Of a stretch of 64,000 bases of DNA, positions 1 through 64,000 are shown piece after piece. Position 1 is the stretch's first letter; every line of letters begins with the position of its first letter. Below the pieces are notes generated by a model. It ran no database searches and had not been told where the DNA came from. It worked only from the letters and a program-made list of their open reading frames with translations. A program made the translations under genes and the position numbers. Location: contig NW_004955448.1 in assembly GCF_000276665.1 (NCBI RefSeq), positions 902,903 to 966,902 on the forward strand, in the 5' to 3' direction. The DNA is from Chinchilla lanigera (lineage: Eukaryota; Chordata; Mammalia; Rodentia; Chinchillidae).

Positions 1-107
1 TGGCCTTGAGCTCACTTTGTAGCCCAGGCCGGTCTCAAACTCGCAAGGATCCTCCTGCCTCAGCCTCCTGAGTGCTGGGATTACAGGCGTGTGCCACCCC
101 GCCCGGC
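1..107 (-). repeat. B1 SINE, cut by the window edge
   Basis: Antisense B1 from the GGCCTTGAGCTCACTTTG segment to the GTGCCACCCCGCCCGGC head. Confidence 0.9.
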
Positions 108-536
108 TTGGGAACTTTATTTTTCAAGTAATGGAAAATCAATGACAGACACACTTGCCGGGCTGCAAGCTTCTTTCCTCTGCTACCCTGAGTCTCCCTT
201 TCTAGAGTTAAGCATCTCTGCTGTGTGACAGGAGGATGGCAGATGCTGAGTCACTGCACCCCTCTGATCCACAGCATACTTAGGGCGGGTACCCCAAGTA
301 GGGGCACAAATACCCAGCTCTAAACCGCATCTCGCCCTTCATGGAAAGACCGGCCTGGTGACATGGCTTGATCATGAAAGGAGGGTTTCCAAAATCATAC
401 CAGGAATTGTGCAAGAGGTTTTCAAGACCCTAGAGGTACCAAGGTGAGGTTCAGGGTGTGTAAGGAGAGGACAGGCTCTCTTGAAATGGATGAAAATAAA
501 AAGACTTTGTATCACACTTAGAACAAGTTTTCAATA

Positions 537-682
537 GTCATGGATAGTGGCACATGCCAGTATTTCCAGCACTCAGGAGGAACAGGCAGGATGAATGTAA
601 GTTTGAGACCAACCTGGTTTTACAGTGAGTTCGGCAGCCTGAACTACACAGTGAGGGCCCGTCTCAAAATACAAACCAAAAC
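537..682 (+). repeat. diverged B1 SINE
   Basis: It contains CCAGCACTCAGGAGG and ends GTCTCAAAATACAAACC. It accounts for the 70-codon frame here. Confidence 0.7.
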
Positions 683-745
683 AAAAGTTTTCAGTGAGAA
701 CAAACTAGAAAATCTAGAAACTGATTTTTTAAAAAAATCTGTGCT

Positions 746-890
746 CCAGTGAGTTGTGGTGGCTCACACCTGTAATCCCAGAAGTCAGGGGGCTGAGGCA
801 AGAGAATCACCCATGAGTTTGAGGCCGGTCTGGGCTACATAGTGAGTTTAAGGCCAGCAGGAGCTGGACAGTGAGACCCTGTCTCAATAA
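746..890 (+). repeat. B1 SINE
   Basis: CACCTGTAATCCCAGAAGTC to AGACCCTGTCTCAATAAAAT, with the internal duplication. Confidence 0.85.
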
Positions 891-972
891 AATCGATAAC
901 CGACCAACCAAACAAATAAGTAAACAAAATCTGTGTTCACATCACCCAGGAAAGTTGCTTAATACTTCTTTT

Positions 973-1110
973 CTGAGCCAGAGTCTTACTATGTATTTCA
1001 GGTTGACCTTGAACTCACTATGTAGCGCAGACTGACCTTGAACTCACTGCAATCCTCTTGCTTCAGCCTCCCAAGCGCTGAGATTATAGGCATGTGCCAC
1101 CACATCCAGC
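973..1110 (-). repeat. diverged B1 SINE
   Basis: Antisense, from an AGAGTCTTACTATG start to GTGCCACCACATCCAGC. Confidence 0.8.
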
Positions 1111-1230
1111 GCTTAATTCACTTTGAGAATTACTCCTTTCGGGATATTTTTGTGTGTTCTGCCTTTGGTTAGGTGAAATAAATATTTGGTGAGATCATGT
1201 ATGTTTTCTAGTAGAGCTAAAGCAGGTATA

Positions 1231-1304
1231 GCTGGGCTGTGCTGTAGCTCAGTGTCCAGCACTTGCCTGGCAGGTACAAAGCCCAGGGTGGGTCCTGCGC
1301 CCCC
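1231..1304 (+). repeat. diverged ID SINE
   Basis: It has GCTGTAGCTCAGTG (A-box region) and CACTTGCCTGGCAGGTACAA. The B box is eroded. Confidence 0.6.
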
Positions 1305-1439
1305 TTAATTTTTCTGGCGTTGCTTTTGGCATTCCAGGTTCCCAGGGGTTTCTACCTCATGTCTTATGGTTTGAACTCTTTGATAAGTTTGAGTATTTTT
1401 CTGAAGGTCAGGTAGAACTAATGAAAATTAGAGAGAACC

Positions 1440-2340
1440 GCTTTTTAGTGAAAGGGTGGGAGGCGCGTTTGCGCGGCGCGGAGTGCTGAGAGACTGGTGA
1501 GGAAACGGTCCCACTTTCCCGAGGTGGCGTAGAGGGCTTAGGCTCAGATGGTAGAGGAAACTAAAGCGATGCAGCTTTCTTCTTTTTATTCCCTCCTTCT
1601 TCCTCCTTAGTAGAACTCCAGTTTTATTCAGGTGTCTACTTCAGGGAAGATGACCACGTTCCTGGTTCAGAGGTGTATCCTGATTTGTCTAAACCAGTCA
1701 CACAAGTCTATATTCCTTGCCGCTATTTGTGACTATTTTTTAAATGAGCATGACATGCAGCTTCGGGCGCTGGGCGCTGGGCGCTGGGAAGGCCGCGCAG
1801 GGAGCCCTGGGAAAGGTCTCCGCGTTCATCCTCACGTGCACGAGCAGGGCCTTACGCCGCATCCGCTCAGGTGGGCTCCAGCGCAGCGCCCAGCTCTCCG
1901 GGCCCCCTCCTGCACCCGCGGGGCAGCTGGTGCAAACAGAAAGGCAGAAACAGCCAGGGTCCTGATTGCGTCGTTCAGCCACCTGCTCTCCCATTTCCTG
2001 AGTTTGTTTCACGAGGAGAATAATGACACTGAAGACTTGCAAGGCGGGATGGAAGGAGAGGAAGACAGCGACACTGCCAGGGCTGTACTTTTTTGGGTGG
2101 TACTGGAATTGACTCCACCCAGGGCCTTCACACTTTCGAGACAGGGTCTTACTAAATTTCTGTTCTCCAGACTGGGCTTGAATGTTTGATGCTCCCGCCT
2201 TGGCCGTGGTAAATGTTCATGGTGAAGAGCAGCAGTGTTTCTGGTAGAAACGACCCGCACCTGGTCAGTCATGGAGGCGGAGCTGAGGGCTAATATCAGC
2301 GCCCAAGCCGTCAATGTGGATGTTATCTGCGAAAACTGAC
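1440..2340. other. locally CpG-rich patch
   Basis: CpGs cluster at 1460-1520 and 1760-1930 amid ordinary sequence. A 7-bp unit GGGCGCT occurs three times in tandem at 1765-1785. An open frame of 185 codons covers part of it but has no recognisable protein and runs into SINE sequence. It may be an old CpG island or regulatory patch. Confidence 0.4.
2101..2196 (-). repeat. B1-dID fragment
   Basis: CCCAGGGCCTTCACAC (ID half), then GAGACAGGGTCTTACTAAAT (B1 half). Confidence 0.5.
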
Positions 2341-2372
2341 ACCTCTGGGGGGAATCCAAAACCAGAAGAAAA

Positions 2373-2540
2373 CTGGACATGGTGGTGCACGCCTACAAGC
2401 CGGGCCCTCTAGGAGTCTGAGGCAGGAAGATTACAAGTTTGAACACATCTTGGGCAGTTTAGCAATTTGGACCCTGTCTCAAATTAAAAAGTAAAGAAGG
2501 GGCTGGGTTTATAGTAGTGTGATGGCTCTGGGTTCAATCT
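2373..2540 (+). repeat. B1-dID composite SINE
   Basis: CATGGTGGTGCACGCCTAC (B1) is fused to GGGGCTGGGTTTATAG and CTGGGTTCAATC (ID). Confidence 0.7.
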
Positions 2541-2670
2541 ATGTGCGCGTGTGCACACACATGAGGGAAAGATATTGAAATTATCATCTGTTTAAAGAAA
2601 AATGTGCCTCTGCCAACCTATTCTTTTTTTTGTTAGTTTTTTTTGTTTGTTTTTTGGTTTTTTTAAAGTT

Positions 2671-2815
2671 TTTTGAGACAGGGTATTGCTATGCAGTTCA
2701 GGCCAGTCTGATCTTGAACTCACTGTGTAGCCCAGGCTGGCCTCAACCCCACAGAGATCCTTCTGCTTCAGCCTTCCAATTGCTGGGGTTACAGGCATGT
2801 GCCATTGCGCCAGGC
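2671..2815 (-). repeat. B1 SINE
   Basis: GAGACAGGGTATTGCTATGC to CATTGCGCCAGGC. Confidence 0.9.
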
Positions 2816-2963
2816 TTTTGTTTTTGTTTTTTGTTTGTTTGTTTAACATCTCTGGTTTTAAAAGAGGTGTCTTATTTATCTCCTACCACTCCAGTAATAT
2901 GAAAGTTCAGGGAAAAAACAGGAAAATTCAGTCTTATTCTGACTGAATCAGAGCATAATCTTT

Positions 2964-3129
2964 TTTTTTTTTTTTTTTTTGGTCTTTTTGAGATATGGTG
3001 TCGCTATGTAGTTCAGGCTGGCCTTGACCTCACTTTGTAGCTCAGGCTGGTCTCAAACTTTCAACAATCCTCCTGCCTCAGCCTCCTGAGCGCTGGGATT
3101 ACAAGCATGTGCCCCCACGCCTGGCTCAG
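2964..3129 (-). repeat. B1 SINE with target duplication
   Basis: AGAGCATAATCTTT flanks it at 2950-2963 and 3130-3143. The start GAGATATGGTGTCGC is slightly diverged. Confidence 0.9.
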
Positions 3130-3235
3130 AGAGCATAATCTTTAATGAACCAGATTCTTTGTGGCTTTTGCAGAACAGAGAAAAAGAAAAATGCATCTGA
3201 GTAGACAATCTGTCTTATGAGAATAATGACAGTTG

Positions 3236-3655
3236 TATGAGTCTGTTTTTCATTTCTATAATGAGTTACCTGGGGCTGGATAACCTTACAGTGAAAAGTA
3301 ATGTAGCTTATGGTTCTGGAGAGTCAAGGGTGGACTCTTGTGATGATGACCTTCATGCTGGCAGTGGTCCAAGACAGCGCAGGGCACTGCACGCCAGAGA
3401 CAGGAGCACCTGGGTGTGAGCATTGCCTCTGGTCTCTCACTGTCTCTCTGCATAAAAAACCACCAGTGTTTTCAGTCACAGGGACTCCATTCTGATGATC
3501 ACATGTAGCCCTAATCACTTCCCAAGGCTCCACCTCTACAAGCCACAGGAGGATTCTCTTTCTATCTTCGTACCTCCTAAAGAGACAGAAATCCCAGCGT
3601 TTGAAGCTGGGGGGTACATCAAACCACTTCCAAGCCACAGCAACATCTCTAGTAT
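3236..3655 (-). mobile_element. MaLR-like solo LTR
   Basis: It opens on the plus strand with the ATTTCTATAATGAGTTACC and TGGGGCTGGATAACC pattern of antisense MLT/MST LTRs and continues with TAATCACTTCCCAAGGCTCC. It is diverged, and no internal ERV sequence is attached. Confidence 0.6.
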
Positions 3656-3681
3656 GTCAGGTTTTGTGCAGAGGGTTTTTG

Positions 3682-3763
3682 GGTTTTTTTTTGATACTGG
3701 GAATTGAACTCAGGACTTGCACTTGCCAGGCAGGCGCTTGTGCTGCTGAGCTATATCCCCCGC
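3682..3763 (-). repeat. ID SINE with 17-bp target duplication
   Basis: Flanked by TGTGCAGAGGGTTTTTG at 3665-3681 and 3764-3780, perfect. The body runs from GATACTGGGAATTGAACTC to the ATATCCCC head. Confidence 0.92.
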
Positions 3764-3798
3764 TGTGCAGAGGGTTTTTGCAAACTATTTCCAATCCT

Positions 3799-3964
3799 CT
3801 TTTTTTTTTTTTTTGTCTTTTTTTTTGAGACAGGGTGTAGCTAAGCAGTTCAGGATGGCCTTGAGCTCACTTTGTAGCCCAGACTGGTCTCAAACTCGCA
3901 ACGATCCTCCTGCCTCAGCCTCCCAAGTGCTGGAAGTACAGGCATGTGCCACCATGCCCAGCTC
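3799..3964 (-). repeat. B1 SINE
   Basis: TCCAATCCT flanks both ends. Long poly(T) start. Confidence 0.9.
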
Positions 3965-3984
3965 TCCAATCCTGACTCTGCCTG

Positions 3985-4125
3985 GGAGGTATTATTAGTC
4001 CAGATTTATAATGAGGGAAGTAGAGGTTTAAACAGATTAAGTAATTCACCCAAAGACATAGTTGGTGTTACTTGAGACCAGGTCCACGTTTCCAAGGCAC
4101 ATGCCCCTGTAGGCACACGCTGCTG
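3985..4125 (-). repeat. MIR fragment
   Basis: GATTAAGTAATTCACCCAAA matches the conserved antisense MIR core. Diverged. Confidence 0.5.
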
Positions 4126-4897
4126 GCTGTTTGAGAAGGAGAGGGAAAAGCAAGGAAAGCAGTGGCTGGGAACGTACACACTCTTCATTAGTGGATGTCT
4201 GCCAGAGCCAGGGAGGGAGCAACTGGAAAGATGGTAGCAAGCCCTGAATTCCGCTGCCACCGCCCAGTCTCCATAGCCAGCTAGGTGATCTTGAGACTCT
4301 TAGATGTAGAACGCACAGTTCCAAGGCAACCTGGTCCTCCACTACGGGAGAAATTTCATATTTACTGAAAATGCCTTTTTCCAAAGCTGTGCTGGTGGGA
4401 GGGCACTACAGCTGGAAAAGGCCTGAAGGATTCAGGGAGTGGTCCCAGGGTTCTGTCTGCAGCTGGCTTGTCTTTTCACTGTATACTGCTTTGGTTAGAC
4501 TCGTTCATGGCCGTGGTTTTTTCTACCTTTTCCACGTGAATGAGTCCCAAATATTTATACAGAGGGCTCTTTCCGCTCGCACACCACCTCATGTTTCCTC
4601 CCGGTGTTCTCGCCCGCATCTCAAACGCAGCAGTCTGAAACTGAACCAGCATTCCACCCTCAACTGAAACCTCTTTTCATCCAGCATTCCTTCTCCTGCG
4701 CAGTCATGCCAGCCAGCTCATGAGCTCAGGAGCTACTGAGCTCAGTGTTAGTATCCATAAAATGGGGGTAAAACTGGAACAAAAACGCAGAGCACACACA
4801 TACACTGGCCTACTTCTCTTGCTCCAGCTCCTGGGAAAAGACAAAAATTAAATTATAGCAATAACCAGGAGGCTTAATATATTTAAAGTTACTGGTA

Positions 4898-5004
4898 GGG
4901 GCTGGGGGTTTAGCTCAGTGGCAAAAGCGCCTGCCTGGCAAGCGCAAGGTCGTGAGTTTGGTTCCCGGTACCGGAGAAAAACAAAAATAAATAAATAAAT
5001 AAAT
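4898..5004 (+). repeat. young ID SINE with 13-bp target duplication
   Basis: AAAGTTACTGGTA at 4885-4897 and 5005-5017. The body is close to the copy at 41371, with an intact TAGCTCAGTGG A box and an AAATA-rich tail. Confidence 0.93.
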
Positions 5005-5017
5005 AAAGTTACTGGTA

Positions 5018-5805
5018 CCTCTAGCAGTGTTACTCAAAACTGTACGCAATGGATAACATCCAGAAGGGAACTGACTGCAAAGCGGAGGCCAGGGACAGAG
5101 GCCTCTAACTTCAGCACCCTTTGTAACTCTTGGATGCACCTAGACTGTTCAAAACAGCAAGCAAATTAAAACCACCGTGAGAAAACAGTGGCTGACGCAT
5201 GTAAGACTCCGAGCACAGGCTTTCCTTCGTAGGTGGCACGTGCCCATCAGCATCAACACCAGGACCGAATTACAGGCCTTGAGCTCTTTTCTGTCTCTTG
5301 ACAGGGCAGGGATAATTTTAGAGAACGCCACAGCCCAGGCAGCAGCAGCACCGCCCAGCCCTTCTGCACCTGTCGCTGGCGCACGGTGGCGGAGGTGATC
5401 TGCTGGGTGATGGGGTCCGTCATGCGGCGGCACACGCTTGTGTTCGGATCACGCAAGTGAGCAAGAATAAACGTGTGTGCTCCCTCTTGCCCTGTCCGAA
5501 GTACTCCCTGCTCAGAAATGTGCACTGTACAGAGAGTTCACAGGGGTGAGAGACATCGACTTGTGATAGCCCTCTGGCTCATTCAGAGAAGCTGGGCTCT
5601 GGAGAAAAATTCTACAAACACTCTTTCTGTCTCCACGTCAACTTCACCGACGTGGTGGCCTCAGATCGCTACCCAACTTCTCCGAGCCTTACCATACTTT
5701 GTGTACAAAGTGGTTGTGATAATCTCATTGCAGAGTCGTTGGGGAGGGCGAGGGCTAAATGTCACCACGTGGGTAAGCCGTCTCACTCACAGTAGGTGCT
5801 CACTC
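5018..5805. other. no recognisable gene or repeat
   Basis: Mixed-composition sequence. Its open frames (60-130 codons) overlap one another on both strands and match no family I know. Confidence 0.5.
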
Positions 5806-5971
5806 TTCAGGGCTGGGGGAGGGTGCTGGGGTTCAAACCCAGGGCCCTGCTCATCAAGGCCCGCACTGTAACAGGGAGTCGCATCCAGTGAGGCGCTCTG
5901 TAGTGACGATTGCTGGCTGCTTTGGTTTCTTTGGGTTTGTGGCTAGTTTGTTTTGTTTTGTTTTGCTTTGT

Positions 5972-6103
5972 TTTTGTTTTTTGTGGCAGGGTCTCTCTCT
6001 ATGCAGTTCAGGCAGGCTTTGAACTCGCTATGTTGCTCAGGCTGGCCTTCGCTCACTGTAATCCTCCTGCTTCAGCCTCCTGAGTGCTGGGATTACAGGC
6101 ATT
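5972..6103 (-). repeat. B1 SINE
   Basis: CAGGGTCTCTCTCTATGCAG to GATTACAGGCATT. The head is truncated. Confidence 0.85.
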
Positions 6104-6123
6104 CTTTGGTTTTTTTCAAAAGC

Positions 6124-6257
6124 AGTTTTTTTTTTTTTTGTCTTTTTGAGACAGGGTCTCGCTATGCAGTTCAGGCTGGCCTTGAGCTCATTTTGTAGCC
6201 CAGGCTGCTCTCGAGCTTGAAACAATTCTTCTGCCTCAGCCTCCTGAATGCAAGGCC
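6124..6257 (-). repeat. B1 SINE, 5' truncated
   Basis: Poly(T) and GTCTTTTTGAGACAGGG to CAGCCTCCTGAATGCAAGG. Confidence 0.88.
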
Positions 6258-6281
6258 TCCCCCTCAACTTCTAAAATTTTA

Positions 6282-6390
6282 CTTTGAGACAAGATCTTGC
6301 TAAATTGCCAAGGCTGGCTTGAACTCGAGATTCTCCTGTCTCAGCCTTCCAAGTTCTGGGATTACAGGCTGGCACTGCCACATCCAGCAT
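6282..6390 (-). repeat. old B1/7SL monomer
   Basis: GAGACAAGATCTTGCTAAAT and CAAGTTCTGGGATTACAGGC. It lacks the internal duplication. Confidence 0.7.
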
Positions 6391-6737
6391 GAGGTTTCAA
6401 TTTTTGAAACCAAAAAATCAGTATCAGACACATTTTGATTGGCTAATGCATTTTGCTATTTATGAAATAACAAGCAAGATTGTTCTTTTGATTACAGAGG
6501 TAAAAAGTCAGCGGAAGGGATTTTAGTTCTGGTTATAGCTCACCAGGCTGGCTATGGCATCTCTGAGACTGCAAGGGCTGCTGCCGGGTTAGGCTGTGAG
6601 ACTGGCCACACGTCCTCCCAGTTCAGGGCCATTCAGTTAATGGCCAGAGTCGCCCGCCTTGTGAACAGCTCAGTGAGGATAGGATCAGCTGTGAGAATTC
6701 TTGCTTCAGCGCCTGAAATTAGAGTTAAATGTGTGAG

Positions 6738-6840
6738 GTTATCTGTAACCCTAACACACGGGAGGCCGAGGCAGTAGGATCACTGCAAGTTCAGCTGGGA
6801 CTACATAGTGAGACCCTGTCTCAAAAAAACCAAAAAGTAA
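6738..6840 (+). repeat. B1 fragment
   Basis: CTGTAACCCTAACACACGG to CCCTGTCTCAAAAAAACC. No duplication. Confidence 0.7.
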
Positions 6841-7044
6841 GTAAGTAAATAAAAATGAAAATAAAGGGCCAGGTGCTAACATTCACTATGGACCTAAATC
6901 CTTACCAGCCTTGTTACTCCCCCTGCACCTTCGCTCCCCTCTAAATCCCAACCTGCTCACCCCCGACTCCTCAGGAAGAAGGCAGGACGGGCCTGAGTTC
7001 CACACAACACCCACTGTGCACAGTGCTTCCCATCGCAGTAATTC

Positions 7045-7199
7045 TTTTTTTTTTGTCTTTTTGACACAGGATCTTGTTATGCAGTTCAGGCTGCCCTTGA
7101 GCTCATTTTGTAGCCCAGGCTGGTCTTGAACTTGAAACGATCCTCCTGCCTCAGCCTTCTGAGTGCCAGGATTACAGGTGTGTGTCACCACACCAGACA
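7045..7199 (-). repeat. B1 SINE
   Basis: A related sequence (ATCGCAGTAATTCT and ATCACAGCAATTCT) flanks it as a target duplication. Confidence 0.9.
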
Positions 7200-7232
7200 T
7201 CAATCACAGCAATTCTAATCACCCAGTGTTGT

Positions 7233-7342
7233 TTTGTTGTTGTTTTGTTTTGTTTTGTTTTTTTCTTTTGTACTGAGAATCGAACTCATGACCTCAGGCC
7301 TGCCGTGCAAGCACTTATGCCTCTGAGCGATACCCCTGGTCC
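7233..7342 (-). repeat. ID SINE with 14-bp target duplication
   Basis: TCACCCAGTGTTGT at 7219-7232 and 7343-7356. GTTTT-rich tail. Confidence 0.92.
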
Positions 7343-7755
7343 TCACCCAGTGTTGTGAGTGGCGGGTGCCGCCAGGCCGTGAACCGCGTGGTGGAGGAGA
7401 CTCTGGAGACCCGGTCTTGGGCTCAGAAGCCTGTGGTGTGTGGAGGGGAGGGTCAGAGTGGGAGCCCAGATTTCAGAGCCCATGTGGGGCACACATGTTG
7501 TTTACATCCACAATCACATAAAAGGTGCTGAGCCACCCAAGAGGGTTTTGCCAACAGATAGAAACACTTACCACGCAGCAGTTATGATGGCCGAATTGCT
7601 GAAATGCAGCTAGAAATGAAGGGACACAGTTACAAAACTGCACTAGGGTTTGCTAGTCGTTCCCGTCAGAGTACTCCGGTTTGCTTTCTGGCATAGAAAA
7701 CGTAGTTTCCAAAGAAATCATTAGATATAGAGTATCTCACTTCAAAATATTCATT

Positions 7756-7908
7756 AAGCCAGGCGTGGTCACGCATGCCTGTGATCCCAGCACTCGGGAG
7801 GCTGAGGCAGGAAGATTGCCATAAGTTTAAAGCCAGCCTGGGCTATATAGTGAGTTCAAGGCCAGCTTGAAGTACACGGTAAGTCCCAGTCTCAAAATAA
7901 AATAAAAT
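7756..7908 (+). repeat. B1 SINE
   Basis: GCCAGGCGTGGTCACGCATG to CCCAGTCTCAAAATAAAAT. Confidence 0.9.
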
Positions 7909-8257
7909 GAAAATATGATTTTTAAATATTAAAAAGGGTGAAGAAAGGACAGAAACAAAATTTTAGGAGTTGGTACCTCATGTAACAAACAGAGAAAGCT
8001 AAATTGTAAATTAGCAGATGTGGAAACCAAGAAGCAATCCAGTGTCCATGAGGGCCCTTGAGAAAAGCCCCCCCCCCAAGCCATTTGACTGACTATCTCC
8101 TTAAGCAGAAGGTGTAAGGTTTTCTTCCCTATGCGGACAATAAGGCTCTCTAAGCCAGAACAGGGGTTACTAGGTGTGAATAAACTGGCAAGACTGCTGA
8201 AAGAAGGCAGTGCTGAATAATAAAGGTTTTTGTGCTGAGGTGTTGTGCTCTTCAGTT

Positions 8258-8436
8258 TGTTTGTTTATTGATTGATTGATTGATTGATTGTTTTTTTGAG
8301 GCAGGGTCTCGCTATGCAGTTCAGGCTGTGCTTGAGCTCGCTTTGTAACTGAGGCGGGTCTCGAACTCACAGTGGTCCTCCTGCCTCAGCCTCCCAAGTG
8401 CTGGGATCACAGGTGCGCCCCACCATGCCGGGCAAC
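8258..8436 (-). repeat. B1 SINE with (TTGA)n tail
   Basis: Tandem TTGA units precede GAGGCAGGGTCTCGCTATGC. The head is CCCCACCATGCCGGGC. Confidence 0.9.
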
Positions 8437-8759
8437 ATACTCCTCAGTTTATATCCAACCTCCAGAATGCTGGCAGCCACTGCTAACCAGCCCCTCTAGG
8501 AAAGCGAACTGACATTTCTCCCCCAGAAAATGTGGGAAAAAACCGAATACAAGAAACATGACCTAGAGCCAATGCCCCCTCCCATAGAAATGGCCCTGGC
8601 AGAGCCCAGAGACTGAAAGCAGCCCACGCCATCGCCGTGGCACAGAGCTGTCCCTCAGCTCGAAAACCAGTCGGGGCCGGGAGCGCCAGACAGCTGAGGA
8701 AAAGCTCTGCCGGGGAAGCGGGAGGCGCAGCACACGCAGACAGGCGAGCGAACGGCTGG

Positions 8760-9430
8760 AGAGGAGAGAGCCCTGCGAACGTGTGGGGAGACAGAAATAT
8801 TAAAATCAACACTAGAGAACGAAAAGAACGGTTAGGAATTGAAAATACAAAAATAGAGTTTAAAAACTTAACAGAAGGTTTATGTCCAAAGTCGAGAAAC
8901 TCCCAGAAGTGAAAGCCAAATGACAACAGAGAGGACAAGAGGAAAGAAACGACGGAGGACCGTCCCGAGGCTCAGGTACCCTCGCACACGGGGACCCCAG
9001 GAAGAGAACAGAGATGAGACAGAACGATGGGAAGAGCGCATGGTGAACTGATGATTAACAAGATGTCCCCATCTAGTGGGGACCCCCCGCTGGCAGAGCC
9101 CCCAGTACTCACACAACGGGTGAGAACAGACCAGCACTGAGGCACAGCGACATGCTGCTTCAGAACCCCGGAGACAGGAGAAAAGCCCACAAGTTCTCAG
9201 AGGAGAACGCAGGTGTCACACCCGACACGGTGAAAGCAGGGTTGAGAGCAGGAATCCAAATGTTGGAAGACAGCGTGGGAGCTAATCCGGGTCCACACCG
9301 GACACAAGACACTGTTTTCAGTTTCTACCAGATGAAGTGAAATAGGAAGCGGAGCTGTAGGAGAACTCTTGGGGGAAATTCTACCTGCAAATACAGCTCT
9401 ATAGCACAGGGACTGAGAGCAAATACTCAG
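8760..9430 (+). mobile_element. old LINE-1 5' UTR/ORF1-side fragment
   Basis: Tracts such as TTTAAAAACTTAACAGAAGG, AAAGTCGAGAAACTCCCAGA and CAGAACCCCGGAGACAGGAG follow the ancient L1M 5' region and ORF1 neighbourhood. The reading frames are destroyed. The GC-rich stretch at 8500-8760 may belong to the same element. Confidence 0.6.
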
Positions 9431-9611
9431 TGTTCCAGAGCTGGATGGAGAAATAGATGACAGCAGGATTCCTTCTTAATCCGTGGATATCAACAGAATC
9501 ACAATAATGATAGCTAAAGCGTGTCAGGCATCTTACCAAGCACGTCTAACACAAATCAGCTGTGTAGTTCTCATGACAATCTAAACAGGCAGAAATAACG
9601 ACCACAATTTC

Positions 9612-9782
9612 TTTCTTTCTTTTTTTTTTTTTTTTGTCTTTTTGGGACAGGGTCTCACTATGCAGTTCAGGCTGGCTTTGAGCTCACTTTGTAGCCCAAG
9701 CTGGCCTCAAACTTGCAACGACCCTCCTGCCTCAGCCTCCTGAGTGCTGAGATTACAGGCCTGTACCACCATACCCGGCACA
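9612..9782 (-). repeat. B1 SINE inserted in a MIR
   Basis: ACCACAATTTC flanks it at 9601-9611 and 9783-9793. Confidence 0.9.
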
Positions 9783-9802
9783 ACCACAATTTCACATTTT
9801 TA

Positions 9803-9835
9803 CACTTGATCTTAGCCAAAAGGCTGAGAAGTGAT
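9803..9835 (-). ncRNA. U2 snRNA 5'-end retro-fragment (pseudogene)
   Basis: On the minus strand the 33 bases match the first 33 nt of U2 snRNA with two differences (G4A and G11A), including the CCUUUUGGCUAAGAUCAAG core. It is flanked by a perfect 19-bp duplication (9784-9802 and 9836-9854), so it is a retroinserted fragment without a poly(A) tail, not a gene. Confidence 0.88.
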
Positions 9836-9949
9836 CCACAATTTCACATTTTTAGTTATAATAATTAATTTACCAAGGTTACACACAGTGAAGAAGAGGG
9901 GCTAGACCCATTCTTTTAACCATTATGCTGTGGGGTTTGTTTGTCTGCT

Positions 9950-10136
9950 TATTTGCTTTAGATACTGGGGAATGAATCCAGGGCCTTCACAATGAGCTAT
10001 ATCCACAGTCCTTTTTTACTCTGGGACAGATTCTCCTTTAGTCACTAAATTGCCCAGGCTAGGCTCACCTTTATGATCCTTCTGTCTCAGCTTCCCAGAG
10101 GGCTGGGATTATGGGTATGTGCCCTCAGGGCTGAGT
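9950..10136 (-). repeat. B1-dID composite SINE
   Basis: GATACTGGGGAATGAATCC (ID half), then AAATTGCCCAGGCTAGGCTC (B1 half). Confidence 0.75.
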
Positions 10137-10165
10137 AAATGTAAGTATTATTTTCTAAGACACTA

Positions 10166-10266
10166 TAGTTGCTGGGTATGATGGTGCATGCCTACACTCT
10201 CTGGGCTTTGAGAAGCAGTGGAAGGACTGGAAGTTTGAGTTTAGCTTGAGCAACTTAAAACAAAAC

Positions 10267-10303
<37 letters not shown>

Positions 10304-10370
10304 GTTGGGGATATAGCTCAGTGCAAGGGCCCTGGGTTCACTCCTCAGAATCCCCATCCCAAAATTTGCA
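10166..10370 (+). repeat. B1-dID composite SINE
   Basis: GGTATGATGGTGCATGCC, a CA repeat linker, then TTGGGGATATAGCTCAGTG. Confidence 0.75.
10262..10299. repeat. (CA)n microsatellite inside a B1-dID
   Basis: About 15 CA units follow an AAAAC-rich linker between the B1 and ID halves. Confidence 0.9.
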
Positions 10371-10429
10371 TTTAAATATTGCATTCACAACATTTGTTAA
10401 GCTCAATATATCTGCTCTCACTGACTTCT

Positions 10430-10579
10430 TTTTTTTTTTTTTGAGATAGGGTCTTGCTATGTAGTTCAGGCTGACCTTGAATTCACCACATGGTTCAGGC
10501 TGGCCTCAAACTCGCAGTAATCCTCCTACCTCAGCCTCCCAAGGGCTGGGATTACAGGCATGTGCCACCATGCCTGGCT
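10430..10579 (-). repeat. B1 SINE
   Basis: GAGATAGGGTCTTGCTATGT to CACCATGCCTGGC. Confidence 0.9.
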
Positions 10580-10784
10580 CACTGACTCCTTAAGACAGGA
10601 AAAACAGGCTTAGGAAAACTCTATTTTATGCTCTTAATATGTCGAGAAAGAGAACACAGAGGAAGGAGGAAGATCAGCTTTAATGTTATCACAAAATAAA
10701 ATCATGAACCCAGTTCATGATTTTTTTAAAGTGAGTACCTTAGCAAGCTAGAAAGAATTTTAGGAAACAATGCAAGGAAAGAAA

Positions 10785-10995
10785 AACACTGGTCATGGTG
10801 GTAGACACTTGTAATTTTAGCTACTTGGGAGGCTGAGGCAGGAGGATTACAAATTTGAGGCCAGCTTGGGGAACTTAGCGAGACCCTGTCATAAAATACA
10901 ATAATAAAATAAAATAGCAGGAGATGAACCTCAGCAGCAGAACACTTGCCTAGCATACATTGGCCATTGGTTCAATCCTTACCACCAAAGATTAA
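10785..10995 (+). repeat. B1-dID composite SINE
   Basis: GGTCATGGTGGTAGACACTT (B1), an A-rich linker, then CACTTGCCTAGCATACATTG (ID). Confidence 0.75.
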
Positions 10996-10999
10996 AAAA

Positions 11000-11780
11000 A
11001 AGAAAGCTTCATGCTTAGTTATGGGGTTCAAAAGAAAGTAGCCACGTTTCAGTTTTAGCTGGATCTCTGCTCATTTGCTCGGACATATTAATGCCCAGAA
11101 TACAACAGGGTTTTGCACAAGGCTTTTATAAGCTGGCCTCGCAGCAATTCTGTGCACCCGCATGCTGAGTTCTCCATAAACGTGCTTCCATTGCTCTCAG
11201 TTGAGCCTGCAGTAACTTTAGCCTTCTTCCAGATGTTTCCTGACATCAGCATCCAAGATGTGCTGGCCAGCTGTCTGTGAAACGCAGGAACTCTGTGCTG
11301 TGCGCATTAGTTATGCAAATGGAAAGCAATGACAAGAAGCCAAGGTAGAGAATAAAAAAAGAACGAGGGGAGGAACTCCGCCAAGGCTTTACTGGCACAT
11401 GCGTAGGTAGAAAGCCAAGAGAGCAAGCTGTCTTTGATCAAAACCCCCAGCAGCCTTTGCTCCCACTGCCCACGCAGAGGGATGCGCGTTCTCAGTTCCC
11501 AGGTCAGGCCTGGGTTTCTGGACGCTTCCACCGTCTGTTTTGGTGGTGATAGGGATACACCAAATAGCTACAGATCTATCAAACATCTAGCCAGTTTCTT
11601 CTTTGCTCTACTTTGTGAACAAAGAAATATCTGCAGAGACCAGAGGCTAATTCCCCAAAGTGTAATTCTCAGTAAATGAATAAATGGTCCTTGAAAAAAA
11701 GTCAAGTGAGTTTAGGAAAAGCTAAGTTACACAAAGTTAAGTAACTCTCTTTCCCAGAACACTCGCGGGGCCTCTGGCAT
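11000..11780. other. no recognisable gene or repeat
   Basis: Apparently unique sequence. Short overlapping frames only. Confidence 0.5.
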
Positions 11781-12192
11781 GTTCTTGGGCACTGGGGGTG
11801 ACGGCACTCAGGCCCCTCGACGGGATCTGGACTAGAGGCAGTCGGGTTCTCAGCTTTAGTCACAGGTCAGAAGCCGGTGCTGGGAGGACGGAGCAGTAGC
11901 CCTTCGCCTTGGGACTGTTCAGACAGAAACCGGGGAGGTTAAGTCAGGAAAGGCGGGCTATGGGCGCCACAATTCTGCGGTAGGGCAAGGTGAGTGGGGC
12001 TGCCACAGCCGGGAGAGGAAAGCTAGAGCCCGGCAGGTGGTAGAAGCAGCTGTGAGTTCAGCAACTGCCTTGTTAAGCTTGGGATCGCAGAGCACTTGAT
12101 GGGCAGTTAGTTTGGGGCTGAGAACGCTGATTGCCTCTAGTCCAGATTCCCTCAGGGGCGCCCAAGTCCCGTCATCCCCAGCGCCCAAGAAC
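11781..12192. repeat. long imperfect inverted repeat
   Basis: The arms are 11781-11854 and 12117-12192, about 75 bp each, with an inner 18 of 19 match (ATCTGGACTAGAGGCA core) and matching ends (TTCTTGGGC and GTTCTCAGC). The loop is about 262 bp. The arms do not look like any SINE in the window. Confidence 0.75.
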
Positions 12193-12529
12193 TCCCTCGA
12201 AAGCCACAAGCCCTGTTGCTCAGTTTGTTCATGGTGCCTCTGCCTCATTGCCTCTTCTCTTCCCTCCTAGGATTCAGTTCACATAAGACTCCCGGTGGCC
12301 AAACAGGCTTCAGGTCTATCGGGCGTTTCCATTCCAGTCCACCTCTCCGAAGGGCAGCGTATTTCTCTGTTTCTCAGATCAAATTCCTGGAAGGAAAGAC
12401 TCTGCGGGGTGCAGGTCATCTTCTAGTGAGGCTGGGCAAGCACTGTCCTCCCTGGTCAAGTTGTGCTGTGTCCAGTGAGACTTGGAGAAGGACCTTAGGC
12501 CTGCACAGCGCAGAGCGTGACCAGGTAGA

Positions 12530-12718
12530 CAGGCAAGTTCCATGCTCTGGCGTCAAGTCCTGGCTTGTCCCTCAGCAGCTGTGGACCAATGGCAGCTTAT
12601 TTGATCTCGGTGCTTCGATTTCTTCACTTGTAAAATAGTTTTAATTTATAATACCTATCTAGATCATAGAGTATTGTGAAGATCAGATGATTAATACCAG
12701 CAAAATACTTGTAAAACA
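12530..12718 (+). repeat. MIR
   Basis: GTCAAGTCCTGGCTTGTCC, then TTTCTTCACTTGTAAAATAG and the CATTATCATTATT end. Confidence 0.75.
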
Positions 12719-12721
12719 TTA

Positions 12722-12856
12722 TCATTATTCCCTTTTAACAAAGGAAGAAACTGAGGTGTAAAGAAACTTAGCAACTTGCCTTACCTTGTAAAGACCAGAG
12801 CCAGGATATGAACCCAGATTCACGGCCAAAGCCTGTCCTTTTAACCACTGTGCAAA
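12722..12856 (-). repeat. MIR in opposite orientation
   Basis: GGAAGAAACTGAGGTGTAAA, ATGAACCCAGATTC and CTTTTAACCACTGTGC are the antisense MIR landmarks. Confidence 0.8.
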
Positions 12857-12963
12857 GTGATTTCACTCCTTGGCTGCAGGAAGACTTCCCTGGTTAACTC
12901 CACCCAGGCGGACTGTGTGTGGACTCAGTCATGGTTGGAGTCTGAAAGGAAGAGGGGCAGAGA

Positions 12964-13107
12964 GCCAGGCGTGGTGGCACACGGCTGTAATCCCAGCATT
13001 CGGGAGGCTGAGGCAGGAGGATCGTTGTGAGTTTGAGACCAGCCTGGGCTACAAAGTGAGCTCAAGGCCGGCTTGAACTGCATAGCGAGACCCTGTCTCA
13101 AAAAGAC

Positions 13108-13144
<37 letters not shown>
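12964..13144 (+). repeat. B1 SINE with about 35-nt poly(A)
   Basis: Near-consensus body. The long uninterrupted A tail suggests recent insertion. Confidence 0.93.
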
Positions 13145-13146
<2 letters not shown>

Positions 13147-13505
13147 AAGGTGGGCAGGCAAGAGGTGTAGGGAGAAGCAAAGCGTTTTACACCCCCCGAA
13201 AATGAAGAGTATTCACAATCTTGACACAATAGTGAACAGTATATGAAACCACTTGTAAATTGTAGCAAATAATTCTACCTTTATTATGAGCAGGACTTGG
13301 TGGAGGCAACACAAACCAAGCAGACCCACCTTTATTTCATTTTTGAGTTGCCGAGGGTCAGCATCTTCCAGAGTGTCTTCTCAGGAGTGTGCAAGAATGT
13401 CTGTGTGCATGTCAGCACGCGTCCTAAGGCCACTTGTCTCCAAGCACTGTGATGTTATTTCTCTCTTCTATCTCTTCCCAAGGCTGTATATGAAGATTTT
13501 TAAAT

Positions 13506-13656
13506 TTCATTTTATTTTATTTTTGAGATAGGGTCTCACTGTGTACTTCAGGCTGACCTCAAACTCTGTAGTCCAAGCTAACCTCAAACTTAAAAGATCT
13601 TCCTGCCTCAGCCTCCTGAGTGTTGAGATTACAAATGTGTGCCACCATGCCCAGCA
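13506..13656 (-). repeat. B1 SINE
   Basis: GAGATAGGGTCTCACTGTGT to CCACCATGCCCAGC. Confidence 0.85.
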
Positions 13657-13686
13657 AAGATTGTTTTTTAAGAAATTAAGTTCCTA

Positions 13687-13773
13687 GGTGCTAGGGATAT
13701 AGCTCAGTGGTGCAGGTGCCTGCCTGGCAAGCACAAAGTCCTGAGTTTGATTCCTGATTACCCAAAAAAAAAT
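13687..13773 (+). repeat. ID SINE with target duplication
   Basis: AAGTTCCTA at 13678-13686 and 13774-13782. GGGATATAGCTCAGTGG A-box region. Confidence 0.9.
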
Positions 13774-13859
13774 AAGTTCCTAAAATGAAGAGAGAAGGAT
13801 GTGTTAACAATAACCAGTAATATTTTCCATCCAAGTCATAGCTTTAAGTCCAAAATTTT

Positions 13860-14160
13860 TTTATTAGTTACTCTTCTGTGGCTGGGACAAAATACCCGAC
13901 ACACACAATTTAAAGGAGATGTTTCAGCTCACGGCCAATAGGCGCCAGGCTAGAAACAGCACAGCGGAAGAAAGCTACTCGCCCCATGGAAGCCAGGAAG
14001 CAGGAGGGGGAAGAACCGGAGAGGAAGGGGCCAGAGGCCAGGTGCCGGCCCTGAGGGTGCGCCCCGGGGCCCGCCGCACACCGCAGGTGCTTCGCCAGTC
14101 CGCCGGGTGTCTCTCAAGCCAATTGAGTTCACAATCAAGGTTAATCATCAGTTCCTTGAA
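13860..14160 (-). mobile_element. MaLR-like LTR fragment
   Basis: It begins TTAGTTACTCTTCTGTGGCT and then GGGACAAAATACCCGACAC, the antisense terminus shared with the LTRs at 24384, 30812 and 46595. The right part is unusually GC-rich. The end is uncertain. Confidence 0.55.
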
Positions 14161-15010
14161 AAACTATGCTTCATCTAACCATAGAAATACTGGAGCTACA
14201 AGTTTTCGTACACACTGCTTCATGCAGGGGGAGATTACACAAAAAGCTGAAGGGAATTGTCTGGAAGAACTCAGTCATGCGCTTTGGACTTCAGGGAGAC
14301 GAGCTCATGACTGAGGTTGGTAGTGTGGCCGTTCTGCGTGACAGTGGTCTGGCTTAGCCAGATGTTTCACCACCTGTCACAGAAGGCATGGCGCTCCCCC
14401 CAGAGAACCAGCGGATGCGCTCGCTCTGTGGGGCGGGGCTCGGGGGGCGGGGCGCGGAGACTATTCCATGAACGGCCTTCTGCAGCTCTGGGTGTGCACA
14501 GCCACATGACCTGACCACGCGTTTCCATGCTTTGCAGACTTCTGCCCTCGGATGCACCAGCGGGCTTCTCTCCGGGTCACTCTGTGGCGCCTGCTTTTGA
14601 CCAAGTCCCCAAGGGACAATTTCAAGGGTCACTGCTGGTTTTCTTCTCCCCTACCCTGTCCGCATCAGTGGGACAGTCTTTCTTTCACTGCGGACACATC
14701 TTTCTACTTTTCTAACTACCACTTGGGTTGTTTCTCCGGGTCCCTGGTGGCATCCCTCGTGTCCGTCTGACTCCAGAGTTAAAGGTGGAGGCCCCAGGGC
14801 CAATTGGGATCCACGTAGCAGCCGGCTTGGTGCGTTCCAGGCTGTCTCTTGTTTCCCTGGCAGGTATGTTCTCGGCTGCAGCGCTTCATCTTGGCTGTGT
14901 GCTTGGAACACTTCTTTCAGGTCTCCACGCCCCTACTCCCTCACCACTGTGCAAATGGCCTGAAGTTCACCTTCTCAATGAGGCCTCCTCAGCTTCCCGG
15001 TTTAAAATCG
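14160..15010. other. GC-rich unique sequence
   Basis: It contains a short GGGGCGGGGC-like run near 14431. Open frames of 60-100 codons occur on both strands and none is recognisable. Confidence 0.45.
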
Positions 15011-15012
15011 GG

Positions 15013-15204
15013 CTGGCCGGGTGTGGTGGTGCACGCCTATAATCCCAGCACTCGGGAGGCTGAGGCAGGAGGATCGTTGCGAATTCGAGACCAAGCTGGG
15101 CTACAAAGTGAGCTCAAGGGCAGCCTGAACTGCATAGCGAGACCCTGTCTCAAAAAGACCAAATAAAATAAAATAAAATAAAATAAAATAAAATAAAATA
15201 AAAT
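15013..15204 (+). repeat. B1 SINE
   Basis: GGCCGGGTGTGGTGGTGCAC to AAAAAGACC plus an (AAAAT)n tail. Confidence 0.93.
15160..15204. repeat. (AAAAT)n tail of a B1
   Basis: Eight AAAAT units grew from the B1 tail. Confidence 0.9.
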
Positions 15205-15437
15205 CATGGGCCAACTCCATGCCCTTCACAAACTTATCCCTAATTATCTTTCTTAATTTTTCATAACATTTATCATCCTCTGAGATACTATATAATTCAC
15301 TGCTCTATACAGTATGTAATGTATCTACCAATATATAATATATTTGTAGATATATTAGATATAGCTTAATGCAGTGTATATATTTTTAACATAAATGGTT
15401 CAATCTCCAATCCAAAATTACATTTACATCTCTAGTT

Positions 15438-15598
15438 CTTTTTTTTTTTTCCGGTCTTTTTGAGACAGGGTCTTGCTATGCAGTTCAAGCTGGCCTTGAA
15501 CTCACTTTGTAACCTAGGCTGGTCTTTAACTCGCAATGATCCTCCTGCCTCAGCCTCCCAAGTGATGGGATTACAGGCGTGTGCCACCACACCCGGCC
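15438..15598 (-). repeat. B1 SINE
   Basis: TACATCTCTAGTTCTT and TACGTCTCTAGCTTTCTT flank it as a diverged duplication. Confidence 0.9.
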
Positions 15599-15844
15599 TA
15601 CGTCTCTAGCTTTCTTTTTCTGTGTATATTACATTTTGAGCCCTTTTTTCCTTCCCAGATATACACGAACATACATTTAACTTATATAACATATGCAGAT
15701 ACACAGAGGATGATCTAAAATAGGGTGAATGTTTAATTTAAAAAATGTATTACAGTAAAAGACACATTTCCATAAATCCTCCTCAAAATGCTCTAGATTT
15801 GAACACACTTATCACATAGTCTTTGATTTTTTTTAATCACATTG

Positions 15845-16215
15845 TCTTTACCACTTTCTGAAGCAGTTCTGGAAGTCCTCTTTCATGAGCGTCTTTACAG
15901 GAGTGATAACAATATGGTGAATGCTGCCACTGAATGCCAACCAGTGGAAAGACATGCTAGTGAAAACACAGTGTGTCCTCATCCACCTTATTCACTGCCT
16001 CTGGCACTTCCCCAAGTCATTTTTTTTTTTTTTTTTGGTACTGGGACATCAAGGCAGCCATGACAATGTGACTAAAGGCTCAAAAAAAGAACTTCCAGAA
16101 CTGCTTCAGAAAGTGGCAAAAACCAAGGGAAATGTATGTTCAAAGATGGAGTATTTTGAGATGGGCTAATGGTAATGCATCTTTCACTACAAAGAATTAT
16201 TATTATTATTATTAT
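15845..16215 (+). mobile_element. mariner transposase remnant, rearranged
   Basis: The plus strand from about 15900 reads in broken frames like mariner transposase (a tract equivalent to HPPYSPDLAPSDF near 15980). From 16040 it has the C-terminal region with LLQKVAK and EYFE before the 3' UTR. A 26-bp perfect inverted copy of the 16091-16116 segment lies at 15851-15876, so one end is inverted. Confidence 0.65.
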
Positions 16216-16361
16216 TTATTTATTTATTTTTTTGAGACAGGGTCTGCTTTGCAGTTCAGGCTGGCCTCAAACTCACTAAGTAGTCCAAGCTGGCCTCAAA
16301 CTCATGACAATCTTCCTGCCTCAAAGCTGAGACTATAGGCATGCACTACCACGTCCAGCTA
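16197..16361 (-). repeat. B1 SINE with (TTA)n/(TTTA)n tail
   Basis: GAGACAGGGTCTGCTTTGC to CTACCACGTCCAGC. Confidence 0.85.
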
Positions 16362-16387
16362 AAATTGTTTTTATTTAAATACACACT

Positions 16388-16496
16388 TCTTTTTTTTTTT
16401 TTTTTTTACCACATGTCATGTATTTTTATGTTGTGATTCTCCAACCTCAGCTTCCCAAAAGCAGGAATTACAGGTGTCTCCCACTGTGCATGCCTC
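16388..16496 (-). repeat. old B1-like fragment
   Basis: Poly(T), then CTCCAACCTCAGCTTCCC and GGAATTACAGGTGTC. Confidence 0.5.
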
Positions 16497-17116
16497 CGAC
16501 TCATATATTTATTTAACTGCTCATTTGACAGCTGTATTTTAGGTGTTCAAAAAGAATCTCAAAAATAACGCAGCCAAAAACTAACGCTTGTCATACACCC
16601 TTCCCCCAAATCCAGTCTGTATCATCTCAGCAGCCATGCCCTGCCTCCAGCCGCTTGGACCGAAACCTGGAGTCCTGATGTATTCTTCCCTTCTCCTCGT
16701 GCTCTCTATTTAATCCATCAGCGAGTCACGTCAGTTCTTCTGCAAAGATTCTCAGACGTGTATTCCTCGTCTTCTCTACTGCGCCACTGCGTTCCTGCCA
16801 TCGCGGCCCTCGCCGGGAAGATGGCACTGGCGGCTCCCTGCGGATGCTTGTGCTCTAGTCCTTCCACCAGCACTCCATGCTTCACACGCAGCCCCGCCAG
16901 TTCGTTAAAGCATTGAGCAGATTCTTCGCTTTAAAAGCTGCAATGGAAAATCTAAAAATTGCCAATGGTCTCTGAGGTCCTACATAAAATGTCCCCTGGG
17001 CAACTCCTCTGTCCCCAACTCCTGCAAGTGCCGCTTTCATCCCATTCAGTTTTGGGATGGTTTCTCTCAAGGGGCCAAATTCACGCCTACCACCAAGCTT
17101 GGGCATGGTATTTGTT

Positions 17117-17224
17117 TTTTGTTTTTCTGTTTTGTTTTGTTTTTTCTTCTGGTATCAGGAATCAAACTCATGACTTTGCATTTGCCAGGCAGGTGCTGTG
17201 CTGCTGAGCTAAATCCCCAGCCCC
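17117..17224 (-). repeat. ID SINE with 17-bp target duplication
   Basis: TGGGCATGGTATTTGTT flanks both sides. The body runs from GGTATCAGGAATCAAACTC to AAATCCCCAGCCCC. Confidence 0.92.
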
Positions 17225-17295
17225 TGGGCATGGTATTTGTTATACATATGCCTGAAAAGCTCATCCCTTAGATCTATGTGGGTTTTTTGTTTTTG

Positions 17296-17442
17296 TTTTT
17301 TTGAGAGATCTCAGTGTATATATATATATATATACAGTAGTTCAGGCTGACCTTGAACTCACAATTAGTCTAGATTGGCTTTGAACTCATGGCATTTTCT
17401 CCCCGCCCACTGCTAGGATTACCAGTGTGTGTCAACATACCC
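17296..17442 (-). repeat. B1 SINE with internal (TA)n
   Basis: A TA repeat of about 9 units has grown inside GAGATCTCAG-GTTCAGGCTG. Confidence 0.75.
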
Positions 17443-17589
17443 CTCATACTTCATCACCTTGGTTTTAAGCTCTCCTACCTCAAAGAGGGCTGCTCTGCAC
17501 ACCATCTACAGACCTCCTTACTCACTCCCAGTGATGGCTACGGCTTAGATCCGCAGTCTCACATGTGGAGGTAGGGCACGCTGGAAGGG

Positions 17590-17830
17590 CAGCCCAGTGG
17601 GGTCATGACTAGGAAGACAGCATTCCTTCTAGCTTTTCCTTTTTTTGTCGTCTCCTGGCCACCAGTGAACCACTCGCCTCTGCCTCTGCCATGGGATCTC
17701 TGCCTCTGCCTTGGAGCCAGCCCACGACGGACTGAACCACGGAATTATGGGGCAGAGTAAGTCGTGCCTCCTTCACACTGTAGGTGTGGGGCTTCTTGTC
17801 CCAGTGACTAGAGATGACGAATGCACTCAC
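17590..17830 (+). mobile_element. MaLR-like LTR fragment
   Basis: It contains CCTTGGAGCCAGCCCACGAC and GGACTGAACC, the same internal phrase seen in the LTRs at 27440 and 43756. Both ends are eroded. Confidence 0.5.
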
Positions 17831-18209
17831 ATTTGTCTCATTTTCTTCATCACATCTGCACACCTGGCCCTCTCTAAGATCACTTCTTAGGTGTCGTTGC
17901 TGCTTCTCCGCTATCTGCCTTCTGAACCACTACCGGCTCTTCTGCACATTCTTGTCTTCTCTGTGCTCGCCCTGCGCCTGACAGGTTTGGTTTATATTTC
18001 TATATTTAATCACTATTGAATAAAGTTAAAGTAGTGGAAAGAAAGGAAAGGTGAACCAAGTAGAATTTCATAAATTTAAATTTAAAATTATTGAAAACCT
18101 TGACAGGAAAAGGGATAAAAGGGGTGAGAGAAAACAAAAAGTTTTACATTTATTTAAATCAGGCTTTTTCTGTAGCCATGTCTCCCTTTCTCTCTCTCTC
18201 CTTTTTTTT

Positions 18210-18300
18210 TTGTTTTTTTTTGTTTTTTTTTTCCGGTACTGGGAATTAAACTCACGACCTTGCCAGGCAGGTGCTGTGCCGCTGAGCTACATCCCCAGCC
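18210..18300 (-). repeat. ID SINE
   Basis: CCGGTACTGGGAATTAAACT to ACATCCCCAGCCC. A 6-base loss removes part of the anticodon-arm region. Confidence 0.9.
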
Positions 18301-18473
18301 CTCTTTTTTTTTTTTTTGGTCTTTTTGAGACAGCGTCTCACTATGCAGTCCAGGCTGGCCTCACTGGCCTTGAGCTCACTTTGTAGCACAGACTGGTCTC
18401 AAACTCGCAAGGATCTTCCTGCCTCAGCCTCCCGAGTGCAGGGATTACAGACGTGCACCACTGCACCCAGCTT
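18301..18473 (-). repeat. B1 SINE
   Basis: It directly abuts the preceding ID. It contains a small CTGGCCTCACTGGCCT duplication. Confidence 0.9.
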
Positions 18474-19785
18474 CAAGGTTTCTTAGATACTGACAAAATC
18501 TTCTATTAAAGGGAAAGGCAAGGGTGAACTGCATACTTTTAATTGTGTAACCCATTTGCATATTATTGAATTTTATGAATGAGAAATAAAAATACCCCTA
18601 AATATCACTCTGAGGTCAAACCAAGAGCTAAATCTTATGGCGTAGTAACACCCCGGTTTCCTGACTGTCCTTGCTACTCTAAACCACAACTGAAATGGTA
18701 AAATAATTTACTGATAAATATTAAATTTACTACTAAAGAGGACCCAGCACTCTTCAGTACAATATAAATGCTAGCTAATTGATTCCTCAAACTAACTCCA
18801 AAGAATACATGTTACTGTTTTGGCTTTTGCAAAGTTAAAATCTGAGACTCGTTCGAGTTACAACATTTGCTCAAGGTCCAAGGCTGTACTATAAGTAAGT
18901 AGAGAAAGGAGGTGACTGATGCCCAAGGCTACACTTTTTCCCTCCACCTACAAGGGCTCCCAAACAGTTTTCACATATTCTGTCTGTGAGCACAATGACT
19001 CCAGTTAGCAGGGCATGTGGGTGGAGAGGGACGAGAATACTCAGAGACCAGAAGGGTCTAAAATGCATGCTTTGTGGATGGGGTAGGTGCCGGGCTTGAA
19101 GTGCAGGATACATTGTCCATGTACTAAGTATTCATTTAGAACGTTTTTAAAGTTCAGATTATTTGATTTAAAAAAAACCTTTTCATTCATAAACCATTAA
19201 GACTTTAGTATGTCCACTTAAATAAACAACCCCCCCATTTTCTCCTATAAATCCCCCCAATTTTGTCCTGAATTTCTAAATCTGCCAGTTCATTTAACTT
19301 CTCTGAGGCAGCTATATCTTCCATACCATAGGGATCAGAGCACCTCATGTGTGGATCTAACAGGAGCTGGGAGATAAGTGCATCTTGGTTTATGTGAATA
19401 GAGTGCTCTACAAAAATTAATCCTACTGCTTACACTAATTACAGAAAAATAGCAAAAATAACAATCGGAGAGCGGTAGGGATACCAGAGAGGACTATAGT
19501 AGATTAACAAGATAAAATGTTTCATTTTGTTCTGTTTTGTTTGGGGAAGGAATTAGCTGGGGAATCTGACCAACATTTACAATATTCTTAGGAAAACTGG
19601 TCTCAAGTTTGCTTACAAAGAAAATGTTGACAAAACAGTCAACATAAAATCTTTATCCACTGAAGACTATTGGTATTGAATTCAGAAATTATCATCTTAA
19701 AAAAAAAAGAAAAAGAAATTATCATCTTGATGATACCTCATCCTTACCCCAAAAAGAAAAAAAAAAAAGCCTAGATAAAAACAAT
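18474..19785. other. mostly unique AT-rich sequence
   Basis: There is a likely antisense MIR near 18735-18905 (ACATTTGCTCAAGGTCC). Otherwise no repeat or gene is recognised. Confidence 0.5.
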
Positions 19786-19903
19786 CCTACCTAAGTGTGG
19801 TGGTGTACCCCTGTAATCCCAAGATTTAGAAGGCAGAGGCAGGAGGATCTCTGTGAGTTCGAGGCCCACCTGCAGTACATAGTGAGACCCTGTCTCAAAA
19901 AAA
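19786..19903 (+). repeat. old B1 without the internal duplication
   Basis: TAAGTGTGGTGGTGTACCCC to AGACCCTGTCTCAAAAAAAT. Confidence 0.8.
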
Positions 19904-19904
19904 T

Positions 19905-21280
19905 TCCACCCCCCCAAAAACAAAAATCCTACAAAATTTGAAAACTACTGTAAACAAACTATCTTACTCGGTAGTATCCACCTATGTATATTTGATATTT
20001 CTGCTCAGAATCCTTTACTCAATTGTTCAGGCTTGGTTTCTTCTGGTAGCCAAGTAAAAAAGTTGTATTTTATTTTTGAATTCCATTTCCAGGTTTTTAA
20101 ATAGTCACAGTATTTTACAAGTGGGTGGATGGGTTCTTGCGTAGATCTGAATGTGTGCTTCGGGCGAAGTCTACAAGAATCCACAGGCTTAGAAAGTGAA
20201 TATGTTTGTACAGGAAGCTCAACAGAGAAACCATGAGAGAAAATGTGAAAACTTAATTTATGAGAGTCAAAACTTTGCCCTTTTCTTTCCCTCCTCACTC
20301 AAGTCCCTTTTACCCTTCACCCTCTCTTCCCTTGGTCCTTCTCCCTGTTCCTGGTGCCGTCCTGTGGTCATCAATAAAGGTAGCTACTTACCACAAAAAA
20401 GAACAAAAAATTTCCCTTTCCCGTGTTAGAAGATGTGCTCCTAGCAACTGTGAAGCATTTACTGGTTACTTATTAGGTAAAGGACCTGCTCTTGTTAACA
20501 TTGCCTTATTTTGCAATTATATGATGCTTCCCCCCTCCCCCGCCCCATTTCTGTTATCTTTTATAGGCTTTCGGGAGTCTCCACTACAACTTTAGGTTGC
20601 CTTTATCCTATAAACAGTGTAGAGCTAGCAGAACAACAACAAAAATGATGAACTGATTGTTTACAAAGACTGTTTACAAGGACACACTGTTTTGAATACA
20701 GAGTGGTAAGGGCTCCCGCCCCTTGAGCAGTCATTGCTGTATCTCTGTGGTGGATGTGTTGAGCCAAGGTAGTAACTAAGAAAGCTGTTCATCATCAAGA
20801 GGGCAAAGTTAAATTGTTCCCTTAAACACCTTCAAGTTGCTGGAAAATCCAGAGACGAGAACCCTGCGGTGAAGAGAAAAAGGATGTTTCAGGAAAGCGA
20901 AATTTAAGATGTGTGCCCTCTGGTGTCCAAGGGCTGAAGGAGGTGGGGGATAATGAAATCACAGCTAATTTGCGAATGTGAACCAAACATGTTGAAAGAG
21001 TTTAATTTGCTGAGTAGGTGGGGGAGGGGGTAGCGAAGGAGAATGCGTTGTCTGAAGTGTTGACATAAAGATTTCTGTATTTGGGGTATCTTACGCGGAG
21101 GCTGAGAAACAGGACAGCAGTAACTTGCGAATCTTCAGAAATGTTCTAAACTAGAAGTGGTGCGTCCCGTGACCATTCATGTTTCCCTCTCAGGTGTCAT
21201 ATAATCATTAATAGAAGAAGTGATATTACCCTCACTCTGGAAAGGACAGAAGTTGTCATTATCAGCAAGGTCATGTTTAT
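19905..21280. other. no recognisable gene or repeat
   Basis: AT-rich, apparently unique. There is weak MIR-like text near 20440-20530. Confidence 0.45.
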
Positions 21281-21329
21281 TTATTTATTTATTTTTTGTC
21301 TTTTTCTTTCTTTCTTTTTTTCTTTTTTT

Positions 21330-21408
21330 TTTTAGTTACTGGGAATCAAACTCAGGACCTCGTGCTTGCCAGGCAGGCACTTGTGCTGCTGAACTATATC
21401 CCCAGCCC
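21330..21408 (-). repeat. ID SINE
   Basis: TACTGGGAATCAAACTCAGG to TATATCCCCAGCCCC. Confidence 0.9.
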
Positions 21409-21562
21409 CTATTTTTTGTCTTTCTGAGACAGGGTCTCGCTATGCAGTTCAGGCTGGCCTTCAGCTCACTTTGTAGCCCAGGCTGGTCTCGAACTCACAA
21501 TGATCCTTCTGCCTCAGCCTCGCAAGTGCTGGGATTACAGGTGTGCGCCACCACGCCCAACC
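21409..21562 (-). repeat. B1 SINE
   Basis: GAGACAGGGTCTCGCTATGC to CACCACGCCCAACC. Tandem with the ID before it. Confidence 0.92.
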
Positions 21563-21900
21563 TGAGAAATGTCAATGGATGAAAAATAGACAGGATGTTG
21601 GACTGTGTTGGAATTCTTTTAATTTTTTTAACTTTTTTTTAAATTTTAAAGCTAAAAGAATGAAAACATCTTGACAAACACACATACACTTAGAAAATAA
21701 CACAAAAACACTACAAGCAATACAGAATCTCAGACAAGGTGATAGGAACTTAACAATGGTTGTTGTATTACATAGTGATATCCTCAATTTGGATACTCAG
21801 ATAAACAAATATAGACATGTAAGACTGATCAAACACTTAAATGTTAGTTGTTCGTTTCAATAGAGCAGTCAAAGTCAGTAGTACAACCGTGTTAGCTATC

Positions 21901-21901
21901 C

Positions 21902-21963
<62 letters not shown>

Positions 21964-21964
21964 T
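21901..21964. repeat. (TG)n(TA)n microsatellite and poly(T)
   Basis: TG repeats pass into about 16 TA repeats and then at least 18 T, up to the assembly gap. Confidence 0.95.
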
Positions 21965-22064
21965 NNNNNNNNNNNNNNNNNNNNNNNNNNNNNNNNNNNN
22001 NNNNNNNNNNNNNNNNNNNNNNNNNNNNNNNNNNNNNNNNNNNNNNNNNNNNNNNNNNNNNNNN
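21965..22064. other. assembly gap (100 N)
   Basis: Exactly 100 Ns follow a TG/TA dinucleotide tract and poly(T). The missing sequence probably starts with a minus-strand SINE, since poly(T) is how these begin here. Confidence 0.99.
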
Positions 22065-22570
22065 GAGCAGTTTCCTTCCCTTTCATAATGTCTATTGTAC
22101 CTCCTAGATTTTAGTCACTCTTTCAGGTTCTTACACAAGTGAGACAATACAGTGTTTACGCATGCAGGTCTGATTTATTTCACTTATGAGTGTGGTCTCT
22201 AGTTGTGTTGGAATTCTTTTTATAGGTGAGCTGAAGGCCTAGTGTTAAGGGACTGCAAGAGTATTTGCAGAGGCGGAAGGAGGTATGCAGATGGGTGGAA
22301 ATATATGTAGAGCTCAAGACTGTGAGATTGTCAAAACCTTTCAATGTACATGTAGGTAGTTTTGTTTGGATCTCCTAAACTCAGTTTTGTTAAGGATTAT
22401 GTGGACACGCTCTCAAACAGTACTGTTTAAATTGCAGCACTAGTTAATTCTTATTCCCTAAAGCACTTATACGGTCCCCTGTTATATTTGTGTCATTACA
22501 TAGGTGGGGAGAGAGAGTGGGAAGATCACAAAGTGATATAATGAGGAAGAGAGAATTAAAAAAGAATAGG
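22065..22570. other. no recognisable gene or repeat
   Basis: Unique-looking sequence right of the assembly gap. Confidence 0.45.
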
Positions 22571-22574
22571 GAGA

Positions 22575-22733
22575 GGCCGGGGCCTGGGGGCGCATACCTA
22601 TAATCCCAGCACTCAGGAGGCTGAGGCAGGAGGACTGCTGTGAGTTTGAGGCCAGCCTGGTCTACAAAGTGAGTTCAGGGTCAGCCTGAATTACAGAGTG
22701 AGACCCTGTCTCAAAATAAAAAAATAAAAATAT
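22575..22733 (+). repeat. B1 SINE
   Basis: GGCCGGGGCCTGGGGGCGCA to CTGTCTCAAAATAAAAAAAT. Confidence 0.9.
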
Positions 22734-22774
22734 AAAAGGAAGAAAGAGAGTCAAAAAACAGAAAGGAAGAAACA

Positions 22775-22938
22775 CTAAACCGGGTGTGGTGGCGCTCGCC
22801 TGTAATCCCAGCGCTCGGGAGGCTGAGGCAGGAGGATCCTTGTGGGTTCCAGACCAGCCTGAGCTACAAAGTGAGCTCAAGGTCAGCCTCAACTGCACAG
22901 CGAGACCCTGTCTCAAAACAAAACGAAACAAAAAAACC
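22775..22938 (+). repeat. B1 SINE
   Basis: CCGGGTGTGGTGGCGCTCGC to GTCTCAAAACAAAACGAAAC. Confidence 0.92.
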
Positions 22939-22959
22939 ACACTAAAAAAGGGAGCAGGT

Positions 22960-24380
22960 CAAAGGGAAAACCTTGAAGAATAAAGTAAAGTATAATAACA
23001 AAACAATGCAATAAAGAAAGAACCAGAGGGGGAAAAAATGAAAACAGATTTAAAAAACCCAAGATGACTCAAGTCAAAGAAGCAAGGATACAATAACTAC
23101 AATTACCAAAATAAAAATAGAAATAAAAATGAAAACCTTCACATAGCTGTTGAGGACTAACCCGGGGCGGCCGCACAGCCCCTCCGCACCGCGTCGCTGT
23201 CCGATGGGAGGAGCCAAGCAGCCCCCCTGCGGCCAATCTGCGAGGAGCCAGGAGGCGCTGCTCCCTCTGAACGCGCCTCTGGGTGGCCTAATCGATGCCT
23301 CCGGGCGCGTGTCTCCCTCAGACCTGCCTGCACTACCCAGTGCCGCCTCCGGGTTTGGCAGAGGGCTCCCGTTGGCAGGGTGGAGCAGCGGGCAGGACCT
23401 CAAGCCATCTTGGGCCTTTCCTAGTTTCGGAGAAACGACAGGCGAGCACCTCCTCACCGATCATTTTGTTTATTAAATCCATTATCTGTTCTGTTCTGTC
23501 ATTTTTGAGCTCATCAGTCACCTTACTGACGTGTTTGTTCTTGTTTTGTGGTTTTTTTTTTTTGTTTTGCTTCCTGTATTATCCTTTCAGATAATTCAGC
23601 TGTCTGGCTTTTGTTTGTGTGTGTATTAAGGCTTACAAGTCAATTATAGTCAAAGGACTTGCTGCATGGAGGTCTGTTTAGTTACTGTCTATATTCCAGC
23701 GGTGTGCCCTGGGTGTGGCTAACTGCAGGCCTTTGCCACGGTCTCCAGACCTGCTCATCTCTGTCCATCTGGGGAGGAGAGGGTGCAGGGTAACTGGCTC
23801 AGCACCCATTTCCCCAGAATGAACTGCAATATTGTTGATGATGCAAAGATAAACTAGATATTTACATATAGTAAAAACCAATTAATAGTAACAACTATCC
23901 AACCTGACAAGAGCAGTGAAATCAGCAACAATGACAAAGATAAACTGGACATTGGCATACCATAAGAACCAGTAAAAGCTACCACTGTACTACCCTTAGC
24001 ACAGAAATCTGTATTTATAATACAGACACAAAGACAAATCAAATATTGCCACATAGTCAATATTTATTAAATGCAAAAACTATACCACCATTAACAATAC
24101 AAAAGAATTTAATAATAATAACATCACATTAACTAAATATTAAAGATTTTAATAAAGCTTAATAGTAGTACTAGTAAAGATGGAGGACTGGGGAAAACTA
24201 GAGAAATAAAATTTGAAAATAAAGGGAAGATGAGAACAAAGTGAGACAAGGATCCTATTAAGGAGTAAAAGAAAATTAACAGAATTAGATGCAAATAACA
24301 GAAAAGAAAAAAACAGATAAAAACAGAGAACAAAATAAAGAAGGGAGAAAGAGAAAAAGAGGAAGAAAGGAAAAACATCC
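22960..24380. other. unclassified repeat-like block with a CpG-rich core
   Basis: A-rich sequence (22960-23150) meets a CpG-rich core (23155-23450) containing GGGAGGAGCCAAG, a phrase typical of L1 5' ends. A T-rich part follows, then a degenerate tandem repeat and purine-rich sequence (24140-24380). It may be one or more LINE/LTR relics. No gene is recognised. Confidence 0.4.
23820..24180. repeat. degenerate tandem repeat, about 92-bp period
   Basis: The anchor CAAAGATAAAC or a close variant recurs at 23844, 23935 and 24029, each followed by a CATA or CACATAGT segment and an ACTAT or ACTAC stretch. There are three clear units and perhaps a fourth, heavily diverged. Confidence 0.6.
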
Positions 24381-24383
24381 TGT

Positions 24384-24860
24384 CTTGGTTAGTTTTCTCT
24401 CATTGCTGAGACAAAATACCCAAAGCCCAAAATTAAGGAAGGAAAGGTTTATTTAGCTCACAGTTCCTGGAGGTTTCAGTCCGTAATTAGTTGGCTCTAA
24501 GGCAGGGTAACAGGGCACAGGGGGAACATGTCAAGGCGGCACAAGACAGCAAAAGCAGCAAGAGCAGAAAGGGGGAAAGGAAGCCTCTCTTCCTCCCTTA
24601 TGTTATATATTGGCTATCCGCCCAGGCCCACACCGTCTCAGTGCCCTCTGTTGCATAGGCTCACGATAAACACAAAGTGAGGACCCTGGGTCCCTGCTGA
24701 GTCACTCAGTTAACCTTCTAAACTTCTCAAGTTGACACAATGAACAACATCCAAGAGCAGGAAGGGTGGATCCTTTTCACCCCAGGATGTAGACTGCTGA
24801 GTAGTTAAGTTTCTAGACTCCTCAAGTGGACACAACACATCAACCATAACAAATCCCAAA
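24384..24860 (-). mobile_element. MaLR-like solo LTR
   Basis: The plus strand starts TCTTGGTTAGTTTTCTCTCA and GCTGAGACAAAATACCC, followed by TTTATTTAGCTCACAGTTCC. This is the reverse complement of the LTR end at 27880. It is among the longer copies. Confidence 0.65.
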
Positions 24861-24887
24861 CCCACAAACCCAATGAAGAAAAAAAGT

Positions 24888-25049
24888 AGCTAAACTGGGC
24901 ATGGTGGTGCACACCTGTAATCCCAGCCTCAGGAGGCTGAGGCAGGAGGATCATTGTGAGTTCGAGACCAGTCTGGGCTACAAAAGTAAGCTCAAGTCCA
25001 GTCTGAACTGCATAGCAAGACCTGGTCTCAAAAAAAAAAAAAAAAAAAG
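24888..25049 (+). repeat. B1 SINE
   Basis: TAAACTGGGCATGGTGGTGC to TCTCA and A17. Confidence 0.92.
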
Positions 25050-25199
25050 AGTAGCTAGTCAAAAAAAAAATTCCTCCATGTTTCTGAATGAGCAGTTTCT
25101 TTCCAGCATCGGCAGTACTGGAATCTATTGGACATGGGGGAGGGATAGTGAGTTATTACTAAGATGTACTTTATTTCTACATTCTCAGTTTTGTTTGTG

Positions 25200-26165
25200 A
25201 ATGCTGAATCTTGCCCCACCTTTCCTGCTGGGCATGATTAGTCAATGTTGTCCACCTTGGGGCTGTATTCCCTCCAGCTATTCCTAGCCTCCATGTCCCC
25301 CTGGGCACCCCAAGTTATAATTTTTCCCACTTTGGTTTATGGTTTGTGGGTTGGTCAGGTGCTCATCCCAAGAGACTCCTCTGTTCACACACCCCAGGTT
25401 CTGGCAACTGTCCAAGCCAAGGTGTATCCAACAAATGAGCTCTGCTTGGGTCTATGCAGCAGGGTAGGGAGGGTGGGTCAAGCCATTTGCTTAACAATGT
25501 CAGTAATTTCAGCCCCAGTCCATGCCAAAGCTACACTCTGGCCTGGCTTCTCATCACAAAGGGTAGCCCGTATGCCCCTTGTTCCTGTCCTGAGTTTAAA
25601 CATCTCAGAGAGTCTGTGTATGGTGCACACCCTTTCTGCAACTGTCTCTTGTGCCATCTCCCACCAGTCACTGGGAGAGGGTGACCCCAGAAACCCTGAA
25701 GTGTAGTTCTGTAGCTCAATCTTAAAATCAACCCTTCCCCAAATGGCTCCTGATTAAGCAATCGTATATGGTGGGTGCTGCACTGTATTTCTTTTCTAAC
25801 CCTAGCCTGCCATGTGAAAGGAATAACTTTCAGAATAAAACTTCAAGTTGCTTTTGCAGCTCCCGGTAACTGTGGGCTTTTCTTTGGCCTGGTGCAGCTG
25901 TTCCCATCCACTGCCGCTGACTGTCTCCAGGCTCTCCCTGCGGCAGCAGACACAGGTCTTTCTCCCCAGGAGTGGGGTCACCAGGCTGCTTTGTTCTTTT
26001 CTTTGTGCTGTGCTCAGTTTCTCCAGCCTCTCTGTAGTTTCTAGTTTTCCTATCAGCTCCTTTCTGATTCCCAGAGATCTACTTCTTTACTGAGTAAGTT
26101 TTTTAGCTTCCTTGATTCCAAGTCCCAGAGAGGCACTGAGAGTGCTGAACTCCACTTTGCCATTT
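25200..26165 (-). mobile_element. possible LINE-1 5' UTR, unclassified
   Basis: About 960 bp without SINEs. On the minus strand it opens with an AAATGGCAAAGTGGAGTT tract that recalls an L1 start, then GAATCAGAAAGGAGCTGA-like text, and it has no meaningful frame. Equally it could be an internal part of an LTR element. The 153-residue open frame here resembles nothing known to me. Confidence 0.35.
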
Positions 26166-26334
26166 TTAATCCCTCAGTATTTGATTCCTAATGTGGCATA
26201 AACTTTTTGGCTTAGCTTGTACATATTAACATATCATATTTATATATGATTATATTATGCTAAGATAATTATATAAATGCTAACATATTATAAATAATTT
26301 AAATTAATTTAAATCATAAAAGCAATACATATGC
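26166..26334. other. AT-rich unique sequence
   Basis: TATA-rich short repeats. Target-site side of composite copy A. Confidence 0.5.
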
Positions 26335-26349
26335 TCTGTAAACTTTTTT

Positions 26350-27316
26350 TTAATAATAAACATAGATCCATTTATGAAATAGGATAGGAACAATACAAAC
26401 ATTACAGAGTTATGGATAGATTAGTAGGAAAATATCAATGACTGCTGTAATATATGGTGGTATCTTCAAAGTGGTTTTTCAGGAAGACAGAGATACGCAA
26501 GAAGGATCTAACAAGTAGTTACAGCTGAAGGGTTGTCAAAAATCAAGTGAGCCATCTGGGTGAAAGCCATTTTTTGTAGCGTTTTCTCTCCAGCCTCCCA
26601 TCCCATTGGGACCCCACAACCGGTTAGTGTCCTCTCCCCAACTGTCAGCACAGGCAGCAGGAATCCTGCTGCAGACTTCTCCAGAGCTCCACCACAGCCT
26701 GTACTGTCAGGGGAAGAATGGCTTCCAATGAGTCTCTGCAGGTATTGTGCAAGGTCCTCCTGGTTTACAGCTTCCGAGCGGCTCTCGTGACCCCAGTCCA
26801 CTGGACCTCTGACTCTGTGGGCTTAGTCTGCATTCTCATGTTCTCTGAGTCCTTGTTCAGCAGCTGCTCCTCCGCTGGCTCTCGACCTTTCTGGTTCTCA
26901 ATGACAGGAGCAAGAGTGGCCCGTTGTATGGCATGTATTCCCAGGGGTTGTTCAAAGTTTGAATGATTCACACACATCTGTGGGTGGGCAACTGCAGTTG
27001 GTGCATGGTGGTCCAATTGTGTCACTGTTTCTCTGTGTCATGATAGATCTCAATTGAGTGGTGGCGGCCGGCCTAAGGGCCGGCGCACAACATTGCTCCC
27101 CTCCACATGGCTCCCCATGCGCTGGGGGCCCTCTCTCCGGGAGCCTAAGAGGCAGGAAGCTAGCCAGCCGGAAGACGGGCGCTCCCTGCCCGTGGCTCCC
27201 TGTGCGCCGGAAGCCCTCCTTCAGGGAGCCTACGAGGCCGGGAGTGAGCCGCAGGTCCAAAGACCGGCGCTCCCCGCCCGAGGCTCCCTGTGCACCCGGG
27301 ACCCTCCCTCTGGGAG
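26350..27316 (-). mobile_element. composite VNTR-ERV retrotransposon, copy A
   Basis: On the minus strand it starts with about 2.5 GC-rich units of about 86 bp (27065-27316), continues with about 540 bp of ERV-derived sequence, then a short AT-rich 3' part ending in A8. Perfect 15-bp target-site duplications (TCTGTAAACTTTTTT) lie at 26335-26349 and 27317-27331. There are no LTRs. The poly(A) tail and TSD length are what LINE-1 machinery leaves. The 3' end stops at a TTTATTATT point that is internal in copies B and C, which suggests alternative polyadenylation. Confidence 0.8.
27065..27316 (-). repeat. VNTR of copy A (about 2.5 units)
   Basis: On the minus strand the order is a CTCACTCCCGG-type unit, a GGCTGGCTAGC-type unit and a partial unit, the same two unit types as in copy B. 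The partial unit continues into a GGCCGGC palindrome before the ERV block. Confidence 0.8.
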
Positions 27317-27439
27317 TCTGTAAACTTTTTTGTTAGATGTATGAAAAAGTATAAAGTGAAAAGTAAAAATTCTGGCTAGCTTCCCTATTTCCATCCTTGA
27401 AGAAACTCTGTTAACTGTTTTTTATGTATACTAGAAATT

Positions 27440-27884
27440 TACTGCCCACTTCTGTTACAGTCTGTATCCAGATGTCACCCCAAAGCCTTATGGGAGTATA
27501 GGAAGTGGCTGGATTTAGGGTTTGTGATGCTGGGATCAAGGATGTGATGCTAGGATCAATTCATGGTGCAAACCTAGGACTAAATCTGCCCCACCCTGAG
27601 TGGGAGTGCTACCCACCCTAAGGGTAGCCTGGATAGGATATAAGGGACAGAGAGAGTGTTGTTTATCGCTTGTCGCTTATTGCTTGCTGCCTTGCTGCTT
27701 TGTGTCTTCCGCTACCACGAACTGTTCCTCCTCTGTGATTCCCCTCTGCCATGCCACCCTGCCTTGGAGCCAGCCAACTATGGACTGAAACCTCTACACA
27801 CTGTGAATCAAATAAACCGTTTCTCCTTTAACTTTGGGTGTCCAGTATTTTGTCTCAGCAACAAGAAAAGTAACTAAGACAACT
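27440..27884 (+). mobile_element. MaLR-like solo LTR
   Basis: It contains CAAATAAACC near 27813 as a polyadenylation region and ends in AAAAGTAACTAAGACA. The 5' end is slightly truncated, since it lacks the TGTTATGGTTTG start seen at 43756. Confidence 0.65.
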
Positions 27885-28129
27885 TCAAACATATATGCTG
27901 GACATTAATATTTCTTTATCTTGATAGGCTGAGGATTCATGGTCTTGGAGATTATTAAAAAGGTACAGTTCTTTTACTTTCATCCTACACATGGTGCAAT
28001 AGCAAATTCACATCTGGCTTCTGGGACTGAACCTCTGAACAGATACCTTCATTCACCTCAAGACTGGCTTCTCAACTAGAAGTTGCAACTTTTCTCTCAT
28101 ACCACTTGTCTCCTATGTGCGTGCAGTTT

Positions 28130-28222
28130 TTTTTTGTGTGCTTGTGTGCTAGGGTTTGAATGCAGGGCCTTGCACACGTGAAGCTCACACTCTACCATGG
28201 AGCTATACCCCTAGCCCTCAAC
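28130..28222 (-). repeat. old ID SINE
   Basis: TAGGGTTTGAATGCAGGGCC to GCTATACCCCTAGCCC. Confidence 0.75.
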
Positions 28223-28224
28223 CT

Positions 28225-29050
28225 CTTTTCTTAATTTCTCAGCATGACTGGAGAAATTGCAACTTTTATATGATTTTACTGAAGGTTCAGAGATAAAGGA
28301 TGGAAACTACAACACAAAACACAACTTATAATTCTTCATAGATGTGGCTTCTGTCAGAATGCTCAAGCCAGACCCTGGACTCTCTCTGCCCAACTCCCAG
28401 GCAGAAACAGTGTGGCAGGGCCTGGCCTCCTTCCCACTTGCAGGTGTCCCTTGGGCCTACTTGTCCTAAGGGGAGTCCAGAAACTCAAATTCCTATAGTC
28501 CATGAGAGAAAGACATTGTCTTACCTTCAATCAGTGTCCACCATGGCTGTCCATTTCCAAACGGAAATGTCCACTTCCTGATGGATGCATTTTAGTTTTT
28601 CATCCAGAAAAGTGTGACTTTGACCCGAACAGTAGGATTCAGCACTTTTTTCATAGTCTGGGCTCTTCAGTCCTAGAACAGGGGCCTCCTTGTTCTGCGG
28701 CAGTAAGGGTCTTCTGTGGCTCACCACAGGTCACACCCAGCCACATTAGGTCAGTTTTGATGGCTCAAGGTGGGATTCTGGCCTGTACACCTTTCTCTGA
28801 GTCTTCTGACTGACGTTTTACTCCCTATAAACAATCTCTTAAAGGCAAGCACACATCACATGCCTGCAGGAGTAAGTGACACTGTACTGTGAGGGACAAT
28901 GCAGACTACTCCCGTACCTGATGAAGACAGATTACTATAAGAGAACTGTAATCTGAAGAACTGTAAGTCTTCTAACTACGGTTATCATTTTCATATTGCG
29001 TCAGAATAAGTTCACTCTTCAACTCAAAAATCTCTAGCTCAGAAATGACA
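28225..29050. other. no recognisable gene or repeat
   Basis: A 103-codon frame at 28502-28813 and its 79-codon neighbour resemble no family. Probably unique non-coding. Confidence 0.45.
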
Positions 29051-29052
29051 TC

Positions 29053-29205
29053 TAGCCAGGCATGGTGGCGCATGCCTGCAATCCTAGCACTTGAGAGGCT
29101 GAGGCAGGAGGATCGCTGTGAGTTCAAGGGCAGCCCAGATTACAAAGTGAGCTCAAAGCCAGCCTGAACTGCATAGTGAGATGCTGTCTCAAAAAAGAAG
29201 AATGA
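29053..29205 (+). repeat. B1 SINE
   Basis: AGCCAGGCATGGTGGCGCAT to ATGCTGTCTCAAAAAAG. Confidence 0.92.
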
Positions 29206-29241
29206 AATGATGTCTGAAATTTGATTCAAAATTACAAAAAA

Positions 29242-29334
29242 GGGCCACCAGTCGGGACCCCCTCCTATCTCTCAGGTGCTATTCCTATTCCTTATCCTAT
29301 TCCTCATTCCTTTTCCCAATACATTTTCCTACTA
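29242..29334 (+). repeat. short polyadenylated retrosequence, copy 1
   Basis: About 90 bp start GTCGGGACCCCCTCC and end CATTTTCCTACTATT before an A-run. AAAATTACAAAAAA flanks it on both sides, a probable target-site duplication. It is similar to the copy at 59938. It is not B1 or ID. The GGGACCCC and CAATAAATTTTCC pattern recalls an LTR R region. Confidence 0.55.
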
Positions 29335-29570
29335 TTAAAAAAAAATTACAAAAAAACCAAACAGACAATAGCACAAAACTTTCCTTTCAATGGACTCAGA
29401 GAAACTAGTAGCATAAATGAAATGAACTATATGTATTAAAATACTTTTTAAGCAGCAGAGTAGGTAATTTAAGAAATTATTTTAACTTCTCCTTACATCC
29501 TATTTACCTATCTTCTATTTTGCTCTTGAACTATTTGAAGATAATGATACACAGTGTCTTATTCTCTCTC

Positions 29571-29722
29571 TCTTTTTTTTGTCTTTTTGAGACAGGGTCT
29601 CACTATGCAGTTCAGGCTGGCCTTGAACTCACTTTTAGCCCAGGCTGGTCTCAAACTCACAACAATCCTCTTGCCTCAGCTTTCCCAAGTGCTGGGATTA
29701 CAGGCATGTGCCATCACTCCCG
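29571..29722 (-). repeat. B1 SINE
   Basis: GTCTTTTTGAGACAGGGTC to GCCATCACTCCCGG. Confidence 0.92.
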
Positions 29723-30045
29723 GTATTCTCTTATTATTTTGTTACAAAATTTTATTTTAATTTCACATAAAAGGTAAAGAAAAGAGTGGGATACAGAGCA
29801 AAGTGAGTGGGGGTTTTGATAGAACAAAATTAGCCACAAGCTGATTGTTTCTGAAGTTATGTGATGGGTACCCAAGAGTTCATTATACTACCCTTGTGTA
29901 AGTTTGAAATCTACAGTTAAAAACAAAACAACTCCAATTCTGCAAAGGCTTTACCATTGATGCTTGCGTCACTAGAAGATTATTCAATATACATTTCCAG
30001 GATAATGGAACTTGTAGCCTTGCAGGTGAACTCAATCTCTATTTT

Positions 30046-30141
30046 TCTTTCCTTCCTTCTTTCCTTCCTTCCTTCCTTCCTCTTCCTTCCTTCCTTCCTT
30101 CCTTCCTTCCTTCCTTCCTTCCTTCCTTCCTTCCTTCCTTC
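30046..30141. repeat. (CTTC)n microsatellite
   Basis: CTTC repeats with a single interruption near 30080, located where the A-rich tail of a minus-strand SINE would be. Confidence 0.95.
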
Positions 30142-30350
30142 TTGGTGGCACTAGAGACTGAACCCAAGGCTTCCTCACTGAGTGTTCTCTTTCTCTCTTT
30201 TTCTCTCTAGCTTTTCTTTTCTTGCTTGCTTGCTTTTTTCCCTTTCTTTCTTTGTATCTTGAGGCACAGTCTTGCTAAATTGCCCAGGCTGGGCTCAAAC
30301 TTGTAAGTTTCCTGGTTCAGCCTCCCAGAGTGCGCCACCCACCCAGCTCA
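30142..30350 (-). repeat. B1-dID composite SINE
   Basis: CACTAGAGACTGAACCCAAG (ID), a TTCTC-rich linker, then TAAATTGCCCAGGCTGGGC (B1). Confidence 0.65.
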
Positions 30351-30591
30351 GCTTCTACCTCTTGCAAAGTAAGTTTCTTCCCTCCCTTCATAGATGATTG
30401 TAGAGATTTTGGGGGTGAATACTGACTCAAAGTCTCATTCTATCTACCAAGCTCTTCTTTACAAGTATTTTCTTTAAGAGAACTTCTTCTGTCAGCCCTA
30501 GGGTGAACACTACTGAAGGCGCTTCACTATTTCTATGGATATGCACCATCTTGCCAGGTACATGTGTGTAGGATTTACACACTGCATTTGT

Positions 30592-30691
30592 ATTTTTTTT
30601 TTTTTTTTTTTTGGTACCGGATATTGAACTCAGGACCTTGGGCTTGCCAGGCAGGTGATTATGCCACTGAGCTATATCCCCGACTCCTTGC
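30592..30691 (-). repeat. ID SINE with target duplication
   Basis: TGCATTTGTA flanks it. GGTACCGGATATTGAACTC body. Confidence 0.9.
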
Positions 30692-30811
30692 ATTTGTAGA
30701 TTGTAAAAGAAATTCTACCTGTGTTACTTTATGCCTCTTTTTAAAATGGATTTTACTAGTGCAGGTTGATGCAAAGGAGTCTGGTGAAGGTAGACTGAAG
30801 GGTGGCTGATC

Positions 30812-31192
30812 ACAGGAGTCTCGGTTACTTTTCTCTCATTGTTGAGACAAAAATACCTGATGCCCAGAATCAAGGAAGGAAAGCTTTACTCAGCTCACAG
30901 TGTGTGGGTTTTTCAGTCCATACTCAGCTGGCTCCAAGGCAGGGTGGCCCACTGCAGACAGCAACAGTTCATAGTGGCAGAAGAGAGCAAAAACAGCAGG
31001 AGCGGAAAAGGAGGAGCAGCAGGGAGCAAAAGCCTCTCTCCCTCCCTTGTATCGGATGCAGGCTGCCCGCCTCAGGGCGGGTGCAGCGCTCACACCCATA
31101 ATCCCAGCATTGGATCATGGATCAGTCACAAACTCTAGGACGCCATGAGTGCACGAGGCTTTGGGGGACACCCAGCCACAAACCGTGACACC
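30812..31192 (-). mobile_element. MaLR-like solo LTR
   Basis: On the plus strand it runs from GTCTCGGTTACTTTTCTCTC through TTTACTCAGCTCACAGTG to the AACCGTGACACC end. Internal CpG-rich text near 31070 resembles a B1 start. Confidence 0.6.
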
Positions 31193-31900
31193 AGGACAGG
31201 ACAGCATCCCCAGTCTTAGGACGGTTTATGTGGGAGCCTTTGTTCTGGAATGTGGTATTCAGCTGTGTTAACTCAGAAACTTAAATGCTGGCACACAGAG
31301 ACACCAAGAAACTGTAAGGGCTGATGAACGCCAGTTAAATAGCTTGCAAGGAGAAGCATAACTAGAAGCAGGCCCCAGATCCGTGTTTGCTGGTTAGCAC
31401 ATTCTCTGTCTATGGGAAACTTTTATGTAAAGCCAGATTATAATCAGAAGGGTATTTTGTGAGAGAAAGCTCTCAAACAATGAATTTCCAACTAGAGAGA
31501 GTTGCTATCCACTGGGGGATAGGTAGAGAGAGGAGGCTTTTAGGGAATTTGCGTGTGTGTGGTTTCTTTCCTTCTTTTTCCTTTTAGCATATGTAACTGG
31601 AAAAGGCATAGCCTATATTATAATAAGATGATTTTGTTTTTGAAAATGTAAATCCTATTGCTTTCATGATTAAAATAATAAAAAAGTCAAGCTTAACACA
31701 ATCCTGCTAGTGACTCTTCAGGGAGAGTAGGAATATGCAAATCAGACTCTCTGGAGGGCCTAAGGTTTTTTTTTCCTTTCAAAATAAGACACAAAGACAT
31801 TGTTTAATGAGACACTGAACAAAAGCCATACATGATGCAACTAACACTGGCATGGCCCATATTAACTTCCCTGTTTTAAAGTTCTTTCTTGCAGCTGTCA
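31193..31900. other. no recognisable gene or repeat
   Basis: AT-rich sequence of no evident family. Confidence 0.45.
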
Positions 31901-31903
31901 TGG

Positions 31904-32060
31904 CCAGAGGTGGTGGTGCATGCCTGTAATCCCAGCACTTGGGAGGCAGGGGCAGGAGGAGCGCCATGAGTTCAAGGTCAGCTTCGGCTACACAGTGAAT
32001 TCATGGCCAGCATGCACTGCATAGTGACAGCCTGTCTAAAACCATCCCCCAAAACAAAAA
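31904..32060 (+). repeat. B1 SINE
   Basis: GGCCAGAGGTGGTGGTGCAT to CAGCCTGTCTAAAACCATCC. Confidence 0.88.
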
Positions 32061-32364
32061 AGTTCTCTCTCACAAAACAATGTTGTGATCAATGTAATCA
32101 TATATTTATTATTGTTACTAACTGTGGGAACTGATGGAGTATATCCAGGTCACTTATATAAAGTATTATGTATTTTACAACATGTAGTATAGTATTATAA
32201 CTAGCACTATAGTTTTGTGACCAAATTCTGCAGCTAGCCCAAACCAATATGCAGGTAAGCAGACATTTAAGGAAAAAAATCAATGGATTTTTCTCCCTTC
32301 TTCCTTTCTGAAAGACTCTGTTTTTATTGCAGGTTGCTGTGCTCTCTGAGAAGAGGACTCTATT

Positions 32365-32367
<3 letters not shown>

Positions 32368-32404
<37 letters not shown>

Positions 32405-32482
32405 CTCCAGTACTGGGAACCGAACTCACGACCTTGCGCTTGTCAGGCAGGCGCTTTGCCGCTGAGTTAAATCCCCAGCCCC
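32368..32482 (-). repeat. ID SINE with perfect 15-bp target duplication
   Basis: GAGGACTCTATTCCT at 32353-32367 and 32483-32497. Tail of about 35 T, so a recent insertion. Confidence 0.95.
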
Positions 32483-32817
32483 GAGGACTCTATTCCTGTT
32501 CCAGCATAGTCTAACTTCTTGAACTCAAGAATTGGTTTGTGACCGAAACCAGTTCAAAGCAAGTCTGAGGTGTTATTCTGACAATAAGATGAAAACCGGC
32601 TGTCTTTCCAGATCCCCTGAACACTCTCTTTGGTTATTAGACGGGCCTAAGTGAAAAGGTCAGCGTCAGCAGAGACAGGCCAGAGGAACAGAAGGGTTCA
32701 GAGTTTTGGAGGCCATATGGAGGCCACTGGATCAAGATTGCTTGAAACCAACACTACTTTGGGCTTGACTGTTATTTCTTCCAAAAAAAAATATTTCTCA
32801 TTGTTTCAGCCTCATTT

Positions 32818-32905
32818 ATTTATTTTTTTGATGCTGGGAATGGAACTGAGGACCTTGCACTTGCCAGGCAGGCACATGTGCCACTGAGCTATATCCCCGG
32901 CCCCA
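32818..32905 (-). repeat. ID SINE
   Basis: GATGCTGGGAATGGAACTGA to ATATCCCCGGCCCC. TCAGCCTC flanks it. Confidence 0.9.
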
Positions 32906-32954
32906 TCAGCCTCTTCTAGTTATACTGGAAGCACTAGTGGGCAAATCAGGGTAC

Positions 32955-33815
32955 TGCTTAATCTGCACTGTTGAATTCCTTGTTCTCCAACAGGCTTGAG
33001 CAGTCGGTAAGGCGAGTCAGAGGCAAGAAGCTATGGTGAAAGTGCCATAATGTTCTGCATGTGGATGTCCAATTTGCCCAGTACCACTTATTAAAGAGAT
33101 GATCTTTAGTCCAGGGTATATTTTTGGGCCCTTTGTCGGAGACCACATAGCTGAAGGTGCCTGTGGTTGTTTCTGCTTCCTCCATTCTGCTCCACTGGTC
33201 CATGTCTGTTTTTGGGCCAGGACCATGCTGTTTTTATTGCCGTAGCTGTGTAATGTCACTTCAAGCCAGGATTGTGATGCCTCCTGCTTCGCTCTCGTTA
33301 CTCAGGATTGCTTTTGCTATTCTGGATCTCTTCTAGTTCCAAATAACTGTAGGGTTGTTTTTTCTAGCTCTGTGAGGAATGTTGTTGGTACTTTGATTGG
33401 AATTGCATTGAATTTATATATCAGAAGTGTGGCCATTTTGGCTATCTCAGTTCTGCCTATCTAGAAACAGGGGATATCTATTTTCTGTCCTCTTTGATCT
33501 CATTTTTCAGAGTACGGCAGTTTTCACTGAAGAGGTCTTTCACTTCCTTGCTTGGGTTAATTCCTAAGTATTTAATTTAAAATATTTCTTGATGCAATTG
33601 TGAATGGTATTGTTCTCCTAATTTCTTTCTCAATGAGTTATTAATGAGTTCTTGGTTGGTAGGTTTTTAATACTGCTTCAGTGTCATTGCTTATTATTGA
33701 TGTGGAGGGATGCTACTGAATTTTGTGTGCTGATTTTATATTCTGCTACATTGTTCAGTTTGGCTACTAATTATAGGCGTCTTTTGGTGGAACTTTTTTG
33801 ATCTTCTATGTAGAA
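32955..33815 (-). mobile_element. LINE-1 ORF2 3' region fragment
   Basis: The plus strand shows the well-known antisense L1 ORF2 text, for example GGAATTGCATTGAATTTATA near 33400 and the TGTGGCCATTTTGGCTAT tract. Many stops make it inactive. A B1 is inserted at its right edge. Confidence 0.85.
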
Positions 33816-33816
33816 G

Positions 33817-33976
33817 ATTTTTTTTTTTTTGTCTTTTTGAGACAGGGTCTCGCTATGCAGTTCAGGCTGGACTTGAGCTTACTTTGTAGCCCAGGCTGGT
33901 CTCGAACTCGCAATGATCCTCCTGCCTCAGCCTCCTGAGTCCTGGGATTACAGGCATGCACCACTACGCACAGCTT
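33817..33976 (-). repeat. B1 SINE
   Basis: Inserted at the edge of the L1 ORF2 fragment. Head CACCACTACGCACAGC. Confidence 0.92.
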
Positions 33977-33977
33977 G

Positions 33978-34450
33978 CATCATTTTTAAATGTTCTATTG
34001 TTTTTAAGATATCTCTCAATAATTCATCACCAAAAACAATTGTCTTCTAGTTCTGATACTATCTTATCCAGTCACGGCACAGCTGCTCTGTTATTGCACA
34101 GCAGGCTCAGAAGTGGATTAATTTGAAAAAGTTTTAGGAAGGAACAATTGATAAGACTTGGTAAATGACCATGCCGTTAAGTAGGGAGGGTGACAGGCCA
34201 CAAGTATCTCTGGGTTGAACAACTGTGTGGATGAAAACACTTTTTCTTAAGTAAAGAGCACAGAAAAAAGAGTAAGTTTGTAGAAGATGAGTGAGTCTAT
34301 AGATTAAGATTATCTGTAAGACATTTAAGTGGTAGATATATGTGTCAAATTCAATAGTGCAATATGGTCAAGAGAACAATAGTTTAAAAAAAAATAAACC
34401 CATAGTTGAGGGTGCCATCTAGGGAATGAATGACATTACTTGTTACAAAT
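33978..34450. other. no recognisable gene or repeat
   Basis: AT-rich, apparently unique. Confidence 0.45.
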
Positions 34451-34452
34451 CT

Positions 34453-34628
34453 ATGGCAAGAGCCAGGCATGGTAGTGCATGCCTGTAATCCCAGCACTTG
34501 GGAGGCTGAGGCAGGAGGATCATTGTGAGTTTGAGGCTAGCCTGGTCTACAAAGTGAGTTTAAGACCAGCCTGAACTGCATAGTGAAACCCTGTCTCAAA
34601 AAGACAACACAAAACAAAACAAAATGAA
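34453..34628 (+). repeat. B1 SINE
   Basis: AGCCAGGCATGGTAGTGCAT to an (AAAAC)n tail. Confidence 0.92.
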
Positions 34629-35112
34629 AAAAATCTGTGGCAAGAAATGTCTTAAGACAAAGTTCTGGGAAAACTTACAACTAAGGAGAATACAAGAGAG
34701 GCCTATAGTAAAGCATTCAACACTGGACACATAAGGTGCAAACAGAAGAATTACAAAAAAGGGGCGGGGAGATATATTTGTAGTGATCAGCCATGTCAAA
34801 ATGCCATTGAAAGATCTAGCAAGGTAAGTTTTGAAAAGTGTACACCAGATTTAGCAACATGGAAAGTCCTTAAGGGGTATGGGAAGGAAGATAAACTGCA
34901 TCAGAATGTTGTTGAAATTGAGCAGAGAACGTGTAGTACTTGGAGAGGGGTCTGATCACTTTTCTCTGTCCTATGAGGAAGGAGGGAGTCAGTGACAAAG
35001 AGTAAAAGGGGGTGATGGGTGGGTTGGAGATTTAAGGGGAGAGGTAAGGTGTTGAAACAGTTGTTGAAAATGGGAGACAGCTGACGAGGAAACACTAAGG
35101 TAACAAGGCAGG

Positions 35113-35203
35113 TTTTTTTTTTTTGGGTACTGGGAATCGAACTCATGGCCTCAGGCTCACCAGACAGGCGCTTACGCTGCTGAGCTACACCCCTGGCCCT
35201 GCA
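35113..35203 (-). repeat. ID SINE
   Basis: GGGTACTGGGAATCGAACTC to CTACACCCCTGGCCC. CAAGGCAG flanks it. Confidence 0.9.
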
Positions 35204-35332
35204 AGGCAGTATTAAGGGCTTGAGACTGATGAGCACAAACATATAAACTTAAAAAATCTGTGTTTCTGCATATTTTCTACAGTATGATCAGAGCACATTG
35301 TATATATTATTCACGTATCATTCTTATTTATA

Positions 35333-35442
35333 ATCACTTGGGTCTCACTTTCTAGTTTGAGCTGGCTTTGAACTTGTAGTGAACCTCCTGCCTTAACCTC
35401 CTGAGTGCTAGGATTACAGGCATGTACCATGATGCTTGCCTT
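35333..35442 (-). repeat. old B1-like fragment
   Basis: GAGCTGGCTTTGAACTTGTA to CTAGGATTACAGGCATG. Confidence 0.75.
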
Positions 35443-35637
35443 TTTTCTTTAATTTGTTTATAGTCTGTGCTAGATACCGTTGTAGGCATTGCTTTGTTTG
35501 ATAATTAACATTGCATGATTTTAAATCTTATTTCTACCAGCACACTGTAATATATTAAAGGGTTTCCAAGAAACCATCAGATTAATTGAGTCCTAAGGAA
35601 GTTAACAAGAAAACAGCAACAAAAAAAACCAAAAAAC

Positions 35638-35795
35638 GCCGGGTGTGGTGGCGTAGGCCTGTAATCCCAGCACTCGGGAGGCTGGGGCAGGAGGATCACT
35701 GCGAGTTTGAGACACTTAGGCTACAAAGTGAGCTCAAGGACAGCCTGAACTGCATAGTGAGACCCTGTCTCACCAAAACAAAACAAAAAAAAGAG
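35638..35795 (+). repeat. B1 SINE abutting composite copy B
   Basis: GCCGGGTGTGGTGGCGTAGG to CTCACCAAAACAAAAC. Its A-rich tail is the apparent insertion site of the VNTR element, or it is the element's own 5' module. Confidence 0.9.
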
Positions 35796-35801
35796 TTCGT
35801 G

Positions 35802-36265
35802 GGCTCCCGGAAGGAGGGCTTCCGGCACACAGGGAGCCATGGGCGGGGAGCGCCGGTCTTCTGGCTGGCTAGCTTCCTGCCTCGTAGGCTCCCGGAGGGA
35901 GGGTCCCGAGCACATGGGGAGCCTCGGGCAGGGAGCACCGGTCTTCAGACCGCGGCTCACTCCCGGCCTCCTATGCCCCTGGAAAGAGGGCTTCCGGCGC
36001 ACAGGGAGCCACGGGTGGGGAGCGCCAGTCTTCCGGCTGGCTAGCTTCCTGCCTTGTAGGCTCCCGGAGTGAGGGCCCCCAGCGCACAGGGAGCCTCGGG
36101 TGGCTCATTCCCGGCCTCCTAGATCCCCCGGAGGGAGGGTTTCCGGTGCACAGGGAGCCACGGGCGGGGAGCGCCCGTCTTCTGGCTGGCTAGCTTCCTG
36201 CCTCGTAGGCTCCCGGAGGGAGGGTCCCGGGTGCATGGGGAGCCATGCGGCGGCGAGCGCTCAAT
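35802..36265 (+). repeat. VNTR of about 86-bp units with two alternating types
   Basis: Units start at 35802, 35887, 35974, 36059, 36122 and 36208. Odd units end in GGCTGGCTAGCTTCCTGCCT; units 2 and 4 end in CTCACTCCCGGCCTCCTA. Unit 4 carries an internal deletion (63 bp) and unit 6 is partial. The alternation amounts to a dimeric higher-order repeat. It is highly GC- and CpG-rich. Confidence 0.85.
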
Positions 36266-37275
36266 TGAGATCTATCATGACACAGAGAAACAGTGACACA
36301 ATTGGACCACCATGCACCGACTGCAGTTGCCCACCCACGGATGTGTGCGAATCATTCAAACTTTGAACAACCCCTGGGAATACATGCCATACAACGGGCC
36401 ACTCTTGCTCCTGCCATTGAGAACTGGAAAGGTCCAGAGTCAGCGGAGGAGCAGCTGCTGAACAAGGACTCAGAGAACATGAGAATGCAGACTAAGCCCA
36501 TGGAGTCAGAGGTCCAGTGGACTGGGGTCACGAGAGCCACTCAGAAGCTGTAAACCAGGAGGACCTTGCACAATACCTGCAGAGACTCCCTGGAAGCCAT
36601 TCTTGCCCTGGCAGTACAGGCTGTGGTGGAGCTCTGGAGAAGTCTGCAGCAGGATTCCTGCTGCCTGTGCTGACAGTTGGGGAGAGGACACTAACTGGTT
36701 GTGGGGTCCCAATGGGATGGGAGGCTGGAGAGAAAACGCTACAAAAAATGGCTTTCACCCAGATGGCTCACTTGATTTTTGACAACCCTTCAGCTGTAAC
36801 TACTTGTTAGATCCTTCTTGCGTATCTCTGTCTTCCTGAAAAACCACTTTGAAGATACCACCATATATTACAGCAGTCATTGATATTTTCCTACTAATCT
36901 ATCCATAACTCTGTAATGTTTGTATTGTTCCTATCCTATTTCATAAATGGATCCATGTTTATTATTATGTTTCCTACAACAACCATTGAGAATTATTGAA
37001 TGATTATTCAGTAGGTCACTCATGTATAGTTCTATTTATATTCTTTAGAAGCCACTTTGAAGATACCTAAGTATAGTACAACAACTATTGATAATCTCTT
37101 ACCTCTTTTGTCTGTAACTCACTATCTTTTGTCTATTTGTTTTCCTGAGAAACTATCTTATAGATAACAATATGTAAAACAATAACCATTGATCATTTCC
37201 TACCACTCTGTCTGTAATTTGGTAAGCCCCTCCTATTATTATGTTATCCTTCTTTTACTCTTAAAAAAAAAAAAG
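35802..37275 (+). mobile_element. composite VNTR-ERV retrotransposon, copy B
   Basis: It has six VNTR units (35802-36265), an ERV-derived block (about 36266-36780), an AT-rich 3' domain (about 36781-37260) and a poly(A) run. A B1 SINE sits directly upstream and its A-rich tail abuts the first unit. The short AGAGTT shared by both ends may be part of a target-site duplication. The 97-residue open frame at 36517-36810 differs at only four positions from the equivalent frame in copy A, so the two copies are close relatives. Confidence 0.78.
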
Positions 37276-37276
37276 A

Positions 37277-38230
37277 AGAGTTTATAAACATGCAGAGAAG
37301 ATACAGAAGGCAAACAAAATGAACAATAATGTGTTAAAAGATAAATGTTCAGGTAAATGTTTTTTGCTTTGAATCAGCTCTCTAATCTCACCATGCAAGC
37401 TTATGACTGTGCAGTCACACTACATGCTTATTCTAAAATAATGCCTAGCTTTTGGATGCATGACAATTTGCAGAGCTATTAGAAAAATTCCGTTTTATGA
37501 AAGTATGCAAATTTATAAAAGTAATGTATTTGTACTGTTACACTTGGTAATATTTATGTAGCCCCTAACTCCAGCAGAGATTGAATTTACTGGACATGTG
37601 TTTCGTACCGTGCACAATCAAGGGGTAGCTGTGAGATCAGCACCTTAAAAAAAACAAGAACAGCAGCAGCTTTTCTTGAGGCTGAGGAAGAGCCCACTGA
37701 CTATCTCACAAGGCTGCCACAAAAACACTGTCAACCATTCACTCTGTAAGTCCTCAGGTTTTGGAGTCCCAGGGAACATGTGAACACTCTACCCTCCCAG
37801 GGGAGAGTGGAGGGCATGGTCCTTTGTCTGAGAGTCTCACTAAACTATATCCCACTGGGAAGAAATTCTTCTCCAGATGGAAGTTCGGGTACAGTGATCA
37901 AAACAGCGAGAATGATCAGTGAGAACAGCACCCTCCTATGCTAATGCCCCTAGTGAGAATTAATCATTCTCTATCTATGCAGAGCTCCTGTTTGTTGTAG
38001 CTCTTCATCTAACACACGGAGCTCATGTTGTTTATGCACCTTTCTGTCCTTGAGCAGCTCGAGCCCCAAAAGGCAATGGCTCCACAACTGCTACATTTGG
38101 CGAAGTGTCTAGCGGATCGCTCAGAACGGCTATTTCAAAATTAGTTTGGAAATATTCTGAAAAGTGAACCAAAGCAAAAGGTAATGTCCTTCTATTTCTT
38201 GTTATTATTTGTATATCTGCATTTGTGTGT
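37277..38230. other. no recognisable gene or repeat
   Basis: Mostly unique AT-rich sequence between composite copy B and a B1-dID. Confidence 0.45.
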
Positions 38231-38231
38231 G

Positions 38232-38412
38232 TGGTAGTGCGGACTGAACTCAGGGTCTTGCACATGCGCTAAGCTAAATCTTCAGCCCTTTTTTATATTT
38301 TATTTTGAGACAGGGTCTCATTACATTGCCCAGGCTGGCCTCAGAATTGAGCTTCTCCTGCCACAGCCTCTGTAGTACCTGGGATGACAGGCACAAACCA
38401 CCTCACTTAGCC
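38232..38412 (-). repeat. B1-dID composite SINE
   Basis: GACTGAACTCAGGGTCTTGC (ID) then GAGACAGGGTCTCATTACAT (B1). Confidence 0.8.
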
Positions 38413-38555
38413 AAATGCCCTTTTCTTTATTTCACTAGGGTTTAAACTATGTTAAGTATCTTCCTCTCTCTAGTTTGAAAAACATACCAAATGTATATGA
38501 GAAGACACAAATCATTAGTTGATTTCCTATAGCTGTAAAATGCTCCCAGAACACT

Positions 38556-38702
38556 TCTTTGAGACAGGCTCTCACTGTCGTTCAAGTCAGGCTGGCCTTG
38601 AACTCACTAGGTAGCCCAGGCTGGCCTCAAACTCACCACAATACTTCTGTCTCAGCCCCCTGGGTGCTGAGATAACAGGTGCTCACCACCATACCTGGCC
38701 AG
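38556..38702 (-). repeat. B1 SINE
   Basis: GAGACAGGCTCTCACTGTCG to CACCATACCTGGCC. Confidence 0.88.
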
Positions 38703-39049
38703 AACACCTCTTTTTAGTAAGAAATATTTCAATTAACATTAAAAAGGATACAATAAAATCTTAGGGTTGATTTCAGCAGTTCATCGGACTAACTCCTTAC
38801 CTAGTATAACTTTGGAGAAGGATAAAAATAAAACACTCAGCCCAGTGGAGAATAACATTTTCTAGTAACTGGCTAAGAAAAAATTGCTTTCAGACTCTTC
38901 TAATTTGTATCTAGGAAGAGAATTCTAGAAAGCCATCATTTCAGAAACTAATCACTACTAAATCTGTTAGAGACTCTTTTATGAACATAAAGTATAATAG
39001 GTTAATTCCACATTGAGACCAAGAATAAGAACCACATACTGTAAAAAGA

Positions 39050-39425
39050 ACTGAACTATCAAAACAATGGGATATTATTTAGTCCTAAAAATGGCAGGAA
39101 ATAGTTCCATGCTACAACCAATATGCATGAACCTGGAAAACATGTTTGGTGAAAGAAGCCAGACACAAAAGGTCATACACTGTATAATTCCACTTACACG
39201 AAAGGGCAGAATAGGCAAATCCAGAGACAACAGATGCGCGGTCCCCAGAGGCTAGGGAAGGGACATGAAGGGTGACTGCTGGCGAGGGTGGCTTTCTCCC
39301 AGGGAGGCGGTGTAATCTGAGCAGCGGTGACTGCACAAGTTTGGGGACATACTAGCCCATGGGATATGCAGTGCGAGGGTTGGTTTTATGCTTATGTGAC
39401 TTATATTTCAGTAAGGGCAGTTTTT
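39050..39425 (+). mobile_element. old LINE-1 (L1M-type) 3' end
   Basis: It has the conserved end of ORF2, GAAAGAAGCCAGACACAAAA followed by a CATACACTGTATAATTCCA segment, then the L1M 3' UTR GGCTAGGG and GTGACTTATATTTCAGTAA. It terminates near an A/T-rich stretch. Confidence 0.85.
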
Positions 39426-41220
39426 TTTTTTTAAGGGAAGGAAGTTTAATGAGGGGTTGGTATGAACAGAAGTTGTTCTGAGGGCCTAAGAAAGGCGTGG
39501 AATCGGATACTTATGTCTTGGCAAGGACAAAGAGTGGAAGGAAAAAGCAGAGAATGGAACACCCAATAATTACATCCTTGAAAACCTAACCATTTTAAAA
39601 AGGTTTTAATTATCCTCCCCATACCAAAAGATAAATCATTTTTGCCTTTCTGACAAGTACATGGTGGCTTGCTCATTTTTTCAGCTATGCAAAAGTCACT
39701 TCAGCCTTTTTGATACATTGCAGCACTTGCATTCATGTGAGCTTTGTAAGAATTTTTTGTTTATTTAGGATAGGATGTAGGTTTGCCACATCATGCCAGG
39801 AAATCACACCCTAACCATCTATAGTTGCTGCAATGAAACTCAGGATTTCTCTGGATTTCTCTTTTCTTCATTCTCTGAATTTTAATCTGTGTGGTTTTAT
39901 TCTTTGAGTTAACTGAGAAGCCTCTTCGTTCTGTGAACTAAGCACATTCCTTTAAAACCACAGGCATCCACTTCTGGTTGGATCTATGACAATCACAACA
40001 TTGGCATGCAGGTGAAAGAGGACGCAATTTGCTTTTCCCCTCGCACCTCTGGTCACCTCAGGGAACCCCGCTTCAGTGGAGAGGGAGTACAGATAACTGC
40101 TGCTGTCCTAACCAAGTCCAAGTACTCCCAGCACTCTGCACTGACTTAAGCTTTCTTCGGCACAACTTTTACAACTCCAGCCACTGACTCATATGACAGC
40201 TTTGCTTCCTGGGTGATAGTGAAGTTTCAGTGAAAGCATTTCCAGCAGACACAAGACTAGAGGAACTCATCTTCAAAATAAACCCCTCAGGAGATTCTTT
40301 TCTGCAGCCTAATGAGCTTATGGATTAATCTGTTTTAGAGGATAGAATGGCCTGAGAGTATAAGCATACTAAACTCTGTGAAGATTAAGACTTTATCCTT
40401 TGTTCGACACACATGGATCGCTCTTAAGCACTTAATAAATATTTAACAAAATTGAATCTGTATCATGTGTAAAAAAAAGGCCAGGTTCAAATTTGCTGGT
40501 TTTTTTTCCTATTGATATAATACCATCCATAAAAGGTGGATTATAGCTCAGTGTGAGTGAAGAGTCAAAAACTGGTAAGATGTAGAAAACCTTCTATGGT
40601 TGGAGAAAAACAAAAATCTCTTTCTGTGTTTTTTTTTTTTTTTTTTTTTTAGCTCATTGCTGGGCAGACCGTTCTACAACAGAGGAAAATGAAGAGTAGT
40701 CCTTCCTAACTAAAAAATATTGACTGAGGCTAAAACTACTGTACATTAAAACAGCACAAGTTCACACTCCAAAGGCCGTAACAATTAGTAACATTTCTCA
40801 TGATAACAAACACAACTTATGCTAAAACTATAAAAAAATAGTTTATCTTATACAAAGTTGTTTGGGCTCAGAATGGCAACAATCTGAGTAAGAGCCGCGG
40901 TGTAGAGTCCATCGGTGCAGCTACGTGTATTCCTGACGCCCCTTTTCACTTTAAGCTCACTAAGGAAATACTATTTTTTCTTTATTACCCCGCCAGGTTT
41001 ATGTAGAATCTTGTGAACTTATCACTATCAAGCATATTTAAGTTGTTTGAGTTCCTAAGCAAAAAGGAGCTCTAAAAACATTAACGTCCATTAAGAGTCA
41101 TTGACCAAATAATTAAATGTACATTTTAGTGCCATACATGTATTGTTTTTTCATTTCAGTGTTTTGCAAAGCTTAAAAATAATGTTTATTCTGCTTTTCT
41201 CAAGAAAATATTGCTTTCTT
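39426..41220. other. largely unique sequence
   Basis: A probable L2-type 3' end lies at about 40360-40460 (AAGCACTTAATAAATATTTA). A T-run at 40628-40651 has no SINE body after it. No gene seen. Confidence 0.45.
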
Positions 41221-41224
41221 TTCT

Positions 41225-41346
41225 TTTTGGGGTTTTGCTACTGCAGGGTTTTGCTATGCAGTTCAGGTTGGCCTCGAACTCACAGCAATCCTCCTGCTTC
41301 AGCCTCCCAAGTGCTGGGATTACAGACGTACGCCACCACACATGGC
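41225..41346 (-). repeat. B1 SINE
   Basis: CAGGGTTTTGCTATGCAGTT to CCACCACACATGGCC. Confidence 0.88.
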
Positions 41347-41370
41347 CAAATATTACTTTCAAAATTTGTG

Positions 41371-41490
41371 GGGCTGGGGATTTAGCTCAGTGGCAAAAGC
41401 GCCTGCCTGGCAAGCGCAAGGTCGTGAGTTCGGTTCCCGGTACCAGAGAAAAACCAAAAAAACAACAAAAAAAAACCAAAAAAAAACCCA
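41371..41490 (+). repeat. young ID SINE
   Basis: GGGGCTGGGGATTTAGCTCA consensus, nearly identical to the copy at 4898. CAAAATTTGT flanks both sides. Confidence 0.93.
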
Positions 41491-41711
41491 AAATTTGTAA
41501 ATTTCACTGAACTAATCTCATTCATGGTGGAATTGGGCTTGTTCTATTCTAATGAAGCTATTTCAGTTTGAACATAAGTCATTTTTTTTTAAAGAGTAGA
41601 ATATATTTATTGGGGGAAAGAAAGCTTCTGTCCGAGAAAGATAGAAGTGGCCGTGGTGGTTTTAAAAGTGAACACATTTAAGTTAGAAGAAATGGAGTAT
41701 GGATATTCTTT

Positions 41712-41833
41712 TTCTTTTGTCTTTTAGACAGGGTCTCACTATGCAGTTCAGACTGGCCTTGAACTCACTTTGTATCCCAGGCTGGCCTCGAACTCTCAGC
41801 AATCTTCCTGCCTCAGCCTCCTGAGTGCTGGGA
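41712..41833 (-). repeat. 5'-truncated B1 with target duplication
   Basis: ATGGATATTCTTT flanks it. The head is lost after GAGTGCTGGG, so reverse transcription ended early. Confidence 0.88.
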
Positions 41834-41834
41834 T

Positions 41835-43750
41835 GGATATTCTTTCTACTGAAATATTTTCTAGTTTGTAGGAGGGAAGGCACAAAAATAACATGATTAT
41901 GGAAATTTTAGAAGAGTATGCTAAAGAAGGACTTAATCACATACATATTTAAAAAAAATAAGTACAGAGAAAAATGAATAGATCATAGGAGGACTTCAAT
42001 ATAACAGCTGACAGAATTTCCTGACATAGGGCTGTGAGAAATTACAAAGTGGTGTTATGTGTTTTCCTCTGGTGATTAAAAATAACACAGGTAATTTTAT
42101 GTTTAGATGTAATACTACCTAGAAAAACAAAACTGGTTTAGATAAAGTTGTGAGATTCCTACACTTCTTTCACTAATATGGAAAAAGTAAAGAGGAACTC
42201 TAGAGCACATCTATAGAAAACCCTCAGCCTGTTTAAATAATTTGGGTCTTTAAATAGTTTTGAATAGCTGAGATTTTTCGAGAGCTATAACTCAAATAGT
42301 CAAAATTTGTGATGAAAATATTATACAAAGAGATATTTAAATCCTGACCTTATTTCTCCTTCCTTTGGAGTTTATAAAGCTTTTTTACTACATATGATGA
42401 ACTATTCAGATTCATTATAGAAATTAAAATGAAAGATATACCCATTATCTTATCAACCGGAAACAACCAGTTAACGTTCCCTCCAGTTTTACATGGAGTA
42501 TACTGGATACTCTGAAGCAACGGCGTCCTCTGTGCAGACAACCATTTCAGTACTGGCCAGCACTTACTGAATACTCTTGGAGGTTAGTTCCATGCTGAAC
42601 ATTCTATGTACGCTGTTTCAGTTACACCTTGCAAGCCCATCGCTGGTGATCTTAAATTCCCTAAGTTCCTCTTTCAGAGATGAAGAAATGAAGGACTTGA
42701 CAATGCATCAGGGACCTGTTAGAAGCTACACAGTCAAACCTTTCTCTTCAGTTCCCAAGACTGGCCTCTTAACTGCTTCACAAAATTACTATTAAAGGTC
42801 ACACACTTTAAAAGCTTCCACCCATGAATCCTTTACACACGCTCTTAATAGTTCCTCAAACTACCAATAACAAAGTAAGCTTGTTGAAATTTTGTGAAAC
42901 ACTTGAAGAGAGTTCCAAAGAGTAAAGTACACATGAACTCACACATACACTGATACGTGCTTACCGCTCTGCTCCAAGATGCTGCTATTTTGGCTTTGAG
43001 ACATGAAGGACATGATTCTCAAACCTACTCGCACATCAGTCAATCTTGAAAAATCAGCATACTCATAATTCAGAGAACTTTACTAAAAATTTAGATTGTT
43101 ACAGATGTACAGACATATTACCCAGAGTCAGGATATATTAGACAGGAGAATAGTGCCTGTGTCTGTAGAAAACTGTACTTACATACAAGCTTCAAAAATA
43201 TCAAATATGCCATAAAACACAAGGCAGACGAGTCCATGAGGTCTGCAATGTTTGAACAAGACTGTACTACAAGGTTATCAGCCTCAGACTGCAAAAGAAG
43301 GAAGACTGCTCGCAATTTACCCTCTGCCCAAAAGGTGAAAAAGCCAAAACATCACAGAAATAGAATACACTGAAAGGTCAGGGGGCTTGGGTCAAATAAA
43401 TACTGTAAATAAGACTAACGCTTTTTTGTTTTGACTGGGGTAAGAAGAATGGACTGCAGTGAAGAAAAAGTTGCTGAGGGCATGCAGAGCTATTATTTCA
43501 GTCTTGGTGGGGCCAGCCTTGTTTATTTTCCTTCAGATGTGGAAAAATAAGAAGCTCTATAGAGCTACTTTTTTATTGTATAACCTTGCCAAGCATGTTG
43601 CCTTTCACCCCAGTGACATAAGTTAATTCATGTAATACATTAAGTTCCTTTTCATTTGAGGTTGTCAATATAAGAACTCCATTAACGGAGATGTCAGTAT
43701 AATTAAAAATATTTCTGATTATAGTTTGCTAATATGTGTTAATGCAGTTT
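41835..43750. other. mostly unique sequence with one MIR
   Basis: A diverged antisense MIR spans about 42553-42785 (AGCACTTACTGAATACTC to CTCTTAACTGCTTCAC). Nothing else is recognised. Confidence 0.5.
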
Positions 43751-43755
43751 ATATT

Positions 43756-44133
43756 GTTATGGTTTGTGTCTGGAAGTGCCCCTCAAACCCTCATGCAGCT
43801 ATGGGGCGGGCTTCTACAGTTTATGGGTGTGAGTGCTACACTCACCCTGGGGCGAGTAGTTTGCATACGATGTAAGGGAGGGAAAGAGCCTTCCTCTCTG
43901 CCACCTCTCCCTTTTTGCTCTTGTGGCCTTTGCTGTCTTCCACTACCGTGAACAGCTGCCCTCTGCCCTCTACTCTTTTAGTTTATGGGTGTGAGTGCCA
44001 CACTCATTCTGCCTTGGAGCCAGCCGAGTAATGACTGAAACCTCCACAACTGTAAGCTAAGTAAACCTTTCCTTCCTCAATTCTGGCTATCAGGTATATT
44101 GTCTCGGCAATGAGAGAAAAGTAACCAAGACAC
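43756..44133 (+). mobile_element. MaLR-like solo LTR with both termini
   Basis: It starts TGTTATGGTTTGTGTCTGG and ends GTAACCAAGACA, so TG and CA termini are visible. A phrase (TTTATGGGTGTGAGTGC) occurs twice, near 43820 and 43982, which suggests a small internal duplication. Confidence 0.7.
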
Positions 44134-44289
44134 ACCTGTAGGGAAAGGGTAGCCCAGATAGCTACAGGAGACAACCCATGGCAATTTCCAGCATGCTTTT
44201 CTGCCACTGGCCTCTGTTCCGTTAGTCCCTTTGTTCTCTACAAAAAAAGACATATGATGTCACTCTGACCTTAAAATCACTTTTTGGTG

Positions 44290-44505
44290 GGGGCGGGAGG
44301 CAGGGGGGAACGACCCCAGGGCCTCCATACTAAGCTACATCCCCAGTTCTTTTTTAATTTTGAACAGCATTGCTAGGTCCATCACCTGTCCCTGCTGGGC
44401 TCCAATTTGTGGTCCTCCTGCTTTAGAGAGTGCTGGGTTACAGGCATGTGTCACTATGCCTCACTGAAGACCTCCAAAATTTTTTTTTTTTTTTTTTTTT
44501 TTTTT
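44290..44505 (-). repeat. B1-dID composite SINE plus poly(T)
   Basis: CCCCAGGGCCTCCATACTAA (ID), then GAGTGCTGGGTTACAGGCA (B1). A run of about 27 T follows at 44478. Confidence 0.65.
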
Positions 44506-44890
44506 GATCTCCAAAATTTTTGAGAAGCAAAGTGTTGGTAGAGCCAAGAGCAGAACAGAAGAGTCTGCAAGTTCTAAAAGCATTCCTGGGTTGTCCCATA
44601 GGAATAAAAATCCCAGGGTAAGGCCTTAGATACAAAGGCAAAACTAAATGCCCATTTCTACCATTCCATGTAATTATTTTCCCTGAATCTAACACTGACT
44701 CTCTGTACTCCCTGAAAAATCAGTTTGTGAATTCAGGCCAATAGCTTTTACTTACCTACTTAAAAACACAACAAAATAAAAATCAAGCTTATAATTAAAA
44801 AAGGATACTTACTTGTAATAAAGATGGCTCTTGCCTTTTTTCTTTTCTTTTTTTAAAGATGGCTCTTTCTTTCTCCACTTTTATGTTTTT

Positions 44891-44985
44891 TTGTTTTTGT
44901 TTTTTTTTCCAGTACCAGGAATCCAACTCACGACCTTGTGCTTGCCAGGCAGGTGCTGTGCCGCTGAGCTAAATCCCCAGCCCCT
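44891..44985 (-). repeat. ID SINE with target duplication
   Basis: TCCACTTTTATGTTTT flanks both sides. Confidence 0.92.
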
Positions 44986-45017
44986 TCCACTTTTATGTTT
45001 TATTCAAACAAAATTAT

Positions 45018-45112
45018 ATGGTCGCAGATATAGCTCAGCGGCACAAGTGCCTACCTGGCGAGCACCAAAGTCCTGAGTTCGATACCCGGTACAAAAAAAA
45101 CAAAACAAAAAA
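45018..45112 (+). repeat. ID SINE
   Basis: GCAGATATAGCTCAGCGGC and GAGTTCGATACCCGGTAC, with a near-canonical B box. Confidence 0.92.
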
Positions 45113-45122
45113 GCACATGTTT

Positions 45123-45208
45123 TGGGCCAGGGTTATAGTTCAGTGGCATAAGCACTTGCCTGGCAAGCCTGAGGTCATGAGTTTGATTCCTGGTACCAAA
45201 AAAAATTA
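45123..45208 (+). repeat. ID SINE
   Basis: GGGCCAGGGTTATAGTTCAG to TTGATTCCTGGTACC. Third ID within 320 bp. Confidence 0.9.
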
Positions 45209-45550
45209 TAAAAACTGACTAAAATTCATATCTAGATAATCAGTAATTAATTATTTTATTCTTATATCCACTATTTATAAATATAAATGACAGCACGTTT
45301 TTTAGTTGCTTTGGGTAAGGGAGAAGATTAGCTCTTGATAAAATATATGATCACACAAATTTAAGTACTATTTAAGCCTATTACCTATGACAACTCAAAC
45401 CTAGCAATAGGAGAAATATTATACATACGTGCATAACATGAAGAAAAAAATGCATAAACTGCCTATAACAGGCATAGTATTATAAAAATCACATTTACTT
45501 TAAATTATTCTGTGGCTTTTAATATCACAGGACGCTTTTAAAAGTCAAAA

Positions 45551-45712
45551 GGCCGGGCGTGGTGGTGCACACCTGTAATCCCAGCACTCGGAAGGCTGAT
45601 ATAAGAGGATCATTGTGAGTCTGAGACCAGCCTGGGCTACAAAGTGAGCTCAAGGCCAACCTGAACTGCATAGCGGCACCCTGTCTCAAAAAGCAAAGAA
45701 AGATAAAAAGTC
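45551..45712 (+). repeat. B1 SINE downstream of COMMD2
   Basis: GGCCGGGCGTGGTGGTGCAC to CTGTCTCAAAAAGC, 45 bp past the candidate poly(A) signal. Confidence 0.92.
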
Positions 45713-45757
45713 AAAAAAATTATCTAAAAATATTCTGAATAGTGTTACATTGTAAAT

Positions 45758-45763
45758 TTTATT
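45758..45763 (-). terminator. COMMD2: candidate poly(A) signal of COMMD2
   Basis: This is the first AATAAA hexamer on the minus strand after the stop codon, about 360 bases downstream. No canonical hexamer lies closer. A B1 SINE begins about 45 bases beyond it. A longer 3' UTR cannot be excluded. Confidence 0.45.
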
Positions 45764-46121
45764 TTGAAAGTTTGCTCAAAAAGGAAGAAAATAATAAAGT
45801 AGCCAAAGTAGTACCAAAAACAGGATAGTCATTCATATATACATAAGATATGAACAGTATAGGTTCATTTCTAGCAAATTCAATCCTGTTCACATATTTA
45901 AAATACAAAGTACATTTCAATCTGTCAAGAAGCTGACCATATTGAACACCAGGAAAAAAACTGTACTTTAGCTTCAGATCATGTCTTCAATATCCTAGAA
46001 CAGTAAAAGATGGAATCTAGACACTTATCACCATCAATTAACAAAAAATTAACTTTGAAAAGTAATTCCTTATATTACCAATTCATACATGACTTAAAGG
46101 ATTAAACTCTTAAAGCGGGTA

Positions 46122-46319
46122 CTACTTGATGTTGCGGACCACTCTCCTACAGTGGTTTGTTTTCATCTCCTCCAATGCTTGCTCCAGTTGCTGAACTAAA
46201 TGAAGCAGGGTGGCTGGGTCTGTCTGCAGAACTTTGGTGCTGTGATCTCCATTGTGGTTGAGGTGCAGCTTGAAAGTCACTGCTGGTTTAATCTGCTGCC
46301 GGAGACTTCTGCTTGCAAG
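46122..46319 (-). CDS. COMMD2: COMMD2 coding exon 5 with stop codon
   Basis: It has 65 codons plus a TAG stop. It begins [20 protein letters not shown] and ends CRRVVRNIK, which is the bulk of the COMM domain with its leucine-rich strand-helix region. The acceptor reads AAAATCAAG and has a weak pyrimidine tract. The open frame continuing upstream of it is intron. Confidence 0.95.
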   Translation of the reverse strand, partial: LASRSLRQQIKPAVTFKLHLNHNGDHSTKVLQTDPATLLHLVQQLEQALEEMKTNHCRRVVRNIK

Positions 46320-49300
46320 CTTGATTTTAAATGGAATAAGAGCACAATAGTTACTTAATAACCATGTGGAATATATAATATTTACAATTACCTTGTAATA
46401 TACACAAAAATCATATTTAAGATGAATCACAGACTTCAAAATTAAAAGTAAACTTTAAAACCTTTGGAGAAAAAAATGAAAATACACATGAACCTTATGG
46501 TACAGAAAGATATATACCTTAAAAACTCTTATACTAGAAACTTATATGCACACACAAAAGGTACAAAGTATGAAGACAAAATTGATAAATCTGTCTTACT
46601 TTTCTCATTGCCGAGACAAAATACTTGACACCCAAAGTTAGAGGAGGAAAGTTTATTTTAGCTCATAGTTTGTAGAGGTTTCAGTCCATAGTTGGCTGGC
46701 TCCAAGGCAGGGTGAGATAACAGAGGAGCATAGCAGAGGAAAAACAGTCCATGGCTTGGCAGGGTAGGCAAAAGGCAGCAAAGCAAACAGCAAGCAGCTG
46801 CAGGCAGCCTTCTTTCTGTCCCTTATATCCTAGCCAGGGTACCTACCCAATAGTACTCCCAGGGCATCACATACCCTAGAACCAACCACCTGCAAAAAAC
46901 CCCACCTATGACTTCATGAGGCTTTGTGTGTGTCGGGGGGCATCTAGATTCAAACCCTTACACTAATTATGTTAACATTAATAACTTTTCTTCAAAGGAT
47001 ACCTTTGATGGTTATAAAACCTAGCCACAAATTGGGAAAAGATATCTTATAACAGGCATATGACTAAAAAGATTTAGTACTCAAAATGTATGATAAAATC
47101 CTCTGACATTGTAAGAAAAAAAACCATACCAAAACTCAAAAGAAAAAGGTACAGATCTAAACTAGTACAGTGGTACCTTAGTTGACAAACAATCTATTCC
47201 ATAATTCTGGAAAAGATGGCCACATCTTTTGTGTTTGTGCAGAAAGGATGGCCAAGGTTGTGTTTGTTATCTAATGTAAAGTTCCTAAACAAAAACAAAT
47301 TTTGCCAAATGCTTCTGTTTGTGAATCAAATGGCTTGCAAACAAAAGTGTTCATGAACCAAGGTATCACTGTACTTCACAAAAGACAAGTGGTCAAACAC
47401 AAAAATATGTTCAAATTTATTATATATATCATAAAAATGGCCAATAAGACCTCATGAAAGATCATTTTATACCTATCAAATATAAATAACAGGTTAATCT
47501 TGGGTTATAAATATGAAACAGTACTTATAAGGTTAAGTATCTAAGATCATTTGTATAGTACAACAATTACAGATATGCCAGATATGTAAAACATAATGCC
47601 TGAAAAAACTACATATTCATTCAATTATACCTGTTTATTTTTGCTTTTCTTCTATATTTGCATAGTCAGGGACTGAAATTATCTAGATATGTAATTAAAG
47701 TATGTTCCTGTTGAAAGACAAAGTCAAACTATCCTTCAATTTTTAGTCAATATGGTAATTAAGAACAATTACAGCTAACTATCTATATCATTCTTTAAAA
47801 TTTTAGAAATTATAGAACATTCTAGCAAAAATCTAACAGGATAGGATCAGACCTAATTTTCCTAATTAAGAGGCTGAATGACATTCAGTACTATAGGATA
47901 AAGAACAGTGCCCACATAGTTCTGGATATGGACTCTGGCAGGGAGGATAACAGGGACTGAACCCAGGTTCTCATGCAGACTAGGCAAATACTCCATCAAT
48001 GAGCTATATACCCAATCCTTTTAAAATATTATTTTGAGACAAGGTCTTGCTAGGTTGCCCAGGCTGTCTTCAAATTTTTGATCCTCCTGCCTCAGCCTCC
48101 TAAGTAGCTGGGATTATAGGTACGTACCACTATAATCTAAAGGATTCATTTTTTAACAGGGAAGAAATTCCACCCTCTTCCCTATAAACATAATAATAAC
48201 AGCAAAAGCTTTAAAACATGTGTAATGCAAGTTAGGGGAAAGATGTTTAGTCTGAAGGGCTATCGTATCTGGCAAAAATCATCAAGTAAGCCACAGGACA
48301 CATAAATTATGTTTTATTTAACTAATGTTCTTAAGAATTTTTTATTTTTTATTTTTTTTTGGTACCAGCAATCAAACTCATGACCTCATGCTTGCCAGGC
48401 AGGCACTTATGCCACTGAGCTATATTCCCAGCCCTAACTAATGTTCTTAAAAGAATTTAGCCTGCTATTAAGCCTCAGGATGATGTGTGAGCAGGAAAGG
48501 AAAACGATGCAGTTGTAAATGGACCAGCTCTAGAGGTAATATTCTTCTGCAACAGCCCCATATGGATTCAGTTTACACATATTATTAATAAGGCATCATG
48601 GGGCTGGGGACTTAGCTCAGTGGTACAGTGACTGCCTGGCAAGCATGGGGTCATGAGTTCGATTCCCAGTACCAAAAAACAACAACAACAACAACAAAAA
48701 TTATATTAATAAAGCATCATGATGCTGTAATGTGCTGATAATCTGTGAAGTCTGGAGAAATAGTCCTACAAGATGAATTACAGTGATTAGTTTGTTTTCC
48801 ATAAGCAACTGCACAATAATTAGAGTGTCCATTCACTACCAGTCTCCATGAGACAATTCAGTTTTTCAAAAATGAAAGATGGCATATCTTGTTACTATTT
48901 TCCTAGCCACTTAGCCGGTATTATATGACATGCCTTCTTCCCATAAATAGAAGAATCCACTCCAGTTAAAATCCCTTGTACTAGTTTCACCTAATGTGCT
49001 CAGGAACTCAACTAGCTCTGAGTAGTTTCTTTAGCCTTAAAATGCGCTTCACAGAAAAGTGGCACTAGTCATTCTGTATGACTTAACCTTAAACTATACT
49101 TGACATTGTATTAATACAGCAAACTCAATTCACTGGTAAATGAGCTGTTTTGCGTTTAATTTTTTTTTTTTTTTTTTTGGACCAGGAATCAAACTCAGGA
49201 CCTTGCACTTGCCAGGCAGCTGCTGTGCTGCTGAGCTATATCCTTGGCCCACTGAGTTTAATTTTAGAAAACTTAAGTTTCTTCTTTTTGGTCTCTTTGA

Positions 49301-52300
49301 GACAGGATCTCACTATGCAGTTCAGGCTGGCCTTGAGCTCACTTTGTAGCCCAGGCTGGTCTCGAACTCGCAACGATCCTCCTGGCTCAGCCTCCCGAAT
49401 GCTGGGATTACAGGTGTGAGCCACTATGCCCAGCAGAAAACTTAGTTTCTAACTTCTGAAACACTATTGGAGGCTGAGGAGAATCACAAGTTCAAGTCTA
49501 GTCTGAGCAACTTAGTGACTCAGAGAGATTGTTTCTTTTTTTTTTTTTTTGGTTTTTCTCCGGTACCAGGAACCGAACTCACGACCTTGCGCTTGCCAGG
49601 CAGGCGCTTTTGCCGCTGAGCTAAATCCCCAGCCCCAGAGAGAGATTCTGTTTCAAAAAAAGGGAGACAGGGAGGGGCTGGGATGTAGCTTAGTGTTCAG
49701 TCCCCAGCAATCCCCCCAAAAAAACCCCAAACTAAACCAAACTGAACAAAAAAGCTGTAGGTCCTTAAAGTCAGAGGACACCCCTCCACATGAGAGAGAT
49801 AATGATCTAGAAGGTAAATTATTGCTGAACCACATAAACATGATCATCCCTACATCTCTACCTGCTTATTATGAAAGGACCTAAATGTAAAGGGTTAACC
49901 ACAGTGATCTCCTTCCCATGACCCACACATGACCTGATGCTCAGGTTGCTCAGAACATCACCTATCTTGTTCTTTGCTGTACTCATAAGACTCAGCACAT
50001 GACAGATACACATCTATTCTATTGGGCACTGAATGCCTATCACATGCTGGGTACTATTTTGGGGACACAGCATCTGCGTACAGTCTGGTTTATACCATAT
50101 CTTATGTTCATGCCTATTCAAGTACTTATCAGGTCTGACTGCAATAGGTGATTTTTTTTGTTTGTTTGTTTTCTGGTACTGGGAATCGAACTCATGATCT
50201 TGCGCTTGCCAGGCAGGCACTGTGCCACTGAGCTAAATCCCCAGCCCTGGTGATTTTTAATTTAATTTGTTTTTAGCCTCCTTTTATCAGACTGTGATGA
50301 CTTACAGGCAAGTATGCTGTTTCCCCATTGCTGTGGGTATTAGCTGACTTTCTGTTACTGTGAAAAATGCCTAAGATAGCTAAAAGGAGGAAAGATTTAT
50401 CTGGCTTGCAGTTTCAGGTCTGAGTCTGTGACTGATTACCCCTGATGCTTTGGGCCAGAGGTAAAGTAGTACATCACTTGGCAGAGCAAAGCTGCTTAAC
50501 TCACGGCAACTGAGAAGCAAAAGAAAAAGACAGTAAGTGGCTCAGTCCTGTATCTCCTGAGGTGTATGCTGCTATGACCTCACTCTTTTCCACTGCCTCC
50601 AAGTTCCATCACCTTCCATGAGTGCTACAGGCTGCTGACTAAGCCCTTAATACACAGGTTTCTGGGGGACATTATTCAAACCAGAGCAGAGTTTTACAAG
50701 GTCTGTGATACTCCAAATTCAATAAATAGACAATATGGGTTAATTAATGCATTAATGCATACTGGAGCATAAAAGCGATCTTTTCTATGATGTTTATGTC
50801 AGTGGGATAACTTCTCTAAGCCAGTCACCCAATCTCAACTGTAAAATCAGAAGATCTAGTATGAAAGGTGCAGGTTTTTTTGAGACAGGCCAGCAAGCAG
50901 TTCAGGCCAGCCTTGAGCTCACTTTGTAGCACAGGCTGGTCTTGAACTTGCAATGATCCTCCTGCCTCAGCCTCCCAAGTGCTGGGATTACAGGTGTATG
51001 CCACCACATCCAGCAAGGTACAGCTTTTTCAAACCAAAGTGTAAGTCTTTTATCTTGTTAGTTCTGATACCCTTGATGATCCCATTTTAATATTTCTCTT
51101 ATTTTTAGTGACACTGTATAATGTTATTCTTTCCTGAAACCACACTTTATTTTATTTATTTATTTATTTATTTATTTTTCCCCCGGTACCGGGAATCAAA
51201 CTCACGACCTTATGCTTGCCAGGCAGGCGCTGTACCACTGAGCTAAATCCCCAGCCCCTCCGTAGTCACTTTAACTGGAGTATCCAATGAGATTTGGTTC
51301 AACCAATCACCAGAGAAATCACTCTTATTTGTAATTTGAACTAACCTTACACTCAAGTTCTAGGAGACTGCAGACTAAATAAGTTGTTATCACTGTGAAT
51401 TCAATATATCTTGAACTGATAAATGCCATGTGGGAGTGTGGCTCCAGGGCTGCTTGAATTTCTAATTTTTCAAGAGTTGCTATAAACTATAGTTTTGGTG
51501 TAAAAGCTACCATTTTTTAAAAATAGTGGAAGGAGTGAGGAGACTGGCATGTTTTCAAGGTGGAAAATGATTTGCAGATGGATTAAATGAAGGGTAAAGA
51601 AATGAGTCAAGAACAATTCCAAGTATTTTGGTCTTAAATAAATCAAAGAACAGACATCACCTATGGACAGGAGGGGACATTATGGAAAGAGCAGTTTCAG
51701 GAAAAGAGGGTGAGGAAAGCAGAAGTCAGTTTTGAATATACAGTAGAACTGTGGCTTGTGAGTACGATTTGTTGTGGAAACACGCTTGTAATCCAAAGCA
51801 CTTGTATATCAAAGTGAATTTCCCCACAAGAAATAATGGAAATTCAGACGATTCATTCCACAACTCAAAAACATTCACGTAAAAATGATTACAATACTGT
51901 AATATAATACAAAGTAACAAAGAAAATACAAAATATAAAGAAAAATAGATTAACCTCCACTTATCTTTGAAAACCTTTGTGGCTCATGTGAAAGAGACAA
52001 GAGAGGAGAGGTATCATGTAGGATGATGTAGTCAGAGTTTGCAAGGGAACAGATTTAACACAGGGCACATAACTTCTAGGATTATTTTATAATATTCACC
52101 CAAAAAGTCAAATGAAGAGAGTTCAAGAGATCTGTCCATGCACTAGAGACCCAGCGAACCCAGCTGAGGGCCTGGATCCCACTGCAATGTCCTGCACAAG
52201 TCCAGCTGAAGACCTAGAGCCCATGGCAGTGTCTTCCAGAAGTTTAGCTGCAGGCCTAGAGACCACAACCCTGTCTCATGTACGTCTGTATCAAGGCCCA

Positions 52301-55300
52301 AAGATCAGTGGTGAAGCTAGAAAGTCTGTGCCAGAGGCATGAAGGATCTGCCTTATAGCCAGGAAGTGACGCTCAAGGTAAAGACCAGAGCTCCTCCAGA
52401 GAACTGCAGCCCTCCTCAGTGACAGCGAGGACCCAGGCTCTTCCAACGATGAGAACAGGTGAACTCACACTAGAAGAGCCACAGTGACAAGCTTCTCCAG
52501 GAGAATCAACAGCACACCATCTTCCCCTCTATTTCTCCTTTTATGCTGTTGGCAACAATCCTCAGGTGGGCCTTCCACACCCAGAACCATGCTGACTCCG
52601 TTCAGCTGGTGTACAAGTTGGCCAATAGTTAATTCAGGACAGGTGACTTTCACCATCACTAACAGAATCACTGCTATCTACTGGCTCAATGGAATCTTTT
52701 ACTTTTTGTGCAGCTTTACCAAGGAACCTATCCAATGACACCTGCTTTTGTTTTTTTTGAGAATTTCATGGAAGTATGATATTGCATTGTCATTAAACAG
52801 ATTCATTGCTCCCACTGCCACAGCCTTACTCAGTGCTCTTCTACAAAATTTTGCACGTTTCCCACATTTTAAACGTCTCCCTAATCTCATTTGAAGTGAG
52901 GGGTACCCCTATCTTTTTCTCTTTCTCCTCTGTAGACAAGATCTCCTCCATAACTTCCTGCTGTTGCTTGCAATGCAGACCCAGCAGTTTATTGGTAGCC
53001 AGCTCCTAGCTCTGTTCCTCTACCACTCTTGAATGCCATTTTCATTCACCTCCAGTCCCTTGGTCTTCCCTAAGAACACAATTTCATCAACAATTGGCAG
53101 CTCTCATGATCTCCATCTAAGTCATGTCCAAGAACACACTCAGGCCACAGTTTTCTCTCAGCAGAATTGAGGGTTCTCTTGATGACCCCGTTTCAGGCTT
53201 TACTGATGCGGCAGTTCATGATATGGAAATGATTTTTCCAAAACTCTCGGGAGGGTAGTGTGTCCCTTTGGTTACCTCGAAGCCTCACTAAAACAGTGTT
53301 TTAGTGTAAAGTTTTTTAAAGTTTGAAATGACCTGCTGATCCATGGGTGGGGGAATTAGAGTGGGGCTTGGAGCAAAGAACTTGACCTTAATGAGCTTGG
53401 ATTCCTCCAGTAAGTTGTCTGCAAAGCTTGGAGGATGAGCAGGAACATTATCTGTAATCAGCAGGGCTCTGAGTGGCACATTCCTATCTAAATGGTGTTC
53501 CTTCAATGCAGGACCACAGACCTCACTGATCCACTCAATGAATAGAGTGAGATGATAAGCCTTGCTGGTGGAACCCCACATATGTTTCATTGGCTCTTTT
53601 TTTTTTTTTTTTTTTGAGTTTTAAAAGTTAAGAACATTTATTAGCATGCAGATATCAACACAGCCATACTACTTGTCCATCTTCTTGGCGAAGTTCAGCT
53701 CCTTTTCTTTTTTGGGTTATCTGACAAGCAACTTGCATGACACAGGGCATAAATAATACAGATATACAGTAATGTAGCAGCAGAATGCAGTACCAGTGTA
53801 TCTGCAAAATATGCCTAGTTGATTTACATGCATCGAATACCTGTCATTTCACCAATGCAAAAATAATTTCTAATAATTTGGGTAAGTAGCGACAGAGACA
53901 GTTGAAGTTAGGAACAACTATATTTGAAAGGCTTTTGGACAGACTTTGAAATGTTGACTCTGCTTTTGCAGATAAAAGCTAAAGCACAGCTGGCCATGGT
54001 GGCACTTGTCTGTAATACCAGCACAGGAGGATAGAAAGTTCAAGTCCACCCTGTGCATAGTAGGGATTTAGTGATACTATGCGTCAAAATAAAAATACAA
54101 ATGGGCTGGAGATGTTACTCATGTGAAGACTCTGGGTTCAATCCCAAATACTGCAAGGGAGAAATACAAAGCTAATTTGTACATGTACATCACAATGCTT
54201 GTGCTGACTTACTCCGTGTAAAATATATGCAACATCCACACTAAAACATTAATATGGTTCTTCAAAAACACCTTGCATAGCCCAAGGGACATTATCTCAC
54301 CTAACAAAATTATTAGTTTATTAATGTCATGTAGTGCTTAATCCATATTTAAATTTCTCCCATTGTTTCTTTGCAGGTCTATCTGACCCAAGATTCAATC
54401 AAAATATGTTTTGTTAAATCCTGGAGTATGTACCCATTTTTTGGATTTTTGAGACAGGTTTTCACTATGTAGTCCAGGCTATCCTGAACCCGTGGTGATC
54501 CTGTCTCACCCTCCCGAGTGCTGGGACCACAGGTATGTGCCACCACGCCAGGCTTCTTTTCCATTCTTGAAAAGTGCCTTTTAAAATGACTTTCTGATTT
54601 GCTGAACTCCTCCTAGTTGTCTTGTTCAATGTCTCATGCGGTGTGATCCCTTTCTTGTGGTCACCTTGCATTTCTTTTTTTTTTTTGAGACAAGGTCTCA
54701 CTATGCAGTTTAGGCTGGTCTTGAACTCACTTATGTAGCCCAGGCTGGCCTCAAACTCACAAAGATCCTCCTGCCTCAGCCTCCCGAGTGCTGGGATTAC
54801 AGGCGTGTGCCACTGCACCCAGCTCACCTTGCATTTCTTGAAGGCTTGTGGATTCTTGGAATGATACACAAGCAGGGGTTTGACTTTGAAGTCCCCACTT
54901 ACATTAGCACAAAACAAGAGGTAACATGCTCTCTCATGGGCTTGTTATTGGGCATTGCATTCTCTTCTTCTGTAAGGTAGTTCTCTTTGGCAACTTTTTC
55001 AAAATAAAATCCCCATCTCACTGCAGTTAAAAACTTGCTCTGGCAGGTAATTCTCAGAAACTATGAGCTTCTGGAACTCAGCAGCTCCTGTCACAACTCT
55101 ATGGAAGCCACTTCTCCTCTTAAAGTTAGCAACCCATCCCCTACTTGCCTTAGAACCCCCTTCATTTCCTATTGATGTACTTGGCAGTTTATTTACGAGA
55201 TCAGCGTACAAGGCCTTTGCCTTCACACAGATAAAGTTCTTGGTCACAGTAAGGCAGCAGAGGAAAGAGTCTACCTCTGCAGGCAGCCTGACCTAGAATG

Positions 55301-58300
55301 AAGCAAAGCATCCCTAAACTTACCCTTGTATGGAAAAGCAAAGGATGGTCAACAGGTGCCTTGAAGTGACAAAAAATACAATAGGGCAATTGTAGGCACC
55401 TTCCACTGTTCTGAAAAATCACTGATTTCAATCAAATACTGTGCCTATGACTAAGCATTTGAGCACTGAAGCCAATCACCCACAATCCCGCAGCAGAAAA
55501 GAGAACCACTGGCTCCATGTGACATTCAGCATCACATACGACTCATATTGCAAGACATCATTTGTTTAACAAGTCGTAATATATTAAGGATGCTTGCTCA
55601 CCTTGTGGAACACTCAGAACAAGTTAGTCACAATCCACAGTTTTGCTATATTGCATCTGAATACCTATCCAACACCCATGTGGAGATGTCAAACAGGCTT
55701 CAACTGTATGGCAGCTGAGGAACAGATCTAGGCTAAAGATATAAATTTGGGAATCCCAACTATACAGGGAGCATTTAAAGTCATAAATTAGATGTCCCAA
55801 GGGGAACAAAAAGGTACGAAGATTGCAAACTGACTGTTTAAAGGTTGATGAGACAATCAGCAAAGGAGACTGAGAAGAGGGCAGATGAGGCTGAGAGCCA
55901 CAATTTCAAGTAGTAAAGAGTGAGTAACTGCGATGAGTACTGCTATGGCATGAAGACTAAAAGGCAATGGCCTTGATTAATTTATGACTGTAGAGTAGTA
56001 AAAGTGAAGCTTAACCAGTGTGGACTCAAGAGAGAAAAAACAGCAAGACTAAGCCCGAAGAGTCAGAGGTCTGGTGGATTGGCGTCATGAGAGCCATTTG
56101 GAAGCTGTAAACCAGGAGGACCTTGTGCCATACCTGGGGAGACTCCCTGGAAGCCATTCTTCCCCTGACAGCACAGGCTGCGGTGGAGGAGCGCGTGGAG
56201 CTCCGGAGAGGTCTGCACTGAGATTCCTGCTGCCTGTGATGATGGTTGGGGAGAGGACACTAACTTGTTATGGGGTCCCAATGCGATGGGACGCCGGAGA
56301 GAAAAAGCTACAAAGAATGGCTTTCACCCCAGATGGCTCACTTGAGATGTAAGAACTGCCTCCTCAGTATTCCATAGCTGTGACAAGGAGGAGGCCAAGG
56401 AGAGAAAACAAAGAGACTGAGAAATAGCAGCTGCTTTTGCTGCAGCACTAAGAGAAACAGACCCTAAGTCTGATTCTCGGGGCCCCAAGAAGAACTCGAC
56501 AACTGCATTCATCTGCTACCACTGTTAAAAGCAGGCCACCTCAAGAGGAACTGCCCCAAGAGGCCCCCTGGGCCATGCCCTGAATGCATAGGTGACCACT
56601 GGAGATAGGTCTGCCCTCTGAAGAGGAGGCTCCAGAGCTCAGACCCATCTTACCAGGTAGTCTAACAGGAATGAGGGGGCCCGGGGCATACTCTGCCTTC
56701 TCCCTCTGGCCAGACTGTCATCTCCATGGAGGAGCCCTGGGTAATCATGACTATGGAGGAACAAGAAAATAGCCTGTTGCTAGACACAGGTGCAAGTCTC
56801 TTGGTCCTTCTTTTCAATCCTGGCCTTCCTTCCAGCCGTCACACCTCAATGACAGGAGTCACTGGTAGGAGGTAATATGCTATTTTTGACAACCCTTAGG
56901 CTGCAACTTGTTAGATCCTTCTTGCATATCTCTGTCTTCCTGAGAAACCACTTTGAAGATACCACCATGTATTATAGCAGCCATTGATATTTTCCTACTA
57001 ATCTGTGCATAACTCTGTAATGTTTGTATTGCTTCTATCCTATTTCATAAATGGATCCATGTTTATTATTATGTGTTTCCTACAACAACCATTGAGAATT
57101 ATTGAATGATTATTCACTAGATCACTCATGTATAGCTCTATTTATTTTCTTTAGAAGCCACTTTGAAGATACCAAAGTCTAGTACAACAACTATTGATAA
57201 TCTCCTACCTCTTTTGTCTGTACCTCACTATTATTTGTCTATTTGTTTTCCTGAGAAACTATCTTATAGATAACAATATGTAAAACAATAACCACTGATA
57301 AGTTCCTACCACTTTGTCTGTAATTTGGTAAGCCCCCCCCTTATTACTGCTATCCTTCTTTTACTCTTTAAAATAAAAAAAGAAAAAAAATAAATACTGA
57401 AAAAAAGAGAGAACAAACAAGAAGAATGTAAAGATAGACAACACCTTCAAGTTTTGATGTAAAGGGAATGGCAGTAAGGGGATATATGGACTCAAGACTG
57501 GGTTCCTGACGATTAGGACATATGAGGCAGAAAACAGAGGGAGTAATTGTTGGAACTATGTCCTCATGTGGGCAAATGGGGATGAGTTATGGTGTATACA
57601 GGAAGAGGCTGTTTATATGCAAGAGCATGGGCCCGGCATCAATAATAACAGGAGTGAAAGCACAGCAAGACAGGGTTTCACATGTAGTTCAGGCCAGCCT
57701 TGAACTCACTATGTTGCCCAGGCTCGTCTTGAACTCACAGTGATCCTCCTGTCTCAGGCTCCTGAGTGCTGGGATTATAGGCATGCACCATCACACCCAA
57801 TTCAACAAGTGGAGGTTAATACAGGCAGGACGGCAGATGTGGTAGGAGAAATGGGTGAGAGTTTTTTCTGATTTCCTTGCTTTTCTTAGTCAAACAGGAA
57901 GCAAAGTCAACGGCTAAGAGTGTGTGGTGTCGATGGGGCTTGGAGGCTTTGGAGAAAGAATATACAAGGCATGCATGACCCTTGCTATCCCAGAGTTTAC
58001 AGCTAACTGTGGGACATGGGTATGTTTGAGCAAAATGACTTTGGAAAAGAAGAAACACAGGTGCCACAAAAAAGAAACCAGACTACCAAGACTTAATTAT
58101 AGTTGAACAGCAGCACAGGGAATTTCTGCCAGAGAGGCATCACTTAAAGCAGATGTCAACAAATTTGTTTTTCTTTTTCTGTGAAGAGCCAAATAACATG
58201 TATTTTAGGCTTTGCAGATCATAAAGTTGCTAGCACAACTACTTAACTCTGTCCTTATACTTTGGAATCAGCCACAGATAGTATATAAATAAATAAGCAT

Positions 58301-61300
58301 GACTGTGTCCCAATAAAACTTTAAAGCTATAGGTAGCAGATCAGACTTGGCCCATGGCCCACAGTTTGTTAAGCCCTGATTTCAACGGAGACTACACAGA
58401 ATAGAGTGAAGAAGTAATGGCAAGAAAGAGAAAGCATTTCATATAGAGGGAAAAAATATCTAAAAGTCTAGTTTTTCATTACTTCTAATTCCCACTTTCA
58501 TTGTGACCTACCCAAGGATGCTAGGTTAATTTCCTAAATGACTGCCTTGGTGTTACTTTCTTATCCAAGAATCTATAAGGAGGTGGGCATGGTGGTGCAT
58601 GCCTGTAATTCCAGCACTTGGGAGGCTGAGGCAAGAGGATTACTGTGAGTTTCAGGTCAGCCTACCAAGTAAGTTCAAGGCCAGTCTGAACTACATAGCA
58701 AATCCTGTCTCAAAAAGAAAAAAAAAATCTGTAATGACTTCTTACAGTCTGCTCTGTCGGGTCTAAAGTCTACCACCTATTCTGACCATCTAATCTCACT
58801 TCAAATCACAAAAATCCACTGTAAGATTGGTTCACAAACTTTATTGCACATTGGTATTAACTAAGTGAAAGGTAATTGTGCTTTTAAAAACTCTGATGCC
58901 TGAGCCAAACTTTATACCCATAAATTGGAATCTCTAGGGGTAGAACATACATGGTAGCATTATTTTAAAGCTCCCCAAGTTATTCCAACCCACAATGAAG
59001 TCTGGGAACCAACGTAGTGTACCACGTATTCATATGCTCATTTTCATTCATATGGCCTTTACAACTTATGATGCCTCCTCTGCCAAAAACATTTACTCTG
59101 GATTTCTCCATTCACTTATCCTTCCAAAATATCACTTTTTTGTTAAAGCTTTCTGGATCATGCCAGTACACATGGAACCATTTGACATGTAATTTCTTTT
59201 GAAACACTCAGTTGGCACCTTCATTTATGCAATTATCTTCTTCCTCTTCAAAATCTTGTAATTATCTTTATTACTGGTTATTTTGAGAACACCTAATCTT
59301 CCTACCAGATGATAACATCGTCTTCAGCTAAGACAGTAGTTCTTCTGTGTCTCAAAACATTGAGTACATCTCAATTCGCAAATGGGATGATGACATTCAA
59401 TAAATATTTTTTATCTTTCACTGCTTAATAAACAGCTACATGCAATAGTCTGAAAACTTCTTTTCATTCATTTATTTGTTTGAGACAAGGTTTTCCTCTT
59501 TTGCCCAGGGTAGTCTCCAACTTCCAGGCTCACGGGACCCTCTTGTCCCAGAGTGGCTGGGACTACAGGTGCATGCCAATGAACCTGGCTCTTCCTTTTA
59601 CTTATTTATGTGGCTTTAAAAACAACTAAAAGATGAACCTCACAGAAATAATGTACAAAAGAAGCCAGATACAAGAGAATATTGAATGAGTCACTCCACG
59701 TATAGAAAGGTAAAATCCATGTTAGAAGCCAGGAGGCTTGTTCCCTTTGGGAAAGTAAAAATGGGCACTAATAGCCTGGAGGGGAGGATGATGCTTCTAG
59801 GGTGCTGGCCATGGCCGTGCCTGTTTCATAGGTGTTTTCACTGTGTGATAATCTCTTGAGCTGTACTACACCAATCTATGCACTGTTCCATAGGCATTTT
59901 ATATTTAAAGAGCAATGTTTTCCATTTGGGACCCCTCTTGTCTCTCAGGAGCTATTCCTAGTCTCCATTCCCCATTTCTATTTCCCATTCCTTTTTGCCA
60001 ATAAATTTTCCTACTCTTAACCTCCAAAAAAAAAAAAGGAGAAATGTTTTTGAAAAGCTAAGCATCACTAACAAAGTTTGCATAATCATTTCCTTTTCCA
60101 CAACAACCAAGTTCTTAAACACTGCAAATTAAGGAGACAGAACATATTAAAAATAAAATAAAATGAACTATTTGTGAAATGATCTGAAAATGAGTATTAA
60201 AAAGAACCCCAAAGTTTCAAACCAGAGCTTGACAAAGGTGGTAAAGAATAGAATACATAGGACATAAACTTTAAAGAATTGTTATATTCTGTATTATTGT
60301 TAAAAAAAAAAAAGTACCTGTACATCTAGTCGCCATTCGAGGCTATGGTAGGTGGGAAGGTCAGGTGCCAGTTCATTTAGAATAGTTCTGATCTCCTTTC
60401 TGTTGTCCAGATAAAGCTGAAGCAATAATTTGTTTAATTCTTCAGAGAATCCCAAAACAAAAACAGAGTCTTGGAAATCCAGTTCAGATATCTAAAAGTA
60501 CATTCATTTAACAGATCAAACCATATCTTTGTCTAGTAAATGCTAAAATGTTACACAAAAGATGTACATGATATCCTCTAATTTTGTCTCTAAAATTTCT
60601 TAAATTGCCTACCATTCCAAAACCTGACTTACTGATATACAAAAAATATTTTGTAAGTACGAAAGGAAAGAACTGCCATGCTCAGTTTTGCCTATTTTCC
60701 ATCACGCCAGATACCGCTGATATGCAAAGAAATCATTTCATTCTTTCTTCTTTTAGTATACAAACACTATGCCTATGGTTCAACAACATACAGAATTATA
60801 CAGAAATAAATTATTCTAATTTATACTTGCAAGAGGCATTCATATTAGCATATTACAGTCATTGTTTAGGTAGTCTTCACAATGGTAATTACACCGTTAA
60901 CAACAATATTAAATATACAAGTGCCTGCCACCGTTATAATGTAGAGCACAATGAACTTTTTAAAAAAGGATCCAGATAATACAAAGCAGTTCTCAGAAGC
61001 CCTTACCATAAGCTTTGAGCTCTCAGTGAGGAGATAGGTTAAGCCCTCCACACCGTGCTGGACAGTGTCACTACTCACATTGAGTTTTCCTAAAAGAAGG
61101 AAAAACAGGCTGATTATTCCGGGATGTCCATCTTTTTATTCAAACGCCTATTAAAAATATTCTCAATTAGCCCACGTTTTCAAATACCGCAATACAAAAG
61201 GGGAGCCGCTGAGACCCTCCCGCGCCTTCCCCGCACTCCGCGCCGGACGCCCTCCGTAGCTCCGGCCGGGTAACCGCGGCCCAACGCGCACTGCGGGAGC

Positions 61301-61953
61301 CCACCCCTCCCGAGTACGCGCTCCTTCCGGCCCGCCGAAGAGGAGCTCCACACGGGCGGACTTACGCCCAGGTTCCCCTCCTCTGGGGGGAACAACCGCA
61401 CAGCGGTGCGGACGGCCAATATTAACCAGCCACCCGCACGTTCACGCGGACGCACCCCCGACCCGGGCTCCGCGGCGCAGGTCTGCCCCACCCACACGGC
61501 TGAGGCGGGGGCATGCGCACTGCAAGGGAAGAAACCGCTCATGGCCTCTCCGCGTCCCAGCTACTCAGGGGACAGGCCGGCGCGGCGCCCGGCCGAGGGG
61601 CTCCGACGGCTTTACTCTACCGCCCCGCGAGCGACACACTGCGACGCGGGAGGTCCCTCCTCACGCGACCCCGAGCGGCGCGCCCTTCCGCGCAGCCCGC
61701 AGCGCCCGGCGCCCGCTCTCCTTACTGGCGGCGCCGTCGTAGATCTTCGGGTTCGACCCCCGCCTCAGGGACTCCACCGCGATCCGCCCGAACTCCGCGA
61801 CCACTGCAAGGAAGTCAGAGGCCCTGAGCGCCGCGCGCCCTCGCGGCGTCTTCCCCGCCCGCAGAACGCGGTCCCTGCGCTCTCACCCGCGCCGTCCACT
61901 CGCGGCAGGAAAGCCAGGTGCTCCTTGTGCTCCTCCGACAAGTCCAGCAGCAT
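46122..61953 (-). CDS. COMMD2: COMMD2, COMM domain-containing protein 2, five coding exons
   Basis: The coding sequence joins 61953-61887, 61803-61726, 61089-61007, 60491-60318 and 46319-46122 on the minus strand. All junctions are GT-AG and keep frame, giving 199 residues with no internal stop. The N-terminus ([17 protein letters not shown]) and C-terminus (ending CRRVVRNIK) match COMMD2 as I remember it. Residues about 1-120 form the helical N-terminal domain and about 125-195 the COMM domain. Known of the family: COMMD proteins assemble into a hetero-decameric ring that, with CCDC22 and CCDC93, forms the CCC part of the Commander complex on endosomes, which recycles membrane cargo; some members also modulate NF-kB and cullin-RING ligases. 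The start lies in a CpG island. Intron 4 is about 14 kb and full of transposons. The gene looks intact and functional. Confidence 0.96.
46595..46965 (-). mobile_element. MaLR-like solo LTR in COMMD2 intron 4
   Basis: It begins TCTTACTTTTCTCATTGCC and GAGACAAAATACTTGACACC on the plus strand. It contains the antisense TTGGCTGGCTCCAAGGCAGG phrase. It begins about 275 bp upstream (in the gene's direction) of COMMD2 exon 5 and is sense to the gene. Confidence 0.65.
47168..47375. mobile_element. Tigger-type MITE with terminal inverted repeats
   Basis: About 207 bp begin TACAGTGGTACCTTAGTT and end AACCAAGGTATCACTGTA, near-perfect inverted repeats flanked by TA as in pogo/Tigger elements. It has no coding capacity. 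It is in COMMD2 intron 4. Confidence 0.8.
47376..47935. other. intronic AT-rich sequence
   Basis: COMMD2 intron 4. No repeat recognised. Confidence 0.45.
47940..48140 (-). repeat. B1-dID composite SINE
   Basis: GGGACTGAACCCAGGTTCTC (ID), then GAGACAAGGTCTTGCTAGGT (B1). Confidence 0.8.
48335..48434 (-). repeat. ID SINE with 16-bp target duplication
   Basis: TAACTAATGTTCTTAA at 48319-48334 and 48435-48450. Confidence 0.93.
48601..48703 (+). repeat. ID SINE
   Basis: GGGGCTGGGGACTTAGCTCA and an AACAAC tail. ATTAATAAGGCATCATG is duplicated with one change. Confidence 0.93.
49158..49250 (-). repeat. ID SINE
   Basis: GACCAGGAATCAAACTCAGG to CTATATCCTTGGCCC. GTTTAATTTT flanks it. Confidence 0.9.
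49280..49434 (-). repeat. B1 SINE
   Basis: GAGACAGGATCTCACTATGC to CCACTATGCCCAGC. Confidence 0.92.
49455..49722 (+). repeat. B1-dID split by a later ID
   Basis: The B1 half (GGAGGCTGAGGAGAATCACA) ends at 49530. The tail and ID half (GGGGCTGGGATGTAGCTTAG) resume at 49639. Confidence 0.75.
49531..49636 (-). repeat. ID SINE nested in a B1-dID
   Basis: CCGGTACCAGGAACCGAACT to AAATCCCCAGCCCC. CAGAGAGATT repeats on both sides. Confidence 0.92.
50150..50247 (-). repeat. ID SINE
   Basis: CTGGTACTGGGAATCGAACT to AAATCCCCAGCCC. GGTGATTTTT flanks it. Confidence 0.92.
50335..50700 (-). mobile_element. diverged MaLR-like LTR
   Basis: It begins CTTTCTGTTACTGTGAAAAA and GAAAGATTTATCTGGCTTGC, then CTCCAAGTTCCATCACCTTC. 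The pattern matches an older MLT/ORR-type LTR on the minus strand. Confidence 0.5.
50873..51014 (-). repeat. B1 SINE
   Basis: GAGACAGGCCAGCAAGCAGT to CCACCACATCCAGC. Confidence 0.9.
51150..51258 (-). repeat. ID SINE with (TTTA)n tail
   Basis: CCCGGTACCGGGAATCAAAC to AAATCCCCAGCCCC. Confidence 0.92.
51260..51732. other. intronic unique sequence
   Basis: COMMD2 intron 4 between an ID and the Tigger terminus. Nothing recognised. Confidence 0.45.
53593..53725 (-). pseudogene. 5'-truncated processed retrocopy of an unidentified mRNA 3' end
   Basis: On the minus strand, a short coding end reading [10 protein letters not shown] and a stop is followed by about 60 bp, an AATAAA signal, about 20 bases and then a run of about 18 A. 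This is an mRNA 3' end captured by retrotransposition. I do not recognise the parent gene. It interrupts the Tigger transposase region. Confidence 0.6.
53990..54165 (+). repeat. B1-dID in the Tigger
   Basis: GCTGGCCATGGTGGCACTTG (B1), then GGGCTGGAGATGTTACTCAT (ID). Confidence 0.75.
54438..54555 (-). repeat. B1 SINE, diverged
   Basis: GAGACAGGTTTTCACTATGT to CCACCACGCCAGGC. Lacks the duplication. Confidence 0.8.
54673..54825 (-). repeat. B1 SINE in the Tigger
   Basis: GAGACAAGGTCTCACTATGC to CCACTGCACCCAGC. CACCTTGCATTTCTT flanks it as a target duplication. Confidence 0.93.
55451..56027. other. intronic unique sequence
   Basis: Between the Tigger and composite copy C. May include the eroded right end of the Tigger. 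Confidence 0.4.
56043..57404 (+). mobile_element. composite-related retrotransposon, copy C, with gag-pro remnant
   Basis: This copy lacks the VNTR and starts inside the ERV block, matching copy B from about 36488. It retains about 530 bp (56350-56880) absent from A and B, then shares their AT-rich 3' domain and ends in an A-rich tail. A 15-bp target duplication with one mismatch lies at 56028-56042 and 57405-57419. The retained part shows zinc-knuckle-like CX2C spacing and, near 56780, a protease DTGAS motif. It is broken by stops and frameshifts. It lies in COMMD2 intron 4, antisense to the gene. Confidence 0.78.
56350..56880 (+). pseudogene. decayed endogenous retrovirus gag (nucleocapsid) to protease fragment
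   Basis: Across shifted frames one sees an alanine- and arginine-rich gag segment, a CYHC start of a zinc knuckle near 56510, a second CPEC cluster near 56575 and a DTGAS protease active-site motif near 56780 followed by an NPG segment. The order and the motif context fit a class I (gamma-like) ERV. Several stops and at least one frameshift make it non-functional. Confidence 0.7.
57665..57800 (-). repeat. B1 SINE
   Basis: AAGACAGGGTTTCACATGTA to CCATCACACCCA. Confidence 0.88.
58150..58378. mobile_element. hAT-Charlie type non-autonomous element (MER family)
   Basis: It matches the mammalian repeat with the TTTTAGGCTTTGCAGATC and CCAATAAAACTTTA segments. Its ends are inverted repeats, CAGATGTCAACAAA against TTTGTTAAGCCCTG. 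The exact MER name is uncertain from memory. Confidence 0.65.
58578..58727 (+). repeat. B1 SINE
   Basis: GGAGGTGGGCATGGTGGTGC to CCTGTCTCAAAAAG. Small deletion in the duplicated part. Confidence 0.9.
58828..58990 (+). mobile_element. MER5A-like hAT fragment
   Basis: It begins TGGTTCACAAACTTTATTG, with a GCACATTGGTATTAAC stretch and a CCTGAGCC segment, following the MER5A pattern. It is diverged. Other non-autonomous hAT families are possible. Confidence 0.5.
58991..59460. other. intronic unique sequence
   Basis: COMMD2 intron 4. Nothing recognised. Confidence 0.45.
59465..59592 (-). repeat. old 7SL-type monomer
   Basis: GAGACAAGGTTTTCCTCTTT to GCCAATGAACCTGGC. More Alu-like than the young B1s. 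Confidence 0.65.
59938..60035 (+). repeat. short polyadenylated retrosequence, copy 2
   Basis: It starts GGGACCCCTCTTGTCTCTC and reaches CAATAAATTTTCCTACTC before A12. The same parts occur in the same order as in the copy at 29242. A related sequence (AGCAATGTTTT and AGAAATGTTTT) flanks it. Confidence 0.55.
60318..60491 (-). CDS. COMMD2: COMMD2 coding exon 4
   Basis: This 174-bp exon has 58 whole codons, with acceptor CTTTTAG and donor GTACTT. It runs from [15 protein letters not shown] to LEWRLDVQ and so covers the linker and the start of the COMM domain, including the conserved tryptophan of the LEWRLDV segment. Confidence 0.95.
61007..61089 (-). CDS. COMMD2: COMMD2 coding exon 3
   Basis: This 83-bp exon has a pyrimidine-rich TTTTAG acceptor and a GTAAGG donor. 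It encodes [20 protein letters not shown] and then TESSKLM, the end of the helical N-terminal domain. Confidence 0.95.
61726..61803 (-). CDS. COMMD2: COMMD2 coding exon 2
   Basis: This 78-bp exon lies between a TTGCAG acceptor and a GTAAGG donor, still inside the CpG island. It encodes [19 protein letters not shown] and on to GAA. An arginine codon is split with exon 3. It is very CpG-rich, so its opposite strand carries a long spurious open frame. Confidence 0.94.
61887..61953 (-). CDS. COMMD2: COMMD2 coding exon 1
   Basis: It holds 22 codons plus one base, starting at the ATG whose complement is at 61951-61953 and ending at a GTGAGA donor. It encodes the conserved [13 protein letters not shown] segment. 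The split GTG valine codon is completed by exon 2. Intron 1 is only 83 bp. Confidence 0.95.
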
Positions 61954-62007
61954 CTTCTCCGCCCGGCGAATCTCACCCGCGGCGCCGGCCCCGTCCCCGC
62001 GCCCGCC

Positions 62008-62015
62008 ACTTCCGG
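62008..62015 (-). promoter_or_regulatory. ETS-family site (CCGGAAGT) upstream of COMMD2
   Basis: The plus strand reads ACTTCCGG, an ETS/GABPA core 55 bp upstream of the COMMD2 start codon inside the CpG island. Such sites are common near starts of TATA-less genes. Use here is inferred. Confidence 0.45.
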
Positions 62016-62363
62016 CGCTCGCGTCCAGCGCGTAGAGGCTCGGGCGCCGCAGGCCCCCACGCTTTGGGTTCCGGCTCTAGCGGTCTCCCCAGCGGAGGCG
62101 CCGAGCGGGAGGGCCGCTTGGGGTAGAGCGCAGGCTGCTGTAGGAGCCGGAGCTTCTTCCCATTCATACTCTTCCCGCAAACGTGTCGTGAGTGCACGGT
62201 GCTAGCCTTTGAGGGAAGAGGAAAGGTGTTTAAAATCTGACATGGCTCCTCATGGAACTTTCATGTATATGTGCTGCCGAAGCGAGCACTCATGCAACGT
62301 TCATGGATAATAGCGAAACAATTTAATACTGGTTAAGTGCTGTGTCAGGAAGGCTGTTAATGT

Positions 62364-62490
62364 GGCCGGGCGCGGTGGTGCACACCCTTAATCCCAGCCC
62401 TCAGAAGGCTGAGGCAGGAAGAGCATTGCAAGTTCCGGGCTAGCTTGCACTGCATAGCAAAACTCTGTCTCAAAAAGACAAATAAAAGTT
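62364..62490 (+). repeat. B1 SINE, short form
   Basis: GGCCGGGCGCGGTGGTGCAC to TCTCAAAAAGACAAAT. It lacks about 29 bp of the duplicated segment by deletion. Confidence 0.88.
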
Positions 62491-62494
62491 GTTA

Positions 62495-62725
62495 ATGTTT
62501 ATTAATTAATTCATTTTTCAGTTTATAAGAAACTTATGTGGTAGGTTCATTACTATTTCCACTACAGATAAACAGAGATAACATTATTAGCTTGCGCAGA
62601 GCTCTTCTGTATGTTAGTATATCTCATTTAATACTCTCAATACGAATGTCCTCCATTTTACAAGTTAAGAAACAAAGCTCTAAAAGTTATGTGACAATAC
62701 CGCTGATAGCTGCAAGGAGATGATA
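62495..62725 (-). repeat. diverged MIR
   Basis: TAGGTTCATTACTATTTCC and CAAGTTAAGAAACAAAGCTC resemble antisense MIR. The 5' flank of COMMD2. Confidence 0.45.
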
Positions 62726-62799
62726 GATCTCTTGCCCACCTGCTCCAAAGGGCCATCCATCTACACACCAGGCTGAAAACTGAGGGCATTTGAAAATTT

Positions 62800-62980
62800 T
62801 TTCCAGGTACTGGTGATTGAACCCAAGGTCTTGGCACTGAGTAACATGCCCAGTCCATTTTTTATTTTGAGACAGGGTTTCATTATAGTCACTATTGCCC
62901 AGGCTGGGCTTGCACTTAAAATATTCCTACATCAGCCTACCAGAGAGCTAAGATTAGACCCATGCCACTATGCCTGGCAA
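62800..62980 (-). repeat. B1-dID composite SINE
   Basis: AGGTACTGGTGATTGAACCC (ID), then GAGACAGGGTTTCATTATAG (B1). Confidence 0.8.
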
Positions 62981-63004
62981 AACTGAAGGTTTGTAACAAG
63001 TTTT

Positions 63005-63081
63005 CTGAGGTGCTGGCGATCCACCTAGGGCTTTATGTATGTTAAATACACACTCCGCTATTGACCAACATCCCCAGCCCC
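63005..63081 (-). repeat. ID SINE
   Basis: TGTAACAAGTTTT flanks both sides. The head is ACATCCCCAGCCCC and the body is diverged. Confidence 0.85.
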
Positions 63082-63114
63082 TGTAACAAGTTTTATGAAT
63101 GATTCTAAATTAGG

Positions 63115-63850
63115 ATAAATATGATGATGATGATGAAAATAACTAAAGCTTGTAGAATTCAGAACAATGTCATTTTTATGTTTTGAAGATGTATGAGAAC
63201 TTGGCCTCTTTTCCAACTCTCTTCTCACCTGTTTGGTTCAAATATGAGAGAGGATAGGAACTGGTAGGAATATGACTCTCCAAATCTCTCTTCTTAGTGT
63301 CGGGGACAAGGGAGAAATAAGAGGGGAGAAGGAGACAGAAACAGAGGCAGACTTCACATCTGTCTTCTGTGTAGGGATGTGGGGATATTCCCTGGGATTC
63401 TCTGTCCTAGGCGAACACTCTGTTACTGAGCTACCTGCCCATCAAGAGACAGCTCAGGTAGAAGTGGAACTGGGAGTTTCCCGGCTCCTCTCTCTCTGCC
63501 TTATCCTTTACATCTGACTGAAATGCTTTCCTCCCCTTGGGCACAAAAAGTTCTTGAACTGATCATCTAGGTGTCACATCTTTGATGCAGAGAGCAGTTT
63601 CTGCTTAGACTGTAAATTGTCAATCAACAAATAGTGGCATCAGTTTCTAGAGATGCTTTTATTCATACATACTTTATTAAGAAAGTGTCTGTTGAAAAAT
63701 AATTTTCAGAAAAGTCACTATCCTTCTATGTATATATAATGAACACATACCAAACTTTATTGAACTCATTCATGAATGAAGAAATTAGTGAAAACACACT
63801 ATGAACCAATTTCACCTGATGCAGAAGAAACATTCAAGAATGCTGACGGC
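63115..63850. other. no recognisable gene
   Basis: Begins with a short GAT repeat. The 81-codon frame at 63272 resembles nothing known. Confidence 0.45.
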
Positions 63851-63852
63851 CC

Positions 63853-64000
63853 AGCATGGTGTGGTGGTGCACGCCTGTGATCCTAGCACTTGGGAGGCTG
63901 AGGCAGGAGGATCACTGTGAGTTTGAGGCCAGCCTGGGCTACGTAGTGAGTTCAAGGCCAGTCTAAACTGCTTAGCAAGACCCTGTCTCAAAAAAAGAAA
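63853..64000 (+). repeat. B1 SINE at the window end
   Basis: CAGCATGGTGTGGTGGTGCA to CCTGTCTCAAAAAAAGAAA. Confidence 0.92.

What the first reader, a model, noticed from the sequence alone, without database searches (positions are those of the whole stretch)
26335..57419. SVA-like composite retrotransposon family (VNTR + ERV-derived block + AT-rich 3' domain + poly(A)) in a rodent
Three insertions (A 26350-27316, B about 35802-37275, C 56043-57404) share one architecture: no LTRs, a GC-rich VNTR at the 5' side in A and B, an ERV-derived centre, an AT-rich 3' domain and an A tail. Copies A and C have clear 15-bp target-site duplications. That is the logic of hominoid SVA/LAVA elements (non-autonomous, L1-mobilised, VNTR plus ERV piece). 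I know of no such VNTR composite described in rodents, but I cannot search. The sequence shows the structure and duplications; mobilisation by L1 and novelty are inference.
Basis: partly seen in the sequence, partly recalled or inferred. Interest (0 to 1): 0.88.

Follow-up and report, generated by a model that had tools for sequence, protein, structure and literature searches.

The report
Rodent SVA-like composite jumping gene
This rodent-like genome carries a family of jumping DNA stitched together from tandem repeats, a piece of a host gene, in some copies a bit of old retrovirus, and the tail of a LINE-1 element; it resembles the SVA elements of apes but seems to have arisen independently.

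Summary
The finding holds, with its domains partly renamed. A (26350-27316, minus), B (about 35798-37274) and C (56043-57404) are non-LTR insertions of one family with target-site duplications (TSDs).

The centre shared by all three is mainly not ERV: it is an internally deleted piece of the host gene RIOX1 (NO66), confirmed against the RIOX1 gene in the same genome. The AT-rich 3' domain is an L1 3' UTR. A gag-pro piece is clear only in C.

The family is genome-wide: all 40 scored matches are 95-100% identical, out of 3372 first-look candidates. Of 26 further copies examined, 23 had a full 3' end the script could read; 20 of those 23 carry TSDs of 12-21 bp. Five older copies keep more RIOX1 and the gag-pro block; C and L029 are intermediate; the short form (A, B, the 26) lacks gag-pro and differs by 3.2% between copies.

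It works like SVA, LAVA and PVA (L1-mobilised VNTR composites) but is not one of them: no CT-hexamer/Alu-like 5' end was found and its VNTR unit is about 85-88 bp. Such composites are described as hominoid-specific, so an independent origin is likely. Whether Dfam or Repbase already lists it is untested.

The parts
26335..26349 (.). TSD of copy A (TCTGTAAACTTTTTT)
27317..27331 (.). second TSD copy of A, identical 15 bp
26350..27316 (-). copy A, short form, early 3' end
27060..27316 (-). A: VNTR (about 2.5 units) and GC-rich spacer
26586..27059 (-). A: RIOX1-derived block; its 5'-most part is assigned by position only
26543..26585 (-). A: short remnant next to the gag-pro junction (gag end, inferred)
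   Evidence: no Pfam or PDB support
26350..26542 (-). A: part of the L1 3' UTR domain
35785..35797 (.). TSD of copy B, in the A tail of a B1-like SINE
37270..37282 (.). second TSD copy of B, one mismatch, overlapping the A tail
35798..37274 (+). copy B, short form
35798..36262 (+). B: VNTR, about 5.5 units of mostly 85-87 bp, two alternating types
36263..36732 (+). B: RIOX1-derived block (gene segments 411-480, 516-554, 1497-1552, 1753-1824)
36733..36775 (+). B: short remnant next to the gag-pro junction (gag end, inferred)
36776..37264 (+). B: L1 3' UTR domain with three diverged units of about 100 bp
56028..56042 (.). TSD of copy C
57405..57419 (.). second TSD copy of C, one mismatch
56043..57404 (+). 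copy C, intermediate long form, 5'-truncated, no VNTR
56046..56301 (+). C: RIOX1-derived block
56302..56881 (+). C: gag-pro fragment (nucleocapsid-like then protease-like, same frame), broken
   Evidence: block present in 5 of 5 ancestral copies
56882..57404 (+). C: L1 3' UTR domain and A-rich tail
21625..22204 (-). 5'-truncated L1-like insertion with a 17-bp TSD whose 3' end matches the composite's; interrupted by 100 N

Best explanation
A, B and C belong to a non-autonomous composite retroposon family moved by the host's L1. Its order is: GC-rich repeat domain (VNTR in the young forms), a defective piece of the host gene RIOX1, a gag-pro fragment (in older forms), an L1 3' UTR, an A tail. 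Shown here: the parts and their order, spread through the genome, L1-type TSDs, 5' truncation, A tails, and a series of forms from a long ancestral one, through C and L029, to a short one without gag-pro that is abundant and young. Inferred: transcripts that end in the L1-like 3' end are copied in trans by L1 proteins through target-primed reverse transcription; the VNTR holds or replaces the promoter; the L1-derived 3' end helps capture by L1 and polyadenylation; the chimera first arose when RIOX1-derived, ERV and L1 sequence came to lie in one transcript, or by template switching.
For: TSDs in A, B, C and in 20 of 23 readable further copies, 16 of those 20 starting with A. Order VNTR-RIOX1-remnant-3' domain in 26 of 26 copies. 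Host RIOX1 gene found, and its DNA matches A and B in four blocks and C in two, E from 0.004 to 3e-18, above codon-shuffled controls for the blocks of 31 bits or more. L1-like tails followed by the same UTR repeat in 7 of 11 matches, one of them the probe's own source. A 3' inversion of twin-priming type in L004. Ancestral L031-L035 and intermediate L029.
Against: No experiment; the L1 source is inferred. ORF2 pieces were not recognised by Pfam or PDB, so the name L1 rests on recalled protein motifs. Gag-pro matches are weak (E 0.0044 and 0.16) and Pfam found none. Three of 23 copies fell below the TSD control and one of four ancestral copies did too. The origin of the VNTR is unknown; its genome search did not complete. 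Start points show no fixed phase in the VNTR unit.
Confidence: 0.88

Rival explanations
1. The VNTR is the tandem 5' UTR of the host's own L1. The element would be an L1 derivative whose coding part was replaced by RIOX1 and gag-pro sequence, rather than an SVA-like composite with a separately acquired VNTR.
For: The 3' end is an L1 3' UTR. Mouse L1 5' UTRs are tandem monomers (PMC9022269, abstract start seen in the listing). The VNTR is the 5' end of the copies seen.
Against: Five ancestral copies have a GC-rich 5' domain without clear match to the young VNTR, so the VNTR looks later than the fusion. No full-length L1 of this host was seen.
Confidence: 0.15
2. A standard LTR retrotransposon or ERV with a VNTR in its 5' part, seen as LTR-less fragments.
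For: A gag-pro fragment in C, L029 and L031-L035.
Against: No LTR pair; TSDs of 12-21 bp; A tails; RIOX1 and L1 parts.
Confidence: 0.02
3. Processed pseudogenes shed by one chimeric RIOX1-type source locus, not a family whose copies become new sources.
For: The 3' end and A tail also fit L1-made pseudogenes; one busy locus could give many similar copies.
Against: Three structural generations with shared later losses and turnover of the 5' domain point to changing sources over a long time. The copies end in L1 sequence, not in the RIOX1 3' end (no match to residues 546-641).
Confidence: 0.1

Closest known systems
SVA (SINE-R-VNTR-Alu)
   Same: Non-LTR, non-autonomous, VNTR, retroviral piece in some forms, A tail, L1-type TSDs
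   Different: No CT-hexamer/Alu-like 5' end found; VNTR terminal, unit 85-88 bp instead of 30-50 bp; RIOX1 piece; 3' end from L1, not HERV-K
[quoted passage not shown]
   Same: VNTR composite with L1-derived sequence in its 3' part (PMC4432496, Background)
   Different: No Alu parts; here the 3' UTR of the host's own L1 type with three units, plus RIOX1 and gag-pro
PVA (PTGR2-VNTR-Alu, gibbon)
   Same: A host gene piece captured next to a VNTR (PTGR2 exon 4 there, RIOX1 here)
   Different: Different gene; no Alu-like 5' end; ERV and L1 parts added
L1 chimeric insertions with mRNA fragments (PMC13174262; abstract and passages seen)
   Same: L1 sequence joined to mRNA-derived sequence
   Different: Here the chimera is a dispersed family with structural subfamilies; how that paper's cases compare was not read in full

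Membership tests
Hominoid VNTR composites (SVA/LAVA/PVA/FVA) | CT-hexamer/Alu-like 5' region | tested here: not met
   26 of 26 copies begin in the VNTR; in 600 nt upstream of these, 45 pairwise matches exist but only one pair lies next to the element. A longer form beyond those seen is not excluded.
Hominoid VNTR composites (SVA/LAVA/PVA/FVA) | Central GC-rich VNTR of 30-50 bp units | tested here: not met
   GC-rich (71%) VNTR is present, but unit about 85-88 bp and 5'-terminal
Hominoid VNTR composites (SVA/LAVA/PVA/FVA) | Captured 3' part fused to the VNTR | tested here: met
   RIOX1, gag-pro (older forms) and L1 3' UTR
Hominoid VNTR composites (SVA/LAVA/PVA/FVA) | Mobilised by L1 in trans | not testable with these tools
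   Only the insertion signature was tested and it fits
Hominoid VNTR composites (SVA/LAVA/PVA/FVA) | Hominoid host | tested here: inconclusive
L1-type retroposition products | TSDs of about 7-20 bp, A tail, 5' truncation | tested here: met
   20 of 23 readable copies plus A, B, C; C 5'-truncated; tails seen
LTR retrotransposon / ERV | LTRs and 4-6 bp TSDs | tested here: not met
Autonomous L1 | ORF1 and ORF2 | tested here: not met
   Longest stop-to-stop frame 152 aa in B (running in from the flank) and 99 aa in C; contents are RIOX1 and gag-pro
Processed pseudogene of RIOX1 | Copy ends in the gene's own 3' end | tested here: not met
   No match to RIOX1 residues 546-641 in A, B or C; the 3' end is L1-type

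The most novel reading that the evidence does not exclude
VNTR composites arose a second time, outside hominoids, from a RIOX1 gene copy, an ERV piece and an L1 3' UTR; they spread better as internal sequence was lost and the 5' repeat domain was replaced, and the short form may still be moving.
Probability: 0.6. Interest if true: 0.82.

Novelty: new variant of a known kind. Interest (0 to 1): 0.7.

Why it matters
VNTR composites are described as specific to hominoids (PMC4432496, abstract). An independent rodent family with the same logic lets one ask what such elements really need: this one seems to do without the CT-hexamer/Alu-like end that is the minimal active part of human SVA (PMC4432496, Background). 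Ancestral, intermediate and short forms in one genome show a composite being pared down while it spreads, and show a chromatin-enzyme gene, RIOX1, as raw material for a repeat family.

Tried and rejected
Fixed start phase: the first eight copies seemed to start at one phase of the VNTR unit. With 22 measurable copies of 26 this vanished (Rayleigh R 0.136, p about 0.67).

Splicing as the cause of the gag-pro loss: not supported; the junctions as read show no GT-AG pair.

Gag as the origin of the whole centre: suspected by eye, replaced by RIOX1. The stretch beside the gag-pro block still looks like a capsid end by eye, but Pfam and PDB did not support it.

N-terminal RIOX1 block: with the recalled human protein the match in A beat 300 shuffles only narrowly (32.0 against 30.8 bits) and that in B (27.7) did not. 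The host gene's own DNA then supported it (E 4e-8 to 6e-8). Two further 26.5-bit matches are within the shuffled range and are not counted.

No relatives were found in viral contigs, prokaryote genome contigs (19, 35) or the protein collection (32, 33, 65). Rfam gave no match at gathering score and one chance-level match. Pfam gave no retroviral or L1 family; PDB none for the L1 tail (29) nor for two of the centre's pieces (55, 66).

Copy number was not measured. In the 20 loci of 10 kb fetched around copies, one further composite was seen.

Full report
1. What is there. Copies A, B and C were read directly and compared. A lies on the minus strand. A and B begin with a GC-rich tandem array; C begins inside the centre. 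All share an AT-rich 3' domain. TSDs are 15 bp exact (A), 13 bp with one mismatch (B) and 15 bp with one mismatch (C); at those levels 0 of 400 random pairs of positions reached them. B's exact match (7 bp) was reached by 14 of 400 and its TSD is A-rich. About 7 kb around each copy hold no LTR pair.

2. The 3' domain is an L1 3' UTR. A fourth match in the window (21731-21830) lies in an insertion with a 17-bp TSD that starts like the end of L1 ORF2 (recalled motif) and ends like the composite. Two fetched loci show an ORF2-like C-terminus followed by a 3' UTR that matches the composite at 73-77%. A probe for the L1 tail, taken from L023, gave 11 matches in 285,860 bases. Seven of the 11, the probe's own source included, are followed within 300 bp by the same UTR repeat; six of them also match the composite's own 3' domain. 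The other four are short partial tails. The composite holds three diverged copies of a unit of about 100 bp. Pfam and PDB did not recognise the ORF2 pieces, so the name L1 rests on recalled motifs and on the insertion signature.

3. The centre is RIOX1. A stop-free frame of C hit NO66 (RIOX1), a histone demethylase and histidyl hydroxylase, at E 5e-8 over 29 residues; a second segment hit it at E 0.028, and the matching frame of B at 0.17. Two other pieces of B gave nothing. The recalled human protein placed three collinear segments in A and in B and two in C. The own-genome search then found a RIOX1 gene: one open frame of 699 aa, 96% identical to the 216-aa query. Its DNA matches A and B in four blocks (about 411-480, 516-554, 1497-1552, 1753-1824 of the fetched strand) and C in two (1504-1595, 1753-1824), E from 0.004 to 3e-18. 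Sixty codon-shuffled genes gave at most 27.4 bits against 31.0-81.5 for these blocks. The first 100 bp or so of the centre, upstream of gene position 411, are assigned by position only.

4. The retroviral piece. In C a nucleocapsid-like and a protease-like stretch with a DTGA motif follow each other in the same frame. The PDB matches are weak (E 0.16 and 0.0044; best hits are gammaretroviral) and Pfam found none, but order, frame and motif fit a gammaretrovirus-type gag-pro (inference). The block recurs in 5 of 5 ancestral copies at 83-86% and, with a stretch of N, in L029. These stretches were only observed.

5. The family. The window lies in a 2.37-Gb assembly. A 651-base query over the end of the VNTR, the RIOX1 block, the remnant and the start of the 3' domain gave 3372 first-look candidates, of which 40 were scored; all 40 were 95-100% identical. 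The RIOX1 query gave 2107 candidates, of which 150 were scored: the gene, and 149 partial matches of which five (L031-L035) were examined and are composites. Neither number is a copy count. I examined 26 of the 38 scored copies other than A and B (L003-L028). All 26 have VNTR, RIOX1 block, remnant and 3' domain in order. In 23 the script found the full 3' end. Twenty of the 23 have TSDs of 12-21 bp, with at most one mismatch, above the 95th percentile of 506 mismatched pairs; 16 of those 20 begin with A. L008, L018 and L023 were below it. Of the three not scored, L005 and L009 show TSDs by eye and L017 is unclear. L004 has an inverted 3' part. A and L005 end at the same early site, after a CATAAA (read by eye). 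In 600 nt upstream of the VNTR only one pair of flanks shares sequence next to the element.

6. Three generations. Ancestral copies L031-L035 have RIOX1 uninterrupted from about 1497 to 1824, a further 124-194 bp, the gag-pro block and the 3' domain at 81-89%. Four of them, read, have a GC-rich 5' domain with no clear match to the young VNTR; L035 has its own repeat of about 105 bp there. TSDs beat all 12 controls in 3 of 4; L035 did not, and L032 was left out because its 3' end reads N. C and L029 lack the RIOX1 stretch of about 1596-1752. A, B and the 26 also lack the 536 bp of gag-pro. Twenty-five short-form copies (300 pairs; L004 and L005 left out for their 3' ends) differ by 3.2% on average (1.5-5.1%), and C differs from them by 9.3%. 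At a recalled rate of 2-5 x 10^-9 per site per year the short form spread very roughly 3-8 million years ago (inference).

7. How it works. Long TSDs that mostly start with A, A tails, 5' truncation and a twin-priming-like inversion are the signature of L1 target-primed reverse transcription (established knowledge). The frames seen in A-C have no coding capacity of their own, so L1 would act in trans (inference). Whether the VNTR is a promoter is not shown; start points are spread over its unit.

8. Comparison and novelty. The SVA/LAVA/PVA/FVA group is described as specific to hominoids, with a shared CT-repeat/Alu-like 5' region, and the VNTR of SVA as 30-50 bp repeats (PMC4432496: abstract and Background read). 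That 5' region was not found here, so this is not filed as a member, though it works alike. Ten paper searches listed no paper that, by title or abstract start, describes a VNTR composite in a rodent or a RIOX1-derived repeat; the four papers that hold both words were not read. The library lacks most subscription papers, and Dfam and Repbase could not be searched. PMC13174262 (abstract and passages) treats L1 chimeras with mRNAs and calls SVA hominid-specific; RIOX1 and beaver do not occur in its text. Other papers were seen as listings only.

Noticed in passing
window about 46100-62030, minus strand: Exon-like stretches resembling COMMD2 (recalled protein), with a CpG-rich promoter region near 61200-62100; the three composites lie in or beyond its introns.
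   Followed up: no
window 51750-55400 and 47170-47380: Sequences that look by eye like pogo/Tigger-type DNA transposon remnants, including a 42-bp tandem repeat at 52160-52266.
   Followed up: no
window 29215-29350 and 59925-60040: Two copies of another short 3'-end-like repeat (GGGACCCC...CCAATAAATTTTCCTACT...A tail), by eye; possibly a second retroposon 3' end.
   Followed up: no
window 24390-24860, 27460-27880, 30820-31200, 43760-44130, 46590-46980: Several copies of a dispersed repeat with TATGGTTTG / GTAACTAAGACA-like ends, by eye, unidentified.
   Followed up: no
rc of L030, around 1593-1601 and 1732-1740: The RIOX1 stretch missing from C, L029 and the short form lies near a 9-bp direct repeat (AGACTTCAT) in the gene, which hints at slippage or template jumping.
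   Followed up: partly
L009 1501-2015, L023 779-1301, L021 6767-7387: Host L1 3' UTRs carry one, or in L021 at least two, copies of the about 100-bp unit that the composites hold three times.
   Followed up: partly
window 21965-22064: 100 N inside an L1-like insertion, probably an assembly gap.
   Followed up: no
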